NCBI GenBank assembly: GCA_037893225.1
Contig: JAZGUH010000026.1
Location: forward strand, 62,001 to 126,000
DNA: 64,000 bases
Source of the DNA: Hippasteria phrygiana
Lineage: Eukaryota > Echinodermata > Asteroidea > Valvatida > Goniasteridae
Reading direction: 5' to 3'
The notes beneath the pieces were generated by a model, which ran no database searches, had not been told where the DNA came from, and saw nothing but the letters and a program-made list of their open reading frames with translations. This document shows, in pieces, positions 1-64,000 of this stretch (position 1 is its first letter; every line of letters begins with the position of its first letter). The translations under genes were made by a program, and so were the position numbers.

Positions 1-55
1 CTGAACAATGATAGGCTACTCACGGATCATGGTTTATTTTCTTCTTTCAATTCAG

Positions 56-107
56 TTTGAAGATGATTTCCTAAAAGAGCCAGAACAGATTAAAAAGCTT
101 CGGGATG
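56..107 (+). CDS. GSTA: GST exon, end of N-terminal thioredoxin fold part
   Basis: The acceptor TTCAATTCAG precedes base 56 and the donor GTATGT follows base 107. It encodes FEDDFLKEPEQIKKLRD plus one base of a split Asp codon that is completed at 2204. Confidence 0.88.
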
Positions 108-3100
108 GTATGTCGATTATCTAATTTGATAGCCTGTACAGTTGTGGTCAGTCCATTTTAACCCCTTGACCCCGGATTTCATATGGGGGGTGCCATGCCG
201 CCGGCTTGTGCAGCCAAGCATAACATACACAATACCCCAATAATAGATTGAAAATGCAGAAATGGGCGTGTATAGATGTCAACCGGCCAGGTGGCAATTT
301 TCAATCTGCACGTATTTGTGTCAACCATACGCAAGGGATTAACGTGCATTGTTTTTCTTTCCCCCTCCCCCCCCCCTCGACCTGGGATGCCCCGCCTCCG
401 ATGTGGGAATTGATATTTTTCAATTGTCCATTTGCAAAGCTTAAAAATATGATGTAGCTTTTGTGATTATCAAAAACCACAAAGTCACAGAAAATGTCCA
501 GTTGCAACACTGAAACCAGGTCAGAAGTAAGGATTTTTAATTAAAAGTCATTAAAACTATCAGTGTGTTCTCTAGTTCTTAACCATTTCGATGATGAGAA
601 ATCAAGGCAGTACGTGTTGGAGCAACTTTACAGTCCTATACACTTGTCACCATTTGTTCCTAGCAAGAATGATCCTTGCCTATGTATGTTTCTCACACAC
701 TGCTCCCTTCCTCAGTCAGTGTTTTTAGTTATACCCAGCACGATATGGGGCAGAGGGGTACCGCCCTTTTTGTCCCTATACCCTCTCCAGACTATTGTTA
801 CCTAACACATCCCCCCTAGACTTCTGAAAAGAATTCCTGAGATTCCGGGAACACAATGACCAACACAAAAGAGGGGGGGTTCGCTCTGCCCCATATCGTG
901 CATCGTATGTTTTTAGTAGACACGTAAGTACAGTACTTGCATGGACTCTATACCAACAGGTCTGGGACCTGGGTGCATGCTTGTGTAGTTTTGATGAATT
1001 TAGAGTCAAGGGTATTTTTCTCATTCCAGAATAACTTTTTCAACCTAAAGCAGTACGCGCTTTACGGCAGTTGCCGTAATCAACGCGGTTTTGTGTGTTT
1101 ATTGTGCATCGTGGTGATCGCCATCTCTATTTTCGCATTGCGTTTTGTCATCTTCGTCGTCGCTTTACCCCAAATTGTCCCTCAAAAACTAAAACCCTGC
1201 CTCTTTATCTATGATATACCTGTTGTTGGTTTGTAATGTCGCTAGTTTGGCAATTCCAATAACCTAAAAGGTGGAGAAGTGACCATGTTTAGTGGACAGG
1301 CATGACTGGAGATTTTCAGAATTTTGTCTGAATTCAGAGAAAGATATTATTACAACTTCCGGGATTGGCAGTTTTGGGTTGGGTTTCTTTAACGGGTACC
1401 CGGGTACCCGTATTTTTTTCAATCGGGTACCCGGTTCTTTTAATACCCGTAAATGCACACCCCTAGCAGCAATTGACAGATGCTTAATAAAGTTAAGATG
1501 GTTTTATTTTTACATTCATTATTATCCTTTTTTTGTAATTTCTCCCCATTAAAGGTAGGTGTGTTGTCTTTTTCATTTTACCCTCAAAAATAAATGTTAA
1601 TGATGAATTGCTAATATTCGTACATTTATTTACTTTTAAATAGATTTTCAAAGTGAACAAATAAACTGGCAGGAGCGGGATTCGAACCTTTATAAAAAAG
1701 TTAATTATGTTAAGATTTTCAAAATTCTGTTGGGCAGTACAGTACATTTGTGTAGGTCAGTGTGCATGTGTGCACTTTAAATTGATGTCCTTTTAAAAAC
1801 AAATTATACACAACATAATCCCACCAACAATGGACAAAAAGCTCAGTGGCCAATTTCATAGATCTGCTTAAGCACAAAAAAACTTGCTTAGTAAAATCAG
1901 GTTACCAGCCAAAAGTCCATGTGATTGTCATGCTAAGCAAACAACTTCTAAATACCAGTCACAAGCAATATACATCACATGGAGTTAACCTGCTTTTATT
2001 AAGCACGTTTGTTTGTGCTTAAGCAATCTCTGTGCTCCTGGTGGGCAAAAGCAAAATATCTCATGAAAATAAACAACATTTAATAAACTATATGTCTGCA
2101 CTATTAAACAATTCCAGCATATGATACAAACTCTAGCCTAGGTCTGAACTGCAGCCCTCTTTTGTCTGAATCAATGAAAGTTGCCTTTTTTCCCCCTCAC
2201 CAGATGGTGACCTTCTGTTCATGCATGTGCCACTCTTGGAGATTGATGGATTGAAGGTGGTCCAGTCTCGTGCCATTGCACGGTACATCGCACACAAGCA
2301 CGACCTCATGGGGAAATCCCCTGCTGAACAGGCTATGTAAGAAATACTGAGATTAAAAACGTAGTGTTGTAGCTAGTAAGGGGTAGTCCAGGAATCGGGT
2401 ATCCGATTGAAAACACAAGCATGGCCCATGGGTATACCCGTTGAAGAAAGCCAATCCCAAAAATTAAATCGTGGAAATTACTGTTCACATTGTTCACAAA
2501 GGTCTGCATGTACCACATCGGTGCATTAACAGTACTCTACGGGGTGGCATGGGTGGCTTGTGCGTAAAGCGCTCGCCTCTCACCAATGTGGCCCGGGTTC
2601 GATTCCCGGCTCGGACCATATGTGAGTAGAGTTAATTGTGCGTTGGTTCTCTCCTGTGCCACGAGGGTTTTTCTCCGGGTCCTCCGGCTTTCCTCCCTCC
2701 GGAAAAATGTAACACTTTCGATCTCTGGCTGTGCTCCGTGGTCATATATGGGTCGATGTAGGCCGGCTGCCAGAGGCGCCTTTACGTGCCAGCGACTCGA
2801 CCACGTTGTAGCCGCGTCCTTCGCAATTCAGCATCCCAGCTGCGAGTAAGGATGATTAGCCTCCCAAATTATTAAAGTTGCATTTTGGCAAGCATCATAG
2901 ACGTTAATCTGTTTTGCATGTACCCCCTGGTTTTCATTTTAAGAATTCCCACAAATTACATTCAAAATACTTTCTTTTTCATTGTCGGTTACAGGTATTC
3001 GATTTGGTTACCAGTACACCGGCTCCTGACATTAGCAGTCGGGTACCTGGTTCGGATGCACAGCCCTATAGCTTGGCTTGGATGGCCTGATTTCACGATA

Positions 3101-6100
3101 TCCCACTGTCCAAACCTTGATACATGGATTGGGGGGGGGGGGGGGGGGGGGCAGGATTTTGAAAAAAATGCTCCCACCCATAAAAAATACCCTAGATCTG
3201 GACGTCATTGGCAGTAAAAGGGTTGCTTACTTAAAGGTAGTGTACATGATTGGTCATTGTTGCAATTTTCAGAAATGGGCAGATTTGGGGTTGGTATTTT
3301 ATAAAATAGGAAATATCGTTTCACTGACCTGTTCAAAGTTTTCGTTCTTGGATGACGAAAAAAATAAAAACGAGAGAAAAACAGCGTTCATTTTCAACTG
3401 TCGGGCGGCGGTTAACTGGATTTGTTATAGTGCCCTCTTGTAAAATAAGCCCAGTTTTTGTAAACGGGGTCGTTTTCAATTTGTCACATAACTAGGCCGA
3501 GCCGACCACCCGTCGCTTTAGTACACTACATGTACACACAGTCGTACTTTCCCAATACGTGCGAGGACAATGCTTTGTGTTTCCTATTGTTCCTTATAAC
3601 CAACTTCCATAGACTAAGCACGTACTTCTACGTCCGAGGACCGATTTCAACAAAAGACTTTGACGTTCGAGGACTGAATTAGGTTTCTTTGTGTTTCCTT
3701 TGTCCTCTTGTCCTCGGAGATAATGTATAGTACGTGCACACACATATTATAATTTTTAATTGCAACCTTGCGCCCGTTTTCGGATTGTTAACCTATTTCA
3801 GACACAATGTGGACGAACTACATTCGGTCAATAGAGGGCAGTATTTAAAAAAACGATTGTTCAGCCGAACATAAATTTCAACTTTTCTTGAAAACGACAT
3901 CCAGGTGCCATTATTTAACAGGATGATTGAGATTGCTATTAACAATACAATCTTCTGTAAGGTTTTTCTTAATAATTCAGTAAAAACAAAAATTGGAGGA
4001 TTACCAATCGTGTACACTACCTTTTAAAGCTTCAGCACGAATGCAACCAAATCTTTAGACTTTTTATGTATTCATTGCTTTATGACTACAGCACTTTTCC
4101 CTTTTTGATTTCTGTGATTTCCTTCAACTTCTTGGAATTATTTAGAAAATGTTTCTTTTGTGATAGCTATAAGGGTCAGCTGCATCAAAAGCTACACATT
4201 TATTGACTTACTGTCTTTAGGGTTGATATGATGTTTGAAGGATCTAGGGACTTCTATAATCTGGGATTTGGGGATGTTGTCTTCAAGCCCACGGAAGAGG
4301 AGAAACACAAGGCCCTACAATTCATCAAGAGCAAGGCCAAAGAACGATACCTGCCGATCTTTGAAAAGGTCAAATTTCCATTCATTCCATAGTAGAAATT
4401 TGAGTATAGATAATGCTTGTCTTCATTTGTGTTAATTTCAATGCATCAAGTCTTTTTATTACTTCATGTAGTTATATACGATGCACCACACCAATGTAAA
4501 GATAGACATTTTCTAAATTTTCAAAGTGAACAAAGAAAACTGGCAGGAGCGGGATTTGAACTTGCGACCTCCGGAATACCGTAGTGGCGCTATACCAACT
4601 GAGCTATCTTGCCCTTATGTTGGCGGTCTCCCAAATTGTCAGTATCTTTGTTCGGGTGGGCACTATATAGTCAGAAGTCATAAACCCAGAATGCCGTATA
4701 GTCAGGGATCACGCCCATTTTTACGATACAACCTGGGAAGCGACATTGTGGGGATCACTCAATGAGGATACACTTTTTATTTCATAATTGGTCAAACAAA
4801 CCACAAGGGAAACTGGCTAGGTAAATTTGAATTAAGTCAGTTTCCCTTGTGGTTTAATTGTTTGACAAATATATAAATTTTGTGTCGGGGCGAAGAAATT
4901 TGTTTCCCTTCCCTGATCCTAGTGTATTATTAAGCACTGTTTGCCCAGTGCTTTCTGAGAGCCTGTGGGAAAAAAATCACAGGCTTACTCCAGGAATCGA
5001 ACTCGCGACCTACTGCTTACTAGTGCAGATGTCAGTATTGAATCACAATTTTGTTTTATTAAAACTATGTACACGTAGGTGTTGGTTATCATTGAGAAAT
5101 GTTTAACAGCAGAGAAACTAGTGCAAACACAGCTGTATTTCTTGCAGAGTTGTAGTCAAGTCCCTGCAAGTCCTTTCAACAAGTCCTTTTGCAAGTCCAG
5201 TCAGAAGTCCTTACATAAAGCCAGTCACAAGTAACTGGATGAACAATGACAAAGGAATGCTTTGTCAAAGCTCATTTTAATAGCTTTTGATAGGGATTAG
5301 GACTGGATGGAGGGCTTGTGATGGACTTGCAGGGACTTGTGATGGACTCGACTACATCTCTAAATTTCTTGCAATTTGCTCAAAATACAAGCTTAATGGG
5401 AGGCTGACGTGATTATTTTTGGCGAGCTGTGATGAAGCAGATGCGAGCCTATGTAATACCAATTGCTGTCCCGCATCTGTATGTCCGTCCGGCCGTCCGC
5501 ATTAAAATGTTAAGTTTTTGCTTCTAGCTAGTTTAGTCCAAACATGCAGTTTATTAGGTCTAAATGTTATAGTTTTCATTTAAAATAATGTTAAAGTTTT
5601 TAATTGCTACATCCCACTATATGTAATGTACTGTACATACACTGGGATGGGGTGGGGGTGATGTGGGATGGGGTGATGTGGGATGGGGTGATGTGGGGTG
5701 ATGTGGGGTGATGTGTTGTGGGGTGGAGTGATGTTGGGTGGGTGGGTGGGATGATGTATGGTACAGGTAATTGGGTGACCTATTGGTATTGACATATAAA
5801 AAGCTGACACACTCCACCATGATGCCCTTTTACCTTACCCAATCTGACGCCAAATATTTCAAATTTGTCATTTTGTTATATTAAAATGGATAGAATGAGA
5901 TTCAGGTGGAGATGGGATGGAATTAATTAATATTGGTTGTAGTGAGGGTGGAGGGGTGGTGTGGGGCCTCCCCTCCCACCTTTGGCAGCGAGCCATGGCG
6001 GCTTTGCCGTTCTAGTTTTTCACTAGCATTGTGCAAGCAGTTCATTGGCAGTTTCGAGCCCTGTTATGTTATGCTTTCCAACCCCCGTGGCTTCAGGTTT

Positions 6101-7929
6101 ACAGGAAGAGTACTTCTGGGTTCCTCGTGGGCGACTCTCTGTCCCTGGCTGACATCGGATGGCTTGAGGTTCTCCTCTGGCTCCATGAAATCGAGCCACA
6201 GTTTGTCATCACTTTTCCCAGTGTCGCAGTAAGTGGACAAGCTCACAATGATCTAAATTCTTTTCCTACATTGCCACATGTAGCTAGGAGATGTGCTTTG
6301 CTACCCAAAGTTTTGCGTCATTTCATACTGATGTGGAGTACTAGTCAATTTTTGTGTCGCCTATAGCTAAACGAATGTTTTCGGGTCACTCACCAGTCAT
6401 GAATTCTGTCCGTGTGGCCCGTGTGACTGTGTGCCCGTATGTTGTAAAATGGACTGATGAACATGTAAAATTGCATGGCCCCATTTCAAAAGTTGAAGTC
6501 CAATTGGAACCAAATTTGGGTTATACATGTAACAAAGGTCACATACCAGGTCAAAGGTCATCTGAGGTCAAGTTGTAAAATGGACTGAACATGTAAAATT
6601 GCTCTCATTTGAAAAGTTGCAAATGCGCTGCAGAGACCAAAAAAAAAGCGACACGTGTGATCCACGGATCACCTTGTTTGTCAAGTTCTGCATAATTCGT
6701 GTGTTGTTGTTGAGTACTTTTTGTCATCAGTGAATGGTTTTAACCTCTTGACGGCCATATTGAAGAAACTGCTTCACTGAGTACATCGACCCATAAAGCT
6801 TTGCAACAGGACAACAAAATCAACTTTTGTTGTTGGTTGCATGGATTTGTGAACTGTTATACATTGTAGCAGGTATACTATCCTTTGTGAAAAAGTGATT
6901 TCTGGCAGCTAGTAATCAAAGAAATTCAAAACATTGGCAGCAACATATGTCAAAGTAATAATAATACATGTAATGTAGATTTTTAAAGCACACATTTCCA
7001 CCATGATCAAAGTGCCAGCAAGGCATTACATTATTACCCCTGCTTATCAGGCCTGTTAATTATTCCTGAAACCTTCTCACCTCCCTAGGGAGTATACCTC
7101 GGCTGCGAGTTAACCCCTTGACCTCGGGTTTTAGATAGAGGTGCTGCATGGTGCACCAGGTCGGGTTGTGCAGCCAAACATAACGTTACACAATATCCCA
7201 ATAATTTAAGTAATAATAATTTGGGAGGCTAATCATCCTCACTCGCAGCTGGGAAGCTGAATTGCGAAGGACGCGGCTACAACGTGGTCGAGTCGCTGGC
7301 ACGTAAAGGCGCCTCTGGCAGCCGGCCACATCGACTCACATATGACCACGGACCACAGCCAGAGATCGAAAGTGTTTGATTTTTCCTGGAGGGAGGAAAG
7401 CCGGAGGACCCGGAGAAAAACCCTCGTGACACAGGAGAGAACCAACGCACAACTCTACTCACATATGGTCCAAGCCCGGAATCGAACCCGGGCCACATTG
7501 GTGAGAGGCGAGCACTTTACGCAAGCCACCCATGCCACCCCAAGTGCAGAGATTGGCACATATGTGTCAACCGGCCAGGTGGCAATTTTCAAACAGCACA
7601 TATATGTGTGAACCGGTGGCAAGGGGTTAAGTGCAGATGGGCTAATCAAACACATAACCATCACTGCTTAACTGCACCTATATACTCCGGGGTGAAAAGA
7701 AGCAGCTTGTGACAAAGTGTCTTGTTCAAGGACACAAAGCACAAACAGCGCTTACTACTTTGTTTGGAAACTTTTTTAATGAGTCTTTTCTTTGTATTTA
7801 CCTCATCAGGCCTTCACCAACAAGATCTCATCCCTGCCGCAGATGAGTGCCTTCCTCAAGGGCCAACAGAGGCAGCCGCCACCCGACGCAGAGTATGTGG
7901 CAACCGCTTTCAAAGTGTTAGGATTGTAA
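56..7929 (+). CDS. GSTA: Alpha-class glutathione S-transferase, 3' five coding exons
   Basis: The cytosolic enzyme conjugates reduced glutathione to electrophiles during detoxification. The five exons 56-107, 2204-2336, 4221-4368, 6097-6228 and 7810-7929 join in one open frame of 194 residues plus a stop, and every boundary has AG acceptors and GT donors. The reading begins FEDDFLKEPEQIKKLRD, which matches the start of the second coding exon of vertebrate GSTA genes. It then holds the VPLLEIDG loop with the cis-proline and the QSRAI glutathione-binding segment, followed by the all-helical C-terminal domain with FLVGDSLSLADI. Alpha-class proteins are about 222 residues long, so roughly 28 N-terminal residues, including the catalytic Tyr, lie upstream of base 1. 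Exon phases and the order of domains fit the alpha class better than sigma. No break is seen, so the gene is probably functional. Confidence 0.93.
158..342. mobile_element. MITE with TTAACCCCTTG termini, copy 1
   Basis: It starts TTAACCCCTTG and ends CAAGGGATTAA, giving a 185-bp element inside a GST intron. Internal words (TTGTGCAGCCAAGCATAAC, CCAGGTGGCAATTTT) recur at 7110-7630 and, inverted, at 13326-13547. Confidence 0.75.
738..901. mobile_element. Short TIR element in GST intron
   Basis: The ends GCACGATATGGGGCAGAG and CTCTGCCCCATATCGTGC are perfect inverted repeats about 160 bp apart. The structure is MITE-like and no coding capacity is seen. Confidence 0.75.
998..1262 (+). repeat. Fragment of a dispersed repeat shared with 23262-23612
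   Basis: The stretch from TCAAGGGTATTTTTCTCATT to the Ala/Val-like GC-rich core (GGTGATCGCCATCT) matches the reverse complement of the interior of the TIR element at 22742-23653. About 85 internal bases are missing here. It is a decayed copy, not a gene. Confidence 0.7.
1647..1698 (-). repeat. Truncated tRNA-derived SINE tail
   Basis: TTCAAAGTGAACAAATAAAC is followed by TGGCAGGAGCGGGATTCGAA, the B-box side of the same SINE family found at 4520-4620. Confidence 0.6.
1845..2050. mobile_element. GCTTAGCACAAA-type MITE, diverged copy
   Basis: It carries GGCCAATTTCATAGATCTGC and CTTAGTAAAATCAGGTTACC and ends in a rough inverted copy (TTGTGCTTAAGCAATCTC). It is homologous to the better preserved element at 60983-61224. 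Confidence 0.65.
2204..2336 (+). CDS. GSTA: GST exon with glutathione-binding site
   Basis: The acceptor CCCCTCACCAG is followed by DGDLLFMHVPLLEIDG and then VVQSRAIARYIAHKHDLMG. The Val-Pro of the glutathione loop and the Gln-Ser-Arg-Ala G-site segment are present. The donor is GTAAGA at 2337. Two bases of a Met codon are split to the next exon. Confidence 0.92.
2541..2874 (+). mobile_element. Full-length tRNA-derived SINE, copy 1
   Basis: The tRNA-like head (A-box region near 2560, B box GGTTCGATTCCCGG near 2597) is followed by the conserved body TTCTCTCCTGTGCCACGAGG and CTCCGGGTCCTCCGGC, ending near TAGCCTCCCAAATTATT. The same unit lies reversed at 7211-7542. It was probably transcribed by Pol III. 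Confidence 0.85.
3128..3151 (+). repeat. Poly-G tract
   Basis: A run of about 20 G between ordinary sequence, prone to G-quadruplex formation and replication slippage. Confidence 0.8.
3231..4027. mobile_element. Non-autonomous TTAA-flanked TIR element
   Basis: Both ends sit next to TTAA (3231-3234 and 4024-4027). The termini are AGGTAGTGTACATGATTGG and the inverse CCAATCGTGTACACTACC. TTAA duplication is the hallmark of piggyBac-type insertion. No transposase frame is visible in the roughly 790 bp interior. Confidence 0.7.
4221..4368 (+). CDS. GSTA: GST exon, helices 4-5 of C-terminal domain
   Basis: The acceptor TGTCTTTAG precedes 4221. The product runs from VDMMFEGSRDFYNLGF to KAKERYLPIFEK. 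The donor GTCAAA at 4369 is weak, but the downstream exon resumes in phase 0 with Val, as expected for this family. Confidence 0.88.
4520..4620 (-). mobile_element. tRNA-derived SINE (second family), in GST intron
   Basis: On the minus strand it reads GGGCAAGATAGCTCAGTTGG (A box) and then GGTCGCAAGTTCAAATCCC (B box). It lacks a matching acceptor stem, so it is SINE-derived and not a tRNA gene. Confidence 0.75.
4792..4864. repeat. Inverted repeat hairpin
   Basis: CAAACAAACCACAAGGGAAA and TTTCCCTTGTGGTTTAATTG pair across a loop of about 20 bp. The left arm sequence recurs at 26358-26385 beside another copy of the same SINE. Confidence 0.7.
4912..5030 (-). mobile_element. tRNA-derived SINE (third family)
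   Basis: Its minus strand (CTGCACTAGTAAGCAGTAGG, GAGTTCGATTCCTGG, AAGCCTGTGA, AAAGCACTG) matches the plus-strand copy at 21250-21420. Confidence 0.65.
5147..5360. mobile_element. TIR element with CAAGTCC repeats
   Basis: It begins AGTTGTAGTCAAGTCCCTGC and ends in the inverse GACTTGTGATGGACTCGACT. The middle (GATGAACAATGACAAAGGAA) recurs at 17396-17416. Confidence 0.7.
5640..5762 (+). repeat. Purine-rich GGGATGGGGTGATGTG-like tandem repeat
   Basis: An imperfect 8-16 bp repeat of GGGGTGATGTG in a GST intron. The strongly strand-asymmetric purine content creates ORFs on the minus strand that are not genes. Confidence 0.8.
6097..6228 (+). CDS. GSTA: GST exon, conserved SLADI core
   Basis: The acceptor GGCTTCAG precedes 6097 and a strong donor GTAAGT follows 6228. 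It is a 44-codon phase-0 exon that contains FLVGDSLSLADI (N-capping box and hydrophobic staple of the GST C-terminal domain) and WLHEIEPQFV. Confidence 0.92.
6536..6570 (+). promoter_or_regulatory. Cluster of four AGGTCA nuclear-receptor half-sites
   Basis: AGGTCA occurs at 6536, 6548, 6555 and 6565 on one strand. The second and third form an exact DR1 (1-bp spacer) and the third and fourth a DR4. DR1 sites bind RXR/HNF4/PPAR-type receptors, which control detoxification genes in animals. Its intronic position in a GST gene is suggestive, but it may be part of a repeat. Confidence 0.3.
7110..7630. mobile_element. MITE with TTAACCCCTTG termini, copy 2, split by a SINE
   Basis: TTAACCCCTTG at the left and CAAGGGGTTAA at the right enclose MITE sequence that is colinear with 158-342. 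It is interrupted by a reversed full-length SINE at 7211-7542. Confidence 0.8.
7211..7542 (-). mobile_element. Full-length tRNA-derived SINE, copy 2
   Basis: Same head and body as 2541-2874 on the opposite strand, with the tRNA-like head at 7466-7542 and the AAATTATT tail at the left. It is inserted inside the MITE at 7110-7630, so it is the younger of the two. Confidence 0.85.
7810..7929 (+). CDS. GSTA: GST terminal coding exon
   Basis: The acceptor TTACCTCATCAG is followed by AFTNKISSLPQMSAFLKG, a proline-rich turn and the C-terminal helix ATAFKVLGL, then TAA at 7927-7929. This matches the ALK..I..LP..K.FL pattern and C-terminal helix of alpha GSTs. No convincing AATAAA was identified directly downstream. 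Confidence 0.9.
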   Translation, partial: AFTNKISSLPQMSAFLKGQQRQPPPDAEYVATAFKVLGL

Positions 7930-8263
7930 CAATACGTGGTGGAGATTGGGGTCAGTAATTGGTCATGTTGAAAAAAAGCGGTCCTGGGTGACTGTAGCTA
8001 GACTGCAGAACACAGGAAAAAATGGTGAATGGCATTTATGTTCATTTGGTGGCTGTGTGCATGCAGTCCCAGCCAGACGTTACATGTTGTAATGGGGCAT
8101 AACGGGGCAGGGCATTTGCTATTTTTTCATGCGTTCTGTATCCAACCTTGTACTAACAAATAGTACTGGTAATGAGGATTTAATTTCTGTCTAACGTGGC
8201 CCAACCGTAGTTTATTGTTCTTTTCTGTTCACTTGATGTATTCTTCAGTTATATAAATGTTGG

Positions 8264-8533
8264 GTGCAATCGGTCGATGTGCACAATCGGTCGATGTGCA
8301 CAATCGGTCGATGTGCACAATCGGTCGATGTGCACAATCGGTCGATGTGCACAATCGGTCGATGTGCACAATCGGTCGATGTGCACAATCGGTCGATGTG
8401 CACAATCGGTCGATGTGCACAATCGGTCGATGTGCACAATCGGTCGATGTGCACAATCGGTCGATGTGCACAATCGGTCGATGTGCACAATCGGTCGATG
8501 TGCACAATCGGTCGATGTGCACAATCGGTCGAT
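8264..8533 (+). repeat. 17-bp minisatellite, about 16 units
   Basis: The unit CAATCGGTCGATGTGCA is repeated almost perfectly, then decays into CGGTCGATCGTGATGCA variants up to about 8620. Because 17 is not a multiple of 3 and the unit has no stop, long ORFs appear in several frames and mean nothing. Confidence 0.97.
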
Positions 8534-8620
8534 CGTGCTGCGCTATCGGTCGATCGTGATGCACTATCGGTCGATCGTGATGCATTATCGGTCGATCGTG
8601 ATGATGCTATGAGCCGATCG

Positions 8621-9310
8621 CACTGCCACCAGTCGAACACATTTTCTTTCTAATTCACGGCTCTGGAGGTTTTTTTAAAAGGTAAGTAAAGTCCAAGATA
8701 TTCGTCAGAATCGACTGATAGCGCACATCGACCGATCGCTCCCAACATAAATATTTATATACTATACAGAACGTCATCATTGCCTTTACATTGTATACCG
8801 TCAACTTCCAGAACCTAGTCCACAATATTGTAAAGAAATGCCTACATTCAACATACATGGCTTGCTATGGTTCTTTTCGTTCACAATTCAGTGCAGCTGT
8901 CTTTTTAAAAGAAATTTTGTATAGTGCTGAAGCAAGTAGTGACGAATCCCGGATTTTATGAGGGAGAAAATGCACTGTATTGTCAGTTTTTGTATTTTGG
9001 TTTAGGGGTGGGGTTTGTTGAAGATTGGGAGGGGAAGGGGTGTATACATTGCCTATTGTGCCCAATGGTTGATCTACCACCAGTAACGCTTTATAGACCT
9101 CTGTCACATGTCGTCAATGCTTGCATAGTGTAGTGACGCTAAAGTACTCATTCACGTAAACCAGTTAAGCGTGCTGCGTGCATGCATGCACGTGGTTTAG
9201 CCTGCCCAACACGATAAGGCTACACTATACTGTGAGGCAGCCCACGTTTCATGCTATCTGGTCACATGGGTGAAAAAAGGTCTATATGTAGTAGTGCTGC
9301 TATGGGATAC
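8621..9310. other. Non-coding stretch, nothing recognised
   Basis: AT-rich sequence with stray copies of the CGGTCGAT word near 8710-8740. No exon-like or repeat structure beyond that was seen. Confidence 0.5.
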
Positions 9311-9466
9311 AAATAATGTTTATGAGTGCAATTGTAAGAATAATTTCATGAGGTGACAGATAAATGTTTGATTCCGTGAGGCGAAGCCAAGTGGAATGAG
9401 ACATTCCATCTGTCACCGAATGAAATTATTCTTACCATTGCACGAATGCGAAACATTTATTATTTG
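9311..9466. repeat. Palindromic foldback element
   Basis: AAGAATAATTTCATGAGGTG at the left pairs with TTCGGTGACAG/AATTATTCTTACC at the right around a centre near 9388. The arms are about 60 bp. It is similar in design to the palindrome at 62386-62562. Confidence 0.75.
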
Positions 9467-10126
9467 TTTTATACAATGCCTGAATACATTTTTGACGGAT
9501 TACATGCATGGATTTCGTTGTGTACAACGTGCCCTTTTCTCTTCTCTGTCCTGCATAAAACCGTGACAAACTTAAAAAGTTGTCCAAAGCTTCAATTGTT
9601 GTCCCTCTGTGTCTTGCAAATTCATCTTATCGGTTCACTGCATATTTCATGTTTCTTTGTGTCAGCAGTCAGCATCACCTACGAGTTCCGATATTTCATC
9701 ATCTGTTGGAAGAACAAACGGTTATTCGCGAACATCGTCCGCCATTTTGTGTGAACGACAGCCGTGGTGTAGCGCCACCAATAGTGTGACCGTGGAATTA
9801 TGGAAGCTCTATTCCACACATACCGTTGAATAGAACTTCTATTTTTGCAGTGCCATACGTACAGTACGAATAATTCAATGCGCGTGATCGACGATCCACC
9901 AATCATATGGCGGGGATTTATCCAGGTCACGCATAATTGCATACTGTAGCAAATGTATATTTTTTATATTTGTTTTGCTATACCTCATATGGACCAGTGC
10001 CAGAATTTGGCTCTCAATCATTCATATGTATGAGTTATAGTAAATGCAGATGGCCTATGGTCTGTGCAACTGGTTTCAAAGTACATGTAAGACAGACCTA
10101 TAGTGTAACACAGTTTGCGTAAGACG

Positions 10127-10307
10127 TTAACCTCTTGAATACGGATGACGGCCATGGCCACCGGTGACGGTTTGAAAGAAAGGCCACTTGGGCACTATGC
10201 GCATTCTTGTTCATACGGTCAATTGTTTGCCTATTGTTTTCATTACGCTTGGCTGCATAAGCCCATATTGGCAGACCAGCACCCCATAACAGCTGACCAG
10301 GGGTTAA
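10127..10307. mobile_element. MITE related to the TTAACCCCTTG family
   Basis: It starts TTAACCTCTTGAATACGG and ends CCAGGGGTTAA. The interior has the family word GCTTGGCTGCATAAGCC. Confidence 0.65.
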
Positions 10308-11645
10308 GAAGACACACACACACACACACACAAGTGTATAAATTACGCCTGCAATCGGGGACCTCCTATTGTCCTTCTATTGTTCATACTTTTTGGCAAG
10401 GGCCCTCATTGGTTTTGTACACGATTTTCAAAATGGGACCTTTCTCAATCAGGGACCCTATTGTCCTCTATTGTTAAAGGTCCCCTATTGAATGCCAAAA
10501 ACTCACCAGCATAAATGTATAATGGCAAATGCTACAGCAATGGCCAACTTTTACTGCTGGATACCGGAGGGCCTGTTTGTGCATAGATGTAACGTGTGAT
10601 GCAGATGATCGAATGCCTGCACAACAGTACAGTGCAGAGAGGTTCCCAACTGGCCTATCAGAGTGAAAATAGACCTACATACAAATGATCGATGTCACCT
10701 TTATTCACCGTGTTTGCCAAGTGGGGGAAGGTGGAAACATTACCACTTCACCATGGCTTCTCCAGATGTACATTATACTTAGATACTTATTTTGCGGATT
10801 ATTAGCGACCTAAAGGAAACCATTGTTTGAAATTTGATGTGAGTCCAAGTTGTATGCAGGGGAGTTCAGATTTCTCCCCATTTTTTTCCATAACAAGATA
10901 AACCAGTGTGTCATCATAACATATCTCAGGTCTATTATGACAGGCTTTTAGGATGTGATTTGTGTTAAAGGTGTTTGCTTGTTTTCAAACAGAATGATTT
11001 AAGCTGATGAATTTTCCAGAGAAATAATTTAACTTTGCAGTGCGGCCTCCTGAAATTTTTAATTCTTCTATTTACTATGGACAAGGAATGTACTTTGTGT
11101 ATAATAACTACCTACTGATGTCATATATCCACTTCGTTTTTACCTGTCGGCTATTAATATTCATAGTAGCCTATTCACGCATAAAAAAAAAGCACATGTT
11201 ATTTCTGCTGCATTTGTGCATTATTTAATAATTTTTTATTTTTTTCTGTGGATAAGCCGCAAGACATTGTCAGTGTCTTCCCTCAGTACACCACTGAAAT
11301 TGTTACAGTATTTGTGCCCTATTACCCAATTACCTCAAGGGCTATATGTACCGAATTAAATTGTGAAAATGTTTGTGAATTTTGTTGATTAATTTGATTA
11401 ATTATATTTTGTTAAAAAAATGAAAGTTAGCTGAACATTTAAATTAATTGTTGGTTGATCTGAACACCTGTTGTTTACTGGTGCTTAATCTGGAGTCAAA
11501 CAATAGCACTAAAGTTGTCCTGTTTCTTTCTCAAACCATGCTCAAACTAACAAGCCTTCACCGAGTTTGCCCGTTTTTTCCCTAACACCATTGGGATTTC
11601 TACTTATTTGCATTCACTGTGTGACATTTTGAACAACAGCCAGGG
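10308..11645. other. Intergenic sequence without recognised genes
   Basis: It contains a short (CA)n run at 10312-10333 and direct repeats of GGGACC..CTATTGTCC at 10358-10490. The rest is AT-rich with no exon signals that could be supported. Confidence 0.5.
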
Positions 11646-11647
11646 GC

Positions 11648-11872
11648 CTAATTCACGGAGCTGCTCAGCTCAAAAATTTGCTTAGCACCAAAAAGCCTTG
11701 CTTATGGTTAAAATAGGTTACCAGACAAAAGGCTATGGGATTTCCATGCTAAGCAAACGGCAGCTGAATGCCAGCCACAACTTGAAGCGATACACTTCAC
11801 ATTTTGGTTGGTAATCCTGTATTTACCAAGGAAGATTTTTCATGCTAAGCAAATTTTTTGTGCTTAGTATTT
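11648..11872. mobile_element. GCTTAGCACAAA-type MITE, right end truncated
   Basis: AATTCACGGAGCTGCTCAGC and TTTGCTTAGCACC are at the left, and TGCTAAGCAAATTTTTTGTG at the right. The outer right terminus is replaced by T-rich and C-rich runs at 11869-11900. Confidence 0.75.
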
Positions 11873-11900
11873 TTTTTTTTGGGCCCCCCCCCCCCCCCCC

Positions 11901-13200
11901 CGCCAAAAAAATTCATTATGCTCCTAACAATATCCCATGTACGTATACAGAAAATAAAGTTTCCGTTTCCGATTTTCCAATTATCAAAGCAGAAATTTCT
12001 ATCAACGAAAACGATAGTTGACCATACAACGAAACGATGCGCCGCAATAATGAGTCTCGAAAAACAGGCCTCAAGCAGCAGTGACGGAAAGAAATCGATG
12101 GCAAATTCAACTGAGGTGTAGCACTATGTTTAAGCATGGAGGAAGGACCCTCCATGGTTTAAGCTATCCATGCATATAAAAGTACTGAAATTTGTTATGT
12201 TAATACTCCGTGCAAATATTAATCATGAGGAAATTTCGGGCGCCGAATCGGCGCAAAAGTTGGGTTGAAATCAAAGATCCCAGGTCCGATAAAAAAAAGT
12301 GGAACGGGAATTAGTTGCTCTTGCTCGTGGGGAAGGGCTATCCATCATACTTTTGATATAGGCAAAACTTGCAACCAAAGTGTTCAGTCCCTGCAGTTCA
12401 CGAAAAAACGAAGACTTGGTGCTCCGCACTGATGACACCTCCAAAAATATTTGGCAAGGATTGTCTTAACATTACTCAATGTTTCTCTCCTTTTTCCTTT
12501 TTTTTTCTTTTGTTATATATTCATTTTTTTATTTATTCTGAATTTCTGATATTCAATTGTGGAGAGCCACCTTTTGCAAATATTAAAAACGAGTGTGGAG
12601 CAAAGTTTGATTTCATTTATTTTTCAGATGCTTCATTTAGCTTCATGAAATTCAAGTACAACATGACATAATTATGAAACAACTCAACTATGGATACTTC
12701 CCATTACGACAAATGTTTTTTTTCTTTTTATGCATTTAAAATAATAAAATCTGATAGGAATGAATAAAATCTGATACCTGCCAACTTAAAACCAATATCT
12801 CAACATTTCAGTCTGGTTTTTACATGTGAAAAAACAAACAGCCCTTATAATTGACTTGCATGTATTGGCCGGTCTCATCGCCTAATAAACTAAATGAAAT
12901 CGTACAAATGTACGTATTCCCTGATCTATAAAGATTCACTAAAACGCGTAACTACATGTATTATTATGGAGGTACCTCCGTGATATTATTTTGGGGGTGC
13001 TATATATGGCGCTATTCAGAAGTCATAAACCCATTGTATATATGCAGGGATCAAGCCCCAAAAATAATCCTCAAATAAGCATCTACATTGTATACGTGTA
13101 CAATGTACATTTCATTGGGGAAACTGTACTAGTACGACTTGGTAATCTTTACAAACTTTTCTCTCTAATCTTGACAGAGAATAAACAAAGTACGAAAGGT
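11901..13200. other. Intergenic sequence without supported genes
   Basis: It includes a small hairpin at 12130-12170 (TTTAAGCATGGAGG with its inverse) and AT-rich DNA. A short ORF at 12050-12121 (MSLEKQASSSSDGKKS) has no supporting signal. Confidence 0.45.
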
Positions 13201-13215
13201 TTGCAGTAATACATT

Positions 13216-13600
13216 ATGTGAAATTGATCTCTTTTGAATTTTGTAGTTCTGAGAAGTATCCTCTCTTCATCATCAGAGAGAGAGTCGCCTGATGACAAAT
13301 AGCGCATACTGTTCAAAACGTCAAGTTAACACTTTTGTCCGGCTGACGTATGTACAACGTAGGTGCAGTTTTAAAATTGCCACCTGGCTGGTTGACGGCT
13401 ACATAAACGCATTATCTGCATTTTCAAGGCATTGTTGGGTTATTGTGTGTGTTACGCTTGGCCGCACAAGCCTCTTGTATCCGTTTTGCTTGGCTGCACA
13501 AGCCAGCATGGCATCCAGGTATAACACCCGCGTACTCAATAGGTTAAAACAAACCGGTTCTTCTCAGAACCACACAACTCAAAAGAGATAAATTTCACAT
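13216..13600. mobile_element. TIR element carrying a nested MITE
   Basis: TGTGAAATTGATCTCTTTTG at the left and CTCAAAAGAGATAAATTTCA at the right are inverted over about 40 bp, including GTTCTGAGAAG/CTTCTCAGAAC. A TTAAC-family MITE occupies 13326-13547 inside it. Confidence 0.75.
13326..13547 (-). mobile_element. MITE of the TTAACCCCTTG family, reversed
   Basis: It is bounded by TTAACACTTTTGTCC and CAATAGGTTAA. The interior CTTGTGCAGCCAAGC and CCAGGTGGCAATTTT, read on the minus strand, match 158-342. Confidence 0.7.
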
Positions 13601-14009
13601 GGTGTCATCACAAACCTGCCATACTTTGTTTGTTCTTGTCCACCATAAGGATGGGACGTTTAGACATTTTCCCAAACGTTTAAACGGAACTCAAATTTGA
13701 AAAATGGGACCTTGTATTTACGCAATCTACATTCCAGTTCTATTTTCAAAGAATCCAGAATCTTTGTAAATGTTTTTAATTGACGAAGGAATACAAACGC
13801 CTTTAGTACTACACAGTGTATGCAATTGTTTGTGTTTGATGTTTTCAATACGCCACTGGGACAAGATCAATGCTCGACGTGGACGGCACTTCTCCTACGT
13901 CCTACACAAATACCGGGACTGCTGGCAGCCTTTTTGCAATTGTTGACTAAACGTTTAAATGCTACGGAAAAGTTTTTCTAAACGTTTATCAAATTAAACG
14001 TAAATTCTC

Positions 14010-14200
14010 ATCCCAGCTGGCTCCTGTGGAGTTGGTTCTTGGTGAATTTCTTGCAATTCAATCTGCTCAGCTGGCTCCTGTGGAATTGGTTCTTGGTGAA
14101 TTTCTTGCAATTCAATCTGATGCTCAGCTGGCTCCTGTGGAGTTGGTTCTTGGTGAATTTCTTACAATTCAATCTGCTCAGCTGGCTCCTGTGGGGTATC
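14010..14200. repeat. 54-57 bp tandem repeat, about 3.5 units
   Basis: Units begin CAGCTGGCTCCTGTGGAGTT near 14013, 14068, 14126 and 14179. On the minus strand they encode PQEPAEQIELQEIHQE in the GPCR tail frame. Confidence 0.9.
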
Positions 14201-14204
14201 TTGG

Positions 14205-14244
14205 CTTCGTCTCCAACAATGCTCAAGCATTGTTGGAGACGAAG
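14205..14244. repeat. Perfect 19-bp hairpin with 2-base loop
   Basis: CTTCGTCTCCAACAATGCT and its exact inverse AGCATTGTTGGAGACGAAG are separated by CA. It lies in the GPCR C-tail coding frame. Confidence 0.95.
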
Positions 14245-15000
14245 GAATGAGAAGATTCAGGAATGAGAAGGCCTCCATGAACGCTGCCCGGTAGTCTGAG
14301 TTAACAAAACTGTATACGATAGGGTCCACAGAACTATTGAGCAGACCAAAAATTCCACCAATGAGGTTGACGTTGTCCCATGAGTATAAAGAGAGGTTGG
14401 ACCATATAATGACTAGTCCAAGGATCTTTTGTACGATGACCGAGATGTTCAAGATGAAGAACACAGCAGTGTTTACAATGAGCATGGCAACTACCCGGCG
14501 CAGTCGCTGCTGATGATGATCTGTGGATGTAATCCTTGGTACGTTGCTGTCGCAGTTTCTTGACAATACAAATTTACAGGGAGGCACAGAGGAACAGACC
14601 AATTGTAAATAAGATGGTAAGCAGAACACAAGCAATGTTTGCAACAACATCCCCTCCCCACAGTATTGCAGTGCACTGCCCAAATAATGTGATAATTGCA
14701 ATTGTCCATAGTACTGCCAAAATCTTGCCAGCAGGAACTTTGCTGGCTTGGGCTCTAAATGTCAGTTGACCACAAATAGCAAAGAATCTCTCAATAGCTA
14801 TCACAGTGAAGTATGATGCAAAGGTGGTCAAATTAGACAAAGAGAACACTTATATAGATCATGCACCAGGGTGTTATTGACCCATGCTAATGTGATGAGT
14901 TGAACAATAAGCTCTGTGCCATCTGCACATTGATCAGTGCATGGATTTGATGCGCACCAAAGTTTGCCATAACTATAAGGGTTGAATGAAGAAACTAATA

Positions 15001-16030
15001 TGCTGCTGACAAATACATGTATGTGGATAGTATGTGTGGAAGCCGTCTGCATCTAGAAAAGTTGTGGCAATTCTGTTATTTGTAGATCTGTACACATAGC
15101 TGTGAATGTACATGATGCATGTACATGAAACTGAAATCTCACAAAAGCAGATTGCAAAAACTTGATGAACTTCATACTTGATCATATTATTCTTTCATTT
15201 TTGTGAAATAGCCGTGAGAAAGACTGAAAGTTTACCGTTTAATTCTGAACTGTTTGAACTGAATTGTCTTCATTGTTTCCAGAAGCCTCTTGAAGGACTC
15301 AGACAAAGATTGGATATTTAGGTTTGGTTGCATCCAGTCAAGGTGTGGGGCCAGGATTGGGAGGAAAGTGGTTTACCAAACCTCGGCTGGATTGGGGTGT
15401 CAAATTTAAAGCTGACAAACTGAGCAGCACACTTCACATTCATTCATGTATAATACATTTACTTTTATACAACACCTGAATAAATCCCAGCCATCTGATT
15501 GGTGGATTGTCGATCACGTGCATTGAATTATTCGTCCCATCGCACAACGCGAACCCGCACCGCCAAAAAAGTTCTATCACATGGTTAAATTAAACGGTAA
15601 CGCTTTTCATAAAACTTCCCTGCCGCTACAACACGGCTATCATTGGACTGGTTCCCGGTCCCTCCGTTGTCCTTCGAACTTCAAATGTATAATACCATCT
15701 CACTCATAAACATTAATTATTTGTATAATACAAACTGGCTGGGACGTCCTCCAGGAATTTACATTCTGAAGTTTTTAAAAAGAATGCCCAAGGGCGGGCA
15801 CTCCCTCCCCTTTTGCCCTCCATGACTTCCGCTAGAGGTCCTTGTCGGTCACATTCATCTAAAATGCATCGTTCTACTTTCCAATTTGAGACAAGTGCAG
15901 AATTGATTTTAGAATTTTGAGGTCTTATGTAGAATTATAATTTTTGGATTATTTTGCCCAGACACAGGCAGGTTAGGCCCAGCCTTAATGTCTACACGAC
16001 ATGACATGTAATGTAAGGAGTCTGTTGATC
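15001..16030. other. Non-coding, decayed repeats
   Basis: The segment 15464-15545 (CACCTGAATAAATCCCAGCC, TTGGTGGATTGTCGATCACG) is an inverted match to 9855-9935, so a dispersed repeat is shared. Nothing else was recognised. Confidence 0.5.
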
Positions 16031-16035
16031 TTTGG

Positions 16036-16119
16036 TTGGTTGGTTGGTTGGTTGGTTGGTTGGTTGGTTGGTTGGTTGGTTGGTTGGTTGGTTGGTTGGT
16101 TGGTTGGTTGGTTGGTTTA
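16036..16119 (+). repeat. (GGTT)n microsatellite, about 21 units
   Basis: Uninterrupted TTGG tetranucleotides that then decay to GGTTTATT. Confidence 0.97.
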
Positions 16120-16567
16120 TTGGTTTATTTGTTTATTTTTGTTACTCCAGAGTTTAATTTGTTTTGCTGAGTTTTATTGGTAGGCAGGTTATCGGGTTTG
16201 AAAATATGGTTTGGGGAAAATATACATATGTACATGTAGCTACACTTAACGTGTTTTTGAACATACTCTACCTGTACATGTGTCCTTGGAATTAAGTAAT
16301 TAAATGTACATCTTGATGAAAGCAAAGTCAAGTCAAGAAATAAGAGCAATTGTTGGGGGGGGGGGGGGTCTTTGCTTTCTACTTTGTACTGTTGAGTTGA
16401 AGTCATTTGTAATCAAATAAACTATTTCCTAGCTTCTTTCTGTTTTATTGCAAACAGTGAGTGAAAGATAAACAGTAGTAAAACTGAGTCCGGTGCCTGC
16501 GGATATGAGCAGAAATGACTACCTGCATTTTGCACCCCACCAAAGTATTACATACAAGCGCATATGC

Positions 16568-16800
16568 ATAGATCACTAGAAAGTGGCATAATGGACTGAC
16601 TCACTGTCGGGCATTATGATTGGTCGGTAGATCACTAGAAAGTGGCATAATAGACAGACTCACTGCCGGGCATTATGATTGGTCGGTAGATCACTAGAAA
16701 GTGGCATGGACTGACTCACTGTCAGGCGTTATGATTGGTCAGTAGATCACTAGAAAGTGGCATAATAATGGGCTGACTCACTGTCAGGCATATGGAGCAA
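16568..16800 (+). repeat. 58-bp tandem repeat, four units
   Basis: GATCACTAGAAAGTGGCATA starts near 16570, 16628, 16687 and 16745, each time followed by GACTGACTCACTG and GGGCATTATGATTGGTC. A remnant AGAAAGTGGCATAATGGAC is at 17168. Confidence 0.93.
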
Positions 16801-17539
16801 TTCGATAAAGGACTACATGTATAGTTAACCATAGTTCGACTAACTCTAATGGAATGCACGCTAGTCGACGATGGTTGGACTAGTCTAGTCGACAATTTGC
16901 AAACCAGCCTACCGAGGTTGGTCGCATCGCTGGTTACCAATAGCCGTTTTAATAGCACAGTGCAGAAAGGACCAGTTATCAGAAAAATGGCCAAAAAACG
17001 TAATATTATATTCAGCAGCAGTGAACAAACGTTTTTTTGTTACTTTGTCTTTCTTTGAACATGTTGAAATAATGCACACGTTACCACTTGTGACATTGTT
17101 GATATACTGAGCAAATATCGTTCGTGTCACTTTTATCTATAAACTCACCAAAAAACGAAAAAAAATAGAAAGTGGCATAATGGACTAGCTGGTATTTGGG
17201 AATACCGGAAAATTGACAGAAATGAAACAACCTGAAGAGACCATTTGGCAGAGACGTGTCTGTTTCATGTTGGGCATTACTTGAAAACTTCCTGGGCCAT
17301 TAGTCAATGTGTGGAAATCTGGGGATGTCAATCTGATTAGGTTTTCTAGGTCAGATCAAAAGGCAGATCACAAGTCAATCACAAGCTACATGGGATGAAC
17401 AATGACAAAGGAATGTTTTTGTTATATAGTGTTTGAATGGCTTGCTACAAGGCTAATTGAGACCAGAATTGTAAAGTGACTTGTGATTAACAACTCGATA
17501 ACTCTGGTTGACAGTGATAAGGTTTTGCTGATGTTGCTG

Positions 17540-17850
17540 TGAAACAGTTTTCTTTAAACAAAGACGAACTTACACTCTTGCCCAAAACTTTTTCTTAAAT
17601 GCAGAAGAACTACCAACAAACATCCAAGAGTTTTCCTAAACAAGGAAAAAGTTGACTTATTTATCCAGAACTTTCCTTGAACATGGACGAATGTTTAAGG
17701 ACAAACTTTCCTTAATCATCAAAGAATTTTCTTTATACCTGCAGAATTTGTTGTGAACGAGGAAGAACTTCCCTAAACATCCAGAACTTTCCTTAATTAT
17801 AGAAAAACTCTCCTTAAATAATCAAACACTTCACTAGACAAGGAAGGTAA
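17540..17850 (+). repeat. Degenerate 25-35 bp repeat
   Basis: Recurring words such as AACTTTCCTTAAACATC and AAGAACTTCC occur about ten times with variable spacing, typical of an old minisatellite. Confidence 0.6.
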
Positions 17851-17991
17851 CCAAGTTTGTGGGCTGGAAAGTAATCTGAAACCAAGACATATTCTCTAGA
17901 AATCTGGTTACAGTTGGTTCCAGCCCATAAAATTAGGTATCCAGTCTGGTATTGTCAACATAAATTGTCCTCTTTTTTTGTTATTCCATAG

Positions 17992-18178
17992 ACACCCAGT
18001 AGCATTCAGTGCTTGCTTCATTGCCGGCAGTGATCAGGAGTTTACTGTCGGCCCACAGTCAGGGGAACTCAAGCCTATTGGGACCAATGGAACCCTGATT
18101 ACAGTCGGGTTCAAACCAAGATTCTACGGCAAGAGTTACCAGGCCAAGCTGGTTGTACAGACTGCAAGACCAAACTAG
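17992..18178 (+). CDS. Terminal coding exon resembling the CFAP47 C-terminal ASH/MSP-like domain
   Basis: After the acceptor TTTGTTATTCCATAG the exon is open in one frame: HPVAFSACFIAGSDQEFTV, then SGELKPIGTNGTLITVGFKP and YGKSYQAKLVVQT, stop TAG at 18176. The pattern (aromatic-x-Ala-x-Phe, EF-x-V-x-P, SGEL-x-P-x-GT-x-GTLI, YGK-x-Y-x-A-x-LV-x-QT) is that of the immunoglobulin-like ASH/MSP repeats of ciliary proteins. From memory of the family it most resembles CFAP47 (CHDC2), an axonemal central-pair protein. The exon starts with the third base of a split codon, so upstream exons exist, but none could be identified in this window. The domain seems clipped after its last strand, with ARPN then stop, exactly where the minisatellite begins. 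Family assignment is moderate and the coding status is good. Confidence 0.6.
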
Positions 18179-18685
18179 ACCAGTAGACCGGTGGACCGAG
18201 TCCAGTAATTTAGGCATGGTCTGGCAGACTGCAAGACCAAACTAGACCAGTAGACCGGTGGACCGAGTCCAGTAATTTAGGCATTGGTCTAGCAGACTGC
18301 AAGACCAAACTAGACGATCGCGTGGACCGAGTACAGTAATTTAGGCATTGGTCTAGCAGACTGCAAGACCAAACTAGACCGGTGGACCGAGTCCAGTAAT
18401 TTAGGCATTGGTCTAGCAGACTGCAAGACCAAACTATAGACCAGTAGACCGGTGGACCGAGTACAGTAATTTAGGCATTGGTCTAGCAGACTGCAAGACC
18501 AAACTAGACCGGTGGACCGAGTCCAGTAATTTAGGCATTGGTCTAGCAGACTGCAAGACCAAACTATAGACCAGTAGACCGGTGGACAGAGTCCAGTAAT
18601 TCAGGCATTGGTCTAGCAGACTGCAAGACCAAACTAGACCAGTAGACCGGTGGACTGAGTCTAGTCATTTAAGCATTGACCAGTG
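18158..18685 (+). repeat. 60-70 bp minisatellite, eight units, starting inside the coding exon
   Basis: Units begin CAGACTGCAAGACCAAACTA at 18158, 18225, 18293, 18357, 18417, 18487, 18547 and 18617. From the fourth unit the spacing alternates 60, 70, 60, 70, a two-unit higher-order pattern. The first unit supplies the last codons and stop of the CFAP47-like exon. The others would be 3' UTR. Confidence 0.93.
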
Positions 18686-18752
18686 GGCTGGGGATTTTTC
18701 TGTCAAAGAATATTACAATTATGTATTAAATGAGTTTTAGATTTTGCACTTG

Positions 18753-18758
18753 AATAAA
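18753..18758 (+). terminator. Candidate polyadenylation signal AATAAA
   Basis: The first AATAAA after the stop of the CFAP47-like exon, just beyond the minisatellite. Confidence 0.4.
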
Positions 18759-18759
18759 T

Positions 18760-19850
18760 GAAATCTGTCTTGTTTATTATACACATGACAAATTTTCAAT
18801 TATTAATTTACAAGTTGGATTTAAACTAGAAATTGGTAACGGCAACCACACAAAATATCCTCGGTAAATGTTGACACAAAGTGGATCACTTGTGCTACTA
18901 GCTGATGGTCTAGTGAATATTTGTAACTAAGATTGGACAACCGATTGTTGTGGTTACCATCTAATGTGTATGTGGTTGTTTACCATAAAGAGAAACGGTT
19001 TGTTGGATATTTTTTTAAGAGCAGAGTAATGGTTCTCAGTTACTGTGAACAAGTTAGCATTTAGCAAGAGGTAATAGAAAAGAAATTGTTCTGATGCAAA
19101 CTTGCTTGTAGATTTCAAATTGAATCAGACGAGGTTTGTTCGGGAAAATGTTCATGAATTTCTTTTCAAACAAAATACTTTTGGAAACTGCCAATAAATT
19201 GCAGTGTGGCCTTTCAGAGCTGATAAATCAGGGTGTACATAATTATTATTTCTCACAATAAGTATAAATATGAGCGTCAAATATATCGTCAAACTATTAT
19301 GAGGGAACCTGAATACATACTCTTCTTAATTTTTAGAGTGACCAAAGAAAACTGAAAAACTGAAAAAAGATACAATTTCAAATATGTTGAATAAAAAAGA
19401 AATGATTTGATGAAGAGCATGTACAGTATATTTTAAACTATTACCATTTTATTCATTATCTCTGTCCAGACCATGCAACGTTTGATATTATACAATTTTA
19501 GGGAAATAAAACTGTTACTCGTTTTGTACATATTTGCTATTAGAAAGGATATATGTCTGTGCATTATAAAGCACTCCGTCCACTTGGCTTATGTACAGCA
19601 TGAGTAAAATAAAGCCATTTTAAGAGAAAAATACTTCCTGTGTGTTTTTTTTCCTTGTGAACAAAATAGACATTTTTATTTACGCTCAAATAAAGTTGTT
19701 TAAATTAGCTAAGGTTTAGGAGAGAAAATGGCAGCGTTTTGTATCATTCAACAATTTTACATTTCTATATTCTGCAAATAAATTTTAAAAGAAAAATACT
19801 TGGGGACATTACTCCTTCCTCCATGGTCACAACTGATGAGGGTGACATAC
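18760..19850. other. AT-rich sequence, possible long 3' UTR
   Basis: No repeats or exons were recognised. The part up to about 19640 could belong to the CFAP47-like transcript if the second AATAAA is used. Confidence 0.4.
19608..19613 (+). terminator. Second candidate polyadenylation signal AATAAA
   Basis: AAAATAAAGCC is followed by a TGTGTTTTTTTT stretch 20-30 bases later (GU/U-rich), a better polyadenylation context than the one at 18753. Confidence 0.4.
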
Positions 19851-19852
19851 AT

Positions 19853-20100
19853 GGGCCCTTTTCCAAACCCTGGCTTGGGCTCGGGCTTCGGCTTCGGCTT
19901 CGTGTAGTTTATATGTCCCCAGATTTGGCAAGATCTGGGACGCTGTTTCTGCTACATGTACATCAAAGTCTTTTGTTTTAACGAAGATCCAGAGCCTGTT
20001 TATTTATTTGCATATTCAAGGCTTCAGATCGGCAGTGGGACTGGGAAATTAATAGCTGGAGACGAAGCCCAAGCCCAAGCCAAGGTTTGGAAAAGGGCCC
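19853..20100. mobile_element. TIR element with GGGCCCTTTTCCAAACC termini
   Basis: GGGCCCTTTTCCAAACCCTG and its inverse CAAGGTTTGGAAAAGGGCCC end the element. The inverted parts extend through GGCTTGGGCTCGGGCTTCG (about 38 bp). A partial related end lies at 22255-22300. Confidence 0.85.
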
Positions 20101-20114
20101 TGTGTTCTACTTGT

Positions 20115-20315
20115 TAATTACTGCTGCAAGAGGGCGACATTCACAGTCAAACTTTTGGGAAATTGGAAATTTCTGAATAGAAAGCTGGTTAGTTATTGCT
20201 GCAAGGTGGCGACAAACCCTCATTTATAGTTCCTGGATAATAAATGCCGCAAGAGGGCGACAATCATCGGATTTGTTTAATCTAACCGGCCAATTACTGC
20301 CGCAAGAGGGAGACA
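20115..20315 (+). repeat. Four spaced copies of GCAAGAGGGCGACA
   Basis: CTGC(T/C)GCAAGAGGGCGACA-like words near 20123, 20200, 20240 and 20300 are each preceded by AATTACTG/AATAAATG. It is a short degenerate tandem repeat of 45-75 bp period. Confidence 0.7.
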
Positions 20316-21250
20316 CATTAGACCCACTCATCTCAAAAGAAAACGCATTAAAAAACAAACCGTCAAACTTTTGGTTATGTTCAACGCCCTACGATTAGTT
20401 GTCTTATAATTATTTGCTTTAAAAATGTTGAATTATTTGTGGCCCGACACAAATTCAATTCCTGGTGGGCGGTTCCTTTTGTGCTTAGGGCGCCAAAAGA
20501 TTAGGCCTGCAGGCGTCCAAAAATTGAAGAACAATTTTTTTGTGAAAATATAACCCACAATTTGGAAAAAAATCTGATTTGTTGGAAGTCATGGATAGTG
20601 TATGTCTCCAAACACCGTTTAGAGGTTCAAATCCCGCTCCTGAAAGTTTTCTTTAAGGGGACTGTTAGCTAAGCAGACTACTTTTGTTTTGTTTTAAAGT
20701 TTTTTAAATGTATTATCACCAATATATTTTCTTCAGAATTTACAAGAAAAAACACTGTCCGCAAATCCGCTGTTGCCATGGTAATGGCGGCCATATTAGA
20801 TTTCGGTACAATTACTTAATAAAGTTTTATGGGAAAAGTAAAACATCTTTTTTACATACAATCAACTGTAATTTAAAGTTTAAAACATTATCTAAGTTAG
20901 TACAAAGCCCCTTTTCACAAAATCTATACTTTAAAGGAGCACCCTATGACGTAACCTCAAAACAAATTCTTAGCAATTTGCTTAGCAAACAATAACATGT
21001 TCACTTTGAAAATTCAAATTAACACAAAAGCTAGACCTACTCAATCCAAAGTTAGATGGACAAGCAGTTAGTTGTATCAACAAATTAATAAATGAAAAAG
21101 AATGATGATTCAGAAGACGTCGCTTTTCTATGTTTAAAGCAAACTTTCAGGTCCCTCTGAATGACTGGATTAACTCCGCTCCCCTTTAAAAATGCGAAAA
21201 GACTTTAAATTGCCCCTTATGAGGTCTTCTCCGTGTTTGTCAACTTGGCG
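20316..21250. other. Non-coding, SINE fragment only
   Basis: A truncated SINE B-box end (GAGGTTCAAATCCCGCTCCTG) is at 20623-20643. Nothing else was recognised. Confidence 0.5.
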
Positions 21251-21420
21251 GGGTGGACTAGTCCGAGCATCTACGGCTTCTTCTACATTTCAAAGACGTC
21301 TGCACTAGTAAGCAGGAAGTTTTGGGTTCGAATCCCGCCCGAGTTAAGCCTGTGACTTTTTTCACAAAGGCTCTCTGAAAGCACTGAGTACACAGTGCTT
21401 CATATATAACGTTGGGACAG
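21250..21420 (+). mobile_element. tRNA-derived SINE (third family), plus copy
   Basis: CTGCACTAGTAAGCAGGAAG, then GGGTTCGAATCCCGCC (B box), then AAGCCTGTGA and AAAGCACTGAGTACACAGTG. It is the same unit as the minus-strand copy at 4912-5030. Confidence 0.7.
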
Positions 21421-21511
21421 CGGCAAAAGAGATACATTTCTGTTCTAATTTTCAAACCCGGCAGTGGCGATGGTCGGCTTCAGCTAGTGGCGTAACTATT
21501 GGTGAAATTTT

Positions 21512-21654
21512 GGGGGGGGGGGGGGGGGGGAGTCAGGGGTCACCCGGGGCGCACACATTTTTTGGGCCTTTTCAAAATGTACATGAAAATCTTTTATTTA
21601 AACCCAAAGGCGGGGTCTGTTTAATTATTTCGTTCAAGACCCCCGGTGGTGAGT

Positions 21655-21695
<41 letters not shown>

Positions 21696-21775
21696 ACCCC
21701 AGTACAAATGGCCACACGGGGCAGACGTGCCGCAAACAAGTGGGTCGCATTTTCGACAATCCGGTATATCAATGA

Positions 21776-21806
<31 letters not shown>

Positions 21807-22216
21807 GTTTGGTCGTATACTCATCGGTTGTAATTCTATCCTCTGTATTGACATGGGCTTTTATCACATATTGGTATATCAATGGGTCGTCAATTTTCCA
21901 CATTGAGTGGTTGTAATAACATTAAAGATCGCCCGAGAGATATCATTATTCCCGACAGCAAAATATTAAACGTGGGCGTGTTTACAGTGATTGCAAACGT
22001 GTGCGTTGTGTACGGTATTTGGATGGGTCAGTGTCTAGGGTTGGTATCAATGGGTGGTATTTGAATCTAGTTTCATGGGTACCTATTAGTATTATATATG
22101 CTTTATGCATGGTAGTGAAAGTTCAAAGTGGTATAGCCATCGGTATTACCTCAAAATCATGAGAGGCACCACCCTACTCTAAAAACAGTGAGTGCCCCCC
22201 CCCCCCCCCCCCCCGG
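21512..22216. repeat. Cluster of long poly-G and poly-C tracts
   Basis: G runs at about 21512-21531 and 21655-21694 (about 39 G), and C runs at about 21777-21802 and 22196-22214. The 39-G and 26-C runs are 85 bp apart and can base-pair with each other. The ORFs rich in Gly or Pro here are artefacts of these runs. Confidence 0.9.
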
Positions 22217-22741
22217 GCCGGGTGAAGACCGCGAAGGGTTCAGATCGGTATACAGCTAGCTACAGACGAAGTCGAAGCCGAAGCCGAAGCCATGTACCTT
22301 GTTTGAGAAATGCTTGAAAGAACTGCCTTATAGCGCCACCAACAGTTGATAAACAGCAGAAAGTTACGGCGCGATGAGGTAAATTTTTTAATTTCTTTAA
22401 ATGCAAAATTCACCCGTTTTAAAGGATTAAAGCACAATGAAGATATTTCTACACAACTCATATTTCCTTTATGCATTCATACAGAATATGGAGTTAAGTA
22501 AACACTATGAATTGGTACAAATAAAGTGAAAATGGCGTTTTGTGCCAGAAGGAAGTTTTATTGAAATTTAACGCTATGGTTTATTATGGTTAGGAATTCC
22601 ATTTCCGACACCAGAGAAATAACTTGGTCAAGTTGGTGGGCGTGGCCGCCGGCGGTGCGTGCAAACATAAAACCCAGCGTGAAAGTAGGGGGATAAATTG
22701 AAATCTTAACTACACACCATGGCCTTCTAGTGTAATTGAAA

Positions 22742-23653
22742 GGGCGATTGTGTAGTGTAGGGCCCTGTTCCCCATAAAGGGAACAAAAATCCACTATAAG
22801 TACTATTAGGTTATTGGAATAAACCTTCTCGACATTCTCAAAGCATTCATGGGAACTGCATCAGCCTAACTGGCATAAATACTAGAATAGAAGAGCAAGC
22901 ACATTAGAACGGACGTGATTGGTCGCATTAGTCACTTGTTATTGTTAGTTGTCATGCTTGCAAAAATCCTCTTCTGATTGGCTATTATAGCTGTTCTAAT
23001 TACAGAAATTTGCATTCATCAGTAACTGGTACCCTGAGAGGGATTATCCCCAATTATTTCCTTTATTTTTATTGCCATTTAAAATAGATTTTTCTGGTTA
23101 TTATTTTCCTTATGTTCCATGCAAAGTTATGTGAAAAGGGTATCGCTCAACTCATGACAGATATTTAGCATAAAATCAATTAATATTTGGACTGGTTCAC
23201 AGTGCCATAGGCTTGTGTATAAATTACATGGTTTGTTTGGCCTCCAAACCCACAATGCATTGAGAATGTCGAAAAGGTTTATTGCCAAAAGTTAGCAACA
23301 TTACAAACCAACAACAGGTATGCCGTAGATAAAGGGCTGGGTTTTATTTTTTTAGGAAAATTTTGGGGTAAAGCGACAAGGGAGACGACAAAACGCAAAG
23401 CGAAAATAAAGATGGCGATCACCGCGATGCAGTAAACACGCAAAATGACGTTGATTCGCAGGGCAACTGCTGTAAAGCGCGCAAGAAAATTGCATTTTCT
23501 ACCATAATAAACCGTTCAAAATTACCAAAAAAGATGTCAGTAGAATTGAGAGAAGTCTGCTTTAGGTTGAAAAAGTCATTTTGGAATGAGAAAAATAGCC
23601 CTTGACTCTAATTTGATCAAAACTAAAGAGGGGCCCTACACTACACAATCGCC
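22742..23653. mobile_element. 912-bp TIR element with 7-bp target duplication
   Basis: The ends GGCGATTGTGTAGTGTAGGG and the exact inverse CCCTACACTACACAATCGCC (23-bp TIR) are flanked on both sides by ATTGAAA (22735-22741 and 23654-23660). No transposase frame is present. Its interior is homologous to the fragment at 998-1262. Confidence 0.88.
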
Positions 23654-23660
23654 ATTGAAA

Positions 23661-25000
23661 CCACAGAGCTCTTTCCCACAAGTCATTTGCTTTTTGTTTG
23701 AAGAAAATCGGCCAAGGCATTGTGGAGTAACTAACACGTACTAGTTCAAGGTCAACCGGAAAATATTGTTACCTAGAAACAACAAAAGTCGTAAATGACG
23801 TTCATAAATGACTTAATTTCACATTAGCCCTATCGGTGCAGATGGGACTAATGTGAAATTTGTCTGTCACTGCAATTTCTTTGAGGATTTTGGGCCGTTT
23901 GATAATCATTATTCCACACTTTTTAAGATTTCCTTAAAACTTGCATGTTTCAAATGGAATTAAAATTACATGTGATTACCCATATATATACATGTAGTAT
24001 TTCTCAGGATTTACCTTGTTACAGTATAGGCCTCTATAGTTGCAGCCTCTACTTGGATCTCAATGTACGTGTTAAAGTTATGCCTGTGGTAAAATTGTGT
24101 TAGATTGTCCTCCAACTCCCTATGAACCAGGAATGGTTTAAATGCTTAAATTGTTAGTGTCAAAATGCCAGCAGACATTTGTGAATTGTCGATCGGCACA
24201 AAATGAGGGGAAAATTACACTGTGGCTTTCTGAGTTACAAGCAGAAACAACAATTTTTCACAGAGAAGTCAATTTTAGAATTTTAACCGTTTGTACATAT
24301 TTTAAAAGCCCTTTACTATCAAATCCCCGAGTTTTTGAACTAAATTCAATGTTGAATTTGTTGGGGGGCGGGATTTCTTTTTTAACTCAAGTTGTAGTGT
24401 ACACATGGATCGAGCTTCATTTTTTTTAAAAGAACGGAACATATATTAGTAGGCCTATTAGTATTTCACACATCGATATGTCAGAATTGAATTCCCTGTT
24501 TCTTAAATGTCTGAAACTTGAGACCATTGTTTGTTTTCAGGCATTTTTACACTAACAAATGTCTTCCTGGTTTATACTGACTGGTACAACATCTGGATGG
24601 GCCTTTTTTTCTTTCTATTTCCACACAAAAATGTATGGGTCAGCAGCGAAGTAGCACCAAAATTACAATCTGTCCACCTCAACACAGACCGTATCATATT
24701 CACAGAAACATGCAAATTTGCTGCTCACGTATCTTGATGTGATTATGATTGGTTTGTGAGGGCATATTTTCATTCTGTGAGACACAAATCCTGAGTTGCA
24801 CCAAAGATTACTTTACATGTAACAGGAGAAACATTGAATGTGTACCTGTACATCATAGGATTTATTCACACACTGGATTAAATGTTCTTTCTTTTATTGT
24901 CTGTTTGTCTTCAGGTAGTTATGCTGTAGACATCTGGCCTGTTCGGCTCCCCAACCCTGCTGCATCCTGCCATTGACAGTCAAGGGAGCTAGCTTGTCAG
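23661..25000. other. Non-coding AT-rich sequence
   Basis: Nothing recognised beyond ordinary AT-rich sequence. Possible splice-like TCTTCAG sites near 24915 are not backed by an open reading frame of any length. Confidence 0.5.
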
Positions 25001-25002
25001 CT

Positions 25003-26282
<1,280 letters not shown>

Positions 26283-26394
26283 GAGCCAATCCATCACCCA
26301 GAATACCAGCCGGTCACCATCTACAGATATGGTATGTCTTACAAAATACTGTGTTCGTCAAACAAACCACAAGGGAAACTGACTACGTAATTGG

Positions 26395-26580
26395 AATGAA
26401 TTTTCAAACCAAACAAAGAAAATTGGCAGGAGAGGGGTTTGAACCTGAGACCTCCGAAATACTGTACCGGCGCTCTACTAACTGAGCTATTTTGACCTAT
26501 GTTGGCAGTCATCTGGTAGACCATCGGTACAGTATTCTGGAGGTTGCAGATTCAAATCCCACTCCTGCCGGTTTTTCTAA
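26395..26580. mobile_element. Two tRNA-derived SINE ends in inverted orientation
   Basis: AATTGGCAGGAGAGGGGTTT (minus-strand SINE) at 26420 is followed by the inverse order TTGCAGATTCAAATCCCACT at 26545. Both belong to the 4520-4620 family. The pair abuts the left boundary of the giant palindrome. Confidence 0.75.
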
Positions 26581-26696
26581 TTACACTTGTGCTGTTAAGA
26601 AACAATTTTGATTTCTTGCTTTTGTAAACTTGACCTTCATGAAAATTTGTTTACTAGAAATATCACCACTTTCTTTTCATAGGTTGGTTTTCATCA

Positions 26697-28765
26697 TCTC
26701 TCATGATGCAATCCTGTCATCCTAAACTTGACTCCTGTATCCATCTCATCCGCGTTGCCGTATTACAATGATTCAAATGACAACCAGTCAGCTGACGACA
26801 ACCAATCAGAGATCGTCTATGGTAAGTCAGTTGAAAAGATGTAGTTAAGCATTGTCTTGTACAGTGTGATACCGGTCATACGACCTCGATCTGCTACCAA
26901 GGGTCAATTTTATGAAGCTGCTTAACAGTTAATAGAAAAGCTGTGCTAACCTTTAACATACACACAGCCAAGATGTACTCAAGCTTGAACATGCATAGAG
27001 ATTTCAATTGTGGCAGAATTTACTTAATATAGTGATATTAAGTACATTCTGCTTCTTAAGTCAACATGCCCGATTACAGTTTCTGTGAAATGAACAAAGG
27101 TTCTATGAGCAGAAGATCGTGTACTTAGTATCACCATGGAATTTGCCTGTTGAGAGCATTGTGTGGTCCAGCAATGAGAACCATGGTTTTAATAGTTACA
27201 TGTCATTGGTTGGTGCATGGTATTCATCATCTATGCATACAAACTGTGTTTCTCTCAGTTGAACAATATGAATGGCACACGATGTGCATGGCTTATTTCT
27301 GAAGATTTATAGATGTTCATTATTCCTCTATCTATGGTGTAATTAATTGTCAATAGACCTATGAAGAAATGATGTCAAGCTTTGTATTCGCATGCTCCTA
27401 TCTAAAATACGCATTTAAACAAAGCATGATGTCATTTTGTCATAGGTCTATTCCTATTATGAGTTGTTCACAGTTGTCGACAGCTTTTGCAGGGTGTAGT
27501 CTAGACCTCAATCTTGAAAATAGTTTTTGGGATGTGTGTTCATCTTGAATTGCTTAATTTCTCTTATACATGTAGAGATTTCCAAAAGGCGGCATTTTTT
27601 ATGGCTTTGTAACAATTAAAGTCTACAAAATTCTCTACACATTCTCTTTCAAAACAGACGTTCTGATTACAACAACGGTTTTACTGCCAGCATTATGCAA
27701 AAGCAACAAGAATGTTTTCATAATTTAGGTGTTGTCTGATACCTTACTGCAATTTGTTTGTTTCTACCGGGGTTACCAATTTCTTTTTAATAAATTGTTT
27801 TGCAGACACTGTGTTAGAGAGCGACATTCCTTGTTACCGTGCAGATGTCACTCCTTCAAAAGATGATGCCCTGTTACCATGGAGATGTCACTCCTTCAAG
27901 ACGTGATGCCTGTCCAGTATTGCGCTATTTGAAAGTAAACAAAGTAGTGAATTGTTCGTGTGTTCCCTGATTAACAACTTTGGTGTAAAATACCAAAATA
28001 AACCCAAAAGACAAAACATTTGTGTAATTTGCTCAGAAATGTACATCACTTTAGTTCTCAGTGCCAATCGCTTTTGGTTTGTTTCAAGATTCTTTTCTTT
28101 GACACACAGTTACTTTATATTTACAGAAAGCATTGTTACAGCAAAGAAATAATGAGGGAAAACACTTATAGAGATTGTTATGAGGCCAAAAAGTATTCTA
28201 GGTTTTGCCTTGATTAATTTCTTCTTTAAAAATTTGGTCAGAAATCAAACTAAAAATGTATCTTGGCCAAAAACACAAACAGCCATCAATGAACTGAAAT
28301 TTCATAATGGCACTCATTTTGCACTGTAAAAAAATTCCTGTTTATAAAAAGAAATCAACTCTTTCATTAAGAAAATGCTCAATATGTAGATCTGTGTAGA
28401 TTTGCAGATTATCCAAATTTAAAAAGCCATGATACTAAACATGTTCTGAAGAAAACCCAAGTCAAGATACCAAAATGATACTTTTTGGCCTCACTTAATA
28501 TTGATTATGCTTTGTGTAATTTACAGGAACATTCAATGCTAAATGACACATATTACAATGTCAAACAAAGGCTCTTGGACACTCAATCTTGTTTATTTAT
28601 ATTTTATTTTAAGAACTGTGTTTAAAACATTTGAAGAAAAAAATGCAAATTTAAAAACCAAAATAGATTTTGTACTCAAATCAAGAGCTTTAAACAATGT
28701 GACCTTTGTATGTGTTTAATTGCATTGAGTGTTTCTGAAATATAGCGCAGTTTAATTTTAAGAGA
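26697..28765. other. Outer part of left arm, no supported gene
   Basis: A splice-like unit near 26690-26826 (…SSALPYYNDSNDNQS, then GGTAAGTCAG) is conserved in the right arm at 51960-52090, but a 1-bp indel shifts the frame between copies. The sequence 27952-28152 is also well conserved between arms without a recognisable product. Confidence 0.45.
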
Positions 28766-30000
28766 GATGGATCCAACTTTGTCCCTCCCCGGGTGTGGGG
28801 ATGTCTCCAACTTTGTCCCTCCCCTGGTGTAGGGATGTCTCCAACTTTTTCCCTCCCCTGGTGTGGGGATGTCTCCAACTTTGTCCCTCCCCTGGTGTGG
28901 GGATGTCTCCAACTTTGTCCCTCCCCTGGTATGGGAATGTCTCCAACTTTTTCCCTCCCCTGGTGTGGGGATGTCTCCAATTTTTCCCCTCCCCCTGGTG
29001 TGGAGATGTCTCCAACTTTGTCCCTCCCCTGGTGTGGGGATGTCTCCAACTTTGTCCCTCCCCCTGGTGTGGGGATGTCTCCAACTTTGTCCCTCCCCTG
29101 GTGTGGGGATGTCTCCAACTTTGTCCCTCCCCTGGTGTGGGGATGTCTCCAACTTTTCCCCTCCCCTGGTGTGGGGATGTCTCCAACTTTGTCCCTCCCC
29201 TGGTGTGGGGATGTCTCCAACTTTGTCCCTCCCCTGGTGTGGGGATGTCTCCAACTTTGCCCCTTCCCTGGTGTGGGGATGCTCCAACTTTGTCCCTCCC
29301 CTGGTGTGGGGATGTCTCCAACTTTGTCCCTCCCCTGGTGTGGGGATGTCTCCAACTTTGTCCCTCCCCTGGTGTGGGGATGTCTCCAACTTTGCCTCTC
29401 CCCTGGTGTCGGGATGTCTCCAACTTTGTCCCTCCCCTGGTGTGGGGATGTCTCCAACTTTGTCCCTCCCCTGGTGTGGGGATGTCTCCAACTTTGTCCC
29501 TCCCCTGGTGTGGGGATGTCTCCAACTTTGTCCCTCCCCTGGTGTGGGGATGTCTCCAACTTTGTCCCTCCCCTGGTGTGGGGATGTCTCCAACTTTGTC
29601 CCTCCCCTGGTGTGGGGATGTCTCCAACTTTTCCCCTCCCCTGGTGTGGGGATGTCTCCCACTTTGTCCCTCCCCAGGTGTGGGGATGTCTCCAACTTTG
29701 CCCCTCCCCAGGTGTGGGGATGTCTCCCACTTTGTCCCTCCCCTGGTGTGGGGATGTCTCCAACTTTGCCCCTCCCCTGTGTGGGAATGTCTCCAACTTT
29801 GTCCCTCCCCTGGTGTGGGGATGTCTCCAACATTGTCCCTCCCCTGGTGTGGGGATGTCTCCAACTTTGTCCCTCCCCTGGTGTGGGGATGTCTCCAACT
29901 TTGCCCCTCCCCTGGTGTGGGGATGTCTCCAACTTTGCCCCTCCCCTGGTGTGGGGATGTCTCCAACTTTGTCCCTCCCCTGGTGTGGGGATGTCTCCAA
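28766..30000 (+). repeat. 34-bp minisatellite in left arm, about 36 units
   Basis: The unit TCCAACTTTGTCCCTCCCCT plus GGTGTGGGGATGTC is repeated with few substitutions and is flanked on both sides by ATGGATCC. Since 34 is not a multiple of 3 and the unit lacks stops, long frames open on both strands. Confidence 0.98.
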
Positions 30001-31199
30001 GTCTTTTCTCATGGATCCATCACTAATTGTACATTTTTTAACATGTATGCATGCAAAGGTATGGTTCAAGGTTCAAATTCTGATTCTATTTTTTATTTAA
30101 TGGTTACAGCAGAAAATATCTGTTCAAGAAAATATCTGGCTGTTTTATTTTAATTCTAGTGCATATGTAATGACACTTTTTTTCAAACTTAGTTTTTTCT
30201 CACTTCAACAAAATTCCATTCCTTTTTCTAGTTTAGCGCATATAAGTTTTAAATTTTTTTTCTCTCTTTTTTATGCAAATCGCCCATCACAAGCCCATGG
30301 TAACAAGTCTGTCGCTATAGGCACTGGTGTTGGTGTCTAGACTAACTGTTACCTTGTCTAAGTCATTCAAACTGACCACATTGATATTTTCATTCACATA
30401 TTTTAACTCAGAATTTTCCCCTGGGTGGGGACATTTCTTTTTTCTTTTTCACTTTGTCCATGCATGCCATGGTTTAAATATCCATACAAATCGCAAGTTT
30501 TGCATTCATCAGATGTTAATCATGAACCATACCGTTTTTGCTAATTTGTATTTATGTGGCATGTTCTCTCAAGATCTGACAAACTGGGTGAGACATTTAT
30601 ACACGTTTCTGATATTTTTTTCTGACAAATTTACGTCACTGGGATAGACTGCAATTTGACTTCCCAGAAAGGCTGATGATTTCAAAACTAATCATCACAA
30701 AAAGCTCTCCTTACCATGAACCAAAATTTGGATAGAAGTTCTTACCTAATCAAGAATCTTGATAGAACGTGATACATCATATTATAAACTTTTAAAAGCG
30801 ACATGAAAGCCACTTCCACTAACCGAGTCAAAATCTTGCATCTTAAAAATCTGTGAACCCAAAGACAATGCATTATTCAGTTGCATATCAAATTCACAAG
30901 TCAATTTTATTATTTGTAATTCAAATTTCTGAACAGAAAAAAAGAATATATATTTTCACATTTGGTGAAATTTTAACATTCACATTGATTGTATACATTT
31001 TGTTGGTTTATTTTTTGTTTACATTGTCACTCTTTTGGCTAAATTCAAATTGAAAAACTTCCTTCATCAGGGCAACAATGAATGACTAATTGGTGTGACC
31101 TAATGCAAAGCCTCAGCTTGTTGGAGTGGTTTTCATGTTGTAGAATACATAATGCAATATTTAACTTTTAAATCTTACTTTTTTAGCAACTCTCTATTC

Positions 31200-31370
31200 A
31201 AACTCATTGTACAACGCAGTGGCGTTGTGCAAACGTCTGTCGCTGGTTGGCGCCCTCTACTGCCCAGAGCGTGTGGCGACCCGTGGCCCAAGTACTATGG
31301 TTGGTATACCTTTTGTTCAGTTAAATTTGCTCACAATGTGCCACTGGTGCTCTAAGCCACTGGTGTGCTG
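31200..31370 (+). repeat. GTTGTGCAAACGTCTGTCGC repeat, copy 1 of 4
   Basis: The same segment occurs inverted at 34430-34600, direct at 43100-43270 and inverted at 46310-46470. The two copies within each arm are more diverged from each other than from their mirror partners. Confidence 0.9.
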
Positions 31371-31560
31371 CTTTCCATGATTTGACAAGCTGATCAAAAA
31401 AAAGAAAAATCTCCAAAAATCACACAAATAGGAAAGAAAGGATTCCAAATGCCTCCTTAGGTCTTCGTCGGCTGAATGGATGAGTGTAGTGGACTGTGGA
31501 CCAACATTCACTTTTTCACTTTTTTTCAGTTGGTACCCGTCACTCTTTGTTCCTGTTTAA

Positions 31561-31746
31561 ACAGGTCTCTTTTTCGCCATGGTCGTGATGACCAAACCTT
31601 TGATCATACAGGACATCTGCCTCAGATCCGAGGGAGCTCTAGACCTGATTGATGATGGGGACCTCTGCCCAGGTGTGTGGTGTGAGGGTTGGAAAAATGA
31701 CATTCTGATATGGCTGTTCAACTTCACTCACAGGTACTCAGGTTGA
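31561..31746 (+). other. Exon-like ORF conserved in both palindrome arms
   Basis: After AAACAG the frame reads GLFFAMVVMTKPLIIQDICL, then GALDLIDDGDLCPG and WLFNFTH, ending in TGA. The mirror copy at 45926-46111 has the same 186-bp length, no indels and five substitutions (three silent; Glu to Lys and Leu to Pro). No family is recognised. It could be an exon of a duplicated gene or simply conserved repeat DNA. Confidence 0.3.
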
Positions 31747-31799
31747 CAAATTGGTTTCACTTGTTGTAGGAAGTCAGTTTATCACAAGGCGATATCCAA

Positions 31800-33900
31800 G
31801 ATGACATTGGGTTATGAAGGAAAGAAAAAGACCTAACTATAATTATTAAAAATAAATAAGTTTTGATTATTAATTAAACTGGTTTTAAAAGTACACAAAA
31901 TTGAAATTAATAAGTTTAAATTCTCTTGTCAAAGATAACATTTGGGGCACACTAAATTTCTTGAATGAAAATTTTCATACTAGTGTTAATCTGTAGGTCT
32001 CATGGCGATAGGTTTACATTCAGTCAGTTAAAAAAAAACAAATCATGAATTGTATAGATCTTAAATCCAAAATAAAATCTAAATCATAAAATCATATTTA
32101 GACATATCCATGGAACATAAGTAAAATAATTAGGTGAACAACAAAGTTCACGAGAATCTTAAAATTGTTCACAGGTAGCAGTTAAAAACAACTGAAAGCA
32201 AAATTGTAAAGAAATTGACTTTGAATACTTCTGGAAATGTCTTCATACTTTAAAAGCAAAGCATCATTTATTTCAAGTTAATCCATAAACAGTAAAAGTT
32301 AACATATTTAGGCACTTGATCTTCCCATTTCAGGCAGTTAATAATTTCAATGTTACAAAACCATTAAAATGCAAATATTTTAGATAACATTTCTTGTGAA
32401 GGACATATTAGATATATATTTACAACTTACTGTTAATAAACGTATAGTAAACATAAAAAATAAATTAACTAACTTAAACCAATTAACTTACAAAAATTGT
32501 AAACTTAAAGTAAATTAACAGTAAACCTATAGTAATTAAAGGACAGTAAATATGTAGTAAAATTACTATACATGGACATGTATAGTACTTAAATAAAGTT
32601 AAATTAAACTTTCCACAAACCTGTAGTAAACTTAGGATTAACTTCTAAGTACATTGGACATCCATTGTTTGCTGAGTTTGAATAAATAAATAAATAAATA
32701 TATAACATAATGCTGTTTTGAATAGATTGTTCAACTTTAAATGAAAGCTTACATGCAGTGTACAATAGTTAGTCATGCAATGAAAAAGTAGTAATACCCA
32801 ATTCTGCCAAAATTGTCTCTTCATCTTCTGCCAACAAACCTGGTATTTCTGAAAGTTATTTGGTGTCAAATACCTTTTTTGACACTAGTTCATAAATCTG
32901 TTCATTTTTTTCTTGCATGACCAAATACGGAATTACGCCTTGCAAAACAGAACATCAGTTTTAGGTTGTTAGTCTCTAGTTATACAAATAAAGGCTTTTC
33001 CATATTCGTGTAACTCACCAAAGAAAAACAATTCGAAAGCAACATTTTGAGAATTTCTAAACAGTTTTCCCGATGCAGAGCCCACAGGTAGTGGATTATC
33101 CACTGAAAAACATTTAGAGATCAAACTAAAATAGCTGGCAAAAAGCCTAGTAATAACTGCAACAAAAATGTCTGAACCAGTCACGCTTTGCAAGACGGCA
33201 AAAAGTGTCTAAATTTGAGGAACAGCAGTTTTTCTCTACACAAAATCCCAGACAATGAATTTTTTTTTTTTTTTATTATAAAGATCAAACTAAAATAACT
33301 TCACTGGCAAAGCTCAAAACTTTCAGGTAACCTGTTTTGGTTTCTTATCATGTTGTTCTGTATAAAAAATGACACCTGTATTTTTCATGAAATAGAAACA
33401 TTAAATATAGAAAGTTTCGCTAATGAAGTCATCAAAGTAATATAAAGTACTTTATTGTATTTTGACTCAAGATAAAACAGAGTAAGTGTTAATTCAGACT
33501 TTGAGTTTACTCACTAAATTTATTCAATTAAAGATTTAAACCATGCAGTTCAACATGAGGGCTGCCTAAACAAGATGGCAATAAACCAATAAAACTAATA
33601 ATGATAATATTTATTATAGTCAGTTTTATTGTTAGTTTCTATCATTTAAATAACTTCATTGAAATAGGTCATCTTTAGTCATTTACAAGTTAGTTTTACT
33701 AAGTGGGCAAATTGTCTAGCATATGAGCGTAGAAGTAGATGCAAAGTCGTGACTTGTTTGCCCAAAACACGCTAATGTACTTCGTAAACCCAATGTCATC
33801 TACAATATCGCCTGTTGAATATATTTTGCAGTCAGAATAATGAAAATCTTTAAACACACTGTTTTGCTTGGAAGAAGCACAGTTTTTCATTACAAAAAAG
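31800..33900. other. Very AT-rich centre of left arm
   Basis: Short recurring TAAACTTACTG/AGTAAACTTA words at 32400-32640 and an (AAAT)n run at 32684-32702. No gene was seen. It is mirrored at 44100-45890. Confidence 0.6.
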
Positions 33901-34429
33901 GCTATTTTTCTATGCATTTGAATGCCGTAAATTTAATTAAATTTTTTTCTGCAAAAAACAAACAAAAAAACTGCAGTTCTTTCTATGCAAGTGAAACCAA
34001 GATATCCCTGAGTATTGTGAACATTTCCAAAACAAAATACTTGATAAAAAGTTGTGAAGTAGACAGCCATATTGGAATGTTGTTTCTCCAATCAGCACAT
34101 CATCATCTAGGCTGAAGTCGTCATTATTTTGAAGGACCAGAACTCAATTGGTGATGGAGTGGAAAAGTCCAAATAAAAACGGCCATTTTGTTTTTATTTT
34201 TTTACCAAAGTTCACCACCAAAAACACAACTAAAGAACCCAGCGGCCTGGTTGCCCGAACAGGGGGTGACGTCCCGAAAACGCCGCCATATACAGACTCA
34301 CGAAGGCTTAAGTACTAGACATAGTGAATCCTTTCTGACCTTTTTTAGGCCATTGTTTGGTTTTTCAATAGGCACTTTCACCCACATGACAATTAAGTCA
34401 TGTACTAGGCAAATAAGCTTGTCGAATCA

Positions 34430-34600
34430 GGTGGAGGCAGTATACCAGTGGTGCAGAGTACCAGCGGCACATGAGCAAATTTTGCTGAATAATAGGTATA
34501 TCAACCATAGTACTTGGGTCATCAGGTTGCTACATGCTCTGGGCAGTAGAGGGCACCAACCAGCGACAGACGTTTGCACAACGCCACTGCCTTTTTTTTG
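34430..34600 (-). repeat. GTTGTGCAAACGTCTGTCGC repeat, copy 2 of 4
   Basis: Inverted relative to 31200-31370. Together they form the ends of a 3.4-kb inverted repeat nested within the left arm. Confidence 0.9.
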
Positions 34601-34788
34601 GTCTCTTTTTTTTTGAAAAAAAATTGAAAAGGGGTTCCCCTTGTAATAAATTTGTACGAAAAAAAAATTGAAAAAAGCCCCCCCCTTGTCATTATTTTGT
34701 CAGAATGTTTAAAGGCCCCTTCCTCTCAATTAAGAGGAGCAACCTTTAAAATGTGGTTTACCAAGGATACTCCATTGTTGGAGTAAAA

Positions 34789-34942
34789 AAAGGACTGCAT
34801 TGTATGCAAATGTTGCCCAACAATGAACCCTTGGGCCATTTGCATATTACCCTATGCATATTAATAATGCATAGATGTTACATGCAAATTACACAAGGTT
34901 TGCACTGTGGGACACATTGCAACATACAATGCAGTCCCTTTA
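34789..34942. mobile_element. TIR element AAAGGACTGCATTGTATG
   Basis: AAAGGACTGCATTGTATGCA and CATACAATGCAGTCCCTTT end a 154-bp element with the central palindrome GCATATTAATAATGCATA. The mirror copy is at about 42750-42905. Confidence 0.85.
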
Positions 34943-35058
34943 AAGATGTCATTTTGTACCATGTTTCTGTGACCTTTGTTGCAAGAGGGCGGTTTTCATT
35001 TTTGTTTTCATGCTTCTAATTTAGCTTAAATTGACATTTCTCAATTTTTTTGGTATAG

Positions 35059-35132
35059 GAATTCAGAGATGGATACTCCATGCAAATCCAAAATGTCACA
35101 GCCCAGCAAAAGTGGCCGAGGTCACCCAACAG
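35059..35132 (+). other. Second exon-like segment shared by both arms
   Basis: GGTATAG precedes it and a GTACAA donor-like site follows. From the ATG at 35069 it reads MDTPCKSKMSQPSKSGRGHP. The right-arm mirror (about 42600-42657) reads MDISRPSKRGKGHP, differing by an 18-bp in-frame gap. The frame survives in both, but no family is recognised. Confidence 0.3.
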
Positions 35133-35139
35133 GTACAAA

Positions 35140-36810
35140 ATAACACCTTGCAAGTGTGCAGCCTGTCAACTTGGAATGAGTCGAATAAAATTTAATTTGT
35201 AATCGTTTTTTTTTGGAAAGTATGGTGTGCAAATTGTTCTGTTTTGTCAATGAATTTCATTTCTGGACATCAAAAATAAGTGATTCAAATGGTCATTGTA
35301 TTGCTTGGTATTGCAAACAAAATTCTACTTTTGAACTGTAAACAGTTTCGATGTAAATTTGGAATCTAAAAACAAGTTGAATGCAAGCATGAATTTTATC
35401 GACTCGTTAAAAATCCAACTCATTCCACAGTTACAAGCTGCCATACTTAAGCCAAACAAAATCTGGTTTCAGGAAAAGATACTAAAAAAAACAAAGGATG
35501 CGGCTTTTTGGGGCTATTTTTTAGGAACAGAAATATTTAATGTCAACATTAATTGCACATGAAGCATTTTTGTGGCATTTCAGTTTTTTTCTTTTTGTAA
35601 ATAGTTTGCCATTTGGCAATTTATCAAAACAATCTCTTTTGATACAATTTTCAAAATCTTTAATGCGCTAGAAATAGTCGCAATTGTGGGCACGCTGTCG
35701 CATCAGTTATTAAGCTTTTCAAGCAAGTTTTAGAGAACAAAAATATGCAAGCAGAAACCAGATTTGTTTTGGCCTTATCCTTGGTAAACCACTTCTGACT
35801 TTTCCCATACATGGCGAGCATTTGCCAGCTGATGTTAATCAAGGAACAGTTACTTTCATTTGCCAACAAAAACAGAATTTACGAAGCACCGTCAGCCATC
35901 AATAAATCTGAAAAACGGTGAGGAATCAAAACTTGAAATATCTGTAAGCTTTCTGCAAGATTGGTACACTTTCAAGTTGAATTTCTTTTTGCAACTGAAA
36001 AGGAGTGAAATGTTCTATTTTAAGAACTCTGAATCCTTTCATTAGTTGGCATAAAAGTATAAAACATTATCTTTTTAGTATCAGAGTGTGTAGAACATCA
36101 ACTGGCAAATTCTCAACATGTCACAAATCTGCAAAACGAGTAAGTTTTTGGGGATTTTTCGTTTTTAAATTGATTCTTTTTTGCACAAATTAGAGAGCAT
36201 TTTTTAGCTTTTTGTAATCTAGGAGTTTTAAATCCTGACAATTCAGAAAAAACAAAACATTAAAGTTTTTTTTTACTTGTTGGAAAAAGGAACTTTTCAG
36301 CTCATTTTGATGGATCAGTGTTAACTCCCGACAATATAGATCTAAAGGAATGAAAACTTTGATAAAACCTTTCGATATTCATTGTGTAAACCATGTTTTA
36401 GGGTTTAGTATCTCCAAACTAAAACTGACAATTTCCGACTCGTTTTGCAAGATTTGGTTAAATATATAATCACAAAACGAATGAATAAATCACTAAACAA
36501 GCGAGTAGACCAGACACTCAAACCTAGCTTTTTTTTTTAGACAAAGGCTAATGGATGGAGGGGCGGGTAAAAATTGGGGGAATTTTGTTCTGAAACTTCC
36601 TAGGAAGGAATTGTCCATTTTGCCATTATTTCAGTCTTGAATTTCAGCATTGTTGAGCTGTAAGTTATTGTAGTGAAGTGCTTTTAGTATTTCTTCATTG
36701 ATCGCAGCATAAAGAATTTGCAAACTGGACATTTTTAAATGTTACATTGAGCGTTTTGCAAAATTTGGCTAGACTATTAAAGTTGTTTTCACTTAAAACT
36801 GCATTTTTGT
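35140..36810. other. AT-rich arm sequence, nothing recognised
   Basis: Mirrored by 41050-42590. No long frames or repeats apart from short internal duplications. Confidence 0.5.
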
Positions 36811-36817
36811 TTTTTTG

Positions 36818-36842
36818 GGGGGGGGGGGGGGGGGGGGGGGGT
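36818..36842 (+). repeat. Poly-G tract in left arm
   Basis: About 23 G, mirrored by the poly-C run at 41019-41040 in the right arm. Confidence 0.9.
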
Positions 36843-37919
36843 GGTGGGATTTCTAGCAACTCCAGAAATAATGCATAATTGTAATCTCTTTTTGTTATTA
36901 GGTGGTTCAGCTTGTTCATCCTTCATCGGTGCCGAGTGGTTTGAGATCGCACAGATGTCTCAAGAAGCTTCAAACATCTCCATCTTCTCTGATATCTGTT
37001 GAAATAAAATAGACAATTTCAAAGTAGTTAAAATACCGACACTTAATAGGATATTGTTACATTTTTATCAATGAATGCAACTGCTTTATGTGTCATTTAA
37101 ATGTTCATTTAATGTTGAACATTCGCTACGGAAAATTCCAAGGTTTATCGATTGTTCATGCCTTGTCAAGAAACGATTCTTTGCAATACATTGTTAGGAC
37201 ACTTGTGTAATTCGGACGAGAAAATAGTACAAATTGAGTTTCATTTTTGCCATCTGTAACAAATGCAGTGGGTACAGTAAGATTATTTTGTACCATGTAG
37301 GTACAAGTGACAGGCAAAAGGAATGAATTAAAGCGGATAAACATTCGATATCTTGTACTGTCCATTTTATTTACCGTTGCTGTCTTTCACTAGCTTTATT
37401 TTTAAGATTACTCAGGTCAAGTGCTCTCATTTCATTCTGAGAAATTTGTGGAAAAAGGTGCAATTCAAAGTTTGGCAAAAGATTATGCAGGATTTAAGGA
37501 TTTTGATTGTATGAAGGTTAAGAATACAGCATTAGTTTGTTTTAAAACAAGAATCAGAAAGTAGAACTGGAAAGATTTGGTCGCATGGTGCCACACCCTC
37601 ATCACGTGACCACATTCCCGCCAAATTTAAAAGATTTTCCCTGGAGCGTTCGTCTTGAAACTCGGTTCTAAATTCGTCAAACTGACCAAAAATATTACCC
37701 GGTAAAACCTCCAAAAGGAATACCTAGCATGGTCGATGTTCTCACACGGCTCTGCTTCGGTTTAGTGGAAATTTGACTCCAATACTAGTGTTGAATTACG
37801 GCTGTTCTGCCGAGTTCGGGAGCGCTGGTAGAGGCGATGTTGGTCTGGTGGAGCCCCGCCGAGAAATGACCAGAACGAGGCCGCAACCGTATGCAAATGA
37901 GCACGTGACTTTTAACAAT

Positions 37920-38870
37920 GGGATGAAAGGTGGAATGGGCGGGGCGCAAGGTAGAAATGGAGGGGTGGGAGGCAGTATTAATTTTAAAAGAATATTAATT
38001 TTCAATGTATTCATATCATTTTTAAGGCTGATTGGGTTTGGTAAGGTTTTATGAGGCTCACATATACAATTTATATTGGTAAATAGCTGAGAATGAGCGA
38101 GATTTGGTTGATAGGAAGAAATAATAATAAAAGAGAAGTAAAAGCCAAAATCAACGTCCCTCCCCAGAAACAAGTAGAATAACGAATAAAGGGCAGGAAA
38201 AAGCATGACAACCGTCGTTCCAAGCCTTAGAATCCCCCTTTCCCTGACTGAAAAAATAGCCCACCGCGGTCGCTGTTTTACGGTGTTGGGAGCTTAGCCT
38301 TATTGTCAGGAATCGCTCATTCAGACCGTACAACATCTCGGCAGAGGCCTTCCATATATACAAGAACTATTGGGAGTCAAAGGCCTGATCCAGATCACAT
38401 TCATTCTCTTACTTGCTGCCTCTTAATTAGGGCATTTCAATTAGTTAATGTGAACATAAAAGGTTCATACCAATCCAAAAAGAATGATTTTGGGTCTGCA
38501 GGCCTACCTGCCTCGCCAAAACTGTGCCTAAACCTACATGGGAGGAAAGGTGGAATGGGCGGGGCACCAAGTAGAAATGGAGTGTTTGGAGGGGTGGGAG
38601 GCAGCATTAATTACCAAAAATATATATTTTGAATGTATTTAGATTAGTTTTGATGACTGATTGGGTTTGGTAAGAATTCTGATAAGCTCCGATGTGTGAT
38701 CCATATCGGGAAATTGCTAAGAATTGGTAGGATTGGGTACATGTAATAATAATAATAGAAAAGACAATTTAAAGCCCAAATCAACTTCCATCAACATTCC
38801 CTCCCCAGAAACAAGTAGAATAATTAATAAAGGGCAGGGTAAAAGCATGAAAACCGTCGTTCCAAGCCGT
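37920..38870 (+). repeat. 310-bp direct duplication private to the left arm
   Basis: AAGGTGGAATGGGCGGGGC through CCGTCGTTCCAAGCC is present at 37920-38225 and 38545-38870. The right arm has one copy (about 39530-39840, inverted). Confidence 0.85.
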
Positions 38871-39020
38871 TGTTTCATAAAAGTGGCATTTTCTCAAAGA
38901 CTAAAGCCATTTGCGAAATGAAGGTATGATTTAGCAGCTTCCTACAAATTTGTCCATTTCTGGGGTCCACGAGAGGATTTTTAACGGTGGAGCCACGCCC
39001 GCAGCCATTTTTCGCAAAAG

Positions 39021-39051
39021 GGGTACTTCCGATTCTGAACACTCCCAAGCA
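39021..39051. other. 31-bp spacer at the palindrome axis
   Basis: The non-palindromic GGGTACTTCC...CACTCCCAAGCA lies between arms ending CGCAAAAG and starting CTTTTGCG. The arms next to it match for over 70 bp with about two mismatches. Confidence 0.92.
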
Positions 39052-41018
39052 CTTTTGCGAAAAATGGCTGCGGGCATGGCTCCACCGTTAAAAATCCTCT
39101 CGTGGACCCCAGAAATGGACATATTTGTAGGAAGTTGCTAAATCATACCTTTATTTCGCAAATGGCTTTTTAGTCTTTGGGAAAGTTCCGCATTGATGAA
39201 AAATGGCTTCGGCTGGTCACTTTGGGACTAATACATAAAGAATCTCCTTGTGAACCCCAATATTGAACAATTTGTAAGAACCTGCTTAGAAAAGTCTTCG
39301 ATTTCTGATTCCAAGACCCCACTTTTATACAAAACTAAGTTTGGGACTACCCTAATTAAGATATAATGATATAATGATATAAGATATGGTGCTTGTAGGC
39401 CTTCGATATCGCATCTAATACTTGCGGTGTGGAATTTTACGGTCTGAATGAGCGATCCCTGACAATAAGGCGAAGCCTTGCCACCGTAAAACAGCGACCG
39501 CGGTGGGCTATTTTTTCAGTCAGGGAAAAGGCGATTCTAAGGCTTGGAACGAAGGTTGTCATGTTTTTTCCTACCCTTTAATTGTTATTCTACTTGTTTC
39601 TGGGAGGGACGTTGATTTTGGCTTTTAATTCTCTTTTATTATTATTTCTCCCTATGAACCAAACCTCGCTAATTCTCAGCTATTTACCAATACAAATTGT
39701 ATATGTGAGCCTCGTAAAACCACACCAAACCCAATCAGCCTTAAAAATGACATGAAACATTCAAAATTAATATTTTTTTATAATTAATACTGCCTCCCTC
39801 TTCTCCGCCCCGCCCCGCCCATTCCACCTTTCATCCCATTGTTAAAAAGTCACGTGCTCCTATTTGCATACGGGTGCGGCCTCATTCTGGTCAATTCTCG
39901 GCGGTGCTCCACCAGACCAACATCTTCTTTACCAGCGCTCCTGGACTCGGCAGAACACCCGTAATTCACAGCTAGTTGAATTGTGGGGTCAAATTTCAGC
40001 TAAACCGAAGCAGAGCCGTGTGAGAACATCGGTCATGCTAGGTATTTCTTTTGGAGGTTTTACGGATTGATATTTTTGATCAGTTTGACGATTTTAGAGC
40101 AGTTTCAAGACAAACACTCCCGGGAAATTTTTTTAAATTTCCCGGGAATGTGGTCACATGGTTAGGGTGTGGCACCATGCAGCCATTTTGTTGTCCAGTT
40201 GTCCTTTCTGATTCTTGTTTTAAAACAAACTAATGCTGTATTCTTGGCCTTCATCCTATCAAAATCCTTATAAAAACCCTCCATAATCTTTTGCAAAACT
40301 ATTTGAATCCCACCTATTTCTTCCACAAATTTCTCCAAATGAAATGAAATGAGAACACTTGACTTAAGCAATCTTAAAAATATACTAGCTAGTGAAAAGA
40401 CAGTACGGATCAATAAATACAGTACAACTAGATATTGAATGTTTATCCACTTTAATTTATTCCTTTTCCCAATCAGTTGTATAACGTACGGTACATGGTA
40501 CAAAGTAATCTTACTGTACCCATTGCATTTCTTAAAGATGGCAAAAATTAAACTTGATTTGTAATATTTTCTCATCCTAATTAAACAAGTGTTACTTAAG
40601 CATTGCAAAGAATCGTTTCTTGACAGGGTAGCAACAATCGATAAGCGTAACAATTTTCCACAGCGAATGTTAACATCAACCATAAACCCCTCGGGTGCAT
40701 GCAAAATCATATTAAAATTGGAGGATTTCGGACGGTTAGGGTTAAATAAACATTTAAATGACACATATAAAGCTGTTGCATTCGTTGATAAAAATTTAAC
40801 GTATCCTATAAAGTGTCGGTATTTTAACTACTTTGAAATTGTTTAATTTATTTCGACAGAAATCGTAGATGGAGATGTTTGAAGCTTCTTGAGACATCTG
40901 CGATCTCGTACCACTCAGCTCAACCGGCACTGATGAAGGATGAACAAGCTCTCAACCACCTGATGACGAAAAGAGATTACAATTATACATTAGTTATAGA
41001 ATCTCTAGAAATCCTGAC

Positions 41019-41040
41019 CCCCCCCCCCCCCCCCCCCCCC
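41019..41040 (+). repeat. Poly-C tract in right arm
   Basis: Mirror of the poly-G at 36818-36842. Confidence 0.9.
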
Positions 41041-42749
41041 ACGAGAAAAAAAAAACAACTTCAATAGTCCAGCCAAATTTGACAAAATGCTAAACGTTTT
41101 CGATTCGTTTAAAAAACGAGCAATATCACGTTTACAAATTCTTTATGCTGTTAATAATAAAGATTAAATAAATACTAAAAGCACTTCACTACAAGAACGT
41201 CCAGCTCAACAATGCTGAAATTCTAGATTGAAGTATTGGCAAAACGACCAATTTCATTCCAAACACTTTTTTCCTAATGAGGTTAAGCAAAAGATATTAA
41301 ACATGAACCAAATTTTCCCCCAATTTGTACGCCCCTCCCTTTCTTCCCCTAACCTTTGCTTGAAAAAAAACCCAATAAGTTTTAATGTCTGTGCACTCGG
41401 TTGTTTTGTGATTTATTCATTCGTTTGGTGATTATTTGTTTAACCAAATCTTGCAAAACGAGTCAGAAATTGTCCGTTTCAGTTCGGAGATACTAAGCCC
41501 TAAAACATAGTTTGCGCAATGGAAATCTTTTTATCAAAGTTTTCATTCCTTTTGATCTTATATTGTCGGGATTTAAAAACTAAATGATACAACAAAAGCT
41601 CAAAATCTGTAACTTGAGCCAAAAATCTATTTAAAACAAAGAATGACTCGTTTTGCAGATTTGTGACATGTTGAGAATTTGCCAGTTGATTTTCTGTACA
41701 CTCTGATACCAAAAAGAATAACTAATGAAAAGATTTAGAGTTTTTAAAATGGAATTTTCACTCCCATGTTCAGTTGCAAAAACATTCAGCTTGAAAATGT
41801 ACCAATCTTGCAGAAGGCTGACAGACTTTTGAAGTTTGGATTCCTCACTTTTTTCAGATTTGTTGATATTAAATTGTGCTCGGTAAATTTTGGAACCATT
41901 TTTTTTTTTGGCAAATGAAAGTAACTGTTCCTTGATTAATATCAGCTGGCAAATGCTCGTCATGTATCGGAAAAGTCGGAAGTGGTTTACCAAGGATAAG
42001 GCCCAAAAAAATCTGGTTTCCAATTCGTTGCTTGCATCTTCGTAAAATTTAGTCTAAAAATTACATTGCAGTTCAATAACTGATGCGACAGCGTGCCTAC
42101 AATTGTGACTCTTTGGAGTGCATTAAGGATTTTCAATATTGTATGAAAAAGGAGATTATTTTGAATAATTGCCTTTAGAAAAGAAAACAAAATACAAGAA
42201 GAAAACTGAACTGCGACAGAGTACAAAAATATATTTTTGTTGTTGAAAAATTAAAAAGCCGCATCCTTTGTTTTTCAAGTATCTTTGGCTGGAACCAGAT
42301 TTTTTGGGCCCAAAGTGTTGCAGCTTGTAACTGTGGAATGAGTCTGATATTTTTATGTCGATAAAATTCATTCTTGCCAGTATTCAACTGGTTTTCAAAT
42401 TCAAAATGTACAAAAGTAGAATTTTGTTTGCAATGCAATGAAACATTGAATCACTTATTTCTTGTCCAGAAATGAAATGCATTGACAAAACGGAACAATT
42501 TGCACACCATACTTTCCAAAAGAAAACTATTAAAAATTAAATTTTATTCGACTCATTCCAAGTTTACAGGCTGCACGCTTACAAGGTGTTATTTTGTACC
42601 TGTTGGGTGACCTTTCCCCCTTTTGCTGGGTCGTGAGATATCCATCTCTGAATTCCTATACCAAAAATGAAGGGGAAATGAAAACAAAACATGAAAACGC
42701 CCTCTTGCGACAAAGGTCACAGAAACATGGTACAAAATGACATCTTTAA

Positions 42750-42905
42750 AGGGACTGCATTGTATGTTGCAATGTGTCCCACAGTGCAAACCTTGGGTAA
42801 TTTGCATGTAACATCTATGCATTATTAATATGCATAGGTAATATGCAAATGAGCCCAAGGGTTCATTGTTGGGCAACATTTGCATACAATGCAGTCCTTT
42901 TTTTT
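42750..42905. mobile_element. TIR element, mirror of 34789-34942
   Basis: Same termini GGGACTGCATTGTATG and CATACAATGCAGTCC in the right arm, so the insertion predates the palindrome. Confidence 0.85.
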
Positions 42906-43099
42906 TACTCCAACAATGGAGTATCCTTGGTAAACCACGTTTTAAAGGTTCCTCCTCTTAATTGAGAGGGGGGGGGGCCTTTAAACATTCTGACAAATTA
43001 ATGACAAGGGGGTGCTTTTTTTCAAAAAAATTTTCGTACAAATTTATTACAAGGGGAACCCCTTTTCATTTTTTTTGTCAAAAAAAAAAGACCAAAAAA

Positions 43100-43270
43100 A
43101 AAGCAGTGGCGTTGTGCAAACGTCTGTCGCTGGTTGGCACCCTCTACTGCCCAGAGCATGTAGCAACCCAATGACCCAAGTACTATGGTTGATATACCTA
43201 TTATTCAGCAAAATTTGCTCATGTGCCGCTGGTACTCTGCACCACTGGTATACTGCCTCCACATGATTCA
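43100..43270 (+). repeat. GTTGTGCAAACGTCTGTCGC repeat, copy 3 of 4
   Basis: Mirror partner of 34430-34600. Confidence 0.9.
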
Positions 43271-45925
43271 ACAAGCTTATTTGCCTAGTACATGACTTAA
43301 TTGTCATGTGGGTGAAAGTGCCTATTGAAAAACCAAACAATGGCCTAAACAAAGGTCAGAAAGGATTCACTATGTCTAGTACTTAAGCCTTCGTGAGTCT
43401 GTATATGGCGGCGTTTTCGGGACGTCGCCCCCTGTTCAGGCAACCAGGCTGCTGGGTTCTTTAGTTGTGTTTTTGGTGGTGAACTTTAGTAAAAAAATAA
43501 AAACGAAATGGCCGTTTTTATTTGGACTTTTCCACTCCATCACCAATTGAGTTCTGGACCTTCAAAATGACGATGACTTCAGCCTAGATGATGATGTGCT
43601 GATTGGAGAAACAACATTTAAATATGGCTGTCTACTTCACAATTTTTATCAAGTATTTTGTTTTGGAAATGTTCCACAAATGAAACAAAATCACAATACT
43701 CAGGGATTTGTTGGTTTCACTTGCATAGAAAGAACCACACTGTTTTTACTTTTGTTTTTTGCAGAAAAAAAATACTTTTAAACTAGAACTATCCATTTTT
43801 TATTTAAGCACGAAAACCGTATTTTGGTAGAAAAATATAACAATTTATGGCATTCAAATGCATAGAAAAATTGCCTTTTTTGTAATGAAAAACTGTGCTT
43901 CTTCCAAGCAAAACAGTGTGTTTAAAGATTTTCATTGTTAGATTCTGACTGCAAAATATATTTAACAGGCGATATTATAGATGACATTGGGTTTACGAAG
44001 TACATTAGTGTGTTTTGGGCAAACAAGTCACGACTTTGCATCTAATACCTACTTCTACGCTCATATGCTAGATAATTTGCCCAATTAGTAAAACTAACTT
44101 GCAAATGACTAAAGATGACCTATTTCAATGAAGTTATTTAAATGATAGAAACTAACAATAAACTGACTTTATTAGAAGTATTATTATTATTATTTCTATT
44201 TGTTTATTGCCATCTTGTTCAGGCAGCTCTTATGTTGAATTGCATGGTTTAAATCTTTAATTGAATAAATTTAGTGAGTAAACTCAAAGTCTGAATTAAC
44301 ACTTACTCTTATCTGTTTTATCTCGAGTCATAATACAATAAAGTACTTTGTAAATGTATTACTTTGATGACTTCATAAGCGAAACTTTTTATATTTAATG
44401 TTTCTATTTCATGAAAAATACAGGCGTCCTTTTTTAATAACAAAATGATAAGAAACCAAAACAGGTTACCTGAAAGTTTTGAGCTTTGCCAGTGAAGTTA
44501 TTTTAGTTTGATCTTCATAATGTTTTTTCAAAATAATATTCACTGTCTGGGATTTTGTATCTGCAAAAACTGCTGTTCCTCAAAATCTTTAGACGCATTT
44601 TGCTGTCCGGCAAAGTGTAACTGTTCAGACATTTTTGTTGCAGTTATTACTGGGCTTTTTGCCAGTGACATTATTTTAGTTTGATCTTCAAATTTTTTTC
44701 AGTGGACAATCCACTACCTGTGGGCTCTGCATCAGGAAAACTGTTCAGAAATTCTCAACATTTTTGTTTTTGGAAAGCCTTTATTTGTATAACTGGAGAT
44801 TAACAACCTAAAACTGATGTTTCATTTTGCAAGGCATAATTCCCTATTTGGTCATCAAGACAAAAATGAACAGATTTATGAACTAGTGTCAAGAAAGGCT
44901 TTTTATACTAAATCATTTAAAGAAATACCAGGTTTGCTGGCAGAATATGAAGGACGATTGTGAAAGAATTAGGTATTACTACTTTATCATTTCATGACTG
45001 CAACTAATGTACATTGCATGTGAGCTTTTATTTAAAGCTGAACAATCTGTTCAAACAGCATTATGTTATTTATTTATTCAAACTCAGCCTACAATGGATG
45101 TCCAATGTACTTAGAAGTTAATCCTAAGTTTACTGTAAGTTTACTACAGGTTTCCTGTTCATTTGTGGAAAGTTTAATTTAACTTTATTGGAAGTACTAT
45201 ACATTTACATGTTTACTGTATGTTAATTACTACATGCATGGGTTTACTGTTTATTAAGTTTATTAAACATTTTAACAGTGAGTTATAAATATATATCTAT
45301 AATAGAAATGTTCTCTAAAATATTTGCATTTTTAATGGTTTTGTAATTACTTAATTTATTAACTGCCTGAAATGGGAAGATCAAGTGCCTAAATATGTTT
45401 ACTTCTACTGTTTATGGATTAACTTGAAATAAATGATGCTTTGCTTTTAAAGTATGAAGACATTTCCAGAAGTACTTGAAGTCGATTTCATTAAAATGTT
45501 GCTTTAAGTTATTTTAACTGCTACCTATGAACGATTTTAGGATTCCCATTTTAATTTTGTTGTTCACCTAATTATTCTATTTATGTTCCATGGATATGTC
45601 TAAATATGATTTTATGATTTAGATTCTATTTTGGATTTAAGATCTATACAATTCATGATTTGTTTTTTTTTAACTGACTGAATGTAAACCTATCGCCATA
45701 AGACCTACAGATTAACACTAGTATGAGAATTTTCATTCAAGAAATTTAGTGTACCCAAACGTTATCTTTGACAAGAACATTTTGTTAATTTTTAAAACCA
45801 GTTTATTCATTAACACTTATTTTTTGTTTCAATAATTAGAATTAGGTCTTTCATTCATAACCCAATGTCATCTTGGATATCGCCTTGTGATAAACTGACT
45901 TCCTACAACAAGTGAAACCAATTTG

Positions 45926-46111
45926 TCAACCTGAGTACCTGTGAGTGAAGTTAAACAGCCATATCGGAATGTCATTTTTCCAACCCTCACACCACACACC
46001 TGGGCAGAGGTCCCCATCATCAATCAGGTCTAGAGCCCCCTTGGATCTGAGGCAGATGTCCTGTATGATCAAAGGTTTGGTCATCACGACCATGGCAAAA
46101 AAGAGACCTGT
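45926..46111 (-). other. Mirror copy of the exon-like ORF at 31561-31746
   Basis: The same 62-codon frame including the stop, with GLFFAMVVMTKPLIIQ and CLRSKGALDLIDDG visible on the minus strand. Confidence 0.3.
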
Positions 46112-46309
46112 TTAAACAGGAACAAAGAGTGACGGGTACCAACTGAAAAAAAGTGAAAAAGTGAATGTTGGTCCACAGTCCACTACACTCATCCATTCAG
46201 CCGACGAAGACCTAAGGAGGCATTTGGAATCCTTTCTTTCCTATATGTGTGATTTTTGGAGATAATTTATTTTTTGGATCAGCTTGTCAAATCATGGAAA
46301 GCAGCACAC

Positions 46310-46470
46310 CAGTGGCTTAGAGCACCAGTGGCACATTGTGAGCAAATTTCACTGAACAAAAGGTATACCAACCATAGTACTTGGGCCACGGGTCGCCACA
46401 CGCTCTGGGCAGTAGAGGGCGCCAACCAGCGACAGACGTTTGCACAACGCCACTGCGTTGTACAATGAGT
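46310..46470 (-). repeat. GTTGTGCAAACGTCTGTCGC repeat, copy 4 of 4
   Basis: Mirror partner of 31200-31370. Confidence 0.9.
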
Positions 46471-47617
46471 TTGAATAGAAAGGCGCTAGAAAAGTAAGAT
46501 TTACAAGTTAAATATTGCATTATGTATTCTACAACATGAAAATCACTCCAAAAAGCTGAGGCTTTGCATTAGGTCACACCAATTAGTCATTAGTTGTTGC
46601 CCTGATGAAAGTTTTTTCAGTAAATTTGCATACAATTTGAATTTAGCCAAATAAGTGACAATGTAAACAAAAAGTAAACCCCAAAAATGTATACAGTCAG
46701 TGCGAATGTTAAAATTTCACCAAATGTAAAAATATATCTTCTTTTTTTCTGTTCAGAAATTTGAATTACAAATAATAAAATTGACTTGTGAATTTGATAC
46801 TCAACTAAACAATGCATTGTCTTTGGGTTCACAGATTTTCAAGATGCAAGATTTTGACTCAGTTAGTGGAAGTGGCTTTCATGTTGCTTTCAAAAGTTCT
46901 TAATATGATGTGTCATCTTCTATCAAGATCCTTCACTGGGTATAAACTTATATCAAAATTTTGGTTCATGGCAAGGAGTGCTTTTTGTAATGATTAGTTT
47001 TAAAATCATCAGCCTTTCTGGGAAATCAAATTGCAGTCTATCCCAGTGACGTAAATTTGTCAGAAAAAAAATATATCAAAAACGGGTATAAATGTTTCAC
47101 TCAGTTTGTCAGATCTTAAAAGAACATAACACATAAAACAAGTTCGCAAAAAGGTATGGTTCATGGCTAACATCTGATTACTACAAAACTTGCGATTTGT
47201 ATGGATATTTAAACCATGGCATGCATGGACAAAGTGAAAAAGAAAAGAAATGTCCCCACCCAGGGGAAAATTATGAGTTAAAATATGGGAATGAAAATAG
47301 CAATGTGGTCAGTTTGAATGACTTGAGCAAGGTAACAGTTAGTCTAGTCACCAATACCAGTGCCTATAGACAGATTTGTTACCATGAAAAACTAATATGT
47401 GCTAAATTAGGAAAAAAACGGAATTTAGTTCAAGTGAGAAAAAACAAACTTCAAAAAGATTTTCCAATTAATTATGCACTAGAATTCAAATAAAACAGCC
47501 AACATTTTCTGGACAAAAATACCTAAAAATAGAAAAATCAGAATTTGAACCTTGAACCATACCTTTACATACATACATGCATTTACAATAGTGATGGATC
47601 CATGAGAAAGGACTTGG

Positions 47618-48306
47618 AGACATCCCCACACCAGGGGAGGGACAAAGTTTGAGACATCCCCACACCAGGGGAGGGACAAAGTTGGAGACATCCCCACACC
47701 AGGGGGAGGGACAAAGTTGGAGACATCCCCACACCAGGGGAGGGGCAAAGTTTGAGACATCCCCACACCAGGGGAGGGACAAAGTTGGAGACATCCCCAC
47801 ACCAGGGGGAGGGACAAAGTTGGAGACATCCCCACACCAGGGGAGGGGCAAAGTTTGAGACATCCCCACACCAGGGGAGGGACAAAGTTGGAGACATCCC
47901 CACACCAGGGGGAGGGACAAAGTTGGAGACATCCCCACACCAGGGGAGGGGCAAAGTTGGAGACATCCCCACACCAGGGGAGGGACAAAGTTGGAGACAT
48001 CCCCACACCAGGGGGAGGGACAAAGTTGGAGACATCCCCACACCAGGGGGAGGGACAAAGTTGGAGACATCCCCACACCAGGGGAGGGACAAAGTTGGAG
48101 ACATCCCCACACCAGGGGAGGGACAAAGTTGGAGACATCCCCACACCAGGGGGAGGGGCAAAGTTGGAGACATCCCCACACCAGGGGAGGGACAAAGTTG
48201 GAGACATCCCCACACCAGGGGAGGGACAAAGTTGGAGACATCCCTACACCAGGGGAGGGACAAAGTTGGAGACATCCCCACACCAGGAGAGGGACAAAGT
48301 TGGATC
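47618..48306 (-). repeat. 34-bp minisatellite in right arm, about 20 units
   Basis: Reverse complement of the left-arm array and again bounded by ATGGATCC. It is shorter, and more of its units carry the extra C (GGGGGAGGG) variant. Confidence 0.98.
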
Positions 48307-50090
48307 CATCTCTCTTAAAATTAAACTACGCTATATTTCAGAAACACTCAATGCAATTAAACACATACAAAGGTCAAATGGTTTAAAGCTCTTGATTTGG
48401 GTACAAAACCAATTTTGGTTTTTCAAATGTGGGTTTTTTTCAAATGTTTCAAACACAGTTGTTGAAAAAAGACCAACAAGATTGAGTGTCCAAGAGCTCT
48501 TGTTTGACATTGTTATGTGTCATTTATGATGGAATGTTCCTGTAAATTACTTTGTCAAATATACACAAAGCACAATATCTTGTGAGGCCAAAAAGTATCA
48601 TTTTAGTATCTTGACTTGGGTTTTCTTCAGAACATGTTTAGTATCATGGCTTTTCTTAATTTGGATAATCTGCAAAACTACACACTGAGCTTTTTCTTAA
48701 AGACAGGGATGATTGTTTTTTGTGTTTTTTTTCTGTAATTTGTTTTACAGCGAGAAACAAGTACCCTTATGAAATCTCACTTCGTCGATGGCTGTTGATA
48801 CATTGTTTTTGGCCAAGATACATTTTTGGTTTGATTTCTGACCAAATTGTACTAAAAATCAATTAATCAGGACAAAACCTAGAATACTTTTTGGCCTCAT
48901 AACGATCTCTATAAGTGTTTTCCCTCATTATTTCTTTGCTGTGACAATGCTTTCTGTAAATATAAAGTAACTGTGTGTCAAAGAAAAGAATCTTGAAACA
49001 AACCAAAAGCGATTGGCATTGAGAACTAAAGTGATGTACATTTCTGAGCAAATTACAAAAATGTTTTGTCTTTTGGGTTTATTTTGGTATTTTACAACAA
49101 AGTTGTTAATCAGGGAACACACGAACAATTCACTACTTTGTTTACTTTCAAATAGCGCAATACTGGAAAGGCATCATGTCTTGAAGGAGTGACATCTCCA
49201 TGGTAACAGGGCATCATCTTTTGAAGGAGTGACATCTCCATGGTAACAGGGAATGTTGCTGTTTAACACTGTCTGCAAAAAGACAAAATTAAAAATGGGT
49301 AATGAGAAACAAAAAAATTACAGCAAGGTACCAGACAACATCCAAATTATGAAAGATTTCTCATGGCTTTTGCATAACACTGGCAGTAAAACCGTTGTAA
49401 TCAGAACGTCTGTTTTGAAAGGGAATGTGTAGAGAATTGTGTATACTTCAACGGTTACAAAGCCATCAAAAATGGCTCCCTTTGGAAATCTCTACATGGA
49501 TAAGAGAAATTAAGCAATTCAAGATGAACACGCATCCCAAAAACTATTTTCAAGATTGAGGTCTAGACTACACCTTGCAAAAGCTGTTGACAACTGTGAA
49601 AAACTCATAATAAATAACAGAGACAGAAGCTTTTCTGCAGCAATTCTTCTATGACTTGTGCAACACTTGACAATTGGGCATTAGTAATTTATCATTCAAC
49701 AGGAATGCATTAAGAATAGACCTATAACGAAATAACATCACGCTTTGTTTAAATGCGTATTTTGTTTAAATGCGTATTTGGTTTAAATGCGTATTTTGGA
49801 GCGAGGTGGGGACGTTGTCCCACCTTGCTCCTATCTAAAACATGCAAATAAACAAAGCATGTATCTTCATAGGTCTATTGACAATGTAATTACATCACGT
49901 TGGAATAATGAACCTCTATAAATCTTCACAAACGAGGCATGCACATTATGTGTCATATTGTTGAATTGAGAGAAACACAGCTTGTATGCATAGATGAATA
50001 ACATGCACCAATCAATGACATGTAACTATCCAACCATGGCTCTCATTGCTGGACCACACAATGCTCTCAACGGGCAAATTCCATGGTGAT

Positions 50091-51666
50091 GTTGAGCGCA
50101 ATCTTCAAAGGCGCGCATTTTTTAAATTTGCGCGCGCAATTTTTAAAAAATGCGCGCTGGGATTTTTTCATTTAAAGTTTGTGCGCGCAAACTTTAAATG
50201 CGCGCTACGGACAACAACCGAGGCACGATACTGACACAAACTACACGGTAGACATGAATTTTACATCGGCGTCAGACGCATGGCGGCCGTACCATCATGT
50301 TGTCATGAATATAGTTTGTGCAAATTATTTGCAAATTCGTATATTATGTGTAGCATTTATGTATTTGATTTGCAAGTATGTTGACATTGTGAACTATGCG
50401 AATACAATTTTCGATGTGAATTGTATTGAATATACTTTGTCGCATATCTTTGTGGTGATCTTCAAATATCATCTGTTATTACCTGAGATTCTGTGCTTCA
50501 ACCTTTATGAATTTTGGCTTTAAAGTTGGGTCATGTTTGGCTTGACAAGTTGCCTTCGCATGATGACATTAAGGCGGTCTGGGGGAAAATACATTTTTGG
50601 AGGTTTTTTTTTCATTGAGAAATATCTAAAACTGAACGGCAAACTTTCCAAATTTAAAACAAAATGGAAGATTAAGGAGCAATCTATAATTTGCATTGTT
50701 CACACAGCAAATGAGAGACTACTGGATAAGATTTCTTTTTACTATGAAGTTAAGTGATATTACACTAAGGGTATGGTCACATGGTGCACCCCGCGGCACG
50801 TACGGAACTTGACAAACGTACAATGCCAATCCTCGGTCCCGACTTTTTTTTTATGTAGACGGACATTTCCATCGGTTTTATAATTTTTGTAGAAAATTAA
50901 TTGTTTTAATTTCCAACAAAGAAGGGAACGAGAATGGCGATTTTGGTGTTAAAAAAAAGCGGTCCCGACCGCGATCAGGCAGCACCATATATAGCTCTAT
51001 GGGCAGCACGTTGATCGATCACGATCACTAACCCGTGACCAACAAACAATTGCCCTTATTTTTGAACGCGTGAGGGCGCTGCTAACATGTTTTTTGTCTA
51101 CATTCCTGAATCCACATAAAGTGTTCAAGTATCAGAAACCACATTCGGGCTCCAGACATTAAAAAATATGGGCAATAGCCTTTCCATTTTTAAAACCGCA
51201 CAGGTAGGTATGGGCGGCCAAAAGTTACAAACACTTTTAATTTGTGAACATAAATTGTGATCCAAATCAAAAATGTTAGACAAATCTTTTGAAAGGCAAA
51301 TGCATTATGTCATTTATTAGCTTGTTCCTAATATATTGAGCACTGTTTTAAATATTTTCTAGTATTTTTACAAAGTTTTGTTATTCTATTTTTGTTTCAC
51401 ACTATTGGTTTTCCATACTTTGGTCAAACCTTGAATTGTATCCCAGCATCCCTTGTCAAGCGCTTTGTCACAAGAAATTTAGAACTTACAGGTCGTGTGC
51501 AACCCGTTCACTGTTTGAATAATAAAGATCGCGTGATTTTCAAAAATTGCGCACCATCTGTATTGCGCAAATTTTTAATTTACGCAAGCAAACTAAGTTT
51601 GTGTGTTCAAAAATTGCGCAACGTGCATTTTTTTAAAAACGCGCGCCTTTGAAGATTGCGCTCAAC
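50091..51666. mobile_element. 1.6-kb TIR insertion present only in the right arm
   Basis: GTTGAGCGCAATCTTCAAAG at the left and CTTTGAAGATTGCGCTCAAC at the right are perfect inverses. Both subterminal zones are full of GCGCGC/AATTTTTAAA blocks (50110-50210, 51540-51655). The mirror site in the left arm (about 27134) reads straight through from ATGGTGAT to ACTAAG, so this is the occupied state of an empty site. An extra AGCGAT sits at 51667-51672. No transposase is recognised; the ORF at 50179-50523 is unassigned. Confidence 0.88.
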
Positions 51667-52141
51667 AGCGATACTAAGTACACGATCTTCTGTTCATAGA
51701 ACCTTTATTCATTTCACAGAAACTGTAATCGGTAGAGGGCATGTTGACTTAAGAAGCAGAATTTGCTTATTATCGTGATGCAACAATTGAAATCTCTATG
51801 CATGTTCAAGCTTGAGTACATCTTGGCTGTGTGTATGTTAAAGGTTAGCACAGCTTTTCTATTAACTGTTAAGCAGCTTCATAAAATTGTCCCTTGGTAG
51901 CAGAGGTCGTTTGACTGGTATCACACTTTACATGGCAATGCTTAATAACTACATCTTTTCAACTGACTTACCATGGACGATCTCTGATTGGTTGTTGTCT
52001 CTGACTGGTTGTCATTTGAATCATTGTAATACGGCAACGCGGATGAGTTGGATACTGGAATCAAGTTTAGGATGACAGGATCGCATCATTGAGAGATGAT
52101 GAAAACCAACCTATGAAAAGAAAGTGGTGATATTTCTAGTA

Positions 52142-52342
52142 AACAACCCTAACCCTCCAGGGTATTTTGGCTAGAAACCCTGCCAGACGCATCAGATTGC
52201 ATACTTTGTCACATCATGGAGGATATATCCTTCCTCCATGGTCACATTGACTTTTGTGCAGAGTCCAGCAAGGTCAAGCTGTCACCACAGATGCACTGTA
52301 CTGTGTGTGCTGCGTCTGGCAGGGTTAGGGTTAAGGTAAAGT
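52142..52342. mobile_element. TIR element with telomere-like ends, copy 1
   Basis: AACCCTAACCCTCCAGGG begins it and GTTAGGGTTAAGG ends it. An inner pair CCCTGCCAGACGCA / TGCGTCTGGCAGGG is perfectly inverted. It interrupts the right arm, whose left-arm mirror lacks it. Confidence 0.8.
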
Positions 52343-52389
52343 TTACAAATACAAGAAATTGTTTCTTGACGGCACAAGTGTAAGTTCAC

Positions 52390-54290
52390 AAAATACAGAC
52401 AAATCTTATAAAAACTAATGGGAAAATGTGCATACACTTTTATAGCAAAGAAAATATTTCACAAGGGAAGAAATAGACTTCAAAATTGGTGGCTCACATA
52501 GCATGATTGAAAGATGTCTGTAATCATAATTATCCATTCTATGAACTGATAGTTGAGTGTGCTGTATCATCAGTATGGCTTGATGATGAAATTGAAAGCT
52601 ACATGTGGGTATCAACACTACACAATCGCCAGGCATTGGACACCACAGGCCAGCGCCAGTGATGTATTAACTGCCTGCATGCAGAGCATAAGGTTTTTCC
52701 TTGCGGCTTGCAGCCCGTAGTCTCTCGTACGGATGAAAATGGTGCGCTTCATGCCTATATATTCTTACATGTGCGAACTACTTCTCCGTGGTAAATTCAT
52801 GCTGAAAATAAGCTTAAATTCTTCATAATTTCTGAAATAAAATAATTATGAATTTTAAAATACTCACCATATGTGCGCCGACATATTGAATTTCCCAAAC
52901 TATTGGTGGCGCTATAACAGTGTAGGAGGGTTGGGTGGGTTGGGGGGCGGGGGGAGGGAAAGTTCCTAAAATTGTGTTCAAATATATGAACATTGAATAA
53001 TGATTATGTCCTTAATAAAGATAAGGTGTACAACAAAATCACTGGAGAAACAAAAAAAGGAAGGGAAAGTTTCACACATACTTTCAGTAGGAACGTGCAT
53101 TTAATCATCTTCGTGGTTTAATCAAACAATAACTATTGCTCATAAAAACCTGTTCTTTTCTTCGGGAAGCGAGGGAATCCTAACATATCATTTGTATGTA
53201 AAATGTAGTATAATCATCTTGTTTTATTTTTCAGTCAACTGAGGCATATAGGATCCCCAAAAACCAAAAAACACTGAAAAGCCCACAAAAAACCTAAATA
53301 CCCGAAAACAAACTTTAGGAGGGGAAGGGGAGGGGTGGGACAAGTGGGTGGCCCTACATTAACTTTAATCAACTCCACCATTACTCCCTAGAACCACACC
53401 CATATTTAAAAAAATGTAAATCTTTCTGTTTCTAGACTTTCTTCTTTAAAAAAAAAAAAATTCCCCCAAGCGATAAATAACTACAATAACAAAAAATCAC
53501 ACTCAACTCTTCCTGATAAAACTAACAAACAGAATTTCCACAATCAAACACATGAGAAAACTTCACACAACAGAGCAGTAGTAGTTTTGCATGGAAGCAA
53601 TGGACCTTTAATAAATATCTTGCACTTTATATCCAAGAAAACTCAAATCTGCTACATTATGAGACTTCAAAAAGGCTATGACAGTTCGATCTACAAGCTT
53701 ATAATCTAGACACTACGTCAGTTACTGCGGCGACTGATAACTCAATGTCACATTTTCCATCTTTTTTTGTTCGCCCTATTTTAGGCTTTCAAGCCGATCC
53801 AGGTGAAAAAGTAGGAGAATAGTAGGATCAAAATTTCCACACACACAAAAAAGTACTCCTACAAGCCCTCTATTGTGTGATTTTCATAGACAGTGTGTAA
53901 CACCGTTACGAGAAATATTGAATTAAATATTATTTTTCGGAGTTGTGGGACAAAAAGTAGGAAAAATAGGAATTTCAAGAAAAAAGTAGGAAAAGTAGTA
54001 GCAAGGTAAAAAAAAAAGTAGGAAAAAGTAGGAAAAGTAGGAATGCTTGAAACCTGCTACGGTGTACATGTATTTGGAAAACTTTTGGGCTTTGCTGGTT
54101 AAAGGGATACATTGCATTAGATGCGCCAAATTTGGCTGCAAAAAGCATTTGTCCTAAAATTACGATAGTTTAATTACAAGACTTTTCAAAAGTAGAATAT
54201 AACAATGCACATGACCTTCCATTGGTTTAGAAAAGTCGGACTGCCAGAAAATTGAAACATTGGTGGCCTAGATTATAATTATGTAGCACT
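52390..54290. other. Non-coding AT-rich sequence right of the palindrome
   Basis: A G-rich patch (GGGTGGGTTGGGGGGCGGGG) is at 52926-52950, and recurring AAAAGTAGGAAAA words are at 53800-54050. No gene was seen. Confidence 0.55.
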
Positions 54291-54298
54291 GACTGAAC

Positions 54299-54876
54299 TT
54301 ACCCGGGTAATTTTATTACCCGGGTAGTTGCCATTACCCGGGTAGAAACTAACCCGGAGAATCGGTTTCACACTACAAAATTAACCCCGCAATTCTGCTT
54401 ACCCGGTTCAGCACGCATCCGGGTAACTTGTAGCCGTGTTCACATATGCGAATGGTAACCCGGAGAATGTGCATTCCCAACAAACATGGTGGTACTGGGA
54501 TGATGCTGGCTACATCAGTTGCGTATGGGTGATTCAAAAAATGAATCGATGCCAACTCGCAGGGTTTTTGATTGCGAGTTTCTCATCAACTGTAACGTGA
54601 CATGAGTTTGGAAATGGAGCCATAAGCTGGCCGATAAAACACGACGAAGCGCACCCAAGAAGAAAACCCGGCGAGCATTCACACTATTGTTGGTAACCCG
54701 GAAAATCGTCTCAAGGGCGTCGTTAACCCAGAGATTGGTGGGTGAGCGCGAGCAGGGTTAGAAATTTAATACCCGGGTTAAGTGGGGTTTTGAGGCAGTT
54801 AACCCGGATAATTTCTAACCCGGAGAATGGTATAGTGTGAACGCTCCACATTACCTGGGTAATCATCTGGGTAATT
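54299..54876. mobile_element. Element built from ACCCGGGTAA subterminal repeats
   Basis: TTACCCGGGTAATTTTATTA and TACCCGGGTAG at the left, and AACCCGGATAATTTCTAACC with TTACCTGGGTAATCATCTGG at the right. At least ten copies of (T)AACCCGG or ACCCGGGTAA occur within 580 bp. The inner pair (GGTTTCACACT / AGTGTGAACG) is inverted. It looks like a non-autonomous DNA transposon. The short ACCCGGGTA cluster at 1395-1450 is similar. Confidence 0.7.
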
Positions 54877-54879
54877 TTT

Positions 54880-55540
54880 TTATAAGAGTCTAAAAGACTC
54901 GATTTTATCATGTTTAAACAACTTGATTCCATGATTAATCCCCGTCATTCCAGGCTTCAATTCAATGAAATGCACAGCTCGTTGCGTATGCTATAATAAC
55001 ATACCGCCCAGCAGCCCACCAAAAAATGGCAGAAATACCTCCTTTTGTCGAAAAACTCGTGAAGCCATATTCCATTCAAATTTTGACACGCGGTTTCAAG
55101 TTACGTTTGTATCAAGATAAAACTGTCGTTGAATATAAAAGACACTTCCGCATAACTTCTTGAGGAGTGATTGCGTAGTACGTTTGACAATGCCGTATAA
55201 GCTTCATAGCATTTGTATTGTGATATAATAATTAAAACACAGCTTTCTCTAACCTGATGCGGTGGCTCAATAAATAGGTGGTTAATACCACGATCTGGAG
55301 GTTGCAGGTTCGAATCCAAGTACATTTTGGTTTTTATTTTCCTGCTTTTTTTCCCTGTTTGCTGTTCTTGGATATTCTTTTTCCTTTGAAAAGACTTATT
55401 ATAGATTTTAAATACCTTTTTTCTTTGATCCTTTTTGTCGTTTTGGAGGAATTTTCTTAAAATCTGAAACCCAGTCTTTTACTTGGACGCTGGCGCTATT
55501 CCGCAGTGAACACATACACAATTTACACGAGGAGCACAAT
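54880..55540. other. Non-coding, with a tRNA-like SINE fragment
   Basis: The segment 55256-55320 (GATGCGGTGGCTCAATAAAT, GGTTGCAGGTTCGAATCC) has A- and B-box-like words. The remainder is AT-rich. Confidence 0.5.
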
Positions 55541-55826
55541 GCAGGGGCGGACCTAGCCTTTCATTTCTGGAGAGGTTGTACCATTCACCCACCAAACGTG
55601 GAACGCGGCCTTCGGCATACCCCCCGGACAATTGTGAAATCCAGGGGCTTTCTCCTGCAATCTAAGGCATCTCGGGCACGGTTTGAATCTGCACAATGTG
55701 GTTTTTAGAGAAGAATTTGCTCATATTTTATTGGGCTGAAAATCTGCTTATCACACAACAGTCAACAGCCCAAGGGGGGGGGGGGGGGGGGGGGGGGTTG
55801 CAACCCCCACAGATCTGCCCCTGCAA
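55541..55826. mobile_element. TIR element GCAGGGGCGGACC
   Basis: GCAGGGGCGGACCTAGC and AGATCTGCCCCTGC form approximate inverted ends enclosing a poly-G run at 55777-55798. Confidence 0.6.
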
Positions 55827-55929
55827 TGGAAATAAGCTGCCTGCAGTTTTTTTGGTGTCATCCTTGACAACCCCTCGGAAAAAATATTGTATTATGTGAT
55901 TTTAGTCTGTTTTTTTCTTTAAATTTGAT

Positions 55930-56135
55930 TGAATTTTGATGTTAATTGTATTGTCTTTTAATTATCCGTGGAGATTGTCAAATAAAAAAACCACTTTCAT
56001 TTGTCTTGTCGTTTTCTTGTTTTCGCTTTTTTTTCGAATATTAATGTTAATTGTATTGTCTTTTAATTATCCGAGCAGATTGTCCATTAAAAACACTTTC
56101 GTTTGTCTTGTTGTTTTCTATTTTTCGCTTTTTTT
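55930..56135 (+). repeat. ~100-bp direct duplication
   Basis: ATGTTAATTGTATTGTCTTT through GTTTTCGCTTTTTTTTC occurs twice (55939 and 56043). It accounts for the repetitive 191-codon frame here, which is not regarded as a gene. Confidence 0.8.
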
Positions 56136-56695
56136 CCGATTAAAAGGCCGAATTGTTTTGTTTTTGGTTTGCTTTTGTTTTTTGTATTTATATAATGTAA
56201 GCCAAAGTCTAAATCGCCTACAGAAAACCTTAACTTCGAGGACGTACACGTTCCCCCAACCCCTCCACATAAATATCCTCACATATGCACCCATACGGGG
56301 TACCTCTATTGTGGGCTTGACTTTCCTTCTTTTATTCTCCTTTGTCCCTATTGAAATCTCAAAACCGTTACACAGCGTTACTTTGTGGGGTACCTGGATT
56401 TCTAAAGACTCCCTTGTGGGGTACCATTGTCCCTATTGTTACCCTTTCTTCCCGGTACCCCGTAAGGAGACTAATAAGAACACATCCACACACATTTCGT
56501 CTCTGTTTTGAGGTGCTGAGTGGGGTTAGGCTATACGAGAGAGGACTTGGGACAATGGGGGATTAGGGATAACAATGACACCGAGGACTTGGGCCGAGTC
56601 CTCAGGAGAATTTCATGTACAAACCTTATGGGAGCTGTTCCGAAAAAGTTAAAGTACAAACAAAGGGAACAAAAGAAGGGTTCCATTCATGGTCC

Positions 56696-56883
56696 TCAGC
56701 AAGGGCGGATCCGGGAAGGGGGGTGGGGGGGAAGGGGGCCATGCCCCGCCCCCCCCGAACCAAACCCATTTTTTTTTACCCGACGTCGCAAAAAGGCAGC
56801 CACTGCGTACACCCACCCACAAAACTCAACAAAAATTAGTTTTGCCCCCCCCCCCCCAAATTGTGTTCTGGATCCGCCCTTGG
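56696..56883. mobile_element. TIR element AAGGGCGGATCC
   Basis: CAAGGGCGGATCCGGGAAGG and GGATCCGCCCTTGG are inverted, enclosing G- and C-rich runs that can pair. Confidence 0.75.
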
Positions 56884-57239
56884 TCCTCAGTAGTATAAGA
56901 AAACGCACATGTGTGTTTCGCGTATGTGCAGATATCAGTTCATTTAAAACTGCTTGTCTGTGTGTCAGTGGCATATCGAGGGGTGGGGGTGGCAAATTGA
57001 AATGACGACCCCAACTTTTTTTGCTGCTGAACTTTTTTAAAAGGTGGCCTCATCAACTTGTTTTCGCCCATAAATATATCTTGTTTAAAAGGGGGAGAGG
57101 TTGAGAATCTGGGCGCTTTAAATTTCTGCTTTAAAAATGGCAAAATGTTGCCTCCTCCAACGACTTCTGTTGATTTTTCGACGCCTACTTATTCTTTTCT
57201 TGGCACAAAACTAACGATTGATTAAGCAATTGAGCCGGT

Positions 57240-57480
57240 GTAGCGTGAAATTTTGTCACCATGAAATACTGTAGGATTGCACGTGCCTAAGTGATCCATG
57301 AATCAATTATTGGGAGAGTGGCTGGTCACGTGAGAGGGTTTAACCAATAACAGGGTAAAGGAGTCGGATATTCATGTAGTCGGATGACACCCGCCAGATC
57401 AATACATTTAACAGAGTCCAAAGACCAGATAAAGAAAGGCTCGTTTAGTCTACTTATGATTATCGATTCCACAAACATTC
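57240..57480 (+). promoter_or_regulatory. Possible promoter-like region
   Basis: An E-box CACGTG near 57328 (GGTCACGTGAG) and a CCAAT motif near 57344 lie 140-160 bp upstream of a short ORF. This is weak evidence. Confidence 0.2.
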
Positions 57481-57487
57481 TTCAAGG

Positions 57488-57664
57488 ATGAAAATGCTAG
57501 ACCCTCGTAACTTTGGTCGATTATCAATAACGACTGCCGATACAGACTTTGGTTGTGTTTCTGGAAGCACTTCATCATCAAACAGAAGTCATTTGGAGGA
57601 CTCCTACCACAGAGGTTTTATCTCAAATAACCGGGCAAGGATTAGCCAGAGTCTACTCCACTGA
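57488..57664 (+). CDS. 58-codon ORF, possible first coding exon
   Basis: ATG at 57488 (AAGGATGA context) opens MKMLDPRNFGRLSITTADTD, then FGCVSGSTSSSNRSHLEDSY and ending TGA at 57662. The composition (Ser/Thr/Asp-rich, mixed codons) is unlike the AT-rich shadow frames nearby. A donor within the frame (for example before GTTTTATC near 57614) could make it a first exon. No family is recognised and chance is not excluded. Confidence 0.25.
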   Translation: MKMLDPRNFGRLSITTADTDFGCVSGSTSSSNRSHLEDSYHRGFISNNRARISQSLLH

Positions 57665-58660
57665 AGTTGACCCGGGTTGATGTTGAAGTTGACTCAGGTG
57701 ATACAAATGCCTTTTCTGTTATTTTTTATTTATTTTTTGAGACTGCAACATCAAGACAAATGACAAAGTCCAACCACAAGTGTTTGATGTTGATAACGCA
57801 TCAAGTTTTTAAGATCAATACAACAAGTATATCTGCAACAGGTGTGCAGATAAAAACCTCTGCCAAGACTATTTACATGTACATATGATGCTGATTTATT
57901 GCTGAAATAGTGCCACATCCCATGGTCAAATACTTAAGGTTAGACACAGTCTAAAAATGAGCTCAGATTTAAGCAAGAATGCTAGTTTCCCAGAGTGCCC
58001 TCTTGTGGTCACAGTGAGCCAACATGTACATGTAGGTTTTAGCCCGGATTCGGAAACCGGGTATCCAAATTTGCATTATTAAACAAATTGGGTCTTCAAA
58101 TTGTTCAGTTATCTCTCGGCATGTAAATGATAAATAAAACGGGGTGTCCAAATTCAAAACGGTGTCTTTTGGACGCCCAGACACTCTCTCGCTAAAATCA
58201 TGCAGTGAGCCAAGGAAACTGCCAAGGACAGTCATAGTTTCTAGTACCCCAGTATTGAAATTCTCCGATCTAAGTAACCTTTGGTACTTTCATGTAAAAC
58301 ATTGGTACTTTTCCCCCTGCTGTTTAATTTCACATGAATAGCTATTTACAATGAGGGTAATTTTTCCATTATTATAGACTGATGTTATATCAGCCAAAAA
58401 AATCTGACTTTTAGGAAAGTTTGTAATACCAAAATTTAAAGTCACACCTGCTCACCTTTGAAAGAATGACGAGTTCAACGGGGGAAAAAACCTATTTGGT
58501 TTCCAGCAGTCAAACACTAATCAGGGGTGAGATTGACCGACAATAAAAAATCCATGAAATCTGTAGTGCTTGGGGGTCACCAAGGACCCCAGAGCAACGT
58601 ACGTAGGGTCTATATGGTTTGTATTTGCCTAAAGACACCCTTTAAAAAACCTGTTTCTAT
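57665..58660. other. Non-coding, nothing recognised
   Basis: No repeat family, exon or hairpin was recognised. Confidence 0.45.
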
Positions 58661-58667
58661 AAGTCTA

Positions 58668-58885
58668 CAATGGTGTGCAAAATTATTCGAACACACCAAA
58701 TATTAGAGTAGAGTCTGATAAAAAGATGGTAGGACTGGCAGATACTAATGTGAGCTACATGTATGCTCACAACAATTACCTTTTCTATTTAATACAGGTG
58801 AAAAATGTAAATCAGGCATTGTAAGGCATTACATATCAATTTCTTCAGATATGTCAAGTGTTCGAATAATTTTTACACACCACTG
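58668..58885. mobile_element. Tc1/mariner-like MITE flanked by TA
   Basis: CAATGGTGTGCAAAATTATT with TCGAACAC at the left, and GTGTTCGAATAATTTTTACA with CACCACTG at the right. TA lies immediately outside both ends (58666-58667, 58886-58887). At 218 bp it has no coding capacity. Confidence 0.85.
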
Positions 58886-58889
58886 TATA

Positions 58890-59945
58890 TATACTTTTAA
58901 AGGTACAAACACGTTAAGGTAAAACCTCAGGAATTCCAGATTTCAGAAGAGATTCTTTAAAATTTCTGTAAACAGTAAAAATCCTGGCAAAAATCTTGAC
59001 AAATTTGACCCCTGACTAAATGAGGTAATACATGGTACTTCAGTACAATGAAATCATATTTACCATGCCAAAAAAACAAAACAATGGAAAACTATTTTCA
59101 TTATTCAATGACTACTGCAGTGTGTGGTTGTTTTCTTCCAAAGATGAGCAGCTTGCACAGAGAAAAACTTCATATAGCTGGCACAGATCAATGATATTAT
59201 TAAGTCAATATTTACCTCGTAACTTGCCAAACCAATTTATAATAAGCCAGTTCGGTATCTCAAAGATCATCAAAGGTTATTCGGGATAAAATTGCTGATT
59301 TAATGCTACGCCATGTTACGCGAACGCCCATTCTAATTGAATTTAACACGTGCGCGTTGTACGACCACCTTGTGCGTTCACGTGCGCACGTTAGGTCATG
59401 CGGGTTATTCGGGATAAAATGTCATTGTGCACACGCGCAGTTGAAATACAGAACTGGCTTATTGGCTTAAAATGTACACACACAAAAATAACACTAAATT
59501 TGACATTTTTACACAATGTTTGAAAAGCAACAACTCAAAGATATAGATAACACACTGACCTTTGGCTAGTACTACACTACACGGACATGAATTGTAATAT
59601 TGCACTGGTTTATTGATTAATCTAATTTCCAACATGATTGGAAAAGTTCAGTTATTTGGCCCACTGATTCACGAAGCACCGCCCCTCAACGTACTGTCGA
59701 ATGACAGCCGTGCGCACCACAGGTCCGTCAAGAGTGTCACTTTAGTCGGACCATAGTCGCGCGGCTGTGTTATTAGGTGAATATGTGAAGGGGCGGGGCT
59801 TAAGAGATCGGTCGAAAGGCCGATTCATACTTCACGCATATGCCGAGGCGAAGAAGCAAATTTAATTACTTGTTCTTACATTGTGGAGTTCGTTAGCCTA
59901 ACAAACTCACTTCATTTGTGTGAGGTACGAACCGGCCTTCGCATG
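58890..59945. other. Non-coding; GC-rich CACGTG-like inverted words near 59290-59430
   Basis: GGTTATTCGGGATAAAAT occurs at 59276 and 59403, flanking a GCGCGT/ACGTGCGCAC-rich stretch. A GC-box-like GGGGCGGGGC is at 59790. Confidence 0.45.
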
Positions 59946-59951
59946 TATATA

Positions 59952-60174
59952 TTAACTCTAACCCCCTAGGCATTTTTACTAGGAGGCTTCCTCAACCTGT
60001 CAAAATCCAACACTGTGCAGTATACCTATGGCACATTCTTTGGACTTAGACAAATTGGGGCATCATATCTCCATGTAAAGTAATGGTGCCAAGGCCCTGC
60101 AGTACTGAACCCATCAAAATTAGACAAAACCTGCTGTTGGAGTTTGCAAGGCTTGGGGTAGTTAGGGTTAACAT
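59952..60174. mobile_element. TIR element with telomere-like ends, copy 2
   Basis: TAACTCTAACCCCCTAGGCA with TTTTTACTAGG at the left, and GGGGTAGTTAGGGTTAA at the right. The left end aligns with 52142-52175 (AACCCTAACCCTCCAGGG). Confidence 0.65.
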
Positions 60175-60327
60175 AGAATGGCCAATATTATTTACAACAC
60201 ATATATACATGATATACAAGGATCATACTACCCACCTATCCACTGGATAAATCAGTTAATTATATATATCAGTATTTAGGACTCCATGATGTACATGTAC
60301 CTCTGTAATTGCCAAAAAACCACGAGG

Positions 60328-60708
60328 CATTGGTTGCAATATGGTCGATTTACAACTCGGTGCACCGCCAGCGGCAACCGGGGAGAGGCCAAATTACGCA
60401 GTGCATCATGGGAAAAAGTCGACATCACAAAACCGGAAGTGGGTATCGCTAATGCATCTACCGTACTTCTTACACCCCTTCTCCGCTAAATCTATAAACT
60501 CCTCTCTCTTCTTTCCTGCACAAGGTATTCTCCGATTAGTCAAAAATTGCATTAACTCATCCACTCGCATTCACGCGAAATCCATACTGCTGTACTGTCC
60601 ACCATCTAACACAATACGATAGACGCGATGTCAACCCCGAAGGTGGAAAATTGGCCTTTCCCGGCTTGCCGCTGGTGGCGCACTGAGTTGTGAATCAACC
60701 AAATTGCC
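60328..60708. mobile_element. Element with ~50-bp TIRs
   Basis: TTGGTTGCAATATGGTCGAT, then ACAACTCGGTGCACCGCCAG, versus the inverse CTGGTGGCGCACTGAGTTGT with GAATCAACCAA at the right. GCCGGGAAAGGCC-like words are paired inside. Confidence 0.8.
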
Positions 60709-60982
60709 TCCACTGCTCCTGGTCTTTGCCTTAATCCCCCTTAAAATGTTCTCGTAGACAGTTTGATTTTTCTCATTCAAATGTCCTTTGCCAAGGAACA
60801 AATTGCCTCATACCACCAAGAATGAAAGTAACCAAGCTTGTAACTAGTCCAGAATCTGCCAGTCATTTGATTTTTTTGGCTGGTGATACAAATTATTAGC
60901 ACCCTATGTTTATAAGGTAACACACCCGTTTGAATAAAATCTAATGTATCAAATGGTAATAAGTTAGGCTAGACACAATCCT

Positions 60983-61224
60983 GGGGTCAATTTCACGGAG
61001 CTGTTCAGCACAAAAATTTGCTTAGCACAAAAATGTCTTGCTTAATAAAAACAGGTTACCAGCCAAAACGACATGTGATTTTCATGCTAAGCAAACAACA
61101 GTTGAATACCGGTCACAGGCAATAGACATCACATGAAAAGTTGGCTGGTAATCCTGTTTCTAGCAAGGTAAACCTTTCATGCTAAGCAAATTTTTGTGCT
61201 TAGCAGCTCCGTGAAATTGGCCCC
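60983..61224. mobile_element. GCTTAGCACAAA-type MITE, best preserved copy
   Basis: The TIRs are about 45 bp (GGGGTCAATTTCACGGAGCT and AGCTCCGTGAAATTGGCCCC, then TTTGCTTAGCA). Related copies are at 1845-2050 and 11648-11872. A solo fragment sits in both palindrome arms (about 26905-26960, 51845-51895). Confidence 0.9.
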
Positions 61225-61364
61225 TGTAAACTTGAAGTGTTGAAGTCAATTTGTGTTGAACGAACAGCAGTTTGGAGTAACTGCATCACACAGCCTGCCT
61301 ACCTACATGTAGGTGTAGATTATTAGGCCGTTCTCTCAGTCAGCCCGTTTGAGATCTTCTTGCC

Positions 61365-63563
<2,199 letters not shown>

Positions 63564-63729
63564 CTTCATGGGCGGGGGCTGTTGTCTGAATGGAGGGCGC
63601 TCTTCGCTGTGGCTCGTCGAGGGCAGCTGGTAGGTTGGGCTGGTTGTCGTGGGGATGGTGAGGGGCGTCGGCAGGGGCGTGTCCGTCTGCTCCTCCTTTT
63701 GCCATTCGGATTTCCTCTTCCGAAAGTAA
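63564..63729 (-). CDS. ZC4H2: ZC4H2 penultimate coding exon (linker)
   Basis: On the minus strand the acceptor TCGTCCTCAG and donor GTACGT (after ATGAAG) delimit 166 bases: one base finishing a split codon, then 55 codons. YFRKRKSEWQ corresponds to the end of the ZC4H2 coiled-coil region and FRQQPPPMK to the segment just before the zinc finger. Between them is a Thr/Pro/Ser-rich stretch (TPLPTPLTIPTTTSPTYQL) where vertebrates have an Ala/Gln-rich one, so the linker is divergent. The N-terminal coiled-coil exons lie beyond base 64000. Confidence 0.93.
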
Positions 63730-64000
63730 CTGAGGACGAGGAAAGGACATTATGATTGAAACAGCAACGTTTTGCCTGAGCATTTTTCATGAACTTGTGA
63801 GACTGAACAAATTTGAAATTTCCTGACCAACTTGCCCCGACTGACTCGCCCCCAGTCCTTGAAATAAGGCTCTTTATAATTGTTCATAATAATACGCCAG
63901 TTCGGTATTCCAAATGCGCATGTGCACATCAAGATTTGACAATTTTTCTTTCGGGAGAAACATTTCACCGTATGCGTGCAAAAGCATCTGGCGTGTACCA
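63730..64000 (-). other. Start of next ZC4H2 intron
   Basis: AT-rich sequence upstream of the penultimate exon. CCAGTTCGGTATTCCAAATG at 63897-63916 recalls CCAGTTCGGTATCTCAAAG at 59247. No exon was seen. Confidence 0.6.

Follow-up and report, generated by a model that had tools for sequence, protein, structure and literature searches.

The question raised by this locus of the echinoderm Hippasteria phrygiana is how two arms of 12-13 kb came to face each other across a few tens of bases, and whether they are two copies of one sequence or two alleles joined in error. The window, i.e. the whole stretch of 64,000 nucleotides that was analyzed, contains:

26581..39020, + strand: arm A of an inverted duplication, 12,440 bp, from self-comparison
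39021..39051, no strand: unpaired spacer at the axis, exactly 31 bp
39052..52383, - strand: arm B, reverse complement of arm A, 13,332 bp, from self-comparison
38864..39209, no strand: axis hairpin of 346 nt, 86.9% alike over 352 columns

Comparison of the window with itself gave a chain of minus-strand matches running from 26647-27132/52146-51670 inward to 37109-38333/40679-39435. A more sensitive comparison added the outermost pairing (26581-26637/52383-52333) and revealed that 38864-39209 matches itself inverted at the axis. Single matches reach 5685 bits, which excludes chance, and the arms are long, inverted and collinear, with outer and inner limits of homology that coincide, as expected of an inverted segmental duplication or large palindrome. 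The preliminary description of a giant inverted repeat of about 26 kb with a 31-bp spacer is therefore borne out, as is the recurrence in both arms of a minisatellite (28772-30000 and 47614-48304), a poly-G/poly-C run (36822-36840 paired with 41021-41039) and an AT-rich core (28.8% GC at 32-34 kb and 29.7% at 44-46 kb). The GC content of the arms is 34.9% and 35.4%, and that of the flanks is higher (40.7% and 41.0%).

Anchored blocks replaced a first global alignment, which had misaligned the outer 1.5 kb because of an insertion found in arm B only. The arms differ at 10.7% of the aligned columns (1054 of 9874), with 137 gap events between them in five anchored blocks. By convention a segmental duplication measures at least 1 kb with at least 90% identity; against this 90% threshold stand 89.3% over all 9874 columns and 91.0% over the 7789 columns away from gaps. 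A mismatch of roughly 3%, as described earlier for the best part (27950-28215 with 48865-49130), holds for that part, which is 97.4% identical (7 mismatches in 266), but not for the arms overall. A chimera in which a single molecule was read twice is ruled out by this level of difference, since read-level fold-backs would be expected to yield identical arms. The copies also differ in their insertions and arrays:

50091..51669, + strand: insertion of 1.58 kb in arm B only, with terminal inverted repeats
52147..52332, - strand: insertion of about 185 bp in arm B only, beside the outer end of the arm
28772..30000, + strand: 34-bp minisatellite of arm A, 36 units
47614..48304, - strand: 34-bp minisatellite of arm B, 20 units, for which a 103-bp period was called too

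The larger insertion carries GTTGAGCGCAATCTTCAAAGGCGCGC at 50091, the complement of which ends at 51666, and arm A is uninterrupted at the counterpart site near 27131; by reading, its candidate target-site duplication is ATC at best. The smaller one has telomere-like ends (CCCTAACCCT / AGGGTTAGGG). The two minisatellite arrays have the second unit variant in common, and their interior order differs between the arms. Together, the private insertions, the unequal arrays and the divergence of about 10% point to two long-separated copies.

This divergence is patchy. Across 400-column blocks the mismatch ranges from 2.5% to 15.8%, with a block variance 9.4 times that of the permuted control, and the longest identical run is 155; none of 5000 permutations of 20-bp chunks reached the observed variance, nor did any of 5000 reach that run. 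Transitions make up a smaller share of the mismatches that cluster next to gaps (325:360 vs 226:143), so that noise in the alignment may account for some of the 10.7% and some of the patchiness; the patchiness remains once near-gap columns are dropped. A hidden Markov segmentation of the divergence beat a uniform model on BIC, but it mostly caught small near-gap mismatch clusters, and blocks free of such columns were used instead as evidence for tracts. Over 49 windows, GC content rises as divergence falls (Spearman -0.38). Low-divergence tracts lie at 26905-27011, 31213-31824 and 34126-34991, the latter two with copies of a repeat:

31213..31394, + strand: repeat copy 1 in arm A; arm B partner 46278-46459, 1 mismatch in 182
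34413..34593, - strand: repeat copy 2, inverted, in arm A; arm B partner 43100-43280, 7 mismatches in 181

Within an arm the copies are 84% alike, and to their cross-arm partners they are 99.5% and 96.1% identical; the stretches just outside the first repeat-bearing tract (30500-31083 and 31825-32440) are about 90% identical. Neutral repeats should not otherwise diverge more slowly than their surroundings, which argues for conversion between the arms. It was this inverted pair that had been described as a TIR element; it does recur in both arms, but as two copies of a repeat.

We consider it probable (about 0.7) that the locus arose long ago by inverted (palindromic) segmental duplication, in DNA where no genes are recognized, and has since undergone patchy arm-to-arm conversion. 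Inverted duplication is a known kind of structure, and among the readings offered beforehand it is the one that fits. The palindrome as such is probably functionless. The event may have begun when a DNA end that was broken or had stalled annealed on itself, or when a replication fork switched template, at a short inverted repeat; about 12.5 kb would then have been laid down in mirror orientation around a 31-bp loop, and the outer end would afterwards have been joined to unrelated DNA. Any inverted microhomology bounding the loop, including the repeat that would have primed the event, is indistinguishable from the arms themselves. Gene conversion would since have kept the three low-divergence tracts much alike, while template switching in the hairpin may have kept the inner axis stem nearly perfect.

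On either side of the spacer the stem pairs at 114 of the 118 innermost bp and at 117 of the first 130 bp; the hairpin is near-perfect in its inner part only. Judged from its sequence, it is a plausible cruciform-forming locus. The zone beside the axis is asymmetric between the arms:

38334..38863, + strand: arm A piece with no counterpart in arm B
39210..39434, - strand: arm B piece with no counterpart in arm A

The arm A piece contains most of 38538-38868, a 75% alike copy of 37918-38226. The arm B piece begins with 100 bp that are distantly related, in direct orientation, to the hairpin arm next to them (59% over the 409 columns of a self-overlapping match; 76% over 50). A sensitive axis comparison gave no match between the two pieces. 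Divergence rises weakly toward the axis (Spearman -0.26, p 0.07, 49 windows), the 15 windows within 4 kb of it averaging 15.0% and the 34 others 8.8%. Perhaps, and this we put forward tentatively, a gene-free-looking palindrome of 26 kb escaped collapse by being homogenized by half: some tracts and the axis stem would be renewed, by conversion between the arms and by template switching in the hairpin, while the DNA near the axis diverged and lost its symmetry, leaving the structure self-limiting and stable. PMC10766186 describes long palindromes whose spacers measure tens of bases as unstable and rare, and the preliminary description had called the persistence of this one notable. A long, diverged palindrome is indeed present; its survival is less surprising in that, according to PMC10164571, inverted repeats in double-stranded DNA become less unstable as they diverge, although the main result of that paper is that long single-stranded DNA gains no protection even from 25% divergence. 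An old palindrome, diverged by about 10% and asymmetric beside its axis, would be a natural record of how such structures stabilize.

The low-divergence patches might instead reflect purifying selection, each arm carrying exons or regulatory sequence from a duplicated pair of genes. This is a serious possibility, though we lean against it. A splice-site scan, the scores of which are approximations, gave 25 exon-like candidates, two of which rank first:

30782..30928, - strand: terminal-exon-like stretch of arm A, with acceptor, 48 codons and stop
46757..46903, + strand: its arm B counterpart, acceptor and stop kept
31565..31672, + strand: weak internal-exon-like stretch of arm A, acceptor and donor kept in both arms

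The claim that exon-like reading frames recur in both arms stands for these two stretches, which keep their splice signals; the rest of the 25 rank lower. Between 30782-30928 and its counterpart, open in frame in both arms, the substitutions by codon position are 0/2/8. A slightly longer segment, with 0/2/9, is the best of 113 (binomial 0.0014 uncorrected, about 0.15 after correction), and none of the other 112 had a third-position excess below 0.10. With 93.2% identity (10 mismatches in 147) and a surrounding block at about 90%, this best candidate leaves the alike tracts unexplained; those tracts also take in repeats. The weak internal stretch does lie within a low-divergence tract, and constraint may explain part of the pattern there. 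At E <=0.1 the six frames of arm B gave no Pfam domain, and at E <=5 six candidate stretches gave no Pfam match. In searches of PDB one exon-like stretch had no match at E <=5 and the best match of the other had an E-value of 1.3; no homolog was found. The arms were accordingly rejected as a protein-coding gene pair.

It is unlikely that the assembler turned at the 346-nt hairpin and came back along the other haplotype of a very heterozygous animal, leaving two alleles head to head. Patchy divergence, many indels and insertion differences are also typical of diverged haplotypes, a strong hairpin stands exactly at the turn, and duplicate-like misassembly of haplotype pieces was reported in amphioxus (PMC2632668, in the portion available); such misjoins deserve checking wherever a palindrome turns up in a heterozygous genome. 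The return path, however, should enter the allele of the left flank, and the flanks are unrelated, as had been stated from the outset. Flank comparison found only short dispersed repeats in common, which is evidence against a head-to-head join. The left flank has a GPCR-like ORF and the right a zf-C4H2 match. A search with the GPCR-like ORF yielded 47 candidates, none of which reached E <=0.001. In 11581-25200, where four of the six frames were scanned, no GPCR match was recovered at E <=0.01; three minus frames gave a low-complexity PT repeat at a TTGG array. One dispersed repeat adjoins arm A:

26399..26576, no strand: dispersed repeat related to an Rfam tRNA-like copy at 4541-4613

Its end and the outer end of the arm lie no more than a few bp apart; by reading, its candidate target-site duplication is TAATT at best. 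The haplotype reading would further require another false join precisely where the homology ends, or else an indel larger than the 11.6 kb seen. The window also holds a perfect tetranucleotide array of 1051 bp, which hints at accurate long reads and so speaks against misassembly.

Less likely still is a remnant of an ODIRA inverted triplication that has lost its third copy. The short-spacer junction is as in the ODIRA model, but neither the 26.6 kb on the left nor the 11.6 kb on the right contains a third arm copy in direct orientation. Two opposite insertions of a mobile unit of 12-13 kb, or one giant foldback transposon as the preliminary description had suggested, are highly improbable: the arms do stop at matching points on both sides, and the hairpin at the axis is reminiscent of a foldback repeat, but six frames of arm B hold no transposase or other Pfam domain, no motif common to inner and outer ends was noticed on reading, no further copy above 80 bits supports such an element within the window, and only by coincidence would two insertions land 31 bp from each other.

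Among known systems, the mirror copy around a short unduplicated loop recalls fold-back or template-switch inverted duplications. In the extract of PMC10622511, two of three wild-type yeast events used a 5-bp repeat with a 35-bp spacer, close to the 31 bp here; in contrast to those cases, the present copy is known from an assembly and is old (about 10% diverged). Its geometry is also near that of ODIRA junctions, with 5-6 bp repeats 40-80 bp apart (PMC10766186, same part), although no third copy is seen in the window. The spacers of human fold-back duplications were far larger, 766-70,466 bp in 21 of 21 sequenced cases (PMC3907307).

The arms resemble the conversion-maintained palindromes of mammalian sex chromosomes in their length and in their mosaic of very-high-identity tracts. 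Those arms, in the available text of PMC8981503, are >99% identical, whereas ours are about 89% identical and hold no recognized genes. Our arms are also GC-poor relative to their flanks, opposite to the GC-biased conversion of primate palindromes (PMC8981503, in part).

Large inverted repeats also occur in the VCBP clusters of amphioxus, likewise an invertebrate, with a highly variable genome; those are haplotype-dependent and gene-linked (PMC2632668). The intergenic inverted repeats of Caenorhabditis lie between paralogous gene pairs, whereas our arms have no confirmed genes, and their intergenic arms measure 124-160 bp (at one locus 2207 bp with the genes counted in), as against 12-13 kb here. 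They are mostly 95-100% alike, although one case in C. remanei has 83% and C. briggsae has lost them; the figure here is about 89%. In both, as far as the excerpt of PMC1803023 extends, an old inverted duplication has been kept alike in parts, for which conversion has been proposed.

The window holds a large inverted repeat which, judged from its sequence, is probably an old inverted segmental duplication of a known kind (probability roughly 0.7). Self-comparison of the window on the opposite strand gave a collinear chain of matches running from 26647/52146 to 38333/39435, and a sensitive comparison extended the arm match outward to 26581/52383 and located an inner inverted pair within 38864-39209. 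At the axis, 117 of the first 130 bp flanking the spacer are paired, including 114 of the first 118. The preliminary description had placed the inverted repeat and its 31-bp spacer at these positions, and self-comparison, sensitive comparison and axis pairing all agree with it.

26581-39020, + strand: arm A, 12,440 bp
39021-39051: spacer, 31 bp
39052-52383, - strand: arm B, 13,332 bp
40680-40744: 65-bp piece, arm B only, with telomere-like GGTTAGGGTT at 40734
50091-51669: 1.58-kb DNA-transposon-like insertion with terminal inverted repeats, arm B only; arm A is uninterrupted there
52147-52332: insertion of ~185 bp with telomere-like ends, arm B only, at its outer edge

The arms were aligned in five anchored blocks (9939 columns, 137 gap events), leaving out the minisatellite and 38334-39036. 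Sixty-five outer-end columns, misaligned because of the B-only insertion there, were dropped, giving a raw mismatch of 1054/9874 (10.7%). Part of this is probably alignment noise, since transitions make up a smaller share of the mismatches clustered next to gaps than of the remaining mismatches; when the filter instead removed the outer end and every column lying 8 or fewer columns from a gap, mismatch was 9.0% in 7789 columns. In 400-column blocks of this set, divergence ranged from 2.5% (34129-34544) to 15.8% (36432-37608), with a block variance 9.4 times that of permuted columns. When 20-bp chunks were permuted, which keeps local clustering, the ratio was 3.7, reached by 0/5000 permutations. 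Seven identical runs of at least 90 columns were found, the longest (155) likewise reached by 0/5000 permutations.

The low-divergence tracts include a repeat pair, 31213-31394 and 34413-34593, whose members are 84% alike within an arm; between arms, the first differs at 1 of 182 positions and the second at 7 of 181. The remaining parts of these tracts are 97.2% (31395-31824), 97.9% (34126-34412) and 95.0% (34594-34991) identical between arms. Sequences flanking the first tract (30500-31083 and 31825-32440) show ~90% identity, and blocks closer to the axis fall to 84-86%. Arm-to-arm conversion would be the simpler account, since constraint is not expected on old repeats. That constraint instead keeps the tracts alike is possible, if the less favoured reading. 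Two observations count against conversion: arm GC lies below flank GC, and the first tract contains an exon-like stretch that has both of its splice sites. A second exon-like stretch (30782-30928), with acceptor and stop present in both arms, has 0/2/9 substitutions by codon position when counted over a slightly larger segment; however, this third-position excess was the best of 113 segments and is not significant after correction, and the stretch is just 93.2% alike and lies outside the tracts. Protein searches of arm B frames and the exon-like stretches gave no match.

The B-only insertions and the differing minisatellite arrays indicate that the arms are two real copies. The 34-bp unit is present 36 times in arm A and 20 times in arm B, where a 103-bp period was also found; the second unit is the same variant in both, and the interior order differs. 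No Pfam domain was found inside 50091-51669. Like the insertion at 52147-52332, the piece at 40680-40744 carries a telomere-like motif. Misassembly of the arms is unlikely, as it requires a second misjoin or a very long indel exactly at homologous ends, and a chimeric read would be expected to yield identical arms.

Short dispersed repeats are the sole DNA common to the left and right flanks, which carry the following features.

1862-1981, 11640-11867 and 60980-61203: dispersed repeat family, partly self-complementary, 78-85% alike
2541-2874 and 7214-7541: inverted repeat pair, left flank, 94% identical, 4.3 kb apart
4516-4628 and 26399-26576: dispersed repeat, tRNA-like-related
8267-8603: tandem array, 17/21/34-bp periods
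14162-14761, - strand: class A GPCR-like ORF, neuropeptide-receptor-like, later transmembrane part, left flank
16032-16125: tandem array, 4-bp period
18158-18678: tandem array, 60/70/130-bp periods
25229-26279: tandem array of the tetranucleotide CAGC with 263 copies at 100% matches, 300 bp beyond arm A
~61380-61481 (computed), - strand: zf-C4H2 domain end, ZC4H2-like gene exon, right flank, E 9.8e-19

The GPCR-like ORF gave a Pfam E of 8e-4, under the curated cut-off, and hit 11 sequences in PDB, of which neuromedin U receptor 1 was the best (E 2.6e-6); a large protein collection gave no match. By the families they belong to, this ORF and the zf-C4H2 match indicate an animal genome. Of the dispersed repeat, 4541-4613 is a match to the tRNA family of Rfam; ARAGORN found no tRNA. 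The copy at 26399 is built of two halves that are related to each other (71% over 164 columns) and oriented head to head, and the outer end of arm A falls a few bp from where this repeat ends. According to the excerpted text of PMC10622511, repeats are the sites at which yeast resolves broken inverted duplications; on that basis the outer end of arm A may, speculatively, be the secondary junction, in which case arm B would be the original.

The axis stem (38864-39209) folds at -164.4 kcal/mol, against a shuffle mean of -41.5 (n=100; DNA parameters). Directly outside it, 38334-38863 and 39210-39434 show no mutual match; a copy of 37918-38226, 75% alike, falls largely within the former, and in the latter the first 100 bp are distantly related to the hairpin arm. 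This asymmetry would be expected if a longer ancestral arm had undergone two reciprocal deletions and, equally, if the primary spacer had been ~1.1 kb and the small hairpin had arisen in it later. With a ~1.1 kb spacer, the structure would be comparable in spacer length to human fold-back duplications, for which the excerpted part of PMC3907307 gives 766-70,466 bp at 21/21 sequenced junctions. Reciprocal deletions would leave the spacer near the values excerpted from the yeast and inverted-triplication (ODIRA) reports, namely 35 bp in 2/3 wild-type yeast fold-back events (PMC10622511) and 40-80 bp at ODIRA junctions (PMC10766186).
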